A stretch of DNA of 57,698 nt from a virus: the IMG/VR virus record IMGVR_UViG_3300020109_001608, positions 1 to 57,698 of that record, one strand, 5' to 3'. Below, piece after piece: positions 1-57,698 of the stretch. The position numbers and the translations under genes were made by a program. How positions within the stretch are numbered: position 1 is the first letter of the stretch; every line of letters begins with the position of its first letter. The notes under the pieces were generated by a model. That model was not told the origin of the DNA. It saw nothing but the letters and a program-made list of their open reading frames with translations, and ran no database searches.

Positions 1-42
1 GGTGGTAATTTACTTGGACTTTAAGAGTCTATAGTTTGATAA

Positions 43-49
43 CTAAATA
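43..49 (+). promoter_or_regulatory. T4-like late promoter (CTAAATA)
   Basis: CTAAATA lies 28 bases before the first complete gene and matches the late-promoter core used by T4-like cyanophages (CTAAATA/ATAAATA). The bases before it hold only the tail of an upstream gene whose frame cannot be fixed: one frame stops at 24 and another at 34. Confidence 0.6.
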
Positions 50-77
50 ATCACACTGAAACTTTCTATAGGATATT

Positions 78-797
78 ATGCCTTTACCAAAGATCGCTAC
101 GCCAACATATGAGTTGGAACTACCTTCAACTGGACAAACAATTCAATACCGTCCATTTTTAGTTAAAGAAGAAAAACTTTTAGTATTAGCATTAGAAAGT
201 GAAAATACAAAAGAGATTACAACTGCGATTAAAAATGTAATCAAAGCTTGTATTAGTACAAAGGGAATCAAAGTAGAAACTCTACCAACGTTTGATATTG
301 AATATCTTTTCTTAAACATCAGAGGCAAATCTGTTGGAGAAGAGATAGAAGTTAATATTATCTGTCCCGATGATGGCGAAACTTTTGTTCCTGTAAAAAT
401 TAATATTGATGATATTGGAGTCCAAAAGAAAGAAGAACATACAAATAAAATTCAGGTTGATAAGTCAATCATCATGGAAATGAAGTATCCTTCACTGGAT
501 CAATTCATCAAGAGTAATTTTGATTTTTCTGAAAACGCTGCGATGGATCAATCATTTGATCTTGTTGCATCTTGTATTGATAAAATTTATAATGAAGATG
601 AAGTATGGACTTCATCAGATTGTACGAAAAAAGAGTTGATTGAGTTCCTTGAGCAGATGAATTCTTCTCAGTTTAAAGAAATTGAAAGATTCTTTGAGAC
701 CATGCCCAAACTTTCTCACGAAATCAAAGTTAAGAATCCAAAAACTGAAGTTGAAAGCACTGTCGTTCTGGAGGGTCTCTCAAGTTTTTTCGCATAG
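78..797 (+). CDS. 26: gp26-like baseplate hub / tail assembly chaperone
   Basis: A 239-residue protein resembling the T4 gp26 family of baseplate hub proteins, which help assemble the hub and tape measure and are not thought to be catalytic. The N-terminus (PTYELELPSTGQTIQYRPFL, then KEEKLLVLALES) is the most recognisable part of the family. The start is ATG with AGGA just upstream, behind a late promoter. The last codons read agt ttt ttc gca tag, which places a perfect T TTT TTC slippery heptamer four codons before the stop. It is followed at once by a gp51-like ORF in the -1 frame and then by tape-measure-like genes, the same order as the G/GT-tape measure genes of lambda-type tails. The family assignment is from recall of the sequence pattern. 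Confidence 0.75.
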   Translation: MPLPKIATPTYELELPSTGQTIQYRPFLVKEEKLLVLALESENTKEITTAIKNVIKACISTKGIKVETLPTFDIEYLFLNIRGKSVGEEIEVNIICPDDGETFVPVKINIDDIGVQKKEEHTNKIQVDKSIIMEMKYPSLDQFIKSNFDFSENAAMDQSFDLVASCIDKIYNEDEVWTSSDCTKKELIEFLEQMNSSQFKEIERFFETMPKLSHEIKVKNPKTEVESTVVLEGLSSFFA

Positions 798-815
798 CAC
801 TGGTCCACATGGACC
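785..815 (+). promoter_or_regulatory. Putative -1 programmed frameshift signal (slippery heptamer plus hairpin)
   Basis: TTTTTTC at 785-791 is in the X XXY YYZ register of the gp26 frame (T TTT TTC). Ten bases later GGTCC (802-806) pairs with GGACC (811-815) around an ACAT loop. A -1 slip continues as cgc ata gca ctg gtc cac atg, with no stop, directly into the gp51-like ORF. The predicted fusion has about 299 residues. The hairpin also contains the candidate gp51 start codon at 809, and no good Shine-Dalgarno precedes that codon. Confidence 0.65.
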
Positions 816-976
816 TTGAAAGTTATTTCAAGCTTAATTTTTCTTTGATGCAGTACCATAAATATTCATTAACTGAGATTGAAAACTTAATTCCTTGGGA
901 GAGGGATATTTACGTTGAGCTCTTAAAGACGCATCTAGAAGAAGAAAAATCAAAGCAGCAACAAAATGGAACCTGA
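809..976 (+). CDS. 51: gp51-like hub assembly protein, probably made as a gp26 frameshift fusion
   Basis: A 55-codon ORF starting MDLESYFKLNFSLMQYHKYS and ending KSKQQQNGT. Its position after gp26, its size, and the motif SLTEIENLIPWERDIYVELL suggest the T4 gp51 type of small baseplate-hub assembly factor. It lies in the -1 frame relative to gp26 and overlaps the next gene by 11 bases. The ATG at 809 sits in a hairpin loop and lacks a visible ribosome-binding site, so translation through the upstream slippery site is the more likely route. If fused, it would form the T-like domain of a G/GT-type tail chaperone, which recruits the tape measure. Confidence 0.6.
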   Translation: MDLESYFKLNFSLMQYHKYSLTEIENLIPWERDIYVELLKTHLEEEKSKQQQNGT

Positions 977-3026
977 CGACCTCGATGATCTATTAGCAAG
1001 TATAAAAGCAGAAAGTAAAAGAGAATCCGCTCTTGCTTTGTATGAAGGCGTTCGTGAGGATGATTTAGTTGATGAGAATATTGACGAAAGAATTTTAGAA
1101 ATACTTGGTTTAGAGTATGTAAACGATTTTACTTATGGTGAATATAAGCAACATCTTTTTGAGGCTCTCCAAAAAATAAATACAGGAAAGGATAAATCAA
1201 CTGATAGGGCAATGCTCCTTCAGGATGAGTTTAGAAGAGTAAAAAATAAAGTCGGTAAATTCAAAATCAAAAAGAAAAAAATTACTGCAGAAAATCTTGG
1301 TGTCACTGGTCCTGTTAAAGTCTCTACTGAAAGATTTTATCTAACATCAAAAGCAATTATACCTCAACCAGCAGCAGCTGCTGAAGGAAAATCGGAAGAT
1401 ATAAAAGATATTAGCCAAGCACTTGATGATTTGTTAAAAAGCATAAGAGATCAATACAAGCACGAACAGAAGAAAGCAGAAGAAAGCAGAAAGGAAGATG
1501 AGCAAAAGAAAAGAGCAGGTAGAGAGAAAGAACTAGAAAAACCACTTAAAAAAGTATTAGGGGCACTCAAGAAAGTAGTTGCTCCATTCCAAAGTATTTT
1601 GGATAGAATCTTAAAATTCATTCAATTTACTTTCCTTGGATTCTTACTTAATAATGTTATGAAGTGGTTTGCAGACCCTGCGAACAAAAAGAAAGTTGAG
1701 GTAATTGGTAGGTTCTTAAAAGATTTTTGGCCTGCTATATTAAGTGCTTACGTTTTATTTGCGACTCCATTTGGTAAACTTGTCAGAACAACTCTGACAC
1801 TCTTGCGTTCTTGGATTCCCAAGATGGCAAGATTTTTAGTAGCAAATCCTTGGATAGCAGCAGCTGCTGGAATTGCTGGTCTTGCGATTGCTGCTAATGA
1901 AGTTACAGGGCAGCGTCAAGCAGCATCAGTTCAAACTGAAAATAAAGCAAACGCACAAACGGGTCAAGGAATGGGTCTTCAGGCAACTGACACTATGACT
2001 GATAAAGTTCCAAGTGTTGGTGATATGGGACCAACAACTCCATATGGAATGCTTCAAGGAGTTGCAGGTGGCGGTAGAATTAAAAGAAGATCCTTCTTTG
2101 GTGGGAGCAGAGATGTCAATGTAAAAGACATTGCATTTGAAGAGGGGGGTGGAATCAATGATGATAGTGGAGTAAGAATTACTGGTGCAGGTCCTGATAC
2201 TCAACTCATTGCTGCTCAACCTGGCGAAGTTATGATGTCTAAGAAGGCAGTTGATAAGTATGGAGCAAACTTCTTCTTGGGATTAAACAAGAGAGCAGGT
2301 GGAACTAACATTCCAAGAATGGTAAACAATATTCAACTTGCTCAAGGTGGAGGAGTAATTAAAAAACAAATTCAAACTTTCCAAGGCGGCGGAATGATTG
2401 GAGCATTGGGCAGACTTGGACTGCCTGGTACAGGAAGAGTTATGGCACCTAAAGGAGAACAATTTAGTGGTCAACAAACAACAGTAGATAAATTTTTGGG
2501 AATGACTATTCCTGGATCTCAAAAATTTACAACTTATGGTCAAGGTGATATAGAAAGATACAATAAACTTAATCCAACAAGTCCACTTGTGTCTGGACAA
2601 GCAATGTATAGAAGTCCAGATGGGATGAGTCAATACACCGCTCCAACAACAAGGACACAATCATCAAGAAGTTCATTTGTTAGCGATGCTTTCAGAAACT
2701 TTGGACAGAATGTAAAGACGATTAAAGGTGCTGCAAGGCGTCAAGAGATTATGATGAGACAGATGGGAGTTAAGCCAGATGGATATGTAAATCTTCGTGG
2801 ACAACCAATCAATTTAGGTCCACAGTCTAGAGCAATGCCTGTAGGAACTCCAACAATTATCTCAAGAACTCAAATGATTGTCCTCCCACCAACGACAACT
2901 GTTGCAAAGAAACCATCAATTCCAACAATATCTGGAACTCAAATTCCTGAGTTTAGTATTGTTGCTAATACAAATCATAGGTCACTTGTTTCAAGTGCTC
3001 TTGGAATCTCTGATTTGGTAGGATAA
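966..3026 (+). CDS. Tape-measure-like / hub protein (first of two paralogues)
   Basis: A 686-residue protein. Residues 1-130 are charged and helical. Residues about 150-190 are a Lys/Glu-rich coiled-coil stretch. Residues about 195-310 are hydrophobic (FIQFTFLGFLLNNVMKWF, then IAAAAGIAGLAIAA), as in tape measures. The C-terminal half is Gly-rich and carries a GPDTQLIAAQPGEVMMSKKA element followed by DKYGANFFLGLN, which I associate with phage tail-length proteins. The FTF-GFL-NN motif recurs in the next gene. Its position right after the chaperone pair supports a tape-measure or gp29-like hub role. The ATG has no strong Shine-Dalgarno and overlaps the preceding ORF, so translational coupling is likely. 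Tail-length control is inferred. Confidence 0.55.
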   Translation: MEPDDLDDLLASIKAESKRESALALYEGVREDDLVDENIDERILEILGLEYVNDFTYGEYKQHLFEALQKINTGKDKSTDRAMLLQDEFRRVKNKVGKFKIKKKKITAENLGVTGPVKVSTERFYLTSKAIIPQPAAAAEGKSEDIKDISQALDDLLKSIRDQYKHEQKKAEESRKEDEQKKRAGREKELEKPLKKVLGALKKVVAPFQSILDRILKFIQFTFLGFLLNNVMKWFADPANKKKVEVIGRFLKDFWPAILSAYVLFATPFGKLVRTTLTLLRSWIPKMARFLVANPWIAAAAGIAGLAIAANEVTGQRQAASVQTENKANAQTGQGMGLQATDTMTDKVPSVGDMGPTTPYGMLQGVAGGGRIKRRSFFGGSRDVNVKDIAFEEGGGINDDSGVRITGAGPDTQLIAAQPGEVMMSKKAVDKYGANFFLGLNKRAGGTNIPRMVNNIQLAQGGGVIKKQIQTFQGGGMIGALGRLGLPGTGRVMAPKGEQFSGQQTTVDKFLGMTIPGSQKFTTYGQGDIERYNKLNPTSPLVSGQAMYRSPDGMSQYTAPTTRTQSSRSSFVSDAFRNFGQNVKTIKGAARRQEIMMRQMGVKPDGYVNLRGQPINLGPQSRAMPVGTPTIISRTQMIVLPPTTTVAKKPSIPTISGTQIPEFSIVANTNHRSLVSSALGISDLVG

Positions 3027-3030
3027 TTTT

Positions 3031-5955
3031 ATGGCAGTCATAGACTCTAAGAAATTATTACCAACAGGAAAACCAGGCGGTTCTATTGTAGAATCGCAAA
3101 GACCTTTCTTAGTTCCTGCGAGTAATATCTCTTTTAAAAAGTCTATTGATATCTCACAAAAACTTTTAAAACCAGCGGATAAAGAAGCACAAAGACCTGG
3201 TGACGATCTTATACTTATTAAGAAAAATGTTTTAGAGATAAAAGATATTTTCAGCAACATGTATTTACTTCAGAGAAGTGAAGATAATCGTAAAAGAAAA
3301 TTAAAAGAAAAAGAAGAAGCAGAAGAAAGAGAAAAGCAATTAGAAAAAAACCCACAGGCAAAAGAAGATCCAAATAAGTTACCAAAATTATCTATTCCTG
3401 GAAGAGGCATTCTTGATACGATTAATCGTTTTCTTGCTTTTACTTTCGCTGGATTTTTAATTAATAACTATTCCAAATATCTACCAAAATTATTAGAATT
3501 TGTAAAGTACATTACTCCAGTCACTAATTTTATAGGATCTTTTGCAAAAAACTTAATGAATGGAGTAATTACATTTGTTGATTTGGGATATAAAGCATAC
3601 GATCAAGTTAATAAAACGATTGAAAGTATTGGCGGAAAGGATGCAGCAAAAACATTTGATGATTTTTCAAGTAAATTAAACATTCTTTTGAATGGTTCTA
3701 TTGTTGCTGCTATGTTAATTGCTAGCACTACTCCCAAAAAAATAAAACCAAAGATTGGATTTGATAGATTTGGAAGAAGAGTAGGACAAGATACCCAAAG
3801 AAGATATCTACAGAGATATGGAGAAAGACAATTTGCGGACAGATTTGGAAAGAAAAATCTACAAAAACTTGCCACAAGTGGAACAACTAATCTTGCCAAA
3901 GGAACAGTAAGACAATCATTACGATCAGTAGTAGGAGTTCCAATCATTGGTTCTCTCATTGGTTTTGTTATTGATACTGTTGTTTTTCGTGAGAAACCAA
4001 CAAGAGCGGCAGCAGGTGCAGTTGGAAATGCTGTTGGACAAGGTATCGGAATTGCTCTTGCTGGAGGAACTACTCTTGGACTTGGTGCTGGTGTTGGTAT
4101 GTTTATCGGTGGATTTCTGGGAGACATTGTTGGAAAATCTTTATATGATGCTTTTGTTGGTTATCAACCAGAACCTACACAAGCAAAAGCACAAGGCGGA
4201 CAAATATCAAGAGGTGGCAGGAGACAAACTGCACCATCAAGACAAATAAGAAGAGTCGCACCAAGACCAAGACGAGTTCAACCACAAAGAACTCAACCTG
4301 GAAGAGATGTTGGTGGAATTAAAAAGATTGAAGCTCTCTATGGTCAAGACAAACCAGGACAAAAGAGTGGACTAAGAGCTCTCAAAAATACTTCAAGTTA
4401 TTTGAAAGGAGTATCAGTTCTGAATGGATCTCTTGGAAATATCATGGGTGCATCTGTTGACTTGGCGATGGGTCAAAAGTTTGACAAGAAAACAATTAGA
4501 GCAATGGGTGATCAGTTTGGATTTGCCATCCAAAATATGGTTGATAACCAAGTCTCCATGTCTTTAGGTGATATATCAAGACAACTTGCGATGGCAAATG
4601 GTGGTGTAGTTCCTTCTAGAAGAATCGGAGAGGGATTGAGTGTTGGTGCTAGAGTTAGTATGTTAATATCTAATGCTTTATCAATCGCACTTCAAAGTTC
4701 TGCTGAAAAAGTTTTACGTAATTTAAATCAAGAGTTGAATTTGGAAGGAGGTGCTCCTGATAGTATGCCACCAGGACCTGGGGGTGGACCTGATGGAGGA
4801 CCTGGAGCAGGAACCGTTTCAGTTTCTAGCGATAGTCCTGATTTTTGGTTACTTGCTGTAGGGTCTTTATTGGAGAATTCTCATCCACAAGGAGCAGCAG
4901 ATGTTGCTCAAGTGATATACAATAGGGTCTCATCTCCTTCTTGGCCAAGCACTATAAGAGATGTAATATTGCAAGGTAATGGTGATCAGTTTCAACCTGT
5001 TAGAGATTATGGAAATATTTCTGCCTGGAAATCAATAAAAGATAAAGAATCTGCAGTAGATTTTATAAAAAAATATGGTAAAGGTAGAACACAATCTCAG
5101 TTAGAATCTGTTGCTGCTTCATTATTGGATTCTTCTAGACAAAGATCTGCAAGAAGTTTTGTAGGACCAAGAGATAGTTTTAGAGCGACCTCTTTTGAAG
5201 ATAGAGAAAATCATCTTGCAGATGACACTGAACAGAGAAGACATGGACATGTTTTTGGATTTGAACCAGGAGGAGCACAAATTGGTTCATTTAGATCTGG
5301 TAAGTTATCTCCTGCTCAAGTTTCTCCACAAACAAGAGGAACAGTAACTCAGATTAGTGCTAAGGGATTGCCTTTGACTGGAGAAAATGGAAGATTGAAA
5401 CCCTCACAACTTACAAGAGTTGGAACATTAGTTGGTGGTGTTGACTATCAAGATTGGTATGGTAATGGTGCATATTTAAGAAATGATGCTGCAGCTGCCT
5501 TCTTGGCTGCAAAGGAACAAGCAAAAAAAGAAGGTATAACTATACCCATTACAAGTGCATATAGAAGTTTAGAACATCAAAGAGCAATTCAAGGAAAATA
5601 TGCTGTTGTTGCTGCTCCAGGAACTTCCCGTCATGGAGAAGGAACTGCTCTAGATATTCAAACAGGAACTGCAGGTTATGCTTGGTTTGTTCAAAACGGA
5701 CCAAATTTTAGATGGAGATATATGGCAATACCTGGAGACCCAGTTCACTTTGAATATGTCGGTGGATTTAAACCAACACAAAAGCAAAATAAAGTAAAAC
5801 TTTCTCCAATTTTTGATAGAACTCAAGCAACATTAGGTCCATCAAAGCTAAAATCAACTGATGTTGCAATGAATACAAGTTACTCTCAAAACGGAATGGT
5901 TGCATTTGAAAATAATACAATCCTCTACCAAAAGGAATTTGTGCTCACAGGTTAA
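3031..5955 (+). CDS. Tape-measure-like protein with SleB-type hydrolase and VanY-type peptidase domains
   Basis: A 974-residue protein. Residues 1-125 are charged with a Lys/Glu-rich coiled coil. At about 130-190 there is a hydrophobic FLAFTFAGFLINNYSKYLPK segment related to the upstream gene. At about 320-370 there is a Gly/Ala-rich membrane-like region. Residues about 605-750 resemble cell-wall hydrolase SleB (Hydrolase_2): FWLLAVGSLLENSHPQGAAD, then VAQVIYNRV and HVFG. Residues about 800-915 resemble a D,D/L,D-carboxypeptidase (VanY): SAYRSLEHQ, SRHGEGTALDI and DPVHFEYVGG supply the zinc-ligand motifs SxHxxGxAxD and HxE. AGGA precedes the ATG, four bases after the previous stop. The likely role is a tail-tip tape measure or hub that cuts peptidoglycan during DNA entry. 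The domain calls are firmer than the tape-measure role. Confidence 0.65.
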   Translation: MAVIDSKKLLPTGKPGGSIVESQRPFLVPASNISFKKSIDISQKLLKPADKEAQRPGDDLILIKKNVLEIKDIFSNMYLLQRSEDNRKRKLKEKEEAEEREKQLEKNPQAKEDPNKLPKLSIPGRGILDTINRFLAFTFAGFLINNYSKYLPKLLEFVKYITPVTNFIGSFAKNLMNGVITFVDLGYKAYDQVNKTIESIGGKDAAKTFDDFSSKLNILLNGSIVAAMLIASTTPKKIKPKIGFDRFGRRVGQDTQRRYLQRYGERQFADRFGKKNLQKLATSGTTNLAKGTVRQSLRSVVGVPIIGSLIGFVIDTVVFREKPTRAAAGAVGNAVGQGIGIALAGGTTLGLGAGVGMFIGGFLGDIVGKSLYDAFVGYQPEPTQAKAQGGQISRGGRRQTAPSRQIRRVAPRPRRVQPQRTQPGRDVGGIKKIEALYGQDKPGQKSGLRALKNTSSYLKGVSVLNGSLGNIMGASVDLAMGQKFDKKTIRAMGDQFGFAIQNMVDNQVSMSLGDISRQLAMANGGVVPSRRIGEGLSVGARVSMLISNALSIALQSSAEKVLRNLNQELNLEGGAPDSMPPGPGGGPDGGPGAGTVSVSSDSPDFWLLAVGSLLENSHPQGAADVAQVIYNRVSSPSWPSTIRDVILQGNGDQFQPVRDYGNISAWKSIKDKESAVDFIKKYGKGRTQSQLESVAASLLDSSRQRSARSFVGPRDSFRATSFEDRENHLADDTEQRRHGHVFGFEPGGAQIGSFRSGKLSPAQVSPQTRGTVTQISAKGLPLTGENGRLKPSQLTRVGTLVGGVDYQDWYGNGAYLRNDAAAAFLAAKEQAKKEGITIPITSAYRSLEHQRAIQGKYAVVAAPGTSRHGEGTALDIQTGTAGYAWFVQNGPNFRWRYMAIPGDPVHFEYVGGFKPTQKQNKVKLSPIFDRTQATLGPSKLKSTDVAMNTSYSQNGMVAFENNTILYQKEFVLTG

Positions 5956-5958
5956 ATA
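5952..5958 (+). promoter_or_regulatory. Possible late promoter (TTAAATA)
   Basis: TTAAATA followed by CTTATAAAAA overlaps the upstream stop and sits 13 bases before the hub gene. The first base departs from the CTAAATA/ATAAATA core seen elsewhere in the window, so this is a weak call. Confidence 0.35.
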
Positions 5959-5971
5959 CTTATAAAAAGAT

Positions 5972-7291
5972 ATGCTAACTAAAGAGTCTTTAACATATAA
6001 TAAATTTGAGGTATACTCAAACTCAAACAAGAAGTTTGCAGACATTAGATCTGGAACTCCTAAGGTAGAGTATCGTGAAAGTGTCTTTAGCCCTTTTGTG
6101 ATGATCAATGTATTTGTAATTGAAACTGGAAACAGTATTGATTCTGATACTGGCGATGGGCTAGTCTCAGTTCTTGAAGGATTAAAACTTCAAGGAACAG
6201 AAAAAGTTTTGTTTGAAATTGAAGATGCGAATGGAAATAAAATCAAACTTACTGATGATGATGACTTGAGAGTTGCTAGCGTATCAAGAGTATCTCAGTC
6301 ATTTAAAAATATTACATATGCTTTGAATGTGGTATCTAAAGAAGCGTATGATAATACTCTACTCGAAAACAGAGTGAGAAGAAAGTTTGATGGTAAAGTA
6401 TCTGAATGTGTTAGAACCGTTTTAACTCAAGATCTTAAAACAAAAAAGAATATTGATATTGATTCGACTCTTAATACTTATACTAAATGGGGAGTGGATG
6501 ATTATCCCTTTGAAAAAATATTAGATTTTCAACAAATTGCAATTCCTGATATCCAAAATGCATCTGGCAAAACTGCTGGATATCTTTTCTGGCAAACTTC
6601 TGAGGGATTCAAATTTAAGTCATTAGATAAATTATTTGATACCAAAGGAAAAAAAATTAAAAGATATATTGAAAACAAAAAAGTTGATTATGCAAGTGTT
6701 CCTGCAGGGTTTGATGATAAAATTTTATATTCTAGAATTGATAGAACGATTGATGCATTATCTCAATTTGAGTCCGGTGCATATGGAACTGTGATAGAAG
6801 TTTATGACCCAGTAAACAAAACATACGTTAAGAACACGCCTTTTGTTGCACCATTAGAAGGAAACGGAGTCATAGCGGGAAAAGAATTGCCAGAGTTCAA
6901 TTTAGATTTGAAAGAAAAAGCAACCGTTCGTATTCATCCGAAAAGGGATATTGGACAGACATTTGGGTCTGGAGACTCTTTTGATAAGCAAGTAGAAAAA
7001 AATACCGTAGAGGGTATTGTAATGGAAGAAGTTTTACAACAAACTCAACAAAATTTTAGACAGAAGTTTAATATGTCTGCTGAAATTATTATACCTGCAG
7101 ACTTTAGTTTACATGCAGGAGATTTGGTATATTGTGAGTTTCCAGAACTATCAACAAAGAATACCCTTACAAAAACCCCCAAGGATAGTGGCATATATAT
7201 GATATCGGATCTATGTCATTATGGTGATAAGTCCAAAACTTATACCGGTTTACATTTGGTCAGAGATTCTTTCGGTGTAAAGGTAATCTAA
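5972..7291 (+). CDS. Baseplate hub protein, possibly gp27-like
   Basis: A 439-residue beta-rich protein with no signal or membrane segment. The early region reads like a hub beta-domain (FSPFVMINVFVIETGNSIDS). Residues about 75-125 (GTEKVLFEIEDANGNKIKL, SVSRVSQSFKNITYALNVVS) resemble the tube-like domains of phage hub proteins of the gp27/gpD kind. At about 195-215 there is SGKTAGYLFWQTSEGFKFKS, and near the C-terminus SAEIIIPADFSLHAGDLVYC, a common ending in hub proteins where a value/interface module precedes the spike. T4 gp27 has 391 residues, so the length is compatible. It lies between the tape-measure-like genes and the spike-like genes, where a hub gene is expected. The assignment rests on context and overall pattern, not on invariant residues. 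Confidence 0.5.
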   Translation: MLTKESLTYNKFEVYSNSNKKFADIRSGTPKVEYRESVFSPFVMINVFVIETGNSIDSDTGDGLVSVLEGLKLQGTEKVLFEIEDANGNKIKLTDDDDLRVASVSRVSQSFKNITYALNVVSKEAYDNTLLENRVRRKFDGKVSECVRTVLTQDLKTKKNIDIDSTLNTYTKWGVDDYPFEKILDFQQIAIPDIQNASGKTAGYLFWQTSEGFKFKSLDKLFDTKGKKIKRYIENKKVDYASVPAGFDDKILYSRIDRTIDALSQFESGAYGTVIEVYDPVNKTYVKNTPFVAPLEGNGVIAGKELPEFNLDLKEKATVRIHPKRDIGQTFGSGDSFDKQVEKNTVEGIVMEEVLQQTQQNFRQKFNMSAEIIIPADFSLHAGDLVYCEFPELSTKNTLTKTPKDSGIYMISDLCHYGDKSKTYTGLHLVRDSFGVKVI

Positions 7292-7292
7292 A

Positions 7293-7508
7293 ATGGAAAG
7301 AAGTATTCAACAACACATTAATGATGATAAAGACGAACTCGATAATCCATCGATTAGTTCTCAACGTCGTCGTCATCTAGAAAGTGAATTAGATTCACTA
7401 GAAAAATATCAAACAAATCATCCAGATGCAAGTCACGATCCAACTTCATTGGAATTATATTGCGATCAACATCCAGACGCATCAGAATGTAGGATTTATG
7501 AGGATTAA
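7293..7508 (+). CDS. Small charged protein between hub and spike genes
   Basis: A 71-residue protein that I do not recognise. The first half is a charged predicted helix (DDKDELDNPSISSQRRRHLE). The second half carries two copies of HPDAS (in NHPDASHDP and QHPDASECR), an internal duplication of about 20 residues. It starts one base after the hub stop, and its final A is the first base of the next ATG (TAATG), so it is probably translationally coupled to both neighbours. Two cysteines in the C-terminal half could bind metal or form a disulphide, but nothing else supports this. Its position suggests a minor structural or assembly role. Confidence 0.6.
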   Translation: MERSIQQHINDDKDELDNPSISSQRRRHLESELDSLEKYQTNHPDASHDPTSLELYCDQHPDASECRIYED

Positions 7509-9763
7509 TGGCAGAGTCATCTCAAAATAGATACTTTAGAAAAGAACTAGAAAAGAGACTTGGCAAAACCATCATAGGTATAGGTCAAATTGACGCAGAA
7601 ACTTTTGAAGTTGCTCAACGTCAACAGGGAAAGTTTACTGAATACAAAGAACAAGCATCTGGAATTCTTCTCAATAAGTACAAGGTTAGAATTTGTCATG
7701 CGACAAATGAAAGTGAATCTATTAATAATTTAATTGATGCGTATGGACAGGCACCTACCTCTGGACTCAGGGGAGAGCTTTGTCCTGTTCCAACTTATCC
7801 AGTAAACACTTATGTTACAATCTATAGAGACCCTTTAACGGAACTCTATTACATTGATGAGGCACATCCCAATACTGTAGTTGATTTACCTTCTAAGAAG
7901 AACACTCCTGGTTGTGGTGCTGCAAGTGGATTCATTCCTGGTTCAGCAAATTTCAAAGTTCCTCAAACCCATCAAGAACCTAGTGGTAAAGGGGTGGCAA
8001 AAGGTTCAGAAGTTCTTAGGAATACTGTACCAAGCAAAGAGGATAAAAAACAAAGTTCACACAACGAAAGCGTAACAATACCAAGTCCTTGCATACCGGT
8101 TGATACTGCTGCTATCAATAAAGAACTTGAAGGTCTTATTAAGTTTGTTGAGGATCTAAGAACAGGAGTTCTTGGTGAAGATAGTTTTCTCTCTACCAGT
8201 CAAGAATTTCTAGGGCAAGTTCAATCAAAGGTAAGTTCTGTATCTAAAATAATTTCCAATTCTATTGCTTGGTTGATTCAACAAATTAGAAAATATGTAA
8301 TGAGAAAAGTCAATGCAGTTGTTAATAATACGATAGGTAATGTTTATTTAAATATTAGATATTCAGTATTAGAGGCAAAGGATGGTGCTTTAGATTTAAT
8401 ATCATGTTTATTTTTAAAAATTTTAAGTAATCTTGCAAATTTCATAGGAGATTTTCTTAATTCATTTATTGATACAGTATTAAATACTGGATTATGTGTA
8501 ATTGAATCTTTCTTATCATCTTTAATTGGTGCGATATTGCCTTCAATTTTAAATGCGGTAAATGCTATTTTAGGACCTATTTCTAGTTTGATTGGGTCTG
8601 CAATTAGTCTTGCAAATGATGTCCTCACTTTCTTAGAAGGTATAATTGATTTCTTGACTTGTGACATAACACAACTTTGCCCTGCAACAAATGAGTGGAA
8701 TTTCTTAGAGGGTGGTCTTGATTCTTCAGGATTTGGAACTCTTGATTTTAATTCAATATTTGAAAGTGCAAAATCATTTGCTGATGATATCATCTCTCTT
8801 GGAGATGTTCCTGGAGATGTTATTGGTAGTCTCTCTGGCATCAATGCAGAACAAGCAATCAACAATGCTGTTGATGCTGCAGCAAGTTGTTTAGGATTGT
8901 TTGAATGTGGTCCGCCAACAGTTTCTTTCTGGAATCTTGGGTCTGGAGGTGGAACAGTCGCTGATGCTGTTGTAAGTATTACTGGAGAGATACTTGGTGT
9001 TAATATTACCACACCAGGAAAAGGATATACAAATCCTCCGAATGTATCATTTAATGATTCTTGTGGATCTGGAACGGGAGCATATGGAACTGCTGTCATA
9101 GGTGACTATGAATACACTGACCCAGAGACTGGAGAAACTTCAACACAGACTGGAGTTCTTGATGTGATAATGGATAATTCTGGTTATGGATATCTTCCTG
9201 CTCCAGATGGAAGTATTGGTGGAATGGGAAGAACTATTGCTGGTCGTTGTCAAAGTTTGATTATAAGGGGGAATACGAAGAAGCGGGAAGGTCCTTTTGA
9301 ACCAGGTACAGTTCTCAACATAAGAGCAGGAGATACAGTACGACTTGCTGGTGTTCCAGAATACATTTCAGAAGTTAATGAATCTATCACAACACCACCA
9401 TGCCCAGATACAGTAAAACCAACATCACCATCTTCAACTTATTCTGTCGTCACTTCCATTGGTAATGTTGTTATCAGAGATCCTGGATTTGGATTCACTC
9501 CTGGTGATACGATTACTGTGACACCTGATAATGGAGCAGACATAACTCCTGTTATTACTGATGGATCAATAACTGGTGTGGTCATTAATAATCCTGGAAT
9601 TGGATTTGCTGGTATGCCAGTGTTAACTCTAAATACCAATACAGGTTATAATGCTACTTTATTACCTGTCCTTTCATTCAAGAGAATTGGTGAAGATACT
9701 GCGTTTGATGTTCCAGCAGGAACTAAAGTTATTCAGGTTATTGATTGTGTAGGTAAAAATTAA
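7508..9763 (+). CDS. Large hub/spike structural protein (OB-fold-like N-terminus, hydrophobic middle)
   Basis: A 751-residue protein with three visible zones. Residues about 55-150 (KYKVRICHATNES, then RGELCPVPTYPVNTYVTIYR) look like the OB-fold-type collar domain of gp5-like spikes, judged only by pattern. Residues about 215-395 are a long run of hydrophobic helices (for example FLSSLIGAILPSILNAVNAI and GPISSLIGSAISLAND), unusual for a spike and more like a tape measure. Residues about 460-751 hold beta-repeats of the G-x-G-Y/F-x-x-P type (GKGYTNPPNVSF, GFGFTPGDTITV, GIGFAGMPVLTL). GAGG precedes the ATG, which overlaps the previous stop. The next gene is a beta-helix spike candidate, so the two may form the needle together. 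Family identity is uncertain. Confidence 0.5.
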   Translation: MAESSQNRYFRKELEKRLGKTIIGIGQIDAETFEVAQRQQGKFTEYKEQASGILLNKYKVRICHATNESESINNLIDAYGQAPTSGLRGELCPVPTYPVNTYVTIYRDPLTELYYIDEAHPNTVVDLPSKKNTPGCGAASGFIPGSANFKVPQTHQEPSGKGVAKGSEVLRNTVPSKEDKKQSSHNESVTIPSPCIPVDTAAINKELEGLIKFVEDLRTGVLGEDSFLSTSQEFLGQVQSKVSSVSKIISNSIAWLIQQIRKYVMRKVNAVVNNTIGNVYLNIRYSVLEAKDGALDLISCLFLKILSNLANFIGDFLNSFIDTVLNTGLCVIESFLSSLIGAILPSILNAVNAILGPISSLIGSAISLANDVLTFLEGIIDFLTCDITQLCPATNEWNFLEGGLDSSGFGTLDFNSIFESAKSFADDIISLGDVPGDVIGSLSGINAEQAINNAVDAAASCLGLFECGPPTVSFWNLGSGGGTVADAVVSITGEILGVNITTPGKGYTNPPNVSFNDSCGSGTGAYGTAVIGDYEYTDPETGETSTQTGVLDVIMDNSGYGYLPAPDGSIGGMGRTIAGRCQSLIIRGNTKKREGPFEPGTVLNIRAGDTVRLAGVPEYISEVNESITTPPCPDTVKPTSPSSTYSVVTSIGNVVIRDPGFGFTPGDTITVTPDNGADITPVITDGSITGVVINNPGIGFAGMPVLTLNTNTGYNATLLPVLSFKRIGEDTAFDVPAGTKVIQVIDCVGKN

Positions 9764-10380
9764 TGGCAGAAGAAAAGTGTTACTCATTTAATAATTTCTC
9801 CAACACTGAAGGTGAGGTGCGCCTTAGTGATGTGATGAAAAATAACGTGAAAATGTCAGTTATTATTCGCAACATTTTTCCAAATTCATTTAAGAGATCT
9901 CATTACACCGGTCTCCAGATGACTGGTAAACTTGCCGGATCAACTATCAATAGTGCTCCCGCATGTTATCAAATTTTGTGTGGGGAGCAACCAGTTAATG
10001 GTATTTCATTTGTTGCATATGCAGAAAATGGTGACATGATTATTGGAGCTCCAAAAGGAAGAATCAGAATGTTTGCTCAAGATATTGATATCATCGCTTC
10101 AGGTAATGGTACAGACACTGGATGGGTTAATATCTTATCCAATGCAAAAGTAAATTTAGAGTCAGGAACTGTTCAGTTGCAATCTGCGGATGCTTTAAGC
10201 TTAGGCACAGAAAGAAATTTAAATTTAAATGTTCCTGGAAGATTTAAAGTTACCTGTGGATCGATGAAAGTTGTTGAGGGTTCTGATATATCTCCTATCA
10301 CCAGTCCTCTTGGAAGTGGAGCAAATACAATTCTTCAACAAGTAGAAGGTCTTAAGAAGTTGATTCAAAGTATAACATAA
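9763..10380 (+). CDS. Spike-like beta-helix structural protein
   Basis: A 205-residue protein. Residues about 88-175 alternate hydrophobic and polar residues in short strands (GDMIIGAPKGRIRMFAQDID, VNILSNAKVNLESGTVQLQS, LNLNVPGRFKVTCGSMKV). This resembles the triple-stranded beta-helix of gp5/VgrG spikes. The N-terminal 85 residues include NIFPNSFKRSHYTGLQMTGK and may form a collar. The ATG overlaps the previous stop (TAATGG). No lysozyme domain is present here or in the preceding gene, whereas T4 gp5 carries one; the peptidoglycan hydrolases of this window are in the tape-measure-like protein at 3031-5955. A spike role is inferred from repeat pattern and gene order. Confidence 0.5.
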   Translation: MAEEKCYSFNNFSNTEGEVRLSDVMKNNVKMSVIIRNIFPNSFKRSHYTGLQMTGKLAGSTINSAPACYQILCGEQPVNGISFVAYAENGDMIIGAPKGRIRMFAQDIDIIASGNGTDTGWVNILSNAKVNLESGTVQLQSADALSLGTERNLNLNVPGRFKVTCGSMKVVEGSDISPITSPLGSGANTILQQVEGLKKLIQSIT

Positions 10381-10381
10381 A

Positions 10382-11329
10382 ATGGAAGTTACAGATCTAC
10401 ACGTAGGAAAACAATTACAAGTTGTTGGTAATTTACCTGGTGGTCTTCCTGGTTTACCTAATGTTGCACATGGAGTTGGAGCTCTAGCAGTTCCTGGTTC
10501 TGGTTGGTTTGATGGCAGTCTCCATGTTGGTTCTCCTCTGTTTGTACCATTTGAAACAACAGTTGGATTTTGTAGACCGCCAGAAACAAATCCAAAGGCA
10601 CTTGCAAAATCTATTCTAACAATATCAAGTCGAAAGTTTCCACCAACACCAATTGATGTAGTTGTTGGAGATCCAGTAGGACCCGTTGGTATAAGCGTTA
10701 ACTCTATTTTAATTAATATTATCTCACCAATTACAAATGGAGTTGGACTTTTAAATTGGGTAGGTGCCAAAACTTTTACAGGAGTCAAGCAACAGACTGG
10801 TGTTGAACTCAGAGTTGGTGCTGTTGCTGATGCTGGAAAAGAAGCAACTGTTGGAAATGTTGCAGAGAGTGGATCAAGAGTTATTAATGGATCTCTGGTA
10901 GTAAATGGTGCTACTCATATTAATGGATTCTTATCTTTCTTGAGTTCAATTGTAGGAACAACTAAACTATTTGATATCAAACATCCAAATAAAAAAGGTT
11001 ATAGATTAAGGCATAGTTGTCTCGAAGGTCCAGAACATGCCGTTTATTATCGTGGTAGATTAATTGATAATTATGTGATAGAATTACCCGAATATTGGCA
11101 TGGTTTAATCAATCCAGAAACAATAACAGTAAACTTAACTCCACATGGTACATATCAAGAATTATTTGTACAGAAAATTGAGTGGGGATCTAAAATTCAT
11201 ATTATGAATAATTCTGGTGGACCAATTAATTGCAGTTATACAGTTCATGCGGAACGAATTGACATTGCAAATTTAGAAATAGAATATGAGAGTGATGAAA
11301 TTATACATCAAGAATTGGAGAAGAAATAA
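10382..11329 (+). CDS. Baseplate/fibre structural protein with a C-terminal domain shared with the gene at 12813
   Basis: A 315-residue protein. The N-terminal about 110 residues are Gly/Pro-rich (NLPGGLPGLPNVAHGVGALA). A middle segment has repeats of the shaft kind (GVELRVGAVADAGKEATVGN, SRVINGSLVVNGATHINGFL). The last about 110 residues form a distinct domain: KHPNKKGYRLRHSC, EGPEHAVYYRGRL, LPEYWHGL, TITVNLTPHG. The same domain, with GPENAVFFRGRI, LPSYWEEF and SVHLTPIGAH, makes up the whole of the gene at 12813-13151. Similar C-terminal caps occur on other phage and bacterial fibre-like proteins, as far as I recall. The protein is probably a trimeric virion protein with a globular tip. The partner is unknown. 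Confidence 0.55.
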   Translation: MEVTDLHVGKQLQVVGNLPGGLPGLPNVAHGVGALAVPGSGWFDGSLHVGSPLFVPFETTVGFCRPPETNPKALAKSILTISSRKFPPTPIDVVVGDPVGPVGISVNSILINIISPITNGVGLLNWVGAKTFTGVKQQTGVELRVGAVADAGKEATVGNVAESGSRVINGSLVVNGATHINGFLSFLSSIVGTTKLFDIKHPNKKGYRLRHSCLEGPEHAVYYRGRLIDNYVIELPEYWHGLINPETITVNLTPHGTYQELFVQKIEWGSKIHIMNNSGGPINCSYTVHAERIDIANLEIEYESDEIIHQELEKK

Positions 11330-11331
11330 AA

Positions 11332-12816
11332 ATGGGAATCGCATCAGATATTATTTCAGATTTAAGTGAAAAGAAACAACAAGCGTATGATGGTATTGAG
11401 TTTCTTCAAAAGAATATTGTATTAAAGGATAGTATATACAAAGAAAGATATGATGCTGTGATTGTAAGCATTGACGGAGATCTTTTTTCTGATGTAAAAG
11501 ATGTTAATGACAAACTTCAAAATGTAAGATCTGCATATGCAGATAGAATATCAGTAGGATGTAGGACTGATATGTTTTGGCGAGTCATTGGTTTAAGTAC
11601 CACACCAGTACCAGGAGGTGGGGGTGGAGTTAATTCTTATTACAATTTACAAGTTACTAGATTATCCATTCCTGGATATTCAAACGCTGGCATTGGATCG
11701 ACAAGTGGAGTTGGTCTTGGTATTAATGGAAGCGTTGCATTTTTAACTTCTTCTGGAGGAATCACGACATATCCACCAAGAAGTTTATTTGGATTTGAGG
11801 AGAAGAACTTGTATGGTATCAAGTATTATGATGAACCATCTCAAAAGGATATTGGAGATACCTTTGTAACAAGTTTTATTGGAACAATCAGTATAGGTTC
11901 CAGTATTCTTACCGTAATGTCCCCAATTGGATCTGGAGTTACGATTGGTATTTCTTCTGGACAACTTATTTCTGCTTCAAAAGATGGTATATTTGCAGCA
12001 GGTTATGGAGAGATTGTTGGATTAGGAACGACTCTTGCTGACTTGAGCACTCTTTCTGGTGTTGGAAACACTGTTGGAGTTGGAACCACAACTGAAGTTG
12101 TTAGTAGAATTATATTAAATTCGGTTGTTGCAATTGGCGCTTCATCTCCGGAGCAAGATGGTTCGTATGTAACTTTTGTTGTTTCTGAAAGTCCAGCAGG
12201 AATCGGTACAACCGCGATTAGTTATTATAGAATTGAATTTGCATCAAATCCATTCAGTCCACAAATCATAGGTATCATGACGAGCGGACAATATGGAATT
12301 GGTAAGTCTGTTTTTTATGATAACTCTGGGTATAATTCAAATACCCAATCTTGGAAACCAGAATTTGCAAGACCTCAATTGAGCAGCAGTCAACCAGCAG
12401 TCACAGAACCAAATGTTGGGGCAGGAAAAATCTATTATCCAGTGGGATTCTCAAGTTATCCATCTCTTCCTTCATCTGGAACTAGAGCTGCGGAGGGAAC
12501 TATTATATCAGTTGATGTCACTCTAATTGGATCAACAACTCTTTACACAAATGCATCTGCATGTCCAACACAGGAAACTAATCTGACAAATGCAATCAAT
12601 ACAGCAAACGCTGCAGAGTCAAGTATTCAATCTGGTCTTGGTGACTTTGGTTATAAAATTAATGCAGTGAATGCTTTTAGAGATTTGAGAACTGATATTC
12701 AATTAGAGATTTGGGGTAACCGACAGGCAATTGATGGTCTTGCAGATGATATAGATAAGTACGATACTGCCATTGAGTATCTTGGAGTTACAACTATTAC
12801 ATCACTATTACCATGA
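11332..12816 (+). CDS. Virion structural protein of unknown family
   Basis: A 494-residue protein flanked by two genes that share a tip domain. Residues 1-75 (IISDLSEKKQQAYDGIEFLQ, then VNDKLQNVRSAYADR) and residues about 410-480 (ETNLTNAINTANAAESSIQS, then FRDLRTDIQLEIWGNRQAID) are helical with heptad character. The centre is Gly/Thr/Val-rich (TVGVGTTTEVVSRIILNSV, AIGASSPEQDGSYVTFVVSE) like fibre shafts. A coiled-coil/beta-shaft/coiled-coil plan suits a neck or baseplate fibre. Its stop overlaps the next start as ATGA, so translation is coupled. I do not recognise a named family. Confidence 0.5.
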   Translation: MGIASDIISDLSEKKQQAYDGIEFLQKNIVLKDSIYKERYDAVIVSIDGDLFSDVKDVNDKLQNVRSAYADRISVGCRTDMFWRVIGLSTTPVPGGGGGVNSYYNLQVTRLSIPGYSNAGIGSTSGVGLGINGSVAFLTSSGGITTYPPRSLFGFEEKNLYGIKYYDEPSQKDIGDTFVTSFIGTISIGSSILTVMSPIGSGVTIGISSGQLISASKDGIFAAGYGEIVGLGTTLADLSTLSGVGNTVGVGTTTEVVSRIILNSVVAIGASSPEQDGSYVTFVVSESPAGIGTTAISYYRIEFASNPFSPQIIGIMTSGQYGIGKSVFYDNSGYNSNTQSWKPEFARPQLSSSQPAVTEPNVGAGKIYYPVGFSSYPSLPSSGTRAAEGTIISVDVTLIGSTTLYTNASACPTQETNLTNAINTANAAESSIQSGLGDFGYKINAVNAFRDLRTDIQLEIWGNRQAIDGLADDIDKYDTAIEYLGVTTITSLLP

Positions 12817-13151
12817 TTACCTTAAACCATCCTTCAATTAAAGATTATAACCTAAACCTTGAGGGTTTATTTGGACCAGAGAACGCGGTGTTTTTTCGTG
12901 GTAGAATCACAAGTCAAAACGAAATTAAACTACCAAGTTACTGGGAAGAGTTTGTTGAGCAAACATCAATTTCTGTACACTTAACTCCGATTGGTGCCCA
13001 TCAAAATGTAATCATTAAAAGAATTGGTGAAAATAAAATCTTCCTCCAATCAAGCGGTGGAATGCCAATCGATTGCTATTATCTGATCATTGGAGAAAGA
13101 AAAGACATACCAAGATTAAAGGCAGAGCAGAGGGTTGACACTGAGGAGTAA
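12813..13151 (+). CDS. Stand-alone copy of the fibre-tip domain
   Basis: A 112-residue protein consisting almost entirely of the domain found at the C-terminus of the protein at 10382-11329. Matching landmarks in order are: HPSIKDYNLNLEGLFGPENA with HPNKKGYRLRHSCLEGPEHA; FFRGRI with YYRGRL; LPSYWEEF with LPEYWHGL; ISVHLTPIGAHQ with ITVNLTPHGTYQ; and SSGGMPIDCYYLIIGER with NSGGPINCSYTVHAER. It starts within the stop of the preceding gene (ATGA). It may assemble with, or compete with, the fused version. A cap or chaperone role is possible, but function cannot be read from the sequence. Confidence 0.6.
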   Translation: MITLNHPSIKDYNLNLEGLFGPENAVFFRGRITSQNEIKLPSYWEEFVEQTSISVHLTPIGAHQNVIIKRIGENKIFLQSSGGMPIDCYYLIIGERKDIPRLKAEQRVDTEE

Positions 13152-13188
13152 GTCACCTATAATAACCAGGTAATCAACAAACGAACCA

Positions 13189-13371
13189 ATGCAAGATGAG
13201 TATCTGACAAGCTGCGTGGTTGATCCAGTTAAGCGAACTGTCTATCTTTATTCTAATGAAGGATCAGAAAAAGAAGTGGCATGTGAAACTGTCGAAGAGT
13301 TTATGAGCGTATTAGAATTTGTTCGTTCTACTGTAGACGAAAAAACTCTTTCATATACCAATCCTCTATGA
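13189..13371 (+). CDS. Small hypothetical protein
   Basis: A 60-residue acidic protein beginning MQDEYLTSCVVDPVKRTVYL. Alternating strands are followed by a helix (VEEFMSVLEFVRSTVDE), giving a compact alpha/beta look. I do not recognise it beyond its resemblance to small conserved ORFs of T4-like cyanophages. It starts 37 bases after the structural block, and its stop overlaps the next start (ATGA). No clear Shine-Dalgarno or late promoter precedes it. Confidence 0.55.
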   Translation: MQDEYLTSCVVDPVKRTVYLYSNEGSEKEVACETVEEFMSVLEFVRSTVDEKTLSYTNPL

Positions 13372-13574
13372 ATTTTTATAAGATTTCATATAAAGCACTG
13401 AAAGAAGAACCAGTCAAAACCACACCAGAAAACGTTCAAGAGGCAAATGAAGCACTTTTTACTGCAAAGTGGAATTTACCAAAAGCAGCAAAACACTGCG
13501 GAATGTCACATAAAGAAATGAAATTGACATTCTGGGAGTATCTCAAGTATAATCCTATCACGTATCAAGTGTGA
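13368..13574 (+). CDS. Small protein with a helix-turn-helix-like segment
   Basis: A 68-residue protein. Residues about 24-58 (ANEALFTAKWNLPKAAKHCG, then MSHKEMKLTFWEYL) look like a Fis- or sigma-type helix-turn-helix: a helix, the A-A-K-H-C-G-M-S turn, and a recognition helix. This would fit DNA binding and a regulatory role, but the motif is short and could be coincidental. It overlaps the previous gene by four bases (ATGA) and ends seven bases before the tRNA gene, so the tRNA may be transcribed with it. Confidence 0.55.
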   Translation: MNFYKISYKALKEEPVKTTPENVQEANEALFTAKWNLPKAAKHCGMSHKEMKLTFWEYLKYNPITYQV

Positions 13575-13580
13575 TTTTCT

Positions 13581-13653
13581 GCCCGTGTAGCCCAGCGGAA
13601 GAGGCACGAAACTTAAAATTTCGCAAGCGACAGTTCGAATCTGTCCACGGGTA
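13581..13653 (+). tRNA. tRNA with UAA anticodon (tRNA-Leu by anticodon), short variable arm
   Basis: A full cloverleaf can be drawn. The acceptor is GCCCGTG (13581-13587) with CACGGGT (13646-13652), and the discriminator is A at 13653. The D stem is GCC/GGC. The anticodon stem is CGAAA/TTTCG with loop CTTAAAA, giving UAA at 13614-13616. The T stem is GACAG/CTGTC with loop TTCGAAT. CCA is not encoded. The variable region is only CAAGC, although bacterial tRNA-Leu is normally class II with a long variable arm. The amino-acid identity is therefore less certain than the anticodon. Confidence 0.9.
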
Positions 13654-13654
13654 T

Positions 13655-13676
13655 TAGGGGTTTTAACCAACCTCTA
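13655..13676 (+). terminator. Hairpin after the tRNA, possible processing or termination signal
   Basis: TAGGGGTT (13655-13662) pairs with AACCTCTA (13669-13676), with one G-U pair and a six-base loop. It begins just after the tRNA 3' end. It is not followed by a T-run, so it may protect or process the tRNA end rather than terminate. Its right arm overlaps the CTAAATA late-promoter core. Confidence 0.35.
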
Positions 13677-13680
13677 AATA
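13674..13680 (+). promoter_or_regulatory. T4-like late promoter (CTAAATA)
   Basis: CTAAATA followed by ATCAAAAG lies 21 bases before the ATG at 13702 and shares its core with the promoters at 43 and 25276. It overlaps the 3' arm of the post-tRNA hairpin. Confidence 0.5.
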
Positions 13681-13701
13681 ATCAAAAGTAGGAAATGTCC
13701 T

Positions 13702-13971
13702 ATGAAATACCGCATTGATGCCAGATACGTTTGGTACAATAAAGGAACAGAACTCGTTCTAATGTATTTCATTGAAGGTGTTCCATTTACTTTTGATGAT
13801 GTTCCAGAAAGTCATTTGTACGATTTGGAAATTCTTGAAGCAGCAGATAAAGAACGCAGATACGAACCAGAGGATTTGTACAGAACATCATTCTATTTGA
13901 TTGATGAACAGTGCCACCCTTTGATGTTTGAACTGGAACTGGAAAACCCAGAAATGCTACCTCAAGATTAA
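13702..13971 (+). CDS. Small acidic hypothetical protein
   Basis: An 89-residue acidic protein starting MKYRIDARYVWYNKGTELVL. Strand-rich residues 1-40 are followed by a charged helix (DLEILEAADKERRYEPEDLY) and an acidic tail (MFELELENPEMLPQD). AGGA nine bases before the ATG supports the start, and a late promoter lies just ahead. I do not recognise a family. It is the last gene before the cloverleaf-shaped element, which begins six bases after its stop. Confidence 0.6.
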   Translation: MKYRIDARYVWYNKGTELVLMYFIEGVPFTFDDVPESHLYDLEILEAADKERRYEPEDLYRTSFYLIDEQCHPLMFELELENPEMLPQD

Positions 13972-13976
13972 TTTCT

Positions 13977-14047
13977 GCCTCATAAGCATTAAATTGATGC
14001 ACGACCTTTGTAACGTCGAGAACTCGGGGAGGTACCGGGATGGGGCT
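13977..14047 (+). promoter_or_regulatory. tRNA-shaped mRNA leader containing the ribosome-binding site of the next gene
   Basis: The segment folds by eye into a cloverleaf with tRNA-like arm lengths. The 7-bp acceptor is GCCTCAT (13977-13983) with ATGGGGC (14040-14046). The 4-bp D-like stem is GCAT/ATGC. The anticodon-like stem is CGACC/CGTCG with one C-C mismatch and loop TTTGTAA (UGU in the anticodon position). The 5-bp T-like stem is CTCGG/CCGGG with loop GGAGGTA. The D loop lacks GG and the T loop lacks TTC, so a normal tRNA elbow is unlikely. The T-like loop is itself a strong Shine-Dalgarno, and the acceptor 3' strand begins with the ATG at 14040. Confidence 0.4.
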
Positions 14048-14264
14048 CTTAGTTCATAAAAGAACTCATATGTCATTAATATCACAAAGAGACAGGCAAC
14101 TTGCCATTGAAGCATTAGAATACTATCGTGAAGATACGCTTCGTAGAGAACAAGCATTTAAAGATCTTGGTATTTCTGATGTTCATCTAAATGATGCTTT
14201 TATGATGGAGATAAATGCTCTCATCAACTGGGTGAAACTGGAGTATCAAAAGAATGAAAATTAA
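14040..14264 (+). CDS. Small helical hypothetical protein
   Basis: A 74-residue protein if it starts at the ATG at 14040, which has GGAGG seven bases upstream. Starting at the internal ATG at 14070 gives 64 residues but has only a weak ribosome site. The body is largely helical and charged (QRDRQLAIEALEYYREDTLR, then REQAFKDLGISDVHLNDAFM). No family is recognised. The start codon and Shine-Dalgarno lie inside the cloverleaf-like fold, so translation may depend on opening it. The 3' end overlaps the next ORF by 11 bases. Confidence 0.55.
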   Translation: MGLLVHKRTHMSLISQRDRQLAIEALEYYREDTLRREQAFKDLGISDVHLNDAFMMEINALINWVKLEYQKNEN

Positions 14265-14427
14265 TCTCTGGTGGTGTAAGGATATGGGACAGTGGCGATG
14301 GACTTTATGCGATGATGTACGTCCGATAGTTCGTCAGGAATCAGGACAAAGACCAAATCTGCGTGATGCTATGAATGACGTAGCAATTACAGTGGAATAT
14401 ATACTTGACGACCCTAAAAAATTTTGA
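14254..14427 (+). CDS. Small hypothetical protein
   Basis: A 57-residue ORF starting MKINLWWCKDMGQWRWTLCD and ending YILDDPKKF. It overlaps the end of the previous gene (ATGAAAATTAA) and is in a different frame. The Trp-rich N-terminus and the Arg/Asp-rich centre (RPNLRDAMNDVAITVEY) look like a real compact protein. The overlap-type junction and the terminator about 50 bases downstream make it the last gene of this transcription unit. Its function is unknown. Confidence 0.55.
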   Translation: MKINLWWCKDMGQWRWTLCDDVRPIVRQESGQRPNLRDAMNDVAITVEYILDDPKKF

Positions 14428-14475
14428 TAATATATAAAAGGCGATACTAAACCAAACCCCTTCCGTGTGCGGCAG

Positions 14476-14500
14476 AACCTCCTTTCAGGAGGTTTTGTTG
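14476..14500 (+). terminator. Rho-independent terminator
   Basis: AACCTCC (14476-14482) pairs with GGAGGTT (14488-14494) around a TTTCA loop, followed by TTGTTG. It lies after the small-ORF unit and just before the late promoter of the giant fibre gene. It is the clearest intrinsic terminator in the window. Confidence 0.8.
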
Positions 14501-14503
14501 TAT

Positions 14504-14511
14504 GATAAATA
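14504..14511 (+). promoter_or_regulatory. T4-like late promoter (GATAAATA)
   Basis: GATAAATA lies 29 bases before the ATG at 14541 and immediately after the terminator, as expected for the start of a new late unit. Confidence 0.7.
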
Positions 14512-14540
14512 ATCCATAACAGAACTATAGTGCTAATAAG

Positions 14541-17500
14541 ATGCCTCTCAGTCGTTTAGATAATTTCCTCAAAAATGCACGCGGAAATATCTTATATGTA
14601 AATCCAAATGATTTAGATGCCACAGATAGTATTGAAAATCAAGGTAATTCACTGACTCGTCCCTTCAAAACGATTCAACGTGCATTAATTGAAGCATCTA
14701 GATTTTCCTATCAAAGAGGACTTGATAATGATAGATTTGGTCAAACCACAATTCTTGTTTATCCTGGTGACCATTTAATTGATAACCGTCCTGGATGGAT
14801 TCCTGATGGCACAAATAGTTTTAAGTTGAGAAATGGTACAACATCAAGTGATTTTTCTCAATTTGATCTTTCAACAAACTTTGATTTAACGACTGATGGT
14901 AATGCACTTTATAAATTAAACAGCATCTATGGTGGGGTAATCATCCCAAGAGGAACCTCTCTGGTTGGATTGGATCTCCGTAAGACTAAGATTCGTCCAA
15001 AATATATTCCTAATCCCACAAATGATAATATTGAAAGATCTGCTATTTTTAGAGTAACTGGAGCTTGTTACTTCTGGCAGTTTTCTATTCTTGATGGTAA
15101 TCCAAGTGGAATAGTCTATAAAGATTACACTACAAATACTTTTGTACCTAACTTCTCTCACCATAAACTGACTTGTTTTGAATATGCTGATGGTAAGAAC
15201 CCTGTAGATATTGATGATGCATTCTTAACGTATAGTACAACCAGAACTGATCTGGATATGTATTATGAAAAAGTAGGTCTTGTATATGGTCCTTCATCTG
15301 GTCGTGAAATTGAACCAGATTATCCATCATCTTCACTTGATATTCAACCTAAGATTGATGAGTATCGTATTGTTGGTCCTACCGGAGGGGAAGTAGGAAT
15401 TAGCAGCATTAGAGCTGGAGATGGTACAACTTCATCTACAATTATCACAGTTACAACAAACGAAGCATTTGAAGAAGTTGCTGTAGATACCGCAATTCAA
15501 ATTAATGGTGTGACTGCAACTGGATACAATGGACAATATGTGGTAAGTGATGTCGTAAGTTCTACAGAGTTCAAGTACAACGTTTCATTTGCTCCTGCAA
15601 ACCCACTTCCAACTCCTACCGGGTCAACGGTAAATCTTTCTGTTGATACAATTTCCTCTGCATCGCCATATATTTTCAACATCTCTTTGAGATCTGTCTT
15701 TGGAATGTGTGGTCTTCATGCAGATGGAGACAAGGTAGATGGATTTAAGTCCATGGTTGTAGCTCAATTCACTGGAATTGGACTACAAAAAGATGATAAT
15801 GCTTATGTAAAGTATGATCCAAATAGTGGAACATATAAAGACTCTACTTATGCTGGTAATGAGAATCTTCATAGCGATTCTCTAGCAGTTTATAAACCAA
15901 CATACGAAAACTATCACATCAAGTGTTCAAATAATTCATTACTACAAATTGTCTCTGTATTTGCAATTGGATTTGCACAACACTTTGTTGGTGATACTGG
16001 TGGTGACCAATCTATCACAAACTCTAACTCCAATTTTGGTTCAAAGTCTCTGATTGCATCTGGATTTAGAAAAGAAGCATTCCAAAGAGATGATGTAGGT
16101 TACATCACTCATATCATTCCACCAAAAGAATTAACAACTTCAAATATAAACATTGAATTTGATGCGATTGATGTTGCAACTACTGTTGGAGTTGCGTCAA
16201 CGAACAGACTATACTTATATAATAGAACCAACCAAGATGTTATTCCCGATAATGTTATTGAGGGATATCGTATTGGTGCAAAAGAAAATGACTTACTTAA
16301 GTGTCTGATTTCTCAAGGTGGATCTGCGACAGAGTATTCTGCAAGAATTGTTATTCCAAATACTCAATTTACATCAGAAGAAGTAACATCAGAAAAGAAA
16401 TTTATTATTGGAAGATCTGCAGGAATCAATAGTATTTCTTCTAACGTCATCACACTCACAAGACCACACAGTTTCATCCAAGGTGAATCTGTTCGTTTCT
16501 TAAGTGATAGTGGTCAACTTCCTGATGGTCTTGAGAGCAATAGAATTTATTACACGATCACTTCTGGAATTAGTTCAAATCAAATTAAAGTTGCGAAGAC
16601 TTTAAATGATGCGCTTAATGGGCAGCAACTTACAATCAATGACAAGGGAGGAAGAATCTCAGTTGTTTCTAGAGTTTCGGATAAGAACTCTGGTGATACT
16701 GGACATCCAATTCAATATGATTATTCTCAAGGTCAATGGTATATTAATGTAGCAACTGCAGCGACTGATAATAATCTATATTCAACAATTGTTTCTCTTG
16801 GAACTACGACTCTTGGCGCTGCAACTCCAAGAACATACATCACAAGACAACCAGATACAAGAAACCTAGGTGATACGATCTACAAACTAAGATATGTTAT
16901 TCCTGCTGGATCTGGAATTACATCCGCAAGACCTCCAATCGATGGATTCGTTATTCAGGAATCTAATGACACAACTGGTGCAACCAATACTGAAGTTCAG
17001 ACTTACTTTAGTTCAACAACAGTTTCTCTGACGAATATAAGTGAGCAAAGAAACTTTAAGTTTATTGCAAATGCGACTTGGGATGGTACACATGCATACT
17101 ATCAAACAGAATTACCACATAATCTCTCTGTAGGTTCTGTTGTTGAAGTATTGAATGTAACCAGCACTAATAACACTACAGGTATTGCAAGTGTTGGATT
17201 CAATAATACATTTAGTGTAATTGGAATCAGCAGCACAAAATCATTCCATGTTGCTCTTGGAGATAATCCTGGAACATTTACAAATGATACTACAAATAGA
17301 ACAACAGCACTACCAAAATTTAGTCGTAAGAGATTTAATGATACTTATTACATCTATCGATCTCAAGAGATTCAAAAGTATGTTCCTGGCGAACAGGATG
17401 GTGTCTATCATTTAGTTGTTCTGAATGCTTCAAACAAACCAACAGTAACACCATTCTCTGGACAAAACTTCTCTCAACCAGTTCAAAATCTTTATCCTCA

Positions 17501-20375
17501 AACCAATAGAGATAATCCAGCATCTGATCCTCAGGAGTCAGTATCATATGCACTTGCAACTCCTGTTGGACAAGTTATACTTGATGATCCAAAACATAGC
17601 ATTACAAAAGAAACAGTTAATAAGACTTTAGATGATGTTAATGTTGGTTTTGGAATTACTAATATCATTTCAAATCTAACTGGGACTGCACATACGATTC
17701 ATACAACCATCGATCATGGATTGAATCGTATCACTTCAGTTAGTATTGGAAATAGTGGAACTGGATATGGAAGTGGATCAGCAGTTTCACTTTACAATGC
17801 ACGTCTGGTAGGATTTGCTGGATCAACAACAGGTAATTATGCGACTGCAAGAATTATTGTTGATGGTATTGGCGGAATCACCGCTGTTAAGATTATGGAT
17901 GGTGGTTCTGCCTATGGAATTGGTAATACTCTTGCTGTCGTAGGTGTTGCAACCACATCTGGATTTGTGCAGGGATACGTCACTGTTACTGATGTCTATG
18001 ACAACACTGGAGACGTAGTTAGAATTACTGGTGTATCTTCTGAATCTCAATCTCACTACAATCAACTCTATAGAATTACTTCTGTTCCTGTTGGATCAAC
18101 AAAGATAGTTAATGTTGCATCTGCATCAACAGTTGGAAATGCAAACACAACTGGAGTTGGTGCTGATCTAACAACAGATGCATTTGGATATATCACTGGT
18201 GAGGCTCTGAATGTAACCTCCCTGATCTATGATAACGTCTCAGGATTAGCAACAGTTACTACGGCACAAAGACATGGACTTCGTGTTGATAATAAAATTC
18301 GTATTTCTGGTGCTGATAATGATTTCTATAATAGAAACTTTATTGTAACTAGAAATACTGATCTGAATAATTTTGTAATGAATATTGGAGTTGGCACTGT
18401 AGCACCTTCAACATCAGGAACTCTCTATGTTTACAGAAATGGTGTTACTTCTAATGAAGGAAATGTAACGATTGAGAATGAAAACATTGGTGGTCGTCAA
18501 GTTGTAGAGTATGCAGGTATCACAACAACACTATCTGCAGTTATTTCAAGTGCTACTGCAACAAACATCGAACTTCAAAATATCTCAACACTTGATGTTA
18601 ATATTGGAGACTATCTGTTAATTGATGACGAACTTGTAAGAGTTAAGACAACTGTAACGACAAATCCAATTTCGGTCTTCAGAGGTGTCCTTGGAACAAG
18701 AGCAACAACTCACCTTATCAATAGCGTTGTAAGAAGAATTCATGTAAATCCTGTTGAATTCAGGAGAAATTCGATTCTTCGTGCATCAGGTCATACGTTT
18801 GAATATCTTGGTTATGGTCCTGGTAACTACTCAACTGCACTTCCAGAGCGTCAAGATCGTCAACTCTCAATAGCAGAAGAGTTCTTATCACAATCAATTA
18901 AGTATGATGGTGGTATCGTTGTTTACACTGGTATGAATAGCGATGGTGACTTCTATATTGGTAATAAAAAAGTCAGCTCTGCAACTGGTCAGGAAGAAGT
19001 CTTTGATGCACCAATTCCTACAATCACTGGTGAAGACCTTGCTCCTACTGGCGTCAGTATTGGATTTGATGTCCTCTCACCACTTGAAGTTTCGATCAGT
19101 CGTTCACTAAGAGTTGAAGGTGGTCCAGACAACAATATCATCTCTGAGTTTGATGGTCCTGTTATTCTGAACAACAAACTGACTTCCACATCTGATAAAG
19201 GTATGGAAGCAGCATCGATCTTCCTACAAGGCGATGCAACAGTTTCTAGAAAGTATACTGTTGGTATTTCAACTCCATCACTTGCAGGAAACCCAGGAGA
19301 TATTGTTTATAATGCAAATCCATCCAAAGGTGAATATCTTGGTTGGGTATACACCAATGAAAACGATTGGTATCGTTTTGGTAATGTAAGTCTATCACAG
19401 AGTAGCAATATTGTACTCTTTGATCAGGTTGGTATTGGAACAACATCTGTTGGAAACCTAACACTCAAAGTTGGATCTGGTTCTTCTGAATTTTCCGTGA
19501 ATGGGTCTGGTGAAGTTGGTGTTGGAACAACATCAACACAAGGATATAAGATGTATGTGAATGGTTTAGTTTATGGACAATTTGTTGGTGATGGCGCTGG
19601 ACTTACAAACCTTGATAGTATTTGGGTTGCGGACTATACAAACACTTGGATTTACACCAGAGACAATACAGATCACAAGGTTGGCATTGGTACTACAATT
19701 GGAGTCACTGCACAACTACAAATTGCTGGAACTGCTGCAACATCTCTGTATGTTACAAATGGATCACGTTTTATTTCAACTGCAACATTTGAAACAGAGG
19801 TATCAGTTGGTGGAACACTTACATCAACTAAGTTTAGGTTAGATGGTCCAACAAATGGATACATTCGCTCTGGAGTTACAACGTCTAACATCATTAACGT
19901 TGGAACTGGTGGGACTGTATTTAATGCTGTAGCTTCAACTGGAAATGTTGGTATTGGAACCTCAGTTTCAAGATCTAATCTTGATGTTGAAGGTAGAGTC
20001 AGACTCAAGACATACCATGAGCATGTACATGCGGTTACAAGCTCTTCAAATGTTGTAACGATTGACCTTTCTGAAGCACAGAACTTTACTCTCACAGTCA
20101 CACAAAATGTAAATCAGTTTACGATTATAAATGTTCCCTCCGAATCAAGTTCTTTCACCATCAAGATTACTCAAGATTCTACTGGTAATCGCGCAGTTGG
20201 AATTGATACTTTCAAAACTTCTGGTGGTGTAGATATTCCTGTTTATTGGCCAGGTGGTGGAGTTCTCCCAATTGTCACACCTACTGCAAACAGATCTGAT
20301 ATCTATTCTTATAAAACATTTGATGGTGGCGGCACTTTCTATGGTGTTGTTGGCGGTCAAAATTTCCTTAACTGA
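14541..20375 (+). CDS. Giant tail fibre / baseplate-associated structural protein
   Basis: A 1944-residue protein, by far the longest gene here. The N-terminus contains NPNDLDATDSIENQGNSLTR, then RPFKTIQRALIEA and ILVYPGDH, a pattern typical of right-handed parallel beta-helix (pectin-lyase-like) phage proteins. The middle (about 280-1500) is Thr/Val/Gly-rich with recurring insert modules. From about 1610 there are shaft repeats of the VGIGTT type (QVGIGTTSVGNLTLKVGSGS, EVGVGTTSTQGYKMYVNGLV). The last about 130 residues form a C-terminal domain (RVRLKTYHEHVHAVTSSSNV to VVGGQNFLN). It has its own late promoter and terminator boundary. It is probably a trimeric long-fibre or peripheral baseplate protein. 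It has no enzyme residues that I can identify. A T4 gp10- or gp34-like position is possible but unproven. Confidence 0.6.
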   Translation: MPLSRLDNFLKNARGNILYVNPNDLDATDSIENQGNSLTRPFKTIQRALIEASRFSYQRGLDNDRFGQTTILVYPGDHLIDNRPGWIPDGTNSFKLRNGTTSSDFSQFDLSTNFDLTTDGNALYKLNSIYGGVIIPRGTSLVGLDLRKTKIRPKYIPNPTNDNIERSAIFRVTGACYFWQFSILDGNPSGIVYKDYTTNTFVPNFSHHKLTCFEYADGKNPVDIDDAFLTYSTTRTDLDMYYEKVGLVYGPSSGREIEPDYPSSSLDIQPKIDEYRIVGPTGGEVGISSIRAGDGTTSSTIITVTTNEAFEEVAVDTAIQINGVTATGYNGQYVVSDVVSSTEFKYNVSFAPANPLPTPTGSTVNLSVDTISSASPYIFNISLRSVFGMCGLHADGDKVDGFKSMVVAQFTGIGLQKDDNAYVKYDPNSGTYKDSTYAGNENLHSDSLAVYKPTYENYHIKCSNNSLLQIVSVFAIGFAQHFVGDTGGDQSITNSNSNFGSKSLIASGFRKEAFQRDDVGYITHIIPPKELTTSNINIEFDAIDVATTVGVASTNRLYLYNRTNQDVIPDNVIEGYRIGAKENDLLKCLISQGGSATEYSARIVIPNTQFTSEEVTSEKKFIIGRSAGINSISSNVITLTRPHSFIQGESVRFLSDSGQLPDGLESNRIYYTITSGISSNQIKVAKTLNDALNGQQLTINDKGGRISVVSRVSDKNSGDTGHPIQYDYSQGQWYINVATAATDNNLYSTIVSLGTTTLGAATPRTYITRQPDTRNLGDTIYKLRYVIPAGSGITSARPPIDGFVIQESNDTTGATNTEVQTYFSSTTVSLTNISEQRNFKFIANATWDGTHAYYQTELPHNLSVGSVVEVLNVTSTNNTTGIASVGFNNTFSVIGISSTKSFHVALGDNPGTFTNDTTNRTTALPKFSRKRFNDTYYIYRSQEIQKYVPGEQDGVYHLVVLNASNKPTVTPFSGQNFSQPVQNLYPQTNRDNPASDPQESVSYALATPVGQVILDDPKHSITKETVNKTLDDVNVGFGITNIISNLTGTAHTIHTTIDHGLNRITSVSIGNSGTGYGSGSAVSLYNARLVGFAGSTTGNYATARIIVDGIGGITAVKIMDGGSAYGIGNTLAVVGVATTSGFVQGYVTVTDVYDNTGDVVRITGVSSESQSHYNQLYRITSVPVGSTKIVNVASASTVGNANTTGVGADLTTDAFGYITGEALNVTSLIYDNVSGLATVTTAQRHGLRVDNKIRISGADNDFYNRNFIVTRNTDLNNFVMNIGVGTVAPSTSGTLYVYRNGVTSNEGNVTIENENIGGRQVVEYAGITTTLSAVISSATATNIELQNISTLDVNIGDYLLIDDELVRVKTTVTTNPISVFRGVLGTRATTHLINSVVRRIHVNPVEFRRNSILRASGHTFEYLGYGPGNYSTALPERQDRQLSIAEEFLSQSIKYDGGIVVYTGMNSDGDFYIGNKKVSSATGQEEVFDAPIPTITGEDLAPTGVSIGFDVLSPLEVSISRSLRVEGGPDNNIISEFDGPVILNNKLTSTSDKGMEAASIFLQGDATVSRKYTVGISTPSLAGNPGDIVYNANPSKGEYLGWVYTNENDWYRFGNVSLSQSSNIVLFDQVGIGTTSVGNLTLKVGSGSSEFSVNGSGEVGVGTTSTQGYKMYVNGLVYGQFVGDGAGLTNLDSIWVADYTNTWIYTRDNTDHKVGIGTTIGVTAQLQIAGTAATSLYVTNGSRFISTATFETEVSVGGTLTSTKFRLDGPTNGYIRSGVTTSNIINVGTGGTVFNAVASTGNVGIGTSVSRSNLDVEGRVRLKTYHEHVHAVTSSSNVVTIDLSEAQNFTLTVTQNVNQFTIINVPSESSSFTIKITQDSTGNRAVGIDTFKTSGGVDIPVYWPGGGVLPIVTPTANRSDIYSYKTFDGGGTFYGVVGGQNFLN

Positions 20376-20386
20376 GGCGATAGTAA

Positions 20387-23300
20387 ATGATTAATTTTAA
20401 TAATCAGCAAACAAGTTTAGATCTTAACGGTCCAATTCTCTCTTTTACTTTACAACCTTCTAGTGTAACAGTTTGTGCAGGATTAGCAGCAACTTTTACT
20501 GGAGTTGCAACAGCTATCTTCCCAACTCAAACACCTAATAATCCAGCAACAAACACAGGATTTGTAACCTATCGTTGGTATGATCAAAATGGACCATTGT
20601 TTGATGATCCCCCTGGTGCTGGGCAAGGTGGTTTAACAATTAGTGGAGCTGGAACCACAGTTTTAACTCTATATGGTAACACACGTTCTCGCAACATATA
20701 CTTATCAGCTGATTATGTTCCTTCTGCATATGGTGTTATTGGTGTCGCAGTAACTGTTGGAAGTGCTCGCTCAACTGGTAATGCTGTTAATGAATTCTTC
20801 GCTAGCAACACAGTTTCATTAAATGTAAATCCAAATATTTCTATCACAACACAGCCATCTGATGTTTCAGTTGCTCCAAGTCAGAATGCACAATTTTCTA
20901 CTCTTGCAACTGCGACAGATGGAACTCCTGTATCATATCAATGGTTTTTAAATGGAGTTAGTCTTTCAGATACAACATCAGGTACAACACAACAAACAGT
21001 ACCAGTTTCTGCTAAAATTAATGTTACTCCTCTTCGAACAACTGCTTTTTTAGATAATACGAAAGTAATAGATTTTAGTCAGACATTAGTTTACAATCAA
21101 TTTGTACCACGAGGAGAGTATACTCTTACTTCAGACTCGAATGTACTTGTAAGAGTGATTGCCGTTGGTGGAAGTGGTGGTAGAAGTGGAGAAAGAGACT
21201 TTGCTGGAGGATCGGGAGGCATATCTATTGGTTATCTTACAATGTATGCTGGCACAGTATACAGACTTTTAGTTGGAGGTCCGGGAGATCATGGTAGTAG
21301 AGGTTCTTATGGTGGAGGAACTTTTTTAAGACAAACAGGTGGTAATGCAAAATCACGCGATGGTGCTTATCCTGGCGGAGGAGGAGGTGGAGGTCTTACA
21401 GGACTTTATTTTAATCATCAATATGAAAATCTTTTTCTTACTAGTAGGATCTCATCGAACGCCAATTCTGCTACAATCATAATTGCTGGTGGTGGTGGTG
21501 GTGCATCTAACTCTGCTGAAGGTGGTGCTGGTGGTGGATTGACTGGAGGAGATCCCAGTGGAACAAATGGAGGAACTGGAGGAACTCAAAGTGCAGGGGG
21601 AACGGGAGGAACTGGTATCGCATTTAATGGATCTGCTGGATCTGATGGATTTATTCTAGCTGTAGGTGGTGGAGTAAAACCAAGTGGTGGTGATGGGGTA
21701 GCTGGTGGAGGTGGAGGATATTATGGAGGTGGTGGAGGAGGAGCGCACGATGTATGTTGTGCTGATGGAGCTGGCGGTGGAGGGTCTGGTTATCTTAACC
21801 TAAGCTATCTTGACAGCTCATATGCAAACACAATTACAAATGGAGTTCGTGGCGGAGGAGGTGGAAGTCAAATTCCAGGACAACTCTCAGTTCCTGCTAC
21901 TGGAGGATCTTTTCAAATTGAACTTGTATCAACAACATCATCTGCAAATATCGCAGTTAATGGATCAACCTCTCCAAATCTAACATTATCATCTAACTCT
22001 GAGGGATTAAATCAAGTTCAATGCGTGGTGAGTCATCCAACAGCATGTAACTCACCCATCCTGTCTCGTACAGCGAACTTCCAAGTTCGCTCACCAAGAC
22101 AATTCATGAACTTTGAGTCTATTGTTTCATCTAGTTCTGCTATTTTAAATTCTATTAATCTTTTTGGTAATACAATTGTAATTGGTGGAGAAGGTGGAAG
22201 GTGGTCAGGTGCAGAAATATTTTTACCGCGCAATTTAATTTCTTTTTATGCACCAGAACGTGAAGTTAGAGTTCGGATGGAATTGCATGGTGGTTCTGGA
22301 TCTGATTCTGGATCCTATTTGGGTGGACGTGGTGGTTTTTCCGTAATTCAATTTACCATGAAGAAAAATGAAGAATATGTATTTGCAGGTTTGAATGCAA
22401 CTTCTCCTGGAATTTTCTTATATAGAAAGTCAAGTTTAATTGCAAGTATTGGTAATGGTGGTGATGCCTCATCTTCTGGAAATGGTGGAAACGGTGGAGG
22501 TATAGGTATTGCTGGGGAAACAGGAGGCGGCAAAGGAGGTGGAACTGGTGGAATATCTTATGCACCAGGCACACTTCCTTCAAGTGGAGGTATTTTTGGA
22601 TCTCTAAGTAGTTTTAAATCAACGAATGGAGCTGACTCAATAGCTGAAGCGCCTTTGGGTGGTAGAGCACTTCCATGTCCAAGAGGAAATCAAACAGTCT
22701 CTCCATGCACAGATCTTGGAATTTCTAAATTTTTATGGGGTCAATCATCTCCAATTTTAAACACCGCTGAAATTGATCGCGGATTTAAACAAGGTTATGG
22801 TATTCGTGATACCCCTGGACGCGGTATTTCTGGTGGTGGAAATGGTGGTGGAGGAACAACTGGTGGCGCAGGTGGAAGTGCAGGAGGAGGTGGAGGGGGT
22901 AGTGGATACACTGATGGATCAGTAACTGTTGGACCATCTTACTTGGGAAGAAGTGCTTTTCGCGCCGCTACAGTTATTATCTTCTTAGCACCAGTTACCC
23001 CAGTTACCCCAGTTACCCCTCCTATATGTATTCCTATTTCAATATCCTCAGTATATGGAACTGGTTTCCAAGGAATTATTCTTTATGCAGATGGTACACG
23101 ACAAACCGCTCCTAATCAATCCACTTCATTCATCACAGCAGGAAAAACATCGCTATCTAGCGTTTCATTCACTAACCCTAATGATGTAACAAGCACTTAT
23201 GGAGTGCTGTTTGATAATATTATTGGTTATTATAGAGATATTCTTCAAAGATATCCAGATGCGCCTGGATTTGATTTTTGGGTTCAAGAGTTTGTATCAA

Positions 23301-23437
23301 GTTTAGGTGGTTATACAAGTTTTGACGTTTTACGATCTGCAATTGTTTCAGCCGCTACCACAAATGGTGAATTAACAACTCTAGCACTTAAAGGAGGAAT
23401 AGTTGGAGTTTACGATAGTTGCAATAAACTTATATAA
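20387..23437 (+). CDS. Ig-like, glycine-rich adhesin/fibre protein with DUF4214-like C-terminus
   Basis: A 1016-residue protein. The N-terminus has two Ig-like domains, about 10-155 (FTLQPSSVTVCAGLAATFTG) and about 155-235 (ISITTQPSDVSVAPSQNAQF, then YQWFLNGVSL). Then come two long Gly-rich domains, about 250-520 and 560-875, with runs of Gly (GYYGGGGGGAHDV, GGGGTTGGAGGSAGGGGGGS). This resembles the Gly-rich tip domains of T-even adhesins. A VTPVTPVTP linker follows. The last about 110 residues contain YYRDILQRYPDAPGFDFWVQ, the hallmark pattern of DUF4214, seen in bacterial surface and S-layer-associated proteins. GAGG lies before the ATG, 11 bases after the giant fibre. It is probably a host-recognition protein. 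DUF4214 on a phage adhesin is notable. Confidence 0.6.
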   Translation: MINFNNQQTSLDLNGPILSFTLQPSSVTVCAGLAATFTGVATAIFPTQTPNNPATNTGFVTYRWYDQNGPLFDDPPGAGQGGLTISGAGTTVLTLYGNTRSRNIYLSADYVPSAYGVIGVAVTVGSARSTGNAVNEFFASNTVSLNVNPNISITTQPSDVSVAPSQNAQFSTLATATDGTPVSYQWFLNGVSLSDTTSGTTQQTVPVSAKINVTPLRTTAFLDNTKVIDFSQTLVYNQFVPRGEYTLTSDSNVLVRVIAVGGSGGRSGERDFAGGSGGISIGYLTMYAGTVYRLLVGGPGDHGSRGSYGGGTFLRQTGGNAKSRDGAYPGGGGGGGLTGLYFNHQYENLFLTSRISSNANSATIIIAGGGGGASNSAEGGAGGGLTGGDPSGTNGGTGGTQSAGGTGGTGIAFNGSAGSDGFILAVGGGVKPSGGDGVAGGGGGYYGGGGGGAHDVCCADGAGGGGSGYLNLSYLDSSYANTITNGVRGGGGGSQIPGQLSVPATGGSFQIELVSTTSSANIAVNGSTSPNLTLSSNSEGLNQVQCVVSHPTACNSPILSRTANFQVRSPRQFMNFESIVSSSSAILNSINLFGNTIVIGGEGGRWSGAEIFLPRNLISFYAPEREVRVRMELHGGSGSDSGSYLGGRGGFSVIQFTMKKNEEYVFAGLNATSPGIFLYRKSSLIASIGNGGDASSSGNGGNGGGIGIAGETGGGKGGGTGGISYAPGTLPSSGGIFGSLSSFKSTNGADSIAEAPLGGRALPCPRGNQTVSPCTDLGISKFLWGQSSPILNTAEIDRGFKQGYGIRDTPGRGISGGGNGGGGTTGGAGGSAGGGGGGSGYTDGSVTVGPSYLGRSAFRAATVIIFLAPVTPVTPVTPPICIPISISSVYGTGFQGIILYADGTRQTAPNQSTSFITAGKTSLSSVSFTNPNDVTSTYGVLFDNIIGYYRDILQRYPDAPGFDFWVQEFVSSLGGYTSFDVLRSAIVSAATTNGELTTLALKGGIVGVYDSCNKLI
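22991..23017 (+). repeat. Three tandem copies of a 9-base unit
   Basis: CCAGTTACC occurs three times in a row. It encodes the Pro-Val-Thr linker between the Gly-rich region and the DUF4214-like domain. Such a run could change length by slippage without breaking the frame. Confidence 0.85.
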
Positions 23438-23443
23438 TAAATA
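23437..23443 (+). promoter_or_regulatory. T4-like late promoter (ATAAATA)
   Basis: ATAAATA overlaps the stop of the preceding gene and is 28 bases before the ATG at 23472. Confidence 0.65.
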
Positions 23444-23471
23444 ATAAAAAAAGGGTGGAGAGTGAAACCCA

Positions 23472-25214
23472 ATGGCTGTTAATAAGAATTTCGTTGTTAA
23501 GAATGGTCTTGAGGTAAACACTAGGCTCATTCTTGCAAACGCAAATACCAACAAAGTTGGTATCGGATCTACAGGACCAAGATTTGAATTAGATGTTGCA
23601 GGAGGAATCGGTGCTACTGATGTTTATGTCAGTGGTATTGCAACAGTCATTGGTGAATTTAACATAGGTTTGAATGGAACAACTTTAACAGGTGTTGGAG
23701 GTTCTGTTGGTATTGGAACTGCAACACCTGGTTTCTTATTAGATGTTCGCTCTCCAGTATCAACAGGGCAAACAGCACTTTATGTTCAAGGCGATGTAAG
23801 AATCACAGGTGATTTATCTGTTGATGATATTGTTTTTGATCAAGCAACAATCAACAATCTTACAGTTTCTCAAGGAACTCAGACTCAGTTTTTAACAGTA
23901 ACTGGAGTTTCAACTTATAATGGAAACTTAGATATCAATGCTGCTGTAGATGTTTCAGGAACATTAAATGTTGGCGGCGCAACAACTATTGGTGGATATT
24001 TTGATGTAAATGCAGCATCAGATCTGTCTGGAACTTTAAATGTTGGCGGCGCAACAACCATCGGTGGTTACGTTGATATCAATAATAGTATTGACGCAAG
24101 TGGAACACTTAATGTAGGAGGAGCAACAACTATTGGTGGATATTTTGATGTAAATGCAGCATCAGATCTGTCTGGAACTTTAAATGTTGGCGGCGCAACA
24201 ACTATTGGTGGATATTTAGATGTTAATTCAGATACTGATATTAATGGTACTCTTAAAGTCAGTGGAATCACAACTCTAGGAACAGTTAAAATTGCTTCTG
24301 GTATCGTTACTGCTGCCTCTGGTATTGTTACATATTATGGTGATGGTTCCAAATTAAATGGTGTTATTGGTGGTATTGGAATTAATACTACTGGAGGACT
24401 TGTTGGTTTTGGTGTTACTTATCTTCACTTAAAAGGTAGTGGAGTTTCCACTGCTTTCTATGATTCAAATGCAGGTATTGCTACAATCTTCTTCCAAGGA
24501 GGTGGTGGAGGTGCAACAGTCAGTATTGGAACTCAAGCACCCGTATCTCCAACATCGGGAGATCTTTGGTTTAATAATGATCTTGCAAGAACCTTCATTT
24601 ACTATGATGAAGTTATACTTGGAGTTGGATTAACTGCATTTTGGGTTGATGCTGCACCATTTAACGTTGCAGGAACATATGTAAGTAAGTTTGGTGATAG
24701 TATTCTTGCTGGTCTTGGTGTGACTGTGGGTGCAGCAAGCACTCCAAGCATTTATTTTACTGGTGATGCAACAACTGGGTTCTTCTCACCAGCAGCAGGT
24801 CAATTCACAGTTGTATCTGCTGGTGCATCAGTTCTGAATATCAACCCAAATGGAATTAGTGTCACTGGTATTGTTACTTCCACATCTGTATCTACTGGTA
24901 ATGTTGTTTCATCAGGTATTATTACAGCAACTGATTTTGATTCCTTATCTGATATCAACTATAAGGAAAATATCGCAACAGTTGATAGTGCATTAAGTAA
25001 AGTAGATCAACTTCGCGGTGTGAAGTTTGATTGGAAAGAAAGTGGTCTTCCTTCTTATGGTGTTATCGCACAAGAACTGGAAGAAGTTCTACCAGAACTT
25101 GTACATGGTAGTGATCCTAAGACCGTGAACTATAATGGTATTATTGGTGTTCTGATTGAAGCAATCAAAGAACTCAAAGCAGAGGTTGAAGAATTGAAGT
25201 CAAATCAAAATTGA
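23472..25214 (+). CDS. Tail fibre with tandem shaft repeats and S74 intramolecular chaperone
   Basis: A 580-residue protein. The N-terminal adaptor is MAVNKNFVVKNGLEVNTRLI. Residues about 160-265 are tandem 24-residue repeats (GTLNVGGATTIGGYFDVNAA), encoded by 72-base DNA repeats. The C-terminal about 95 residues match Peptidase_S74: SLSDINYKENIATVDSALSK, VKFDWKES, YGVIAQELEEVLPELV, then a coiled coil (IEAIKELKAEVEELKSNQN). In this family a Ser (in the S-D motif) and a downstream Lys support self-cleavage after trimer folding, and both are present (SD, K-E-N-I). The mature fibre probably ends before about residue 490. A late promoter precedes it and a candidate terminator follows. Confidence 0.8.
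   Translation: MAVNKNFVVKNGLEVNTRLILANANTNKVGIGSTGPRFELDVAGGIGATDVYVSGIATVIGEFNIGLNGTTLTGVGGSVGIGTATPGFLLDVRSPVSTGQTALYVQGDVRITGDLSVDDIVFDQATINNLTVSQGTQTQFLTVTGVSTYNGNLDINAAVDVSGTLNVGGATTIGGYFDVNAASDLSGTLNVGGATTIGGYVDINNSIDASGTLNVGGATTIGGYFDVNAASDLSGTLNVGGATTIGGYLDVNSDTDINGTLKVSGITTLGTVKIASGIVTAASGIVTYYGDGSKLNGVIGGIGINTTGGLVGFGVTYLHLKGSGVSTAFYDSNAGIATIFFQGGGGGATVSIGTQAPVSPTSGDLWFNNDLARTFIYYDEVILGVGLTAFWVDAAPFNVAGTYVSKFGDSILAGLGVTVGAASTPSIYFTGDATTGFFSPAAGQFTVVSAGASVLNINPNGISVTGIVTSTSVSTGNVVSSGIITATDFDSLSDINYKENIATVDSALSKVDQLRGVKFDWKESGLPSYGVIAQELEEVLPELVHGSDPKTVNYNGIIGVLIEAIKELKAEVEELKSNQN
23958..24260 (+). repeat. 72-base tandem repeats encoding fibre shaft units
   Basis: Units start at 23958, 24030, 24102, 24174 and, degenerate, 24246, giving four full copies with exact 72-base spacing. 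Alternate units are nearly identical (the FDVNAASDLS version recurs two units later). This suggests duplication of a two-unit, 144-base block, followed by divergence of the other units. Confidence 0.9.
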
Positions 25215-25247
25215 CTTTTAATTTCATTTTAGACCCCAAAAAATCCC

Positions 25248-25275
25248 GGCAAATTTTTGCCTCTATTACTTTTTT
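25248..25275 (+). terminator. Candidate rho-independent terminator
   Basis: GGCAAA (25248-25253) pairs with TTTGCC (25256-25261) around a two-base loop and is followed by TCTATTACTTTTTT. The stem is short and the loop very tight. Its location between the S74 fibre and the next late promoter supports the call. Confidence 0.45.
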
Positions 25276-25282
25276 CTAAATA
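25276..25282 (+). promoter_or_regulatory. T4-like late promoter (CTAAATA)
   Basis: CTAAATA followed by ACTAAAAG lies 24 bases before the ATG at 25307, in a 92-base gap that otherwise holds only the candidate terminator. Confidence 0.6.
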
Positions 25283-25306
25283 ACTAAAAGCCGAGTGTAA
25301 ACGAAG

Positions 25307-26212
25307 ATGGCGATTAAGATTTCAGGAACTACTGTAATTGACGACAGTAGGAATATACAAAATATTGGTATAGCAACTGCAACGTCCTTCAAAGGTAGTT
25401 CTCAAGTCGGTGTCGCCACCGGTGGAACATACATTGGATTAGCGACACAATTCAACTTTGTTGGTTCTGGAATTGCGATCACTCATGCGTACAGTAGTAC
25501 ATCAGGAATCACAACGGTTACATTCACTTCTTCTTCCACTGGAGGTAGTGGTGGTTCGGGATTATTCAACACAGGCATCACAACATCTGTTGCATATGCA
25601 GTTACCAATTCAATGGCTACTGCATATACTGCACCAGCAACCGCAGGAAACGAACATATCGTCCATTCAATTCATATTACAAACATTGATGGTGTAAATA
25701 GCGCAGACATCAGTGGACAGATGTATGCAGGTCAATATTCCATTGCAAATACAGTTCCAGTTCCTGCTGGTTCATCAGTAGAACTTTTAAAGCAACCAAA
25801 AATTCTTGCAGCTAGCGAAATAATAGAACTTCAAGCAAGTGCAAATAGTGCATTACACGCAACCATCACCATTGAGACAAAAGCAGGTGATGTAACATTT
25901 ATAGGTGTAGGTACTGATATAACTGCTGCAACAACTTATACTGATCTTTTGACTGCAACAGCAAACTCAATGCTTCAAGGTATTCTACTTGCAAATGATG
26001 ACGGTACAAATGATGTAAAAGCAAGAGTTGTATGGACTGATGGAAGTAATAATATTCAAGGATACTATGCTTATGATATGGTTATTCCTGCTGATGCAAC
26101 AGTAGAAGTTCTTGAACAACCAAAGTTCTTACCAAGTGGATTTAAAGTTCGTGTTTATGCAAACCAAGCAAACAGACTAGAAGCGATTTTGTCTGGTAGA
26201 ACCATTACCTGA
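25307..26212 (+). CDS. Virion structural/fibre protein with duplicated beta domain
   Basis: A 301-residue protein. The N-terminal adaptor (MAIKISGTTVIDDSRNIQNI, then GIATATSFKGSS) is of the type used by cyanophage fibres. The rest contains two related halves. One has AYTAPATAGNEHIVHSIHIT, then VPVPAGSSVELLKQPKILAA. The other has FIGVGTDITAATTYTDLLTA, then MVIPADATVEVLEQPKFLPS. The shared core (LLxA/ATAG, I-x-N-x-D, V-P-A, V-E-x-L-x-Q-P-K) shows an internal duplication of about 95 residues. No catalytic motif is seen. It has its own late promoter and is followed 12 bases later by the first RCC1 gene, so the two may be co-expressed and may assemble together. Confidence 0.55.
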   Translation: MAIKISGTTVIDDSRNIQNIGIATATSFKGSSQVGVATGGTYIGLATQFNFVGSGIAITHAYSSTSGITTVTFTSSSTGGSGGSGLFNTGITTSVAYAVTNSMATAYTAPATAGNEHIVHSIHITNIDGVNSADISGQMYAGQYSIANTVPVPAGSSVELLKQPKILAASEIIELQASANSALHATITIETKAGDVTFIGVGTDITAATTYTDLLTATANSMLQGILLANDDGTNDVKARVVWTDGSNNIQGYYAYDMVIPADATVEVLEQPKFLPSGFKVRVYANQANRLEAILSGRTIT

Positions 26213-26224
26213 TAGGAGAATATC

Positions 26225-27361
26225 ATGGCTGCAACAACTAGAAAAGGTGTTTGGGACTTACAACAGGTTAGAGATCAGTATCTTGCTGGGGAATGGGAAC
26301 AACAGTTTCAATTATTTGCATGGGGGATTAATAATTTTGGTCAATTAGGGCAAAACAATATAACTTATTATTCGTCACCAATACAAATTCCAGGAACACA
26401 GTGGAGTTCAGTTTCTGGATCTTATGCTGCATCAGCATTTAAAACTGATGGAACATTATGGGTATGGGGACGAAATGATTATGGTGGATTAGGTCTAAAT
26501 GATACAGTAAGACGTTCATCACCTGTTCAAATTCCAGGAACACAGTGGAGTACTTCTAATGGTGGTGTTTACAATATGTACGCAACCAAAACTGATGGAA
26601 CACTGTGGGCATGGGGTTATAATGGACTTGGACAGTTAGGACAAAATAACAGAGTAGATTATTCATCACCAACACAAATTCCAGGAACACAGTGGAATAA
26701 AATACAAGTAGGGACTTATACTGATTATAGTGTTATTGCAACCAAAACTGATGGAACACTATGGATGTGGGGTGAGGGTGCTAGTGGGCGTTTAGGACAA
26801 AATGATGTAGCAAATCGTTCATCACCAGTACAAATTCCAGGAACACAATGGAATAATATTGGGAAGGGACAATCTTTTACGTTTGCAACCAAAACTGATG
26901 GAACCTTGTGGATATGGGGAAATAATATTGAAGGACAACTGGGACAAAATAATCGAGCGAATTATTCGTCACCACGACAAATTCCAGGCACACAGTGGAA
27001 TTTAGTAGATGGTGGAGGTCAACATTCATTAGCAACCAAAACTGATGGAACATTATGGGCATGGGGTTATAATCCTTATGGAGAACTGGGACAAAATACT
27101 GGTGCAAATCGTTCATCACCAGTACAAATTCCAGGGACACAGTGGGCACTTGATGCAAATTCTATTAATGGATTGTATGAGGGATGTGCTGCACGTAAAA
27201 CTGATGGAACATTATGGGCATGGGGAAGAAATATTTATGGAATGATGGGACAAAATAATACAACAGATCATTCATCACCAAGACAAATTCCAGGAACACA
27301 ATGGATTGCAGTAACTGGTAATACTTATGAAGTCATAGCAATCAAATCTCTTGTAAACTAA
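26225..27361 (+). CDS. RCC1-type seven-bladed propeller protein (copy 1)
   Basis: A 378-residue protein. A 29-residue N-terminal tag (GVWDLQQVRDQYLAGEW) resembles cyanophage fibre adaptors. Seven RCC1-like repeats of about 50 residues follow, opening at LFAWGIN, LWVWGRN, LWAWGYN, LWMWGEG, LWIWGNN, LWAWGYN and LWAWGRN. Each then has G-x-L-G-Q/L-N, SSPxQIPGTQW and, except in the last, KTDGT. Seven repeats are what a closed RCC1 propeller needs. AGGAG sits before the ATG. Blade 3 shares 66 identical bases with the gene at 50320, and blade 5 shares 78 identical bases with the gene at 52038. Cellular RCC1 binds chromatin, but that role is implausible here. A binding or receptor-recognition head is inferred. 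Confidence 0.8.
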   Translation: MAATTRKGVWDLQQVRDQYLAGEWEQQFQLFAWGINNFGQLGQNNITYYSSPIQIPGTQWSSVSGSYAASAFKTDGTLWVWGRNDYGGLGLNDTVRRSSPVQIPGTQWSTSNGGVYNMYATKTDGTLWAWGYNGLGQLGQNNRVDYSSPTQIPGTQWNKIQVGTYTDYSVIATKTDGTLWMWGEGASGRLGQNDVANRSSPVQIPGTQWNNIGKGQSFTFATKTDGTLWIWGNNIEGQLGQNNRANYSSPRQIPGTQWNLVDGGGQHSLATKTDGTLWAWGYNPYGELGQNTGANRSSPVQIPGTQWALDANSINGLYEGCAARKTDGTLWAWGRNIYGMMGQNNTTDHSSPRQIPGTQWIAVTGNTYEVIAIKSLVN

Positions 27362-27365
27362 ACTT

Positions 27366-27372
27366 ATAAATA
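27366..27372 (+). promoter_or_regulatory. T4-like late promoter (ATAAATA)
   Basis: ATAAATA lies three bases after the first RCC1 gene's stop codon and 21 bases before the ATG at 27394. It is the last strong late core before 34661. Confidence 0.65.
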
Positions 27373-27393
27373 CTTTTAAAGTTTCACATACCG

Positions 27394-28116
27394 ATGAAAA
27401 TATTCAAGTTCTTATCAGTAGATGCAAAAACTGGTATCTCAGTAGAAATTGAAAGATCACTAGAAGGACCAACACGACCAAATCTACCAGGAATTGGTGA
27501 AGTGTTCTATTTTGGTGGTTGGATGTATGCAGAGGCAGATGATACTGCCGAAGAAAATCCAGGTAATTACATCTTTGAAGTTACAGAAGCAGACTTTGAA
27601 GAAGCAATTCGTGGTGAATTTGAAGGCATCAAAACAGCAAGAATTGCAAATGCCTATGAAGAAGAAAGAGGCATTCGTGAAGCACTATTTGGTAATAAGT
27701 ATCATGGATCTGCTACGATTGCTGGTGTCTATAAGTATGAGCAAGCAAAAGCACTGTTAGATGATCCAACTGCTGATGCACCTGAAATCAAAGCAGAAGC
27801 AACTGCTAGGGGTGTATCTGCTGCTGTGATTGCACAAAGAATTGTTGATAATCACGAAGCATTTAGACTGAAAGAAGCAAAACTTGCAGGTCTTCGTGGT
27901 AAGATTGTTGATCGTCTACAAGCACTGACTTTTGATGAGACTGATGCACTTGGAAGTTGGAAAGAACTAACTGAAAGAACAGAAGTCATTGGAACACTTC
28001 CAGAAAGAGAAGGTGGTCCAGCACTAGCAAATAGACCAGAAGGCAATAATGATGTTAAAGTTGGATATTATTCACCAAGCTTAGGACTGCGCTGGGAATG
28101 GTTGAATAAGGGTTGA
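27394..28116 (+). CDS. Fibre-associated protein, possibly tail fibre assembly-like
   Basis: A 240-residue protein between two RCC1 propeller genes. The N-terminal about 85 residues form a small mixed domain (MKIFKFLSVDAKTGISVEIE, then GEVFYFGGWMYAEAD). Residues about 85-190 are Ala/Glu/Lys-rich helices (YKYEQAKALLDDPTADAPEI, ARGVSAAVIAQRIVDNHEAF, KLAGLRGKIVDRLQALTFDE). The C-terminal tail ends YYSPSLGLRWEWLNKG. Helical domains of this kind occur in phage tail-fibre assembly and attachment proteins, but I see no diagnostic residues. Its placement, four bases before the next RCC1 ORF, suggests a chaperone or adaptor for these propellers. Confidence 0.45.
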   Translation: MKIFKFLSVDAKTGISVEIERSLEGPTRPNLPGIGEVFYFGGWMYAEADDTAEENPGNYIFEVTEADFEEAIRGEFEGIKTARIANAYEEERGIREALFGNKYHGSATIAGVYKYEQAKALLDDPTADAPEIKAEATARGVSAAVIAQRIVDNHEAFRLKEAKLAGLRGKIVDRLQALTFDETDALGSWKELTERTEVIGTLPEREGGPALANRPEGNNDVKVGYYSPSLGLRWEWLNKG

Positions 28117-28120
28117 TGTT

Positions 28121-29254
28121 ATGATTACGTCAACGACGAGTGGTGTTTGGTTACTTGCGGATCAATATGCAAAGAATAATGCAGAAAGGTGGCGTCCTAG
28201 TGGATCTGCATTGTTTGCATGGGGATATAATGCCCAAGGACAACTAGGGCAAAATGATACAGTACCACGTTCATCACCAAGACAAATTCCAGGATCCGCA
28301 TGGAATGAAGTTAATGTGGGTCAATATAACATAATTGCTACTAAAACTGATAATACTTTATGGATTTCTGGTGATAATGCTTATGGGACTTTGGGATTAA
28401 ATGATATAGTACCACGTTCATCACCGGTGCAAGTCCCAGGAACCCAATGGAATAAAGTATCTTCGGGTGCTGTAATTACAGCAGCAACTAAAACTGATAA
28501 TACTTTATGGGTATGGGGAAATAATGATGTTGGACAACTGGGATTGAACAATACAGTACTTCGTTCATCACCTACACAAATTCCAGGAACACAATGGAAC
28601 CTGACTTGTGTTGGAGACCAATACATATATGCAATTAAAACCGATGGAACACTATGGGCATGGGGTAGAAATGGAAATGGTGCAATGGGGCAAAATGATA
28701 CATCCAATCGTTCCTCACCAGTACAAATTCCAGGAACACAATGGAATTCTTTAGCTGGTGGCGGAAGATATGCTGCCGGAGCATCAAAAACTGATGGAAC
28801 TTTATGGATGTGGGGATTTAATAATTATGGTTCCTTAGGACTGAACGACCGAGTAGCACGTTCATCACCAGTGCAAGTTCCGGGAACTCAATGGTCATTT
28901 AACTCCGTTTCTAGTATAGCATATTCTTATCAAACAGCATTAACAAAAACTGATGGAACATTATGGGTATGGGGACATAATGGTGAAGGTCAATTAGGAC
29001 AGAATGATCTAGTAACACGTTCATCACCAGTTCAAGTTCCAGGAACACAGTGGTCTAAATCTAGTTGTGGTGCAAGTATTACATTAGCAACCAAAACTGA
29101 TGGAACATTATGGGCATGGGCTGGATATGTCTATGGCGAAATCGCACAAAATAGTGTAGTAAGATATTCATCACCACAGCAAATTCCAGGAACACAGTGG
29201 ACTAGTTTCTCCGCAGGATATTATAGTGCAGCAGCAGTCAGACCTTCTTATTAA
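28121..29254 (+). CDS. RCC1-type seven-bladed propeller protein (copy 2)
   Basis: A 377-residue protein with a 30-residue lead containing GVWLLADQYAKNNAERW. Repeats open at LFAWGYN, LWISGDN, LWVWGNN, LWAWGRN, LWMWGFN, LWVWGHN and LWAWAGY. The last is the most degenerate (GEIAQN in place of GQLGQN). The first two blades carry KTDNT rather than KTDGT at their ends, a substitution also seen in the genes at 45975 and 53726. Blade 1 shares 62 identical bases (28233-28294) with blade 4 of the gene at 44260. No late promoter lies directly upstream, so it is probably transcribed from 27366. It is followed after six bases by a run of oxygenase and glycosyltransferase genes. Confidence 0.8.
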   Translation: MITSTTSGVWLLADQYAKNNAERWRPSGSALFAWGYNAQGQLGQNDTVPRSSPRQIPGSAWNEVNVGQYNIIATKTDNTLWISGDNAYGTLGLNDIVPRSSPVQVPGTQWNKVSSGAVITAATKTDNTLWVWGNNDVGQLGLNNTVLRSSPTQIPGTQWNLTCVGDQYIYAIKTDGTLWAWGRNGNGAMGQNDTSNRSSPVQIPGTQWNSLAGGGRYAAGASKTDGTLWMWGFNNYGSLGLNDRVARSSPVQVPGTQWSFNSVSSIAYSYQTALTKTDGTLWVWGHNGEGQLGQNDLVTRSSPVQVPGTQWSKSSCGASITLATKTDGTLWAWAGYVYGEIAQNSVVRYSSPQQIPGTQWTSFSAGYYSAAAVRPSY

Positions 29255-29260
29255 CACTTT

Positions 29261-29848
29261 ATGAACCCTTTTGAACTTCTTATTATTCAACCAAATATCG
29301 TTCCGCAAGAACACATTCAACAACTTCTTCAACTAACCAATCAATCAACATCAAATGCAACGATTGGTTCTGGTGAAGAAAAAGTAGAATTAGAAACCAG
29401 ACATACGTTATGGTATCCAATACCATATCCAATGTTGCAGAACTTAAATTCTGCGATTATGTCTTGTTATAAATCTTATATGGAACCAATTTATCATTCA
29501 ACGATTAAAAACATTGAACCTGCCCAATTTCTTGGCTATCCTATTGGTGGTCATTATATTGAGCATAATGATTGTGAAAATTTTGAAGGTGGGAAATGGG
29601 TCAAAATTGCACCCAGAGATATTTCAATTCTATTTTATTTGAATGATAACTATACTGGTGGGGAACTAGAATTTACACAACTTGGTTTGACTATTAAACC
29701 AAAAACAGGTATGATGATAGCATTTCCATCCTATAAAGAATTTGCCCATAAAGTTCATCCAGTCAAAACTGGTATGAGATATTCACTTGTAAGTTGGTTA
29801 GAGACAGAGAAAAAAGTTTATGAAACAGTACGAAGAAAAAGGTTTTGA
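29261..29848 (+). CDS. 2OG-Fe(II) oxygenase, prolyl-hydroxylase-like
   Basis: A 195-residue protein with the iron-binding pattern of 2-oxoglutarate dioxygenases: H-x-D in GGHYIEHNDCENF, the strand ISILFYLNDNYTGGELEF, the distal His in FAHKVHPV, and the 2OG-anchoring Arg in TGMRYSLVSW. The TGGEL-F and P-K-x-G-x-M-x-x-F-P-S elements are typical of prolyl-4-hydroxylase-like enzymes. The probable reaction is hydroxylation of a protein or sugar using O2 and 2-oxoglutarate. The substrate is unknown. It follows an RCC1 gene, and its end overlaps the next oxygenase by 29 bases, so the two are likely translated together. Confidence 0.75.
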   Translation: MNPFELLIIQPNIVPQEHIQQLLQLTNQSTSNATIGSGEEKVELETRHTLWYPIPYPMLQNLNSAIMSCYKSYMEPIYHSTIKNIEPAQFLGYPIGGHYIEHNDCENFEGGKWVKIAPRDISILFYLNDNYTGGELEFTQLGLTIKPKTGMMIAFPSYKEFAHKVHPVKTGMRYSLVSWLETEKKVYETVRRKRF

Positions 29849-30401
29849 AGTTAAGCAAGGATTTATTCCCCCATTTTTTGCACAATATCTGAGAAACTAT
29901 TTTGATCTTCTGAGAAAGAACGATCAAATTCCAAACAAAGGTGATGATCAGGTAGAAAAATCACTTGGGATTTATGGAGACCCTGCATTTGATATGTTGA
30001 TGTTGATGTGTCTTCCAGCAGTAGAACAGGTAGTAGGAAAAAAACTTCTACCAACTTATACCTATGCACGGATTTATTTTAAGGGTGCAGGACTTCTTCC
30101 GCATTTAGATCGTGAAGAATGTGAGCATTCAGTATCCCTGTCTTTAGGTGGAGAATATAATGCGCTTTGGCCCTTATGGTTTAAGAATGAAGATGCCCAA
30201 CCAGAACATGCTGCGATGGGTGAAGGTGATGCTGTAATCTATAAAGGTAATAAAGTTCATCATTGGAGAGATGAATTTGAAGGAACCACACAGTTCCAAG
30301 TCTTTATGCACTATGTTGAAGCAGAAGGAGAATATAAAAACAAACTGTTTGATACAAGACCTTACATTGGACTACCTGCTGGTACTAAAACTGAGTATTG
30401 A
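29820..30401 (+). CDS. Probable 2OG-Fe(II) oxygenase
   Basis: A 193-residue protein. The facial-triad candidates are H-x-D in GLLPHLDREECEHSVSLSLG and the distal His in NKVHHWRDEF. YARIYFKGAGLLPHLD is the usual strand before the first iron ligands. After the distal His, GTTQFQVFMHYVEA lacks the classical R-x-S/T 2OG pair, so co-substrate binding may differ or use the earlier Arg. It overlaps the previous oxygenase by 29 bases in another frame. It is a different subfamily from that neighbour, since only the metal motifs are comparable. A similar fold occurs in phage oxygenases of unknown substrate. Confidence 0.65.
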   Translation: MKQYEEKGFEVKQGFIPPFFAQYLRNYFDLLRKNDQIPNKGDDQVEKSLGIYGDPAFDMLMLMCLPAVEQVVGKKLLPTYTYARIYFKGAGLLPHLDREECEHSVSLSLGGEYNALWPLWFKNEDAQPEHAAMGEGDAVIYKGNKVHHWRDEFEGTTQFQVFMHYVEAEGEYKNKLFDTRPYIGLPAGTKTEY

Positions 30402-30403
30402 CT

Positions 30404-31693
30404 ATGATTGCACAACTGATTATTGAACTGAGTGAAAAGGGTGAACCAAAGGCAGCAAAGGAACTAGCAAAAGCATATCTTAAACACCAAGCAGATCCAG
30501 AAATTCTTAATCTGCTTGGTAAACTGCATCATGATGATAAAGAATTTGATGAAGCACTGAAATGCATGAATGCACTTCAAGAAAGTCCTGGCGTAATCAT
30601 CAATAAGGCAAAGTGTCTTTATTATCTACGCAGAGCACCAGAAGCAGAAAAACTTCTTTTGAAACTTCCAAAAGATGTAAGAGAAGATCCTTTAACGCAA
30701 ATTGATCGTTCCCTGTACACGACTGCACAAGGTAAGTTTGATTTAAGTAAAAGAATTCTACAACCAATTGCTGATACAATTCCACAAGCAGCATTTAACT
30801 ACGGATGGTTTCTTCTGAATGAAGATTTCTTGAAAGGTTATGAATACATTCGTGCTGGGGCAAATCTTAAAGTCTGGGGACACGAATGGTTGCTGAAAGA
30901 AAAGTATGGTATTGATAAAGAACAACGTTGGAATGGTGAAACCGTAGATACGATCGCATATTATCTTGAAGGTGGTATGGGTGATGAAATGATCTTCATT
31001 CGCTATGCAAATCATTTCAAGAAGTATTGCAAGACACTGAAAATCTTTTGTACCAAATCCACAAAGTCATTGTTTGAAGCATGTGGATATGAAAATGTTT
31101 ATCTGCACGATGAAATTGTAAGAACCAAATGGACAAAGTTTGTTCCTGCAATGTCTGCACCTTATTTTCTTGGTCTATCTGGTCCTTGTGATGGCGTGGA
31201 ATTTCCTTATCTGCAAAAGAAAGCAAATCCGATTGCAGAAATGAATGATGTTGCGAAAGGACGTAAGAAGATTTGTATTCGTTGGAAAGGCAATCCACAG
31301 TTTGAACATGATCAATTCCGTAGTGTTCCAATTGAAAAACTTCTTGATCTTGATAAGTTTGGTCAGTTGTTTTCATTACAGATTGAAGACAGTGATCTAC
31401 CAAAAAATGCACCAGTATGGGATTTAAGTCATCTAATTCATGACTGGAATGATACTTATGATATCTTTGCAGAAAGTGATTTGGTGATTACATCTTGTAC
31501 TGCAACTGCTCATCTTGCAGGTGCAATGGGCACAAAAGTGATTGTCCTTCCACCATTAGTTCCTTACATTACATGGGCATCTGACGATATCAAATGGTAT
31601 GGTGATAACGTCACTGTATTGAAGCAGATGGAGTATAATAATTGGGATAAAACGATTGAGAGACTTTATGAGGTGGTAGAAAATGAATATTGA
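30404..31693 (+). CDS. TPR protein with GT9/GT41-like glycosyltransferase domain
   Basis: About 429 residues from the ATG at 30404; a TTG two codons earlier is less likely. Residues about 1-160 are TPR-like helical pairs (AKELAKAYLKHQADPEILNL, then LGKLHHDDKEFDEALKCMNA). Residues about 190-425 resemble the two-domain heptosyltransferase or O-GlcNAc-transferase-like fold: GGMGDEMIFIRYANHFKKYC, KICIRWKGNPQFEHDQFRSV, IFAESDLVITSCTATAHLAG, then AMGTKVIVLPP. The SCTATAHLAGAMG motif corresponds to the nucleotide-sugar site of this group. It probably transfers a sugar to a protein or surface glycan. A second, divergent relative is at 38630-39703. The acceptor is unknown. Confidence 0.7.
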   Translation: MIAQLIIELSEKGEPKAAKELAKAYLKHQADPEILNLLGKLHHDDKEFDEALKCMNALQESPGVIINKAKCLYYLRRAPEAEKLLLKLPKDVREDPLTQIDRSLYTTAQGKFDLSKRILQPIADTIPQAAFNYGWFLLNEDFLKGYEYIRAGANLKVWGHEWLLKEKYGIDKEQRWNGETVDTIAYYLEGGMGDEMIFIRYANHFKKYCKTLKIFCTKSTKSLFEACGYENVYLHDEIVRTKWTKFVPAMSAPYFLGLSGPCDGVEFPYLQKKANPIAEMNDVAKGRKKICIRWKGNPQFEHDQFRSVPIEKLLDLDKFGQLFSLQIEDSDLPKNAPVWDLSHLIHDWNDTYDIFAESDLVITSCTATAHLAGAMGTKVIVLPPLVPYITWASDDIKWYGDNVTVLKQMEYNNWDKTIERLYEVVENEY

Positions 31694-32288
31694 AACTTAT
31701 AGTTTATTTCCAACAAACATTGTAAGAACTGACTTCAAAGGTTTTATTACACCTGAGGATCATTTCACAATGATGCAAAGTGTAGACATGTTGATTGAGA
31801 ATGGTGTCTATACTGATAATGAACTTACGCCAAAGTATCAGACATCAGTAATCCTATTTCATGATGATGCACCACCAATCTGGCAGAAGTTAAAGAAAAC
31901 ATTCTATCAGGCATGTTCTAATTATCTTCAAGCAACACCTGGTTTTACTGGTAATCAAGATGCACTTGAATTCACTGGTTCTGGTGCATGGTGTTATAAA
32001 GGATGGAAGGGACTTAATCAAACACAAACGAACCCATGGCATCATCATAACCCATCATTTCTTTCAGGTGTCTATTATCTAAAAGTCCCTGGTGATTGGT
32101 CTACGGGTGGTACAGAATTTCATGATCCAAGAACTGCACCAGCACAAGCAACACAAAATCAATGCATAGCACCACAGGAATATACTTGGATTATCTTTCC
32201 TGGTTGGTTATCGCATAAAAGCAATTATGTAGATACTGAGGATCCACGTTATGTAATTGCAGCAAATATGTATGTAAAGGTACGATGA
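31683..32288 (+). CDS. Putative 2OG-Fe(II) oxygenase (phage/cyanobacterial type)
   Basis: A 201-residue protein starting ETYSLFPTNIVRTDF, a beginning typical of the putative 2OG oxygenase family common in T4-like cyanophages. Metal-site candidates are the HHHNP cluster in NPWHHHNPSFLSGVYYLKVP and the distal His in WIIFPGWLSHKSNYV. The Arg in DPRYVIAANMYV would bind 2-oxoglutarate. AGGTGG upstream supports the ATG at 31683. It overlaps the previous gene by 11 bases and the next by four. It has the same subfamily style as the genes at 36175 and 37426. The substrate is unknown. Confidence 0.7.
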   Translation: MNIETYSLFPTNIVRTDFKGFITPEDHFTMMQSVDMLIENGVYTDNELTPKYQTSVILFHDDAPPIWQKLKKTFYQACSNYLQATPGFTGNQDALEFTGSGAWCYKGWKGLNQTQTNPWHHHNPSFLSGVYYLKVPGDWSTGGTEFHDPRTAPAQATQNQCIAPQEYTWIIFPGWLSHKSNYVDTEDPRYVIAANMYVKVR

Positions 32289-32953
32289 AAAGAGCAATTT
32301 TTACTTTCTATAATTTTTCAATCGATCCAGAAGTAATTAGACTTCAACAAGAAGTCATTCAAAAATTCAATCACACAGCACAGTTTCTTCCACTATGTTC
32401 ACAAACACGCGGGGAAGAAGTCATGCATCCACAAGCCGTTGACTATGGACTGAATGAACTATTCGTCAATCAGCAATGTGATACGGTTCTTCTGTTGGAT
32501 GTTGATTGTATTCCAGTAAATCAATATGCACTGGAATATACATTTGATCAAGCAGAAAAAGGAAAGTTAGTGGGTAATGCACAAATTGGTGCTCATCTAC
32601 AAAATCCAGAACACATGTATGTTGCTCCTTCTGCTTTTTGTTTAACTAGACAAATGTATGAAGACTTTGGTAGAATGACTGTGCAACCAGATCACATCAA
32701 TGCTGATACCTGTGGATATTATACAATTGAAGCAGAAAAGCGTGGACTTGAAGTAGAATTCTATATGCCCACACACTTTCAACGTCGTCCAAGAAATACA
32801 GTTTGGGATTTAGGTCAAGGTCGTGGTGAATTTGGTATTGGTACAACGTATTCAAATCATCTTGGTGTGAATATGTTCTATCATCTATTTGAAAGTCGTT
32901 TGAATGTCTACAATTGCCTCTTCTATGATAAATGCGATGAACTACTGAAATGA
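32285..32953 (+). CDS. Glycosyltransferase-like protein (GT-A, DxD)
   Basis: A 222-residue protein. The core is CDTVLLLDVDCIPVNQYALE, a DxD motif on a hydrophobic strand as in GT-A glycosyltransferases. APSAFCLTRQMYEDFGRM and a later His-rich stretch (FGIGTTYSNHLGVNMFYHLF) follow. It starts within the previous stop (ATGA) and ends the same way into the next gene, so it sits in a coupled chain. The donor and acceptor cannot be told. It could also be a related nucleotide-sugar binding protein lacking activity. Confidence 0.55.
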   Translation: MKRAIFTFYNFSIDPEVIRLQQEVIQKFNHTAQFLPLCSQTRGEEVMHPQAVDYGLNELFVNQQCDTVLLLDVDCIPVNQYALEYTFDQAEKGKLVGNAQIGAHLQNPEHMYVAPSAFCLTRQMYEDFGRMTVQPDHINADTCGYYTIEAEKRGLEVEFYMPTHFQRRPRNTVWDLGQGRGEFGIGTTYSNHLGVNMFYHLFESRLNVYNCLFYDKCDELLK

Positions 32954-33546
32954 CTTATACTTACCTAGATGCTTGTGTAGAAAATCCAAGAACAGTTGAT
33001 CTTGGAAATGATATGTATGCAATTGAATTCTGGAAACCAGAATTCTGCAAAGAACTGATTAACATCGCAGAAAGCATTGGTGGGTTTTCTAGTGTTCCTG
33101 GTGATCCTGTTTATGGTCAAGAACTACGTATTACACAAATCAGTGACTTGTTTTATAAGAACTATTGTGAACACTGGAAACGTGTAGTATCCCCATTTCT
33201 AGATGAAAAGTTTGGTCTTCCAAGTGAACAATGGTTTACTGGTTGGAAAGTTCCATTCATCATTAAGTATTCAATGGACAGTCAACGTTCATTAAGAATT
33301 CATGCTGATGATAGCTTGATTACTGGTACAATCAGATTGAATGATGAATACACTGGTGGTGAACTGATTTATCCACGTCAGAATTTTAGTAATAAAGATG
33401 TACCTGTGGGAACAATGATCATTGCCCCATCCATTGTGACGCATTTGCATTATAGTAGTGAACTTCAAAGTGGTATGAAGTATTCGTTTGTATCATGGAC
33501 AAAACTAAATAAGAAAGATAACGGGATTAACTTCGCAGAAGTCTAA
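32950..33546 (+). CDS. 2OG-Fe(II) oxygenase, lysyl/prolyl-hydroxylase-like
   Basis: A 198-residue protein. The motif line is clear: LRIHADDSLITGTIRLNDEY (H-x-D), TGGELIYPRQ, PVGTMIIAPSIVTHLHYSSE (distal His), then SGMKYSFVSW, where Lys stands in the usual Arg position. WFTGWKVPFIIKY is the strand before the iron site. It is close in layout to the enzyme at 29261, including TGGEL and YSxVSW, so the two are probably paralogues flanking this segment. Its stop overlaps the start of the third RCC1 gene by one base (TAATG), which couples an oxygenase directly to a propeller. Confidence 0.75.
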   Translation: MTYTYLDACVENPRTVDLGNDMYAIEFWKPEFCKELINIAESIGGFSSVPGDPVYGQELRITQISDLFYKNYCEHWKRVVSPFLDEKFGLPSEQWFTGWKVPFIIKYSMDSQRSLRIHADDSLITGTIRLNDEYTGGELIYPRQNFSNKDVPVGTMIIAPSIVTHLHYSSELQSGMKYSFVSWTKLNKKDNGINFAEV

Positions 33547-34661
33547 TGGGAATAAGACAAAACACTTGGAACCTAGGTGGACATTATGACTTAACCAATA
33601 GTGGGCAGAATGCTTATGTTGGAAGTATTTTATTATTTGCTTGGGGTGGTAATGGACTTGGGCAATTAGGACAAAATGCTAGAGCATATCGTTCATCACC
33701 AGTTCAAATTCCAGGAACACAATGGAATACAATTTCTGCGACTTATTATATGACACTAGCGACAAAAACCGATGGAACTTTATGGACATGGGGTAGAAAC
33801 CAATTTGGACAATTAGGACAAAATAATACAACATATCATTCATCACCAGTTCAAATTCCAGGAACACAATGGAGTTTGGCTACTGGAGGGGCTTTTCACA
33901 CAGTGGCGACTAAAACAGATGAAACTTTATGGGCATGGGGATACAATCAATATGGTAATTTAGCACAAAACAACAAAGTAAATTATTCATCACCAAGACA
34001 AATTCCAGGAACACAGTGGTCTCGCATTGCTAGTAGTAATTATCAATCGCTATTAGCAACCAAGACTGATGGAACGTTGTGGTCATGGGGATATAATTAT
34101 AATGGAGTGTTGGGACAAAATAATACGATAAATCGTTCGTCACCAGTACAAATTCCAGGAACACAATGGAATAAAGTTTCTGTTGGTAGATATCATATGC
34201 TAGCAACCAAAACTGATGGAACTTTATGGACATCGGGTCGTAATAATCGAGGACAATTAGGACAAAATGATAGAACATATCGTTCATCACCAATTCAAGT
34301 CCCAGGAACACAATGGAATTCGATTGCTAGTAGTAATTATCAGTCATTAACAACAAAAACTGATGGAACTTTATGGTCATGGGGATTTAATAGTAGTGGA
34401 CAATTGGGACAAAACAATCAAACATATTATTCATCACCAGTACAAATTCCAGGAACACAATGGAATAATATTCAAGCTTATTATCTAACTAACATTGCCA
34501 CAAAAACCGATAGTACGTTATGGGCATGGGGAGGTAACAGTTTTGGACAATTAGGACAAAATAATCTAACACAATATTCATCACCAGTACAAATTCCAGG
34601 GACATCATGGAATTCGATTGCTAGTGGTGCTTATCATTCATTAGCAATCCAACAACAATAA
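33546..34661 (+). CDS. RCC1-type seven-bladed propeller protein (copy 3)
   Basis: A 371-residue protein with a 29-residue lead (MGIRQNTWNLGGHYDLTNSG). Blades open at LFAWGGN, LWTWGRN, LWAWGYN, LWSWGYN, LWTSGRN, LWSWGFN and LWAWGGN. Two blades are near-duplicates in the variable loop (SIASSNYQS in one and RIASSNYQS in the other). Among the nine copies this one has the most regular G-x-L-G-Q-N motifs. It is translationally coupled to the oxygenase before it. Its final codons overlap the late promoter at 34661, so it ends a transcription unit. A receptor-binding or decorated-head role is inferred from family and context only. Confidence 0.8.
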   Translation: MGIRQNTWNLGGHYDLTNSGQNAYVGSILLFAWGGNGLGQLGQNARAYRSSPVQIPGTQWNTISATYYMTLATKTDGTLWTWGRNQFGQLGQNNTTYHSSPVQIPGTQWSLATGGAFHTVATKTDETLWAWGYNQYGNLAQNNKVNYSSPRQIPGTQWSRIASSNYQSLLATKTDGTLWSWGYNYNGVLGQNNTINRSSPVQIPGTQWNKVSVGRYHMLATKTDGTLWTSGRNNRGQLGQNDRTYRSSPIQVPGTQWNSIASSNYQSLTTKTDGTLWSWGFNSSGQLGQNNQTYYSSPVQIPGTQWNNIQAYYLTNIATKTDSTLWAWGGNSFGQLGQNNLTQYSSPVQIPGTSWNSIASGAYHSLAIQQQ

Positions 34662-34667
34662 TAAATA
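34661..34667 (+). promoter_or_regulatory. T4-like late promoter (ATAAATA)
   Basis: ATAAATA overlaps the stop of RCC1 copy 3 and lies 21 bases before the sulfotransferase ATG. It probably drives the packed 34689-43441 gene block. Confidence 0.65.
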
Positions 34668-34688
34668 CATCAAACAACATTCTTCATT

Positions 34689-35522
34689 ATGCAACAACTT
34701 CATTACTGTCTGGGACTGCCCAGAACTTGCTCATCAGTGATCATGAACATCCTGAATGAGAACCCAAGATTTTTCACAACTGGTACTTGTCCATTACCTT
34801 ATCTTGTAAGTGCTTGCAGAGACATTTCCACGCAAGTCAGCGAGTTCATTGCACTAGACAAAGACGTTCTTAACGATGCATATCTAAACTTTCTGCGACA
34901 AGGATTTCGTGGATGGTTTGAGACAATGACTGATAAACCAGTTGTTATATCCAAGTCAAGAGTATGGGCAGAATATCTAACCCATACTTTCGCACTTAAT
35001 CCAAATTCAAAGTATCTGTATATTGTAAGAGATCTTAGGGACATTATTTGTTCTTTTGAGACACTACTGCATAAGTATCCCAATATCATCATTGGAGATA
35101 CCCAGATGCCCTTCCAGCACAATACATTTGAGAAGCGAATGGAATTGTACTGTACGGATGGAATGGCGAACCTAGGGCGTCCTTTACACATGCTTCCACA
35201 TGTTGTTGAAGTCGCACAAAAGCATCCAGATAACTTCTTCTTCCTGAGACACGAAGACTTCAACGAAAATCCAAGAGGAACATTCCAGCTGATTTATCAA
35301 TGGTTAGGTGAAGAATATTTTGAACATGATTTTGAAAATATTCCTAAACCTGATTACTATGAGCACGATACTGTTTATCGTTCCATGGTAACGCACAAGA
35401 CAGGAACAAAACTGAAAAAGTTAGAACCACGTTGGCCAAAGATGATGACGCCTGAACAGTCACAATTGGTCATTCAAAACAACCTAACATACTATCAACA
35501 GTTCTATCCTGAACTTGTATGA
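34689..35522 (+). CDS. PAPS-dependent sulfotransferase
   Basis: A 277-residue protein. The N-terminal CLGLPRTCSSVIMNILNENP corresponds to the 5'-phosphosulfate loop (P-R-T/S-x-S-S/T). KYLYIVRDLRDIICSFETLL corresponds to the 3'-phosphate-binding R-D-x-R-D-x-x-x-S motif. FFFLRHEDFNENPRGTFQLI is the usual late motif with a Glu-Asp pair. The enzyme would move sulfate from PAPS to a hydroxyl on a sugar or protein. It is the first gene after a late promoter and overlaps the next by four bases. It sits next to glycosyltransferases and oxygenases, which could create hydroxyl or sugar acceptors. The acceptor is unknown. Confidence 0.8.
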   Translation: MQQLHYCLGLPRTCSSVIMNILNENPRFFTTGTCPLPYLVSACRDISTQVSEFIALDKDVLNDAYLNFLRQGFRGWFETMTDKPVVISKSRVWAEYLTHTFALNPNSKYLYIVRDLRDIICSFETLLHKYPNIIIGDTQMPFQHNTFEKRMELYCTDGMANLGRPLHMLPHVVEVAQKHPDNFFFLRHEDFNENPRGTFQLIYQWLGEEYFEHDFENIPKPDYYEHDTVYRSMVTHKTGTKLKKLEPRWPKMMTPEQSQLVIQNNLTYYQQFYPELV

Positions 35523-36178
35523 ATTTTTTGAATTCTTATGAAACCATTGTGGAGAGTGCATACATCATCACCCTTCCAGGCAATGAAACATCAGAAAAAC
35601 TTACACAGCAATGTGTTGCATCCTGTGAAGCAGTAGGACAACCCTACAAACTTTGGGAAGGATTTAATGGACGTTCTGGGGAAATACAAGTACCCAAGCA
35701 CCTAGAAGGTCAAGCGTTCATTAACTTTTTACGTCTTCATAATCAATTGATGACGCCAACACAAATTGCTGTGTTTTACAGTCACTATTCACTGTGGTGT
35801 CTTTGTGTAGATATTGATCGTCCTATTGTAATTCTTGAACATGATGCAGTGATGGAAAAACCATATCTGTTTCATAAGTATTACAACAATATCGTTTACC
35901 TTGGTTCAAGTGAGCAGAAGTTTCAAGGAGCAGAAGTCATTTCCATTCCACCCCATGCAACAGATCATAATGGTATGTGGAGATTTATTTGTAGAGCACA
36001 TGCTTATGCGATTGATCCAGCAGTTGCGAAGAATATGATTTCTTATGTAATTCAACAGGGAATTACTACAACACTAGACGTAATTCTTCGTGCTGATATT
36101 GTTCCAATTGTGCAAGAAGGTATCTATGCTTATGATCATAATCATGGTCTTTCAACAATTCATAAGGAGTGGATATGA
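35519..36178 (+). CDS. GT25-like glycosyltransferase
   Basis: A 219-residue protein. AYIITLPGNETSEKLTQQCV, then QPYKLWEGFNG, matches the start of LPS-type GT25 enzymes (I-x-L-x-x-R/N-x-x-R/K, then C-x-x-C-x-G-x-P). TQIAVFYSHYSLWCLCVDID corresponds to the Gly/Ser-x-x-x-S-H-x-x-x-W region. IVILEHDAVM holds the acidic E-x-D motif. WRFICRAHAYAIDPAVAKNM is the later conserved G-x-x-A-Y segment. GT25 includes bacterial LPS galactosyltransferases and collagen Hyl-galactosyltransferases, so a partner hydroxylase would be meaningful here. Its ATGA overlaps at both ends place it in the coupled chain. Confidence 0.65.
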   Translation: MNFLNSYETIVESAYIITLPGNETSEKLTQQCVASCEAVGQPYKLWEGFNGRSGEIQVPKHLEGQAFINFLRLHNQLMTPTQIAVFYSHYSLWCLCVDIDRPIVILEHDAVMEKPYLFHKYYNNIVYLGSSEQKFQGAEVISIPPHATDHNGMWRFICRAHAYAIDPAVAKNMISYVIQQGITTTLDVILRADIVPIVQEGIYAYDHNHGLSTIHKEWI

Positions 36179-36705
36179 ATACACTTGATGTACAGAAAGT
36201 CAAGAAAGAACTTCCAGTTTTTACAACTATTCTTGAAGATCATGTTGAATTAAACAGATACTTAAAGCAGGTTATTATTGAGCATCGGCAGTTGCATCCA
36301 GAAACTAATGAAAGTAATGTTAAAGCCTGGCATTCTAGTTGGGTTACCCATAAAGAAAATCCAAAGTTTCAACCATTCATTGAATTAGTTTTAAGTGCTT
36401 GTTCTTTTGTGTCCAAAGGATATTTTGAACAAGACATGAAGTTTAAGTGCTTCAATATGTGGGCAATGCAGTATGAAAAGGGTGAATATGCAGTCAGGCA
36501 TTCACATTATCCTTCTGACTTTGCATGTGCATATTATGTGGATGTAGAACCAGGATGTTCACCGATTGTCTTTGAGGGGGACTTGAAAGTTTATCCAAAA
36601 AATGGTATGCTGGTATTATTCCCAGCACTATTGCATCATGAAGTTCCACCAACTGATGCACGAAGAATGGTTATCTCTATGAATATTGATAAAGAATATG
36701 TCTAA
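36175..36705 (+). CDS. Putative 2OG-Fe(II) oxygenase
   Basis: About 176 residues from the ATG at 36175. AAGGAG ends five bases before it, and a GTG two codons earlier is less likely. Metal-site candidates are the His pair in GEYAVRHSHYPSDFACAYYV and the distal His in LVLFPALLHHEVPPTDARRM, whose Arg precedes VISMNI. This arrangement matches the putative 2OG oxygenases abundant in cyanophages, as do the genes at 31683 and 37426. It overlaps the previous gene as ATGA and the following methyltransferase by eight bases. Confidence 0.7.
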   Translation: MNTLDVQKVKKELPVFTTILEDHVELNRYLKQVIIEHRQLHPETNESNVKAWHSSWVTHKENPKFQPFIELVLSACSFVSKGYFEQDMKFKCFNMWAMQYEKGEYAVRHSHYPSDFACAYYVDVEPGCSPIVFEGDLKVYPKNGMLVLFPALLHHEVPPTDARRMVISMNIDKEYV

Positions 36706-37426
36706 CTCAATAGAAAATCCAGTTATTATTGCACATGATGCACCGATCATTAATCCTTATGAAGGATTTGATTATACTCAATATCCTTTTGATATTGGTG
36801 CTTTCTGGGAATATTTTGGCGGAAGAGTTCCAACTAATACTTTTGAAGATTGTCATCCTGTTTTTGAACGTTTAATTGCAGAAATTAAACCACAATTAAT
36901 TCTTGAAGTTGGAACTTATAAGGGTAAGAGTGCATTGCACATGGCTAATTTGACCAAGAAGTATCAAATACCTGCAAAAGTGGTTTGTATTGATACTTGG
37001 TTAGGTTCTGCTGAACATTATTTTTCTGAAGATTTGAAGCGACTAAATGGATATCCAACACTGTATTATCAGTTCCTTGCAAATGTAATACACACAAACA
37101 ATCAAGACGTGATTGTGCCCATTCCACTGGATAGTTTCAGTGAGTATCGCATTCTAAAAGAGAATGGTACAAAGGCAGACATGATCTTTATTGATGCTGG
37201 ACACTTTTATGAAAGCGTTGCGCTAGACATTAAATTGTACTGGGAACTACTGAAACCAGGTGGCGTCATGCTTGGTGATGACTATTGTGAAAAAACATGG
37301 CCTGATGTTGTTCGTGCTGTTCATGAGTTCTTTCCCAATGATCAGGTTTATGTTGATGATGGGAAGTGGTGGGTATATAAAAAAGTAGAACCCGTAAGTG
37401 TTCCAAATAAATCTTGGAGTTGGTGA
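36698..37426 (+). CDS. Class I SAM-dependent methyltransferase
   Basis: About 242 residues from the ATG at 36698; a TTG at 36686 is possible but lacks support. PQLILEVGTYKGKSALHMAN is motif I (E-V-G-x-x-x-G). KVVCIDTWLGSAEHYF is the acidic loop after strand 2. KADMIFIDAGHFYESVALDI is motif IV, and LLKPGGVMLGDDYCEKTWPD is the post-motif strand. This layout resembles the CmcI/Methyltransf_24 type, which acts on small molecules or sugars. The D-x-x-x-x-x-D-D positions suggest possible metal use. It probably methylates a sugar or polypeptide modified by the neighbouring enzymes. Confidence 0.75.
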   Translation: MSNSIENPVIIAHDAPIINPYEGFDYTQYPFDIGAFWEYFGGRVPTNTFEDCHPVFERLIAEIKPQLILEVGTYKGKSALHMANLTKKYQIPAKVVCIDTWLGSAEHYFSEDLKRLNGYPTLYYQFLANVIHTNNQDVIVPIPLDSFSEYRILKENGTKADMIFIDAGHFYESVALDIKLYWELLKPGGVMLGDDYCEKTWPDVVRAVHEFFPNDQVYVDDGKWWVYKKVEPVSVPNKSWSW

Positions 37427-38022
37427 TGTTTAATCATATTCATTTGAAAAATCCTGGTGTTACAACCAGTACTTTACCACCACATGTCTTTCAAGAAGTC
37501 ATGAAAGAAGTAAAGGAAGTTGAGCAGCGTGATGATGGTTATTTTAAAATGAACAATCAACTTGCAGGTCAAATCGCAAGGGAATATCAACTTCAAAAAT
37601 CACAGGCAGTCATGAACCCATTTCTAGAAGAGATGGCGAGGGAATATGGTAAGCACTTTGACTATTATCCAAACTATGATTTCAAGGTTGAAAGTTTGTG
37701 GGTGAATTATCAGAAGAAGACAGAATACAATCCAATTCATAATCATGATGGGATGCTAAGTTTTGTCTGCTGGATGCAAATTCCCTATCGTCTTCAAGAT
37801 GAATACAGTGTGCAGCACAGTCAGAATTCAAGTCTGAAAGCAGCATCTACATTTCAATTTGTCTATTCCAGTATTCTTGGAAACATCATCAATGAAAAAT
37901 TAGAAATTGATCAAGACTGGGCAGGACGTATTGTAATGTTCCCAAGCAAACTTCTTCACACAGTTTATCCTTTCTTTACAAGTGATGACTATCGTATTTC
38001 AGTCGCAGGAAATATTTCATGA
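37426..38022 (+). CDS. Putative 2OG-Fe(II) oxygenase
   Basis: About 198 residues from the ATG at 37426, which has GGAG six bases upstream; in-frame TTG and GTG codons before it are less likely. Metal-site candidates are the His pair in EYNPIHNHDGMLSFVCWMQI and the distal His in IVMFPSKLLHTVYPFFTSDD, and the 2OG Arg is in DYRISVAGNIS. The ending R-x-S-V-A-G-N-I-S is characteristic of the cyanophage putative-2OG family. An insert at about 125-165 (SVQHSQNSSLKAASTFQFVY) separates the two halves of the site. The start overlaps the methyltransferase stop by one base. Confidence 0.75.
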   Translation: MFNHIHLKNPGVTTSTLPPHVFQEVMKEVKEVEQRDDGYFKMNNQLAGQIAREYQLQKSQAVMNPFLEEMAREYGKHFDYYPNYDFKVESLWVNYQKKTEYNPIHNHDGMLSFVCWMQIPYRLQDEYSVQHSQNSSLKAASTFQFVYSSILGNIINEKLEIDQDWAGRIVMFPSKLLHTVYPFFTSDDYRISVAGNIS

Positions 38023-38645
38023 AGAAAATTATTCATGTTGTTAATATCAATAACTTCTTTCCAGAACTTTTTGCACTGACTTTTCCTACCATACAAGACT
38101 ATGCACAAAGGAATGGTTATGAAATCAATCTGATTACACAAAGAAAGTTCCCTGATTTTCATATCAACTATGAAAAGATGCAAGTCTGGGAAGATGGAAA
38201 GGATGCTGATATTAATCTTCTTGTTGATGCAGATGTATTAATTCATCCTGGGTTTCCTGATGTGATGAATATTGTTCCACCACATCACATTGGATTTAAT
38301 GATAATTATCATGCAAACACAAAGTTTCATACCAATCATTACTTTCTTCGTGATGGACGTAATGTGGGTATTGCATCTAACTTTGTGGTGTCTTATCGGT
38401 CAACACATGATGTCTGGGAACCACTAACAATCACTGCTGCACAAGGACGGCGAATTACTTTTGTGCGTGAAGGTGATATTGATGAATACTGTTTGTCTCA
38501 TAACATGGCGAAGTATGGGTTACGATACACTGGAATTACATGGGAAGCCTGGCAGCGTGAGTTCCTTATACATACTGGAACAGGTGATAAAGCACTTGCA
38601 TTACAAATGGCTCATGAAGCATTAGCAAAATGGACCCAATTGTAA
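38019..38645 (+). CDS. Glycosyltransferase-like protein (GT-A, DAD)
   Basis: A 208-residue protein. KKIIHVVNINNFFPELF opens the Rossmann-like half. Next comes DADINLLVDADVLIHPGFPD, a D-x-D motif on a hydrophobic strand followed by a typical P-G/F-P loop. HIGFNDNYHANTKFHTNH and VGIASNFVVSYRSTHDVW resemble the later acceptor-side segments of GT8-like enzymes. It differs from the DVD protein at 32285, so the two are not recent duplicates. It is coupled to both neighbours by overlaps of four and 16 bases. Donor and acceptor are unknown. Confidence 0.55.
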   Translation: MKKIIHVVNINNFFPELFALTFPTIQDYAQRNGYEINLITQRKFPDFHINYEKMQVWEDGKDADINLLVDADVLIHPGFPDVMNIVPPHHIGFNDNYHANTKFHTNHYFLRDGRNVGIASNFVVSYRSTHDVWEPLTITAAQGRRITFVREGDIDEYCLSHNMAKYGLRYTGITWEAWQREFLIHTGTGDKALALQMAHEALAKWTQL

Positions 38646-39703
38646 ACATAGATTTCTTTGCTGTTCTTGCAAAGAGAATCGCAAATCAAGATTATTCTAA
38701 ACAATCAATCGAAGCAGGAATAGAAGTTCTTCAATTTGCAAGACAACTATTTCCAAGCAAAGAAGATCAGAGAAGATTTGACTGGGAAGTTGGACATTTG
38801 GCAATGCAAATATCTGATTTCAAACAACAACTTAAAATACTTCACAATGAGAGGAGATATTTTTTATGGGGAGCATATTGCTTAAAGTATAATAAACCAT
38901 TATGGAATAATAATTTTAAGATAGGTGATACTATTCTTATGGTTGGAGAAGGTGGTATTGGAGATGAAATATTTGCAGCAAAGTTCTCATATAACTACAA
39001 AACTTTAGGTTTAAATGTTATCTTCGCAACTAATTATCATCCATCAAAGAATATACTTTCCAGAGTTCCAAGTATCGATAAAGTAATTCATATTGATGAC
39101 ATCCCCAATGAAATCTATGATTATTGGATTCCTGCTGGAGAAACTGCAATTGCACTAAACTTAGATCAGAAAGATATTCCCAATCATCAATATCTCTTTG
39201 CCTCTGAAGAATATTTAAAAAAATGGAAACAGATTATACCAGAAAGTAATAAGTTAAAAGTTGGTGTGAGGTGGTCTGGAAGTAAAACTTATGAAGTTGC
39301 TGCGAAAACAATCATACCATTTTCATTTTTTGATCAACTTACGTCTCTAGAGAATGTTGAATTTTACTCAATTCAAAGAGATGATGGAATTGAAGATATA
39401 CTACCAGATACCAAAATCATTCCTCTTCATGATAAACTAGATACATGGGATGATACTCTTGCTGCTATTTCACAATTAGATGTTGTAATTAGTAGTTCTA
39501 CATGTATTCCTATTATAACAGATGGTCTAAATAAAGAAACTTGGATAGTTGTACCTACTTTTTGTTATTGTTTATGGGTTGGTGATGAAACTTCAAGTCA
39601 CTGGTTTGGAGATAACTTTAAAGTTTACAGACAATCAAAATTTGAAAGTTGGAAAGAACCATTTGAAAAAGTAAAGAATGATTTAAATGAACAATCAATT
39701 TAG
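38630..39703 (+). CDS. GT9/GT41-like glycosyltransferase
   Basis: A 357-residue protein related in plan to the protein at 30404, but with a shorter N-terminal helical part and no clear TPR set. Landmarks are ILMVGEGGIGDEIFAAKFSY (compare GGMGDEMIFIRYANHF), KLKVGVRWSGSKTYEVAAKT, VEFYSIQRDDGIED, then LAAISQLDVVISSSTCIPII. In the last motif T-C-I-P-I-I replaces T-A-T-A-H-L-A-G, so the usual His at the nucleotide-sugar site is missing. The protein may therefore be inactive or may use a different donor. It overlaps its neighbours by 16-17 bases. Confidence 0.6.
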   Translation: MDPIVNIDFFAVLAKRIANQDYSKQSIEAGIEVLQFARQLFPSKEDQRRFDWEVGHLAMQISDFKQQLKILHNERRYFLWGAYCLKYNKPLWNNNFKIGDTILMVGEGGIGDEIFAAKFSYNYKTLGLNVIFATNYHPSKNILSRVPSIDKVIHIDDIPNEIYDYWIPAGETAIALNLDQKDIPNHQYLFASEEYLKKWKQIIPESNKLKVGVRWSGSKTYEVAAKTIIPFSFFDQLTSLENVEFYSIQRDDGIEDILPDTKIIPLHDKLDTWDDTLAAISQLDVVISSSTCIPIITDGLNKETWIVVPTFCYCLWVGDETSSHWFGDNFKVYRQSKFESWKEPFEKVKNDLNEQSI

Positions 39704-40304
39704 AAAAAATCTAATCGTCGTTGATAACTTTTACGAAAATCCCGATGCAGTGCGTCAGTTTGCATTAGGCGTGGACTATGAACAAGGTGGTGGAAGGAAT
39801 TGGCCAGGTCGTGATAGTATTGATGAACATGGTAAGGAAGATCTTATCAGAATGGTCAGTGAAATTGTAGGACAGAAACTGACTACAAAGTCGTGCAATA
39901 AATGTTCTTATTTTCGTAGGACCAAAGTAGGAGAACACGGAACCCAGGACATTCACTTTGATCCAAATCCAGGATTAGTCTGGGCAGGTATCATTTACTT
40001 AACACCAACATTTCATCCAACTGGTGGTACAAAGTTCTGGAAGCACAAGGAATTTGGATGGGAATTTGCACCAACACAAGAACAAGCAGCAAGATGTGGT
40101 GTACAATCACAACAAGATATGGTAAACTTCTTTAATACTGACGGTAAAGATCGCAATAAGTGGATTGAAACTGATAACATTTCATTCAAATACAATCGTC
40201 TTGTGATGTTTAATCCATTCATGTTTCATTCAAATGGTGAATGGTTTGGTACAGATGATCAGTCAGCAAGATTAGTTCAACTTCTATTTTTCCATGCAGC
40301 ATAA
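39687..40304 (+). CDS. DUF6445-like 2OG-Fe(II) oxygenase
   Basis: A 205-residue protein. NLIVVDNFYENPDAVRQFAL and NWPGRDSIDE match the opening of the DUF6445-type oxygenases often seen in cyanophages. The iron site is in QDIHFDPNPGLVWAGIIYLT (H-x-D), GGTKFWKHKEFGW and LVMFNPFMFHSNGEWFGTDD (distal His), with the 2OG Arg in SARLVQLLFF. It is a different subfamily from the other oxygenases here and overlaps both neighbours. The substrate is unknown. Co-occurrence with glycosyltransferases suggests a hydroxylated sugar or residue. Confidence 0.75.
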   Translation: MNNQFRKNLIVVDNFYENPDAVRQFALGVDYEQGGGRNWPGRDSIDEHGKEDLIRMVSEIVGQKLTTKSCNKCSYFRRTKVGEHGTQDIHFDPNPGLVWAGIIYLTPTFHPTGGTKFWKHKEFGWEFAPTQEQAARCGVQSQQDMVNFFNTDGKDRNKWIETDNISFKYNRLVMFNPFMFHSNGEWFGTDDQSARLVQLLFFHAA

Positions 40305-40926
40305 AATCGCAATCTTTTATCATCTGTATCAGACAGATACTGCACAGTTCATCTATCAACAACAGATGCATCGTTTATATACATCTGGACTGGTTGATGC
40401 TGCTGAGTTTATTCATATTGGTATCAGTGGACAGCATGAATTGTTTTCTAAACCAAGAAATGCAAGAGTTCAATACAATGAATTCACTGGGGATGAAGGT
40501 GGAACAATGGTTTCCATGATGGAATTCATCAAAGAAAATCCTGACTATAAAGTCATGTTCTTTCATGGAAAAGGTGCAAGTAAAAATGATATGTACCATC
40601 CACAACTTCAAGCATGGCGATTGTTTATGGAATACTATGTGATTGATAAGTGGAAGCAATGTTTAGTGCATTTGGATGACTACAATTGCGTCGGTGTTAA
40701 GGTCAGGGAAAAACCATTACCCCATTTTAGTGGAAACTTCTGGTGGGCAAATGCAGACTATCTACAAACACTGGATCATGATATGTTGTTTACACGCGGA
40801 TTTGAAAGTAAAGTAGACCGTGAACTATGGATTGGAACAGGAAACTTCAAACCAAAAGACTTACACCCAGTTGATATTAATTTAAGTATGCACGGAACGA
40901 TTTATACCGAAGACAATTATCTATGA
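40294..40926 (+). CDS. Glycosyltransferase-like protein, conserved in phage glycan clusters
   Basis: A 210-residue protein. KIAIFYHLYQ opens a Rossmann-like strand. YKVMFFHGKGASKNDMYHPQ and LQAWRLFMEYYVIDKWKQCL, then YNCVGVKV, and PHFSGNFWWANADYLQTLDH are the landmarks. The last is a recurring motif in proteins of surface-glycan clusters (sometimes annotated as rhamnan-synthesis-like or glycosyltransferase). I cannot point to catalytic residues. The gene starts inside its neighbour with a 10-11 base overlap and ends with an ATGA overlap, so it belongs to the same coupled series. Confidence 0.5.
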   Translation: MQHKIAIFYHLYQTDTAQFIYQQQMHRLYTSGLVDAAEFIHIGISGQHELFSKPRNARVQYNEFTGDEGGTMVSMMEFIKENPDYKVMFFHGKGASKNDMYHPQLQAWRLFMEYYVIDKWKQCLVHLDDYNCVGVKVREKPLPHFSGNFWWANADYLQTLDHDMLFTRGFESKVDRELWIGTGNFKPKDLHPVDINLSMHGTIYTEDNYL

Positions 40927-41684
40927 TTAACACCTTTGATTATCCAAAACTACATGAAGAGTTTGTGAGTGCTAAACCATTCTCTCATGCAGTGATGGAT
41001 AATTTTTTTGATGAAGAAACAGCACTCACATTAAGTCATGAGTTTCCTGATTATCAATCAAACATATGGCATGTTTATGATAATCCACTAGAGAAAAAGA
41101 AAACATGTAACTCCTGGAATCTATTTTCAAAAAATCTTTACACTACTTTCTGTTATCTAAATTCTCCTGAATTCATATCAAAACTTAAGAAGATCACTGG
41201 TATTAAAAAACTTTATCCTGATGTTGGATTGCATGGTGGTGGATTGCACATTCATGGATGTGGTGATAAACTGAACGTCCATCTTGATTACTCCATACAC
41301 CCAAAACTTAAATTGCAAAGAAAACTTAATCTAATCATTTATCTTGGTGAAAACTGGAACCCAGAATGGGGTGGACAATTAGAACTTTGGTCTTCAGATA
41401 AAAAACAGTGCATCACATCTATTGATACTTTGTTTAATCGTGCAGTCATTTTTGATACAACACAGAATTCTTATCATGGATTACCCAATCCTCTGTCTTG
41501 TCCACAGGATTATTATCGTAAGAGTTTAGCAGTTTATTATCTAACTGATCCACCAAAAAATTGTCCAACACATTCAAAGGCAATTTACATTCCAACAGAA
41601 GAACAAAAAAACGATCCTAAAGTTCAAGAAATCATTCGCAAAAGAGCAAGTATGATGACTGCAAGTGAGGTTTATCGAACATGA
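40923..41684 (+). CDS. 2OG-Fe(II) oxygenase, prolyl-4-hydroxylase type
   Basis: A 253-residue protein. LHIHGCGDKLNVHLDYSIHP contains the H-x-D pair. RKLNLIIYLGENWNPEWGGQ, then LELW, is the standard central strand with G-G-x-L. FNRAVIFDTTQNSYHGLPNP gives the distal His, and YYRKSLAVYYLTDPP gives the 2OG Arg/Lys region. This is the classical 2OG-FeII_Oxy_3 layout. A leading helix pair (EETALTLSHEFPDYQ) and a trailing charged tail (EEQKNDPKVQEIIRKRASMM) frame it. It overlaps the heptose-module start by four bases, tying oxygenase and sugar-nucleotide genes together. Confidence 0.8.
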   Translation: MINTFDYPKLHEEFVSAKPFSHAVMDNFFDEETALTLSHEFPDYQSNIWHVYDNPLEKKKTCNSWNLFSKNLYTTFCYLNSPEFISKLKKITGIKKLYPDVGLHGGGLHIHGCGDKLNVHLDYSIHPKLKLQRKLNLIIYLGENWNPEWGGQLELWSSDKKQCITSIDTLFNRAVIFDTTQNSYHGLPNPLSCPQDYYRKSLAVYYLTDPPKNCPTHSKAIYIPTEEQKNDPKVQEIIRKRASMMTASEVYRT

Positions 41685-42079
41685 AAGTATTTGTAAATGG
41701 TACTTTTGATGTACTTCATAGAGGTCATTTAGAACTTTTAAATTTTGCAAAATCATGTGGTGATTATTTGATCGTTGCAATTGACACTGATGATCGAGTC
41801 AAAGAAAAGAAGGGTTTAACACGACCAATATATACTCAAGATGAAAGAAAATTCTTCTTAAATATGTTAAAACCTGTAAATCAGGTTGAAATATTTTCAA
41901 CTGATGAAGAACTAGAAGAATTGATAAAAGGTTTCAATCCTGATATAATGATTGTGGGTTCTGATTGGAAAGATAAACCAGTTATTGGTTCTCAGTATGC
42001 AAAGAGATTAATTTTTTTTGATAGAATAGATGACTACTCAACAACAAACATCATTCAAAGTATTATTAATTGGAGATAG
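41681..42079 (+). CDS. HldE C-terminal-type nucleotidyltransferase (D-glycero-beta-D-manno-heptose 1-phosphate adenylyltransferase)
   Basis: A 132-residue protein. NGTFDVLHRGHLELLNFAKS carries the H-x-G-H nucleotidyltransferase motif. DYLIVAIDTDDRVKEKKGLT and RPIYTQDERKFFLNMLKPVN follow. DIMIVGSDWKDKPVIGSQYA and DDYSTTNIIQSI are typical of the HldE/RfaE2 branch (the STTxII ending) rather than glycerol-3-phosphate cytidylyltransferases. It would convert heptose 1-phosphate and ATP to ADP-heptose. The kinase domain that is fused to it in many bacteria follows as a separate gene overlapping by 50 bases. The exact sugar is inferred from similarity and the neighbouring HldD. Confidence 0.7.
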   Translation: MKVFVNGTFDVLHRGHLELLNFAKSCGDYLIVAIDTDDRVKEKKGLTRPIYTQDERKFFLNMLKPVNQVEIFSTDEELEELIKGFNPDIMIVGSDWKDKPVIGSQYAKRLIFFDRIDDYSTTNIIQSIINWR

Positions 42080-42785
42080 TTGCACTGATAAGTATGTTTA
42101 TGGTGAAGTAAAGAGACTTAATCCAGAGGCACCTGTCCCTATTTTGAATTATAAACGAACTGAAGTACGTGAAGGAATGTGCTGGAATGTTTATAATAAT
42201 CTTTGTGCATTTGGTTTAGAAGTTTATATGTTAACAAATAAAGAAAAGATAGTAAAGACCAGATATATTGATGAAAAAACAAATCAACAGATTCTGAGAC
42301 TGGATGAAGAAGTCAAAGTTGAATCAATGACTTATGATATTCCAAAAGAAAAGTATGATGCAATTGTAGTCAGTGATTATAATAAAGGATTTGTAACGTC
42401 AGATAAACTATTTCATATCGTTTATAATGCAAAATGTCCTGTTTTCATTGATAGTAAGAAAAGTAATCTACCAACATATAATTGCTACATCAAGATTAAT
42501 GACCTTGAACATCAGAAACTCAAGGGTTCATACAACAATCTAATCATTACTCGTGGTGCCTCTGGAGCAGAATATGAGGGCGTCCTATATCCAGGTGAAA
42601 AAGTCAGCGTTTATGACGTTGTGGGGGCAGGAGACACTTTCTTAGCTGCCCTTACCTACGGATACCTAAAATATGGTAGAATAGAGAACGCAATCCCATT
42701 TGCAAATAAGGCATCAGCGATTGCTGTATCTCATCCAGGAACTTATGTACTAAACCAAAATGATGTTGAAAGTTTACGTAATTGA
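42030..42785 (+). CDS. HldE N-terminal-type (PfkB/RfaE1) sugar kinase
   Basis: A 251-residue protein. FKVLLIGDSCTDKYVYGEVK, then RLNPEAPVPILNY, matches the start of RfaE1/HldE kinases (G-D-x-x-x-D-x-Y-x-x-G, then R-x-x-P-E-A-P-V-P). YDAIVVSDYNKGFVTSDKLF, LIITRGASGAEYEG and VSVYDVVGAGDTFLAALTYG supply the lid and the catalytic D-V-V-G-A-G-D-T-F of PfkB kinases. It is about 65 residues shorter than bacterial HldE kinase domains. The missing part lies around residue 70, where EKIVKTRYIDE follows early. It would phosphorylate heptose 7-phosphate at O1. Gene order (transferase before kinase) is the reverse of the fused protein. Confidence 0.7.
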   Translation: MTTQQQTSFKVLLIGDSCTDKYVYGEVKRLNPEAPVPILNYKRTEVREGMCWNVYNNLCAFGLEVYMLTNKEKIVKTRYIDEKTNQQILRLDEEVKVESMTYDIPKEKYDAIVVSDYNKGFVTSDKLFHIVYNAKCPVFIDSKKSNLPTYNCYIKINDLEHQKLKGSYNNLIITRGASGAEYEGVLYPGEKVSVYDVVGAGDTFLAALTYGYLKYGRIENAIPFANKASAIAVSHPGTYVLNQNDVESLRN

Positions 42786-43098
42786 TATTGACGGTACAAT
42801 CTGCAATAAAGATTTGTGTCGCAATGATTGTGATTATCATACTAGTGTCCCCAAACTAGATCGAATTAAACAAATTAATTCTCTGTATGATCAAGGACAC
42901 ACAATCAAATACTTTACTGCGAGAGGAATGGGAAGACACAAAGACTCTAGAATTTTGGCGCATAAAGAGTTCTATGATCTAACTCATTTGCAATTAAAAT
43001 CTTGGGGTTGTAAATTTCATGAACTTATTTTGGGTAAACCAAGTGGTGATATATACATTGATGATAAAGGTATGAATGCAGATGACTTCTTCAATTGA
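42760..43098 (+). CDS. HAD-like phosphatase
   Basis: A 112-residue protein. YVIDIDGTIC is HAD motif I (D-x-D-G-T). GHTIKYFTARGMGRHKDSRI includes the motif II Thr (F-T-A-R-G). LGKPSGDIYIDDKGMNADDF gives the motif III Lys and the motif IV acidic pair. It is of the small, cap-poor kind found in capsule and LPS clusters, not the GmhB type by sequence, although it could fill the dephosphorylation step of a heptose pathway. The ATG at 42760 or 42763 is possible. It overlaps the kinase gene by 26 bases and the cupin by 23. Confidence 0.65.
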   Translation: MMLKVYVIDIDGTICNKDLCRNDCDYHTSVPKLDRIKQINSLYDQGHTIKYFTARGMGRHKDSRILAHKEFYDLTHLQLKSWGCKFHELILGKPSGDIYIDDKGMNADDFFN

Positions 43099-43441
43099 TA
43101 TTATTTCTAAAGGATGGGGATTTGAAAAAGTAATTTGTAATTCTCCGGAATATTGTGGTAAACTTTTATATTTTATTAAAGGTAAGAAGTGTTCATGGCA
43201 TTATCACAAACTTAAAGACGAAACCTTTTATATTCAGTCAGGCAAAATTCTTTTGAAATATTATGATGAAGACGATATTGCCTTTGCACATGATATTATT
43301 CTGAATAAAGGAGATAGTTTTCACGTTTATCGTGGATTACGTCATCAAATGTTTGCTCTCGAAGACACGGAACTATTTGAGTTCTCTACGCAACATTTTG
43401 ATGATGATAGTTATAGAGTCATAATTGGAGATACTCTTTAA
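43076..43441 (+). CDS. Cupin-fold protein, sugar-isomerase/epimerase-like
   Basis: A 121-residue protein (ATG at 43076, or at 43082 two codons later). GWGFEKVICNSPEYCGKLLY, KKCSWHYHKLKDETFYIQSG and LNKGDSFHVYRGLRHQMFAL are the two cupin motifs, G-x(5)-H-x-H-x(4)-E and G-x(5)-P/H-x-G-x-x-H. The metal ligands H-x-H, E and the late His are visible. The pattern is close to mannose-6-phosphate isomerase type II tails and sugar cupins. It may shape a sugar nucleotide made by the adjacent genes. It is the last + strand gene of the block. Its end overlaps the convergent epimerase by 23 bases. Confidence 0.65.
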   Translation: MQMTSSIDIISKGWGFEKVICNSPEYCGKLLYFIKGKKCSWHYHKLKDETFYIQSGKILLKYYDEDDIAFAHDIILNKGDSFHVYRGLRHQMFALEDTELFEFSTQHFDDDSYRVIIGDTL

Positions 43442-44198
43442 CTGATTTAAACTGATAATCAAACAAATTATTAGCACAGGTATAAGTTTGATATTTACCC
43501 ACAAGATGGTCTGGAAATGGAATGTATTCTATTTCACCATCTTCTTTTTGTGCAATGAATTCAGCAACTTCTTGAAAACTAATTGGTTTACCAGTCCCCA
43601 AGTCATAAATTCCAGACGGTGCTTCATTATTCAAAACAATATTTACAATATCATCAACGCATATAAAATCGCGCAGAAACTTATCAGAACCTTCAAAAAG
43701 TTTTAGTTTACCAGTTTCTCTTATTTGTTTTGTAAATTTTGAAATTGGTGATGCTTGATCTTCCTTATGATCTTCTCCTATACCATATACATTAAAGTAT
43801 CTAAATCCTTGAATAGAAGAAAACCTGTCTAGATTATCTTGCACAAAATAATCAATCTGCAACTTGGTGATTGCATAATAATTCAATGGATTAATTTGTC
43901 CATTTGTGTTTCCATAAACAGATGCAGATGATGCATACTTGACTGGAATTTGATATTGAATTGCACGTTCAAATAATTGCAAAGTGAACTCAACATTATG
44001 ATGATGTAGAGTACGAATGTTGCGTTCTGTTGTTGATGAAATTGCTCCTTGATGAAGAATTAAAGAGACTTCATTCCAACGATCAAAGGAGGATAAGAAT
44101 CTAAAGCAATCATCTTTTTCAACTTCAATGACTGGTTCTTGAAGACACGAAAGAAAGTTTTGTCCAATAAAACCTTTTGATCCAGTAAGAATTATCAT
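43419..44198 (-). CDS. hldD: ADP-L-glycero-D-manno-heptose 6-epimerase (HldD-like)
   Basis: A 259-residue short-chain NAD(P)-dependent epimerase. MIILTGSKGFIGQNFLSCLQ is the G-x-x-G-x-x-G NAD site. KYASSASVYGNTNG gives the catalytic Ser region. NYYAITKLQIDYFV is Y-x-x-x-K. KLFEGSDKFLRDFICVDDIV and IEYIPFPDHLVGKYQTYTCA are strongly HldD-like and much less typical of UDP-glucose epimerases. Bacterial HldD is about 310 residues, so this copy is shorter. It is the only clear gene on the minus strand, convergent with the cupin, and its start is about 60 bases from the next + gene. It would complete ADP-L-heptose formation. Confidence 0.75.
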   Translation of the reverse strand: MIILTGSKGFIGQNFLSCLQEPVIEVEKDDCFRFLSSFDRWNEVSLILHQGAISSTTERNIRTLHHHNVEFTLQLFERAIQYQIPVKYASSASVYGNTNGQINPLNYYAITKLQIDYFVQDNLDRFSSIQGFRYFNVYGIGEDHKEDQASPISKFTKQIRETGKLKLFEGSDKFLRDFICVDDIVNIVLNNEAPSGIYDLGTGKPISFQEVAEFIAQKEDGEIEYIPFPDHLVGKYQTYTCANNLFDYQFKSVKEYLQL

Positions 44199-44222
44199 TG
44201 TTTTTGATTAATTATAACAGCA

Positions 44223-44229
44223 ATAAATA
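44223..44229 (+). promoter_or_regulatory. T4-like late promoter (ATAAATA)
   Basis: ATAAATA lies in the 61-base gap between the divergent hldD-like gene and the first large RCC1 fibre, 30 bases before that fibre's ATG. A promoter for the minus-strand gene should also lie here or inside the fibre, but I do not see a clear one. Confidence 0.65.
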
Positions 44230-44259
44230 ATAAAAGCAACTAGAAGTATAATAGTTATA

Positions 44260-45957
44260 ATGTCTGTAACTAAAGCTCAACTCTTATCCCCAGTAGGAAT
44301 TGTTACTGCATCAGGCGTAAATGTAAGCGGTACGATTACTGCTACTAGTTTTTCAGGTAGCGGTGCAAATTTAACTGGGGTTGGCGTTACAGCAGGGGCA
44401 AGTGTTAATACATCAGGTATTATTACAGCAGTTAGTTTTTCTGGTGATGGAAGTAATTTAAGTGGTATTGGTATTGGATCTACTGCAAATGTTGCTACAA
44501 CAGGAATTATCACAGCATCAAAGTTTTCTGGAAGTGGTATCGGATTAACAAACATTGGTGGACCTATCGCAGGATTGGTTTATAGTCCACCCATTGGTGC
44601 TACGGGTATTGGTTCATTATCCAATATTTCAATTACATTCAGTAAACCAATTCAAGCAGGTGTTGGTACAATTACTTTAAGAACTGATAGTGCGACTGGT
44701 TCAATTATTGAAAGTTTTGATGTTGGAACAAGTTCCTCTATTAGTATTAGTGGAGCAAAACTGATTATTGACCCAACAAGTAATCTAGGTGCAGGTACAA
44801 CGCATTATGTTGTAATTCCAGCAGGAGCACTGAAAGATACTTATGCTGGTATTTCAAGTAATGTAGGTATTACCAGTTATTATTTTAGAACACAACAAAT
44901 TGATTATTCTTTATTTGCATGGGGGTATAATGTTCTTGGGGCATTAGGACAAAATGATACTACAACTCGTTCATCACCAATACAAATTCCAGGAACACAG
45001 TGGAATAAAGTTACTGATGGGTACTCAAGTTTACTAGCAACTAAAACAGATGGAACGTTGTGGGCATGTGGATACAATAATTTCGGTGAACTAGGTCAGA
45101 ATGATCAAGTAAATTATTCATCACCAAGACAAATTCCAGGAACACAGTGGAGTTCTTTGGATGCAGATAATTATGTATTTTTAGCAACTAAAACAGATGG
45201 AACGTTGTGGGGATGTGGAAATAACGGTTATGCAGCATTAGGACAAAACAATCAAACATATTATTATTCATCACCAGTACAAATTCCAGGAACACAATGG
45301 AGATCTGTGCATGCTGGGGGTTTGCATACGCTAGCAACTAAAACTGATGGAACTTTATGGGCGTGGGGACATGCTCCCCAAGGACAACTAGGGCAAAATG
45401 ATACAGTACCACGTTCATCACCAAGACAAATTCCAGGAACACAATGGAATACAGCTTCCGTTGGATATTATAGTTCAATAGCGACAAAAACCGATGGAAC
45501 CTTGTGGGTTTGGGGCGATGCTTCTTATGGAGTTTTAGGACAAAATGATGTAGCAAATCGTTCATCACCAAGACAAATTCCAGGAACACAGTGGTCCGTA
45601 ATTCAATCTGTATATCATGCTCAAGGATCAATGTTCGCAACTAAAACAGATGGAACGTTGTGGGCATGGGGATATAATTATCGGGCAATTCTTGGACAAA
45701 ATGATATAACAGATCGTTCATCACCAAGACAAATTCCAGGAACACAGTGGAGATCTATAAGCAGCAGATATCGACATGTTGTAGCAACAAAAACTGATGG
45801 AACATTATGGTCATGGGGATCTAATGCTTTCGGTAAATTAGGATTGAATAATACAACATATTGCTCATCGCCGGTACAAATTCCAGGAACCACATGGAGT
45901 TCTATGGTTACAGCTGGTACTTTCAATTCATTCGCTATTAAAGAAACATCATCATAA
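44260..45957 (+). CDS. Tail fibre: shaft + Big_5-like Ig domain + RCC1 propeller (copy 4, N-terminal type A)
   Basis: A 565-residue protein. Residues 1-105 are shaft repeats (TSGIITAVSFSGDGSNLSGI, TTGIITASKFSGSGIGLTNI). Residues about 108-215 are a Big_5-like Ig domain (VYSPPIGATGIGSLSNISIT, FSKPIQAGVGTITLRTDSAT, GTTHYVVIPAGALKD). Residues about 218-565 are seven RCC1 blades opening at LFAWGYN, LWACGYN, LWGCGNN, LWAWGHA, LWVWGDA, LWAWGYN and LWSWGSN. Cysteines occur in blades 2 and 3. Blade 7 shares 79 identical bases with blade 2 of the gene at 48161. Blade 4 shares 62 with blade 1 of the gene at 28121. It starts MSVTKAQLLSPVG, an adaptor type shared with the genes at 50320 and 52038. Confidence 0.8.
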   Translation: MSVTKAQLLSPVGIVTASGVNVSGTITATSFSGSGANLTGVGVTAGASVNTSGIITAVSFSGDGSNLSGIGIGSTANVATTGIITASKFSGSGIGLTNIGGPIAGLVYSPPIGATGIGSLSNISITFSKPIQAGVGTITLRTDSATGSIIESFDVGTSSSISISGAKLIIDPTSNLGAGTTHYVVIPAGALKDTYAGISSNVGITSYYFRTQQIDYSLFAWGYNVLGALGQNDTTTRSSPIQIPGTQWNKVTDGYSSLLATKTDGTLWACGYNNFGELGQNDQVNYSSPRQIPGTQWSSLDADNYVFLATKTDGTLWGCGNNGYAALGQNNQTYYYSSPVQIPGTQWRSVHAGGLHTLATKTDGTLWAWGHAPQGQLGQNDTVPRSSPRQIPGTQWNTASVGYYSSIATKTDGTLWVWGDASYGVLGQNDVANRSSPRQIPGTQWSVIQSVYHAQGSMFATKTDGTLWAWGYNYRAILGQNDITDRSSPRQIPGTQWRSISSRYRHVVATKTDGTLWSWGSNAFGKLGLNNTTYCSSPVQIPGTTWSSMVTAGTFNSFAIKETSS

Positions 45958-45960
45958 ATA
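45954..45960 (+). promoter_or_regulatory. T4-like late promoter in a repeated cassette
   Basis: ATAAATACCTAAAAAACGATAATG runs into the next gene. The same box recurs with small changes at 48140, 50302, 52020, 53705 and 55884, always starting in or just after the previous stop codon. Confidence 0.75.
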
Positions 45961-45974
45961 CCTAAAAAACGATA

Positions 45975-48143
45975 ATGGCGTTAAACTTTCCTGATAGTCC
46001 TTCACTAAATGACTTATACACTGACCCAACAACAGGGTTTACATATCAGTGGAATGGTGAAGTATGGAAAAGTGCAGTATTATCAAATCCGGATTCAATC
46101 AAAGAACTTACAGATATTTCATCATCATTTAATGGTATAACAACATCATTTTCACTAGCAATATCAGGCAATTCAGTTACACCAACCAATGCACAACAAC
46201 TAATTATTAATCTTGGTGGTGTAATTCAAAATGCAGGAAATGATTATACAGTTTCTGGTAGCACACTTTACTTCACAACACCACCATCATCAGGGCTTAC
46301 ATTCACTGGAATATTTGTTGGATCTGCATTAGCATTAAACACAGTATCATCTTATGCAGTAGAACCACAAGACTTAACAACAGGTGGTCCTTCATGGAAT
46401 ACTTCTGGTGATGTAAGAATTTCTGGTGTCGGTACAGTTTCTAATACTGGATCAGCAACCACAGCACTGTATGTTGCTGGTGGTGCTAGAATTACTGGTA
46501 TTCTAACTGTTGGTTCATCAAGCGTCACAATCAATGGTGTTACTGATAGAATTAGTGTAGGAACTGGATTAACAATCAGTTCATCAGGTATCACTGCTGG
46601 TGTAATTACTGCGACAACATTCTATGGTGATGGTAGCAATCTAACAGGTGTTGGTGTTGGATCCACAGCAAACATCAATACAACTGGTATTATTACTGCA
46701 TCATACTTCTATGGATCTGGTATTGGAATTACAAATGCAGGTCCATTAGGTAGAATTACACCAATTTCTTATTCACCTGCGATTGGTGCGACAAATCAAA
46801 GTCCTGATGTAAGTGTTGTAATTACTTTCAATAAACCACTGGTGGCTGCTGCCGGAACAATTACCATTAGAAGTGGAAGTGCATCAGGATCAATTGTTGA
46901 AAGTTTTGATGTTCAGACAAGCCCACTTTTAAGTATCAGTGGTGGTGTTCTTACAATTAATCCAACGGACTCAACAATTGGTACTGGAACAACTTATTTC
47001 GTTGTTGTACCTGAAAATGCATATAAAGATATTTTAGGTTCTTCTGGTAACGTAGGAATTACAACTTATAGTTTTACAACTGCAACACAATTCTTGCAGT
47101 TGTTTTCAACAGGTCAAAATCACACTGGACAATTGGGTCAAAATGATAGAACATATCGTTCATCACCAATACAAATTCCAGGTATTCAATGGTCTCGTAT
47201 TTCTAGTGGTGCGGATTTTGGTTTTGGAATAAAAACAGATGGAACCTTATGGGCATGGGGCAATAATCAATCTTCTAGATTAGGACAAAATAGTACTACA
47301 CAATATTCATCGCCAAGACAAATTCCTGGGACACAATGGAGTGAAGTTGGTGGCGCTTATAATATTGGAATAGCTAAAAAAACAGATAATACTTTATGGG
47401 TTTGGGGACAGAATAATAGAGGAAACTTAGGTCAAAATGATATAACTTATTATTCATCACCAAGACAAATTCCAGGAACACAGTGGAATACGTTTTCTTC
47501 ATGCTATTTTACAATTTTTGCAACTAAAACAGATGGAACTTTATGGTCATGGGGAAGTAATCAGTACGGAGAATTAGGTATCAATCTTAGTGGTCAATAT
47601 CGTTCATCACCAACACAAATTCCAGGAACACAATGGGGATCTTTGGGTGGGGGAGGATATCATATGTCGGCAACAAAAACTGACGGAACTTTATGGGCAT
47701 GGGGTTATAATGGAAATGGAAATTTAGGTCTCAACGATACCGCAAATCGTTTATCACCTGTTCAAGTTCCAGGAACACAATGGAACAATACTGTATCTGT
47801 AAATTATGTGGGAATGTTCACTAGAAGTAATGGGACATTGTGGTCTTGTGGTTATAATAACTTTGGTGCATTAGGACAAAATGATAGAACACAATACTCA
47901 TCACCAAGACAAATTCCAGGAACACAGTGGGATATATCATTAGTTGATGGTTCTTCAAGTGCATTCCATACAATAGCGAAAAAAACAGACGGAACATTAT
48001 GGATGTGGGGTCAAGGTTCTACTGGACAATTAATACAAAACAGTCCAATAGATCTTTCATCGCCAGTTCAAGTTCCAGGAACACAGTGGACACGCGCAGC
48101 CACAGGGTATAGACATTCCTTCGTAATGAAATCAGTAACATAA
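45975..48143 (+). CDS. Tail fibre: structured N-terminus + Big_5-like Ig domain + RCC1 propeller (copy 5, type B)
   Basis: A 722-residue protein. The type B N-terminus is MALNFPDSPSLNDLYTDPTT, then YQWNGEVW, shared with the genes at 48161 and 53726. Residues about 45-115 are a beta domain (SFNGITTSFSLAISGNSVTP, VIQNAGNDYTVSGSTLYFTT). Residues about 150-240 are shaft (TALYVAGGARITGILTVGSS). Residues about 262-365 are Big_5-like (DVSVVITFNKPLVAAAGTIT). Seven blades then open at LFSTGQN, LWAWGNN, LWVWGQN, LWSWGSN, LWAWGYN, LWSCGYN and LWMWGQG. The fourth and seventh depart from G-Q-N (GINLSG and LIQNS). One blade has KTDNT and one has RSNGT. Confidence 0.8.
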   Translation: MALNFPDSPSLNDLYTDPTTGFTYQWNGEVWKSAVLSNPDSIKELTDISSSFNGITTSFSLAISGNSVTPTNAQQLIINLGGVIQNAGNDYTVSGSTLYFTTPPSSGLTFTGIFVGSALALNTVSSYAVEPQDLTTGGPSWNTSGDVRISGVGTVSNTGSATTALYVAGGARITGILTVGSSSVTINGVTDRISVGTGLTISSSGITAGVITATTFYGDGSNLTGVGVGSTANINTTGIITASYFYGSGIGITNAGPLGRITPISYSPAIGATNQSPDVSVVITFNKPLVAAAGTITIRSGSASGSIVESFDVQTSPLLSISGGVLTINPTDSTIGTGTTYFVVVPENAYKDILGSSGNVGITTYSFTTATQFLQLFSTGQNHTGQLGQNDRTYRSSPIQIPGIQWSRISSGADFGFGIKTDGTLWAWGNNQSSRLGQNSTTQYSSPRQIPGTQWSEVGGAYNIGIAKKTDNTLWVWGQNNRGNLGQNDITYYSSPRQIPGTQWNTFSSCYFTIFATKTDGTLWSWGSNQYGELGINLSGQYRSSPTQIPGTQWGSLGGGGYHMSATKTDGTLWAWGYNGNGNLGLNDTANRLSPVQVPGTQWNNTVSVNYVGMFTRSNGTLWSCGYNNFGALGQNDRTQYSSPRQIPGTQWDISLVDGSSSAFHTIAKKTDGTLWMWGQGSTGQLIQNSPIDLSSPVQVPGTQWTRAATGYRHSFVMKSVT

Positions 48144-48146
48144 ATA
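48140..48146 (+). promoter_or_regulatory. T4-like late promoter in a repeated cassette
   Basis: ATAAATA overlaps the stop of the upstream fibre. From 48148 the following 59 bases are identical to those from 53713, so promoter-proximal leader and adaptor-coding DNA are duplicated together. Confidence 0.75.
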
Positions 48147-48160
48147 CCTAAAAAACGATA

Positions 48161-50305
48161 ATGGCGATAAATTTTCCTGATAGTCCATCGTTAAATCAAA
48201 TTTTCAATGATACAACATCTGGTTTTAGTTTCCAGTGGAATGGTGAAGTATGGAAAAGTTATGTAGATCCAACGATTGGTAATACAACCAAACTAGATGA
48301 TATCAGTGCTTCATTTAATGGAAGCACACAAACCTTTGCACTTACAGTTAATGGAACTGCTGCAACTGCTGATTTAGATCCAGCAAAAATTCTACTTAGC
48401 TTAGGTGGTGTAGCACAAAACCCAGTAGAAGACTATACAATCAGTGGTACAAACATTACATTTACCACTGCACCTGCGAATGGTCTTACATTTTTCGCAG
48501 TTATTTTAGAAACAGGTATATCAAAAGACTATATTTCTTCTGGTATCATTGGTCCAACAGGTCTTTCAACTGGTGGATTTTCTTGGAACACTGGTGGTGA
48601 TTTATACATCAGTGGTGTTGCGACAGTTGCAAATACAGGTACAGCAACAACAGCATTATATGTTTCAGGAAATGCTAGAATTGCTGGTATTCTGACTGTT
48701 GGTTCTTCAAGTATTACGTTTGATGGTACAAATAATAGAATTACTGGAACAGGTATTACAATTAGCAGTGGTGGTATTGTAGCAAGCGCAATCACTGCGA
48801 CCAGTTATTCTGGTGATGGTGCAAATCTTACTGGTGCAGGATTAGGTCCAACAAGTAACATCAACACCACAGGTATCATCACTGCATCTAAATTCTCTGG
48901 TGATGCAACATACTTAACTGATATTGGTGGTGTAATTCAAGGTATTGTTTATAATCCTACTGTTGGTGCAACTGGTATTGCAGCCACAACAAACATTGAT
49001 ATTACATTTAACAAACCAATCAAAGCAGGTATTGGAACGATTACATTAAGAACTGATAGTGCATCAGGATCAATTGTTGAAAGTTATGATATTACTTCAA
49101 GTAATCGTCTTACAATCAGCGGTGCGAAGTTAACAATTGACCCCACTAGCAATTTAGGTGCAGGTACAACGCACTTTGTTGTAGTTCCTGCTGGTACAGT
49201 CAAAGACTTGTTTAATACTGGTAGCAATGCTGTAATTGATACTTATAGTTTCACGACACAATCTTTTACCCTGTTTAGTTTTGGAAGAAATCCCAATGGA
49301 CAATTAGGACAAAATGATACAGTAAGACGTTCATCACCAACACAAATTCCAGGAACACAATGGAGTTATATAAACTCTGCAAACTATCATTCATTAGCAA
49401 CAAAAACTGATGGAACTTTGTGGGCATGGGGATCTAATGCTTTCGGTAAATTAGGATTGAATAATACAACATATTGCTCATCGCCGGTACAAATTCCAGG
49501 AACATCATGGAGATTTATTTCTTCTGATTATAACACCACAATAGCAACTAAAACCGATGGAACTTTATGGGCATGGGGAAATAATGGTGCCGGAGAATTG
49601 GGACAATCTAATACATACAATCGTTCATCACCAATTCAAATTCCAGGAACACAGTGGGGAAATATATCTGCAACTGCAAGTGATACATTTGCAACTAAAA
49701 CCGATGGAACATTATGGTCATGGGGATATAATAGTTATGGTCAGTTGGGACAAAATGATAGAGTAAATCGTTCATCACCAATACAAATTCCAGGAACACA
49801 GTGGAATAATATACAAACAGGATTCTATTCTACATTTGCAACTAAAACCGATGGAACTTTATGGGCATGGGGATATAATCATAGAGGACAACTGGGACAA
49901 AATAATACAACATATCGTTCATCACCAGTACAAATTCCAGGAACATCGTGGAATTCTATAGGTGGTTTTCTTCAACATTTTTTAGCAACAAAAACCGATG
50001 GAACATTATGGTCATGGGGATATAATAATGCCGGAAGATTGGGACAAAATGATACAGCATTTCGTTCATCACCAGTTCAAGTTCCAGGCACACAATGGAG
50101 TTCTATAAGTGCTGGTGGTCAACATTCACTAGCTACTAAAACTGATGGAACTTTATGGGCATGGGGTAGAAATTATTTTGGAGAACTTGGAGCAAATACC
50201 TCTGGTTCAGCAGCATATCGTTCATCACCAATACAAATTCCAGGAACATCTTGGAGTTCTGTTTCTGCTGGTTATCAAAGTTCATCAGCAATCAAATCAC
50301 AATAA
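48161..50305 (+). CDS. Tail fibre: type B N-terminus + Big_5-like Ig domain + RCC1 propeller (copy 6)
   Basis: A 714-residue protein with the MAINFPDSPSLNQIFNDTTS adaptor. The Big_5-like domain holds GIAATTNIDITFNKPIKAGI and GTTHFVVVPAGTVKDLF. Blades open at LFSFGRN, LWAWGSN, LWAWGNN, LWSWGYN, LWAWGYN, LWSWGYN and LWAWGRN. Blade 3 has GQSN for GQNN, and the last has an inserted Ser-Gly-Ser-Ala loop (GANTSGSAAYRSSP). Blade 2 is a near-copy of blade 7 of the gene at 44260. The end of blade 6 and the start of blade 7 share 85 identical bases with blades 4-5 of the gene at 52038. The 5' region is a near-copy of the gene at 53726. Confidence 0.8.
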   Translation: MAINFPDSPSLNQIFNDTTSGFSFQWNGEVWKSYVDPTIGNTTKLDDISASFNGSTQTFALTVNGTAATADLDPAKILLSLGGVAQNPVEDYTISGTNITFTTAPANGLTFFAVILETGISKDYISSGIIGPTGLSTGGFSWNTGGDLYISGVATVANTGTATTALYVSGNARIAGILTVGSSSITFDGTNNRITGTGITISSGGIVASAITATSYSGDGANLTGAGLGPTSNINTTGIITASKFSGDATYLTDIGGVIQGIVYNPTVGATGIAATTNIDITFNKPIKAGIGTITLRTDSASGSIVESYDITSSNRLTISGAKLTIDPTSNLGAGTTHFVVVPAGTVKDLFNTGSNAVIDTYSFTTQSFTLFSFGRNPNGQLGQNDTVRRSSPTQIPGTQWSYINSANYHSLATKTDGTLWAWGSNAFGKLGLNNTTYCSSPVQIPGTSWRFISSDYNTTIATKTDGTLWAWGNNGAGELGQSNTYNRSSPIQIPGTQWGNISATASDTFATKTDGTLWSWGYNSYGQLGQNDRVNRSSPIQIPGTQWNNIQTGFYSTFATKTDGTLWAWGYNHRGQLGQNNTTYRSSPVQIPGTSWNSIGGFLQHFLATKTDGTLWSWGYNNAGRLGQNDTAFRSSPVQVPGTQWSSISAGGQHSLATKTDGTLWAWGRNYFGELGANTSGSAAYRSSPIQIPGTSWSSVSAGYQSSSAIKSQ

Positions 50306-50308
50306 ATA
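50302..50308 (+). promoter_or_regulatory. T4-like late promoter in a repeated cassette
   Basis: ATAAATACCTAAAAAACCATGAG: the spacing to the ATG is shorter by three bases than in the type B genes, because ATG follows directly after AAAAAACC. Confidence 0.75.
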
Positions 50309-50319
50309 CCTAAAAAACC

Positions 50320-52023
50320 ATGAGCCAGTCTAATGCACAACTTGTAGCACCAGTTGGAATATTCACTGCATCAGGTATCAATGCATCTGGTGTTGTAACT
50401 GCTACTAGTTTTTCTGGTGATGGTTCACAATTACAAGGTGTTGGTGTAGGAACCACAGGAAGTATCAATTCATCTGGTATTGTTACTGCATCTGCTTTTT
50501 ATGGTAATGGTGCTAATCTAACTGGTATTACACTGATTGGCCCAACAGATAATTATACAACAACAGGTATCATCACTGCTGGTTCTTTTTATGGTGATGG
50601 TATTGGTATCACAAATATTGGTGGTCCTTTAAGTCCAATCATTTATTCACCTGGTATTGGTGTAACAAACATAAGTAATGATACGAATATTGTTATCACA
50701 TTCAACAAACCAATCGCAGCGGCAGCAGCAACAACAGGTATTTCAACAATTACTTTAAGAAGCGGTAGTGCATCAGGAACGATTGTTGAAAGTTATGATA
50801 TTGCGAATGTTGCTGCTGGATCTAGCGTAAGTATTAGTGGTGCTGTTCTTACAATTAATCCAACGGACTCAGTAATCAGTGCTGGAACAACTTTTTATGT
50901 TGTTATACCTGCTGGAACATTACAAGACACAATTGATACAAGCGATAATACTGGAATTACAACTTATAGTTTTACAACTGCGGCACAGTATTTGCAGTTG
51001 TTTGGGTGGGGAAATAATCAATATGCTGAATTGGGTCTTAATGATGTAATATTACGTTCATCACCAACACAAATTCCAGGAACACAGTGGAATTCTGTAA
51101 ATGGTGGTAATGAACATTCATTAGCAACAAAAACTGATGGAACCTTATGGTCATGGGGTTATAACCGTGGAACTTTAGGTATAAATGACGTTATACCACG
51201 TTCATCACCGGTACAAGTTCCAGGCACACAATGGAGTTCTATAAGTGCTGGTAGTCATTTATTTGCAACTAAAACTGATGGAACACTGTGGACATGGGGT
51301 GGTAATTTACTTGGACAGTTAGGACAAAATAACAGAGTAGATTATTCATCACCAACACAAATTCCAGGAACACAATGGAATTTTATAAATGCTGCACTTG
51401 GTATTTCACTAGCAACAAAAACTGATGGAACTTTATGGGTATGGGGAGGAAATGGAAATGGACAATTAGGATTAAATAATAGAATAGGTCGCTCATCACC
51501 AACACAAATTCCAGGAACCCAATGGAATAAAATTGCTGGTTCTAATACACTTGCAGTAGCAACCAAAACTGATGGAACACTATGGGCATGGGGTCGCAAT
51601 TATCAGGGACAATTAGGACAAAATAATACAACATATCGTTCATCACCAACACAAATTCCAGGAACATCATGGAATTCTGTAAGTGCTGATAGTGTTACTA
51701 CATTAGCAACCAAAACTGATGGAACTTTATGGTCATGGGGTTATAATTATCTGGGAAATCTAGGACAAAATAATACAGTACAATATTCATCACCAAGACA
51801 AATTCCAGGAACACAATGGAATGCTATTAATTATGAAAACGGGATTAGTTTTGCAACAAAAACTGATGGAACTATGTGGGCTTGGGGTCGAAATACTTAT
51901 GGACAATTGGGATTAAATAATACAATAGGTCGCTCATCACCAACACAAGTTCCAGGGACACAGTGGACATCTTCAATTTCTTCGGGCAATCATTCCTCAT
52001 TTGCTATCAAAACAGTAACATAA
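50320..52023 (+). CDS. Tail fibre: type A shaft + Big_5-like Ig domain + RCC1 propeller (copy 7)
   Basis: A 567-residue protein starting MSQSNAQLVAPVGIFTASGI. The shaft has three TATSFSGDG/TASAFYGNG-type units. The Big_5-like domain (NISNDTNIVITFNKPIAAAA, GTTFYVVIPAGTLQDTI) contains an extra AAAATTGIS insertion. Blades open at LFGWGNN, LWSWGYN, LWTWGGN, LWVWGGN, LWAWGRN, LWSWGYN and MWAWGRN. Blade 2 is short by one residue (YNRGTLGIND). Blade 3 shares 66 identical bases with blade 3 of the gene at 26225, which lacks the shaft and Ig domain. That places the blade pool in common between free-standing and fibre-linked propellers. Confidence 0.8.
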   Translation: MSQSNAQLVAPVGIFTASGINASGVVTATSFSGDGSQLQGVGVGTTGSINSSGIVTASAFYGNGANLTGITLIGPTDNYTTTGIITAGSFYGDGIGITNIGGPLSPIIYSPGIGVTNISNDTNIVITFNKPIAAAAATTGISTITLRSGSASGTIVESYDIANVAAGSSVSISGAVLTINPTDSVISAGTTFYVVIPAGTLQDTIDTSDNTGITTYSFTTAAQYLQLFGWGNNQYAELGLNDVILRSSPTQIPGTQWNSVNGGNEHSLATKTDGTLWSWGYNRGTLGINDVIPRSSPVQVPGTQWSSISAGSHLFATKTDGTLWTWGGNLLGQLGQNNRVDYSSPTQIPGTQWNFINAALGISLATKTDGTLWVWGGNGNGQLGLNNRIGRSSPTQIPGTQWNKIAGSNTLAVATKTDGTLWAWGRNYQGQLGQNNTTYRSSPTQIPGTSWNSVSADSVTTLATKTDGTLWSWGYNYLGNLGQNNTVQYSSPRQIPGTQWNAINYENGISFATKTDGTMWAWGRNTYGQLGLNNTIGRSSPTQVPGTQWTSSISSGNHSSFAIKTVT

Positions 52024-52026
52024 ATA
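52020..52026 (+). promoter_or_regulatory. T4-like late promoter in a repeated cassette
   Basis: ATAAATACCTAAAAAACAATGAG leads into the second MSQS-type fibre. The first A belongs to the Thr codon before the upstream TAA. Confidence 0.75.
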
Positions 52027-52037
52027 CCTAAAAAACA

Positions 52038-53708
52038 ATGAGCCAGTCCAAAGCACAACTTACTAATCCATTAGGTCCTGTAAATTTAAGTGGTTTAAGT
52101 GCGACTGGGGTTGTAACTGCTACAACTTTCATTGGTAATGGTTCTGGTTTAACTGGAATTGCACTTACAGGAAACATCAATACAACAGGCATCATTACTG
52201 CATCTGCATTTTATGGTAGCGGTGCAAATTTAAGTGGAGCAGGATTAGGACCAACAAGTAATATCAATACATCAGGTATCATCACAGCAGGAAAGTTTTA
52301 TGGTGATGGAAGTTTATTAACAGATATTGGTGGAGCATTTACACCATTAACTTATAGTCCTGGTATTGGTCAAACAAATGTAGGTGTATCATCAAACATC
52401 ACCATTACATTTAATAAACCAATTAAAGTTGGAACTGGTACAATTACTTTAAGAACTGGAAGTGCATCAGGAACGATTGTTGAAAGTTTTGATGTTACTT
52501 CTAGTAGTAGACTTTCAATAAATGCAGGTGTTTTAACGATTAGTCCAACAAATTCACTTGCAGGGTTAACTACACATTATGTTGTGTTACCAGCAGGAAC
52601 AATTAAAGATACTTATAATATTGATAGTAATACTTTAATTGATACTTATAGTTTTACCACACAGATATCTAATGTTCTCTTTGTTTGGGGGAATAATCTT
52701 TATGGAGACCTTGGACAAAATAATACAACACAATATTCATCTCCCGTTCAAATACCAGGAACGCAATGGAGTTCATTTTCTGCCCGCCATGTTACATTAG
52801 CAACAAAAACTGATGGAACCTTATGGTCATGGGGATATGGACAACAAGGTCAATTAGGACAAAATAATCTAACACAATATTCATCACCAGTACAAATTCC
52901 AGGAACACAATGGAATAAAATTAATGCAGAAGGTTATATAAATTCACTAGCAACAAAAACTGACGGAACTTTGTGGGCATGGGGATATAATATTGAAGGA
53001 CAACTGGGACAAAATAATCGAGCGAATTATTCGTCACCACGACAAATTCCAGGCACACAGTGGAGTTCCATAAGTTGCGGTGGTCATACATTAGCGACCA
53101 AAACTGATGGAACCTTATGGTCATGGGGTTATAATTATGCCGGAAGATTGGGACAAAATGATACAGTAAGACGTTCATCACCAACACAAATTCCAGGCAC
53201 ACAATGGAGTTCTATAAGTGCTGGTGGTCAACATTCACTAGCTACTAAAACTGATGGAACTTTATGGGCATGGGGAAGTAATCATTTAGGTTACTTGGGA
53301 CAAAATAATACAACATATTATTCATCACCAAGACAAATTCCAGGAACGCAGTGGAGTTCGGTTTCTGCTACTTATGGTGGAGGAAATCAGTCTGTTGCAA
53401 CAAAAACTGATGGAACATTGTGGGCATGGGGTTACAATGGATATGGAACATTGGGACAAAATGATACTACAACTCGTTCATCACCAATACAAATTCCAGG
53501 AACACAATGGAATCTAATAGAAGGAGGTAATAACTTACTTCTCGCAACCAAAACTGATGGAACACTATGGATATGGGGATATGGACGTGAAGGAGCATTA
53601 GGACAAAATACTACAATAAACCTTTCATCACCAACACAAGTTCCAGGAACACAATGGAATTTCGTGAATGCTGGTGGTACCTACATTTCAGGTGGAATCA
53701 GATCATAA
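52038..53708 (+). CDS. Tail fibre: type A shaft + Big_5-like Ig domain + RCC1 propeller (copy 8)
   Basis: A 556-residue protein starting MSQSKAQLTNPLGPVNLSGL. The Big_5-like domain holds GVSSNITITFNKPIKVGTGT and THYVVLPAGTIKDTYN. Blades open at LFVWGNN, LWSWGYG, LWAWGYN, LWSWGYN, LWAWGSN, LWAWGYN and LWIWGYG. Blade 3 has 78 bases identical to blade 5 of the gene at 26225. Blades 4-5 have 85 identical to blades 6-7 of the gene at 48161. Blade 6 resembles blade 1 of the gene at 44260 at DNA level around GQNDTTTRSSPIQ. It therefore looks like a mosaic of at least three other copies. Confidence 0.8.
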   Translation: MSQSKAQLTNPLGPVNLSGLSATGVVTATTFIGNGSGLTGIALTGNINTTGIITASAFYGSGANLSGAGLGPTSNINTSGIITAGKFYGDGSLLTDIGGAFTPLTYSPGIGQTNVGVSSNITITFNKPIKVGTGTITLRTGSASGTIVESFDVTSSSRLSINAGVLTISPTNSLAGLTTHYVVLPAGTIKDTYNIDSNTLIDTYSFTTQISNVLFVWGNNLYGDLGQNNTTQYSSPVQIPGTQWSSFSARHVTLATKTDGTLWSWGYGQQGQLGQNNLTQYSSPVQIPGTQWNKINAEGYINSLATKTDGTLWAWGYNIEGQLGQNNRANYSSPRQIPGTQWSSISCGGHTLATKTDGTLWSWGYNYAGRLGQNDTVRRSSPTQIPGTQWSSISAGGQHSLATKTDGTLWAWGSNHLGYLGQNNTTYYSSPRQIPGTQWSSVSATYGGGNQSVATKTDGTLWAWGYNGYGTLGQNDTTTRSSPIQIPGTQWNLIEGGNNLLLATKTDGTLWIWGYGREGALGQNTTINLSSPTQVPGTQWNFVNAGGTYISGGIRS

Positions 53709-53711
53709 ATA
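53705..53711 (+). promoter_or_regulatory. T4-like late promoter in a repeated cassette
   Basis: ATAAATATCTAAAAAACGATAATG: C to T after the core is the only change from the 48140 copy up to base 53771. Confidence 0.75.
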
Positions 53712-53725
53712 TCTAAAAAACGATA

Positions 53726-55882
53726 ATGGCGATAAATTTTCCTGATAGTCCATCGTTAAATCAAATTTTCACAGATGCTACATCTGGTTTTACCTATCAG
53801 TGGAACGGAACTGTTTGGATCAACTATAACTATACTGCACCAGCAAAGATCTTAGAACTTGATGATATCAAAAGTTCTTTCAATGGTTCAACACAAACCT
53901 TTGCGCTTACAGTATCAGGTTCTGCTGCTACACCAGTCAAAGCAGATCAGTTAATTATCAACATTGGTGGTATTACACAAAATCCAGGAACTGACTTTAC
54001 TGTATCAGGAAGTAATATTACATTCACAACAGCACCAACAACAGGTCTTGACTTTTATGGTGTTCTGTTAGGTGGTTCAACAAGCTTATCAGCAGTATCA
54101 TCAAATACAGTAAGACCGGATTCATTTACAACTGGTGGACCAACATGGAATTCATCAGGTGATCTAAAAGTATCTGGTGTTACAACGATTGCAAACACTG
54201 GATCTGCAAGTACAGCACTGTATGTTTCAGGAAATGCTAGGATCACTGGAATTGTAACAGTTGGATCATCAAGTATTACGATTGATGGTGCAAATAATTC
54301 AATTCAAGTTGGAACTGGTGCAACATTAAATGCATCAGGTATTACTGTTGGTATCATTACTGGTACATTCTATGGTAGTGGTGCAGGACTTGCGAATGTT
54401 GGTCTCGGAACACAAGGAAGTTTGAATACAACAGGTGTCATTACTGCGACAAGTTTCTATGGTGATGGTTCTGGTCTTACAAATCTTGGTGGTCCTTTAC
54501 AACCACTGACGTATTCACCTAGTATTGGGCAAACAAATATTTCTGATGTACCAACAATCGTTGTTACATTCAACAAACCACTGAAAATTAATACAGGATC
54601 AATTACAATCAGAAGTGGAAGTGCATCAGGTACAATCATTGAAAGTTTTGATGTAACATCCAGTTCTGCATTAAGTATTAATGGTGGTGCTTTGACGATC
54701 ACACCAACAGTTGCTTTAGGTGCTGGTACAACACATTTTGTTGTATTCCCTGCGGCAGCATATAAAGATACTTTTGAAAGTTCTTCAAGTGTTGGTATTA
54801 CAACTTATAGCTTTGTAACTGCGACACAGTATTTGCAGTTGTTTGCATGGGGTTCTAATTCTAACGGAACATTAGGACAAAATAATATAACAAATCGTTC
54901 GTCACCAATACAAATTCCAGGTGTTCAGTGGGCACAAATTGATAGTTACTACCACACAGCAGCAACAAAAACTGATGGTACATTGTGGGTATGGGGATCT
55001 AATGGTAACGGTAAATTAGGATTGAATGATAGTGGAACAATAACTGCACGTTCATCACCAGTACAAATTCCAGGAACATCATGGAATTCTATTAGTCTTG
55101 GATATGCTCATTCATTAGCAACAAAAACTGATGGAACTTTATGGGCATGGGGATATAACGGATTGGGGGGATTAGGGTTAAATGATGTAGCCAATCGTTC
55201 ATCACCAAGACAAATTCCAGGAACACAATGGGAAAATTTGGCTGGTGGCTTATATGAGACCCTTGCAACCAAAACTGATGGAACTTTATGGTCATGGGGT
55301 TATAATGCCCAAGGACAATTGGGACTTAATATTAATAACAATTATTTTTCATCACCAGTTCAAGTTCCAGGAACACAATGGAGTAGACCATATAGTGGAT
55401 ATACGTTTAGTGGAGCACTAAAAACTGATGGAACTTTATGGACATGGGGAAGAAATCAAAGGGGAAATCTAGGACAAAATAATACAGTACAATATTCATC
55501 ACCAAGACAAATACCAGGAACACAATGGAGTGCAGCTTCATTCGGTTATTATCATATTTTAGCAACAAAAACTGATAATACTTTATGGGCATGGGGCAGT
55601 GAAGGAGATGGTTCTATCGGACAAAATGATAATGTGGTTTATTCATCACCAAGACAAATCCCAGGAACCCAATGGTCATTGACCCAAAATCGTGGTGGTG
55701 GATATTTTAGTTTAGCACTTAAAACTGATGGAACTTTATGGGCAGTGGGTGGAAGAAATGGAAGTGGTCATTTAGGTCAAAACGACGATATACGTCGTTC
55801 ATCACCAACACAAATTCCAGGAACACAGTGGTCTTCATCATCACAAGCATATGCAATTGGATATGCAATCAAATCAGTATAA
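53726..55882 (+). CDS. Tail fibre: type B N-terminus + Big_5-like Ig domain + RCC1 propeller (copy 9)
   Basis: A 718-residue protein with adaptor MAINFPDSPSLNQIFTDATS. The Ig-like part has DVPTIVVTFNKPLKINTGSI and GTTHFVVFPAAAYKDTF. Blades open at LFAWGSN, LWVWGSN, LWAWGYN, LWSWGYN, LWTWGRN, LWAWGSE and LWAVGGR. This copy has the greatest loop variation: an insertion in blade 2 (LNDSGTITARSSP), NINNNYFSSP in blade 4, and a W to V change at blade 7. It closes the tandem array. The first blade has PGVQW, the same change in the same place as PGIQW in the gene at 45975, supporting common descent of type B copies. Confidence 0.8.
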   Translation: MAINFPDSPSLNQIFTDATSGFTYQWNGTVWINYNYTAPAKILELDDIKSSFNGSTQTFALTVSGSAATPVKADQLIINIGGITQNPGTDFTVSGSNITFTTAPTTGLDFYGVLLGGSTSLSAVSSNTVRPDSFTTGGPTWNSSGDLKVSGVTTIANTGSASTALYVSGNARITGIVTVGSSSITIDGANNSIQVGTGATLNASGITVGIITGTFYGSGAGLANVGLGTQGSLNTTGVITATSFYGDGSGLTNLGGPLQPLTYSPSIGQTNISDVPTIVVTFNKPLKINTGSITIRSGSASGTIIESFDVTSSSALSINGGALTITPTVALGAGTTHFVVFPAAAYKDTFESSSSVGITTYSFVTATQYLQLFAWGSNSNGTLGQNNITNRSSPIQIPGVQWAQIDSYYHTAATKTDGTLWVWGSNGNGKLGLNDSGTITARSSPVQIPGTSWNSISLGYAHSLATKTDGTLWAWGYNGLGGLGLNDVANRSSPRQIPGTQWENLAGGLYETLATKTDGTLWSWGYNAQGQLGLNINNNYFSSPVQVPGTQWSRPYSGYTFSGALKTDGTLWTWGRNQRGNLGQNNTVQYSSPRQIPGTQWSAASFGYYHILATKTDNTLWAWGSEGDGSIGQNDNVVYSSPRQIPGTQWSLTQNRGGGYFSLALKTDGTLWAVGGRNGSGHLGQNDDIRRSSPTQIPGTQWSSSSQAYAIGYAIKSV

Positions 55883-55883
55883 C

Positions 55884-55890
55884 ATAAATA
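55884..55890 (+). promoter_or_regulatory. T4-like late promoter (ATAAATA)
   Basis: ATAAATACTTAAAAAACAACAATG keeps the fibre-array cassette form although the gene that follows is not a fibre. Confidence 0.7.
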
Positions 55891-55904
55891 CTTAAAAAAC
55901 AACA

Positions 55905-56240
55905 ATGAGCGTACCTGCGGTCAATATTGTAATTGAAAAGGGAACTGATTTTGAAGCAATTTATAATGTAACAAACAATGATAGTTCTGTTTATTCATTA
56001 ACCAATCAAACAGCAACTGCAAAAATTCGTAAGCATCCCACTGCATCATCTGTTAAATCATTTCAAACATCAATTACAGTCGCAACTGGTGAAATTAAAA
56101 TCTCTATGGGTTCTACGGTAACCGCAGAACTTACAGCAGGACGCAATTATTATGATGTAATCTTAACTCATTCAGCAACTGGTAAAGTTGTAAAAATCTT
56201 TGAAGGAACAGCAATGGTTCACGATACGGTGTCTGTATGA
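55905..56240 (+). CDS. Small beta-sandwich virion protein (BppU-N-like)
   Basis: A 111-residue protein. VNIVIEKGTDFEAIYNVTNN, SLTNQTATAKIRKHPTASSV, GEIKISMGSTVTAELTAGRN and YYDVILTHSATGKVVKIFEG form a typical Ig-like strand order. G-x-x-x-x-Y-D-V and the final G-x-A-x-V resemble the N-terminal domain of baseplate upper proteins and similar small virion proteins in cyanophages. No catalytic residues are expected. ATGA overlap couples it to the next gene. It is probably an adaptor for fibre attachment; the exact partner is unknown. Confidence 0.6.
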   Translation: MSVPAVNIVIEKGTDFEAIYNVTNNDSSVYSLTNQTATAKIRKHPTASSVKSFQTSITVATGEIKISMGSTVTAELTAGRNYYDVILTHSATGKVVKIFEGTAMVHDTVSV

Positions 56241-56551
56241 CTTACAAAGTATCAGTTTCAACCAATAGTTATTCTGTAAAACAGAAAGCAGCAGCAAACT
56301 TTAAAGTATCTGCAATTTTAGGTTCAGGAGCATCAGAAGTGGCTAACCTATCAGACTTATCAGACGTTGATGTATCTGGTCTTCAAGATAACTATGTGTT
56401 AATTTATAATGCAGCAGCAGGTAAATTTGTAGCAGAAAATCCAGATAATGTGCTTTCTAATGCGGTTACTGGTGGATTACCAAACACCATTATAAATGAA
56501 CTAGATACTGCGCTTGATGATAAAATTGATTTGGATGGTGGTGCCTTTTAA
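56237..56551 (+). CDS. Small virion protein, adaptor-like
   Basis: A 104-residue protein starting MTYKVSVSTNSYSVKQKAAA. ANLSDLSDVDVSGLQDNYVL and IYNAAAGKFVAENPDNVLSN form the recognisable D-V-x-x-x-x-x-x-D-x-x-L-x-Y-N-x-x-x-G-K-F/W pattern common in phage fibre and baseplate proteins. The C-terminus is helical and acidic (NTIINELDTALDDKIDLDGG). It is coupled to the preceding gene and followed by a double late-promoter core. It probably bridges a fibre to the baseplate. Confidence 0.55.
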   Translation: MTYKVSVSTNSYSVKQKAAANFKVSAILGSGASEVANLSDLSDVDVSGLQDNYVLIYNAAAGKFVAENPDNVLSNAVTGGLPNTIINELDTALDDKIDLDGGAF

Positions 56552-56552
56552 A

Positions 56553-56563
56553 ATAAATAAATA
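56553..56563 (+). promoter_or_regulatory. Overlapping late promoters (ATAAATAAATA)
   Basis: Two ATAAATA cores overlap by three bases, 22 to 26 bases before the ATG at 56585. Doubling may widen or strengthen initiation. Confidence 0.65.
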
Positions 56564-56584
56564 GTAAAAATAGTGTAAGAAAAG

Positions 56585-57698
56585 ATGGCTGCTCCTGTAT
56601 TACAGTTTAAGAGAGGTCTTCTTGCTAATCTCCCTGGTTTAAGGGCTGGTGAACCTGGATTTACAACCGATAGTTACGACCTTTATGTTGGTATTGATAG
56701 TACCACATCAAATAATAAGTTCTTTGGTTCACATAGATATTGGACGAAAAATACTGCATCTACAGGTAGTGGTGTAAACTTTGTAGAGGGTACAACTAAC
56801 GGTACTGATTTCATTACCTTAAAGGCACCTGATAGTCTTTCAGGTATTACAACCTTTACACTCCCTGGTGCTGATGGTACAGCAAACCAAGCAATTGTAA
56901 CCAACGGTTCTGGAACTTTAAGTTTCGCATCAGTTACAACAAGTGCAGGAACACTCACTGGTGCAGGTGCTGGCGTTACGACTTTCTTGGTTACTCCATC
57001 GTCATCAAACTTAGCTGCTGCAGTGACTGATGAAACTGGTACTGGAGCACTTGTATTCGCTAATACTCCAACACTGGTAACTCCTGTTCTTGGAACTCCT
57101 ACATCAGGTACTCTTACTAACTGTACTGGATTACCTATCTCTACTGGTGTTTCTGGACTTGCTACCGGTGCTGCTACATTCTTAGCGACTCCTTCGTCAT
57201 CAAACTTAGCTGCTGCAGTGACTGATGAAACTGGCACTGGAGCACTTGTATTCGCTAATACTCCTACGTTAGTAACACCTGTTCTTGGAACTCCTACATC
57301 AGGTACTCTTACTAACTGTACTGGATTACCTATCTCTACTGGTGTTTCTGGACTTGGTACTAACATCGCAACATTCCTTGCGACCCCTTCATCAGCAAAC
57401 TTAGCTGCTGCACTGACTGATGAAACTGGTTCGGGTTCCGCAGTATTTGCAAACACACCAACACTGGTAACTCCAGTTTTGGGAAATGCAAGTGCTTCAA
57501 GTCTTAATATCTCTGGTATCACAACTACTGGTACTTTAGTTCTTAACGGAACTCCTGGTATTAGCATTACTGGAATTTCTTCAAGCGCCGCACTTGCAGA
57601 AAACAGCAATGCATATCTACCAACACAAGCAGCAGTTAAGGCATACATTGATGCAATTGATGTAGATGATGATCTTGGAATTGCTGGTGATAGTGGTA
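56585..57698 (+). CDS. Tail fibre protein, 3' end beyond the window
   Basis: An open frame from the ATG at 56585 to the window edge, at least 371 residues with no stop. It starts MAAPVLQFKRGLLANLPGLR, then AGEPGFTTDSYDLYVGIDST, the widespread N-terminal adaptor of cyanophage fibres that places G-E-P-G/A near an L-Y-V-G strand. From about residue 131 it carries 65-residue repeats (FLATPSSSNLAAAVTDETGT, then GALVFANTPTLVTPVLGTPT), a repeat well known from many phage tail fibres. A shaft segment (SLNISGITTTGTLVLNGTPG) and AYLPTQAAVKAYIDA follow. Doubled late promoters precede it. The receptor-binding tip is not in the window. Confidence 0.75.
   Translation, partial: MAAPVLQFKRGLLANLPGLRAGEPGFTTDSYDLYVGIDSTTSNNKFFGSHRYWTKNTASTGSGVNFVEGTTNGTDFITLKAPDSLSGITTFTLPGADGTANQAIVTNGSGTLSFASVTTSAGTLTGAGAGVTTFLVTPSSSNLAAAVTDETGTGALVFANTPTLVTPVLGTPTSGTLTNCTGLPISTGVSGLATGAATFLATPSSSNLAAAVTDETGTGALVFANTPTLVTPVLGTPTSGTLTNCTGLPISTGVSGLGTNIATFLATPSSANLAAALTDETGSGSAVFANTPTLVTPVLGNASASSLNISGITTTGTLVLNGTPGISITGISSSAALAENSNAYLPTQAAVKAYIDAIDVDDDLGIAGDSG
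56975..57480 (+). repeat. 195-base tandem repeats in a fibre gene
   Basis: The same landmark (TCATCAAACTTAGCT, or TCAGCAAACTTAGCT) falls at 57002, 57197 and 57392, exactly 195 bases apart. The first two units differ by only a few bases. The third diverges and is incomplete. Confidence 0.9.

Follow-up and report, generated by a model that had tools for sequence, protein, structure and literature searches.

The RCC1-type array and its setting

What a phage would do with nine RCC1-type proteins encoded beside its tail fibre genes is the question raised by this locus. The window, which is the whole stretch of DNA that was analysed, is a 57,698-base virus record. Judged by its gene matches, the source virus is a T4-like, cyanophage-type phage, and Kyanoviridae cyanophages supply the nearest matches to both the tail protein and the large tail fibre protein, the latter at up to 64% identity. 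The window and the Synechococcus phage S-SM2 feature a common order of tRNA-Leu, tail fibre, large protein and baseplate wedge initiator, however, in S-SM2 the place of the RCC1 array is taken by a different set of fibre, 2OG oxygenase and appendage genes. The genes upstream of the array include a tail fibre of family phrog_529, and the 23472 product is the baseplate wedge initiator by PHROGs profile match. These neighbours and the S-SM2 order support the location of the array in a fibre/baseplate locus. The upstream block and the nine RCC1-type genes are as follows.

14541..26212, + strand: tail fibre (14541), 1016-aa protein (20387) and baseplate/fibre proteins (23472 and 25307), immediately upstream of the array
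26225..27361, + strand: free-standing RCC1 head, slot A, tag KGVWDLQQVRDQYLAGEW, which is common to the slot across viruses; 7 repeats; PF00415 E 3.8e-54
28121..29254, + strand: free-standing RCC1 head, slot B, tag TSGVWLLADQYAKNNAERW; 7 repeats; PF00415 E 2.7e-50
33546..34661, + strand: free-standing RCC1 head, slot C, tag IRQNTWNLGGHYDL; 7 repeats; structure modelled
44260..45957, + strand: short-stalk RCC1 protein; low-confidence shaft (residues 1-100), Big_5 at about 109-211, seven-bladed head
45975..48143, + strand: long-stalk RCC1 protein; FPDSPSLN N-domain, shaft, Big_5, head
48161..50305, + strand: long-stalk RCC1 protein; domain matches, 7 repeats
50320..52023, + strand: short-stalk RCC1 protein; domain matches, 7 repeats
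52038..53708, + strand: short-stalk RCC1 protein; domain matches, 7 repeats
53726..55882, + strand: long-stalk RCC1 protein; domain matches, 7 repeats

The original prediction described nine RCC1-type proteins of seven repeats each, three free-standing and six stalked, and the nine ORFs and their Big_5 matches bear this out. Each ORF contains seven SSPxQ[IV]PGxxW anchors with a spacing of 48-53 residues. Pfam RCC1 (PF00415) matches all nine proteins above the curated cut-off (E 8e-45 to 6e-61), as does the RCC1-like domain PF25390 (E 8e-57 to 8e-83), and the Big_5 bacterial Ig-like domain matches the six long proteins, in which a shaft and the Big_5 domain precede the head. The stalk is short in 44260, 50320 and 52038 and long, with an additional N-terminal FPDSPSLN domain, in 45975, 48161 and 53726, while the three free-standing heads carry N-terminal tags of 29-30 residues. 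The count of 63 blades is correct and is made up of 54 complete SSP-to-SSP repeats and nine blades closed by both chain ends. The repeat form given for them holds as a general motif, but it is not invariant, as KTDN, KTDE, KTDS and one RSNG are found.

The same array is present in five other IMG/VR contigs from other metagenomes, which are collinear with it at 99.98-99.996% identity and show no indels over about 47-48 kb. The array is therefore no assembly accident, and it is stable in its population. Away from the contig ends, the six assemblies differ at six bases (five sites: 44936, 45811, 49672, 50058 and 51307-51308), all in stalked RCC1 genes. The differences may reflect true micro-variation or assembly errors caused by the repeats, and they are treated as uncertain because one pair makes a stop codon; for the same reason they were set aside as a direct sign of hypervariability.

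Fold and number of blades

The AlphaFold2 model of the 33546 head is a seven-bladed propeller with a mean pLDDT of 92 and 28 blade strands (7 x 4). As in other RCC1 domains, the two chain ends share one blade, which starts at the N-terminus and is completed by the last strand at the C-terminus. The 44260 protein was also modelled with a seven-bladed head, residues 1-100 being poor. The seven-bladed fold with four strands per blade is assigned to 33546 and 44260 by model and to the other heads by their seven repeats. The nearest solved structures to 33546 are UVR8, HERC1, HERC2, RCC1 and RPGR (TM 0.81-0.88; profile E 1e-35 to 1e-63), which are likewise seven-bladed, however, they are eukaryotic cell proteins and their repeats are far less alike. 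The closed propeller that had been proposed is thus supported by structure prediction and by structural matches. To our knowledge Ran is absent from bacteria, and a role in Ran exchange is not expected.

The retention of seven blades had been called strict and taken as a sign of selection. Among relatives, seven repeats are found in 165 of 181 non-redundant complete ORFs, so that seven is nearly fixed, and five more have fourteen; this set came from IMG/VR and phage records by similarity to seven-bladed queries and is biased toward sevens for that reason. The word strict does not survive, since gp335 of cyanophage S-SRM01 has six clean repeats (record L009, 14177-15211) and possibly forms a six-bladed head. 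By these repeat counts, closure at seven is kept strongly but not absolutely. RCC1 domains are normally seven-bladed, and seven is a family trait. Because of this, retention of seven by itself is insufficient as a sign of special selection.

Chains with fourteen repeats are double heads of two tandem propellers and include those at 9017-11206, 12095-14284 and 17810-19993 of L021 and at 6546-9254 of L031. Another viral contig, L141, features seven free-standing RCC1 genes in direct tandem (1310-9333).

Predicted constant and variable faces

The conserved blade core with variable loops that was originally described agrees with the per-site entropy, which was computed over 34 blades of 49 residues. 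The PGTQ and TDGT loops are near-invariant with a mean entropy of 0.30 bits, whereas loop 1, after W, and the long loop 2, after WG, have a mean of 1.86 bits (P = 0.002 over positions). The two variable regions had been placed after PGTQW and after GQN; both placements stand, but the second region also lies between WG and GQN. Propeller strands alternate in direction as an up-down meander, so the conserved and the variable loop pairs are expected on opposite faces, and the strand order accordingly suggests a propeller with one constant and one variable face. Nearly all cassettes are distinct, both in loop 1 (53 of 54) and in loop 2 (53 of 54). There is no linkage between loop-1 and loop-2 cassettes (r = 0.06), a result that old divergence also predicts, and for this reason weight is put on identical DNA tracts instead. 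That the heads may present many binding faces, as first proposed, is plausible.

The reading that we consider somewhat better than an even bet is that the nine proteins are late virion adhesins whose variable faces bind the host and whose loop cassettes are exchanged in register by recombination. The propeller would keep its PGTQ and TDGT face constant, and the hypervariable face of loops 1 and 2 may be the surface that binds the host envelope.

It is less probable, though a real contender, that the proteins decorate the virion without specific binding, as hair-like or capsid/tail ornaments whose repeats homogenise neutrally and which provide weak nonspecific adhesion or particle stability. 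The virion of phAPEC6 bears hair-like appendages on tail and capsid together with RCC1-like virion proteins, to which the hairs have not been assigned; recombination can homogenise repeats without selection, and here nine similar heads are found at one locus. The loops argue otherwise, as variation is concentrated on one face while the strands and the other loops are conserved, and the distinct cassettes are more than neutral homogenisation would leave.

Identical DNA tracts between blades

Between genes, blade identity is 59.1% whether the blade positions are the same or different, and within a gene it is 59.4%; across the nine heads, the blades form one pool without gene or position signal. 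Eight identical tracts of 51-85 nt link different head genes. All eight are in register, and 7 of them join different blade numbers. In 200 synonymous-codon shuffles, which keep the proteins and the codon usage, no tract-holding pair reached its observed length, and the null maximum in those pairs was 47 nt. The longest tracts cover one loop cassette and end in the conserved core, while the other loop of that blade differs.

50082..50166, + strand: 85-nt tract, repeated exactly at 53191-53275; a single loop-1 cassette, shared by 48161 blade 6 and 52038 blade 4
45812..45890, + strand: 79-nt tract, repeated exactly at 49425-49503; a single loop-2 cassette, shared by 44260 blade 6 and 48161 blade 1
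26922..26999, + strand: 78-nt tract, repeated exactly at 52987-53064; a single loop-2 cassette, shared by 26225 blade 4 and 52038 blade 2

From this pattern we infer that the tracts arose by recombination or gene conversion in register, with the exchange points falling in the cores; duplication of blades over short distances would be another possible source of such tracts. Five other viruses have tracts of 87-179 nt (G006, L086, L133, L134 and L138); five show no tract excess (L012, L077, L115, L131 and L135). Exchange in action was not seen among the six assemblies, which are of the same phage and have heads almost without variation.

The conserved blade cores would serve as homology blocks, and ordinary homologous recombination or gene conversion could therefore move loop cassettes from a blade of one head to a blade of another, with reading frame and register preserved. 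Such exchange would keep seven blades, reshuffle the surface and need no dedicated mutator. Diversity-generating retroelements on phage fibres likewise diversify a binding face on a fixed scaffold. Unlike in those systems, no reverse transcriptase was found in the 16 records searched, a count to be read in light of the fact that the window and most of the records are fragments. It is a tentative proposal, for which we would not yet claim even chances, that the array is a retroelement-free diversification system in which the cores act as recombination blocks and cassettes circulate among dozens of blade positions, giving combinatorial receptor-binding faces on a scaffold that stays seven-bladed, while the docking tags stay apart from the shuffled heads.

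Tags and heads across viruses

The free-standing heads of other viruses occupy orthologous slots that are marked by N-terminal tags, which form two sets, A/B/C and D/E/F. Across 17 viruses, 48 of 49 tags have their closest match in the same slot, but this holds for just 7 of 49 heads, which is no more than chance. For 26 of 49 heads the closest match is instead another head of the same virus, with permutation p values of 0.0008 (A/B/C) and 0.0002 (D/E/F). Between viruses, head identity is 48.6% for slot matches vs 48.5% for mismatches in one comparison and 60.6 vs 60.7% in the other. Head similarity thus tracks the virus and tag similarity tracks the slot, and therefore the heads evolve in concert within a genome and the tags do not. 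Saturation of a repetitive protein could partly account for the missing slot signal in heads. The N-terminal tags and the stalks may set the docking place of each protein. A search of the phage collection gave no support for these tags carrying other kinds of head, as the slot-A tag occurred in just one record.

Recent tandem duplication without continuing exchange, in which the tracts and the homogeneity reflect young copies, is the way Hua et al. interpret tandem gene arrays of jumbo phages, and a promoter element common to the stalked genes is in its favour. It is an improbable account of this array. The tags and stalks are well diverged, and the blades share identical DNA at different positions, one cassette at a time. 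Slots A, B and C are also common to distant viruses, from which it follows that the RCC1 genes are old, and heads are alike within a virus.

Late-promoter-like elements and a probable virion location

T4-type late-promoter-like ATAAATA elements are located just before all six stalked genes.

44223..44229, + strand: late-promoter-like ATAAATA before 44260
45954..45970, + strand: late-promoter-like ATAAATACCTAAAAAAC before 45975
48140..48156, + strand: late-promoter-like element before 48161
50302..50318, + strand: late-promoter-like element before 50320
52020..52036, + strand: late-promoter-like element before 52038
53705..53721, + strand: late-promoter-like element before 53726

The raw ATAAATA count in the window is at chance, and what is informative is the placement and the extended motif ATAAATAYYTAAAAAAC, which has 6 occurrences vs 0.01 expected and lies before five stalked genes and the 55905 ORF. 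Similar elements are found ahead of the stalked genes in four other viral records (G012, L078, L092 and L108). The N-domain of the stalks, including that of 45975, matches virion structural and tail fibre families in PHROGs. A fibre or baseplate locus is one of the features by which receptor-binding proteins are recognised, and the RCC1 array has such a setting in both its neighbours and its late-promoter-like elements. The natural reading of these sequence features is late expression of the nine proteins as virion appendages. A virion role is also favoured by the mass-spectrometric detection of RCC1-like proteins in particles of other phages. The small ORF at 55905-56240 (within 55884-56551), with its own promoter-like element ahead, matches the L-shaped tail fibre assembly family phrog_3304.

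The phAPEC6 and W70 authors suspected a role in DNA condensation or packaging (PMC11370258 for W70), and the RCC1 name, the eukaryotic precedent, the presence of RCC1-like proteins in virions and the mildly basic heads (pI 8.5-9.8) would fit internal DNA-organising or packaging proteins. For the window this is very doubtful: 6 of the 9 proteins bear Ig-like stalks and fibre-type shafts, the genes adjoin tail fibre and baseplate genes, the net head charge is just +2 to +11, and nine diversified faces have no obvious DNA role. The Ig stalks, the fibre locus and the one-faced loop variation argue against an internal DNA role in this phage.

Equally hard to credit are intracellular effectors or inhibitors that block host proteins in infection, as the RCC1-like propeller BLIP-II, which was retrieved by fold search, binds beta-lactamase; the free-standing heads do lack a stalk, but their tags hold fixed slots beside fibre genes, late-promoter-like elements are present and six heads are stalked.

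Relation to known RCC1-type systems

RCC1-type proteins occur at no fewer than 590 places in IMG/VR. The expansion had been thought undescribed, which is not the case, since multi-copy RCC1-type genes have been published for 121Q (13 copies), PBECO4 (6) and phAPEC6 (11), as have RCC1-type structural proteins in GAP32, including gp1 (PMC5259590, PMC7247149). Mass spectrometry has also identified RCC1-like proteins in GAP32 virions. Six proteins listed as DNA condensation proteins were detected by mass spectrometry in phAPEC6 virions, and three RCC1-like proteins by the same method in virions of W70, a Septuagintavirus (PMC11370258). Virion presence of phrog_4219-type RCC1 proteins is known only for GAP32, phAPEC6 and W70. 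The 26225 protein matches phrog_4219, the 'DNA condensation' family of the W70 proteins, with E 7.6e-38, and PHROGs files RCC1 families under DNA, RNA and nucleotide metabolism. The Rak2-like jumbo phages and W70 resemble the window in having tandem or clustered multi-copy RCC1-type genes with products of about 40 kDa. They differ in belonging to other phage groups, and their published accounts note no Ig-stalked versions and do not discuss blade exchange.

A search for arrays in other phages found RCC1 heads in IMG/VR relatives and in the freshwater cyanophage S-SRM01, a cultured relative. S-SRM01 has three free-standing heads (gp335, gp337 and gp344) in a matching layout, with baseplate, fibre, 2OG oxygenase and sulfotransferase genes around them. 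It differs from the window in its tag set (D, E, F), in its one six-repeat head and in having no stalked copies in the stretch viewed. BLIP-II (1jtd, 3qhy) is also an RCC1-type propeller, a bacterial protein that binds its protein ligand tightly, but it is a single secreted protein with shorter repeats. RCC1 proteins as exchanging fibre heads were not found in the open-access literature, which is weak as evidence of absence. One-faced variation, shuffled cassettes and stable docking tags apart from concerted heads appear to be new in combination. If phage RCC1-type proteins are fibre heads whose blades exchange loops, host-binding proteins of a widespread class are now misfiled, and cyanophage host range would gain a simple, testable source of combinatorial change.

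Genes among the heads

The ORF at 27394..28116 (+ strand; about 240 aa), between slots A and B, is conserved. By inspection, a homologue is found at the same place in seven other viral records (L012, L025, L027, L056, L070, L077 and L118), while the D/E/F viruses have an unlike ORF of about 215 aa there. No Pfam match was found for the 27394 product, which is a candidate assembly partner or chaperone.

The region between the heads at 29261-42079 encodes five 2OG-Fe(II) oxygenases (29261, 31683, 36169, 37414 and 40923), and a sulfotransferase (34689), a family 25 glycosyltransferase (35519) and a methyltransferase (36686) are also located among the heads. Genes of two of these kinds, 2OG oxygenase and sulfotransferase, occupy the corresponding position in S-SRM01. 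The oxygenase and transferase genes might modify glycans or the fibres. At 41681-44198 there are genes for a cytidylyltransferase-like protein, a PfkB kinase, a small HAD-like protein and a cupin-like protein, with an NAD-dependent epimerase on the minus strand, and this gene set resembles a split HldE/HldD-type activated-sugar pathway.
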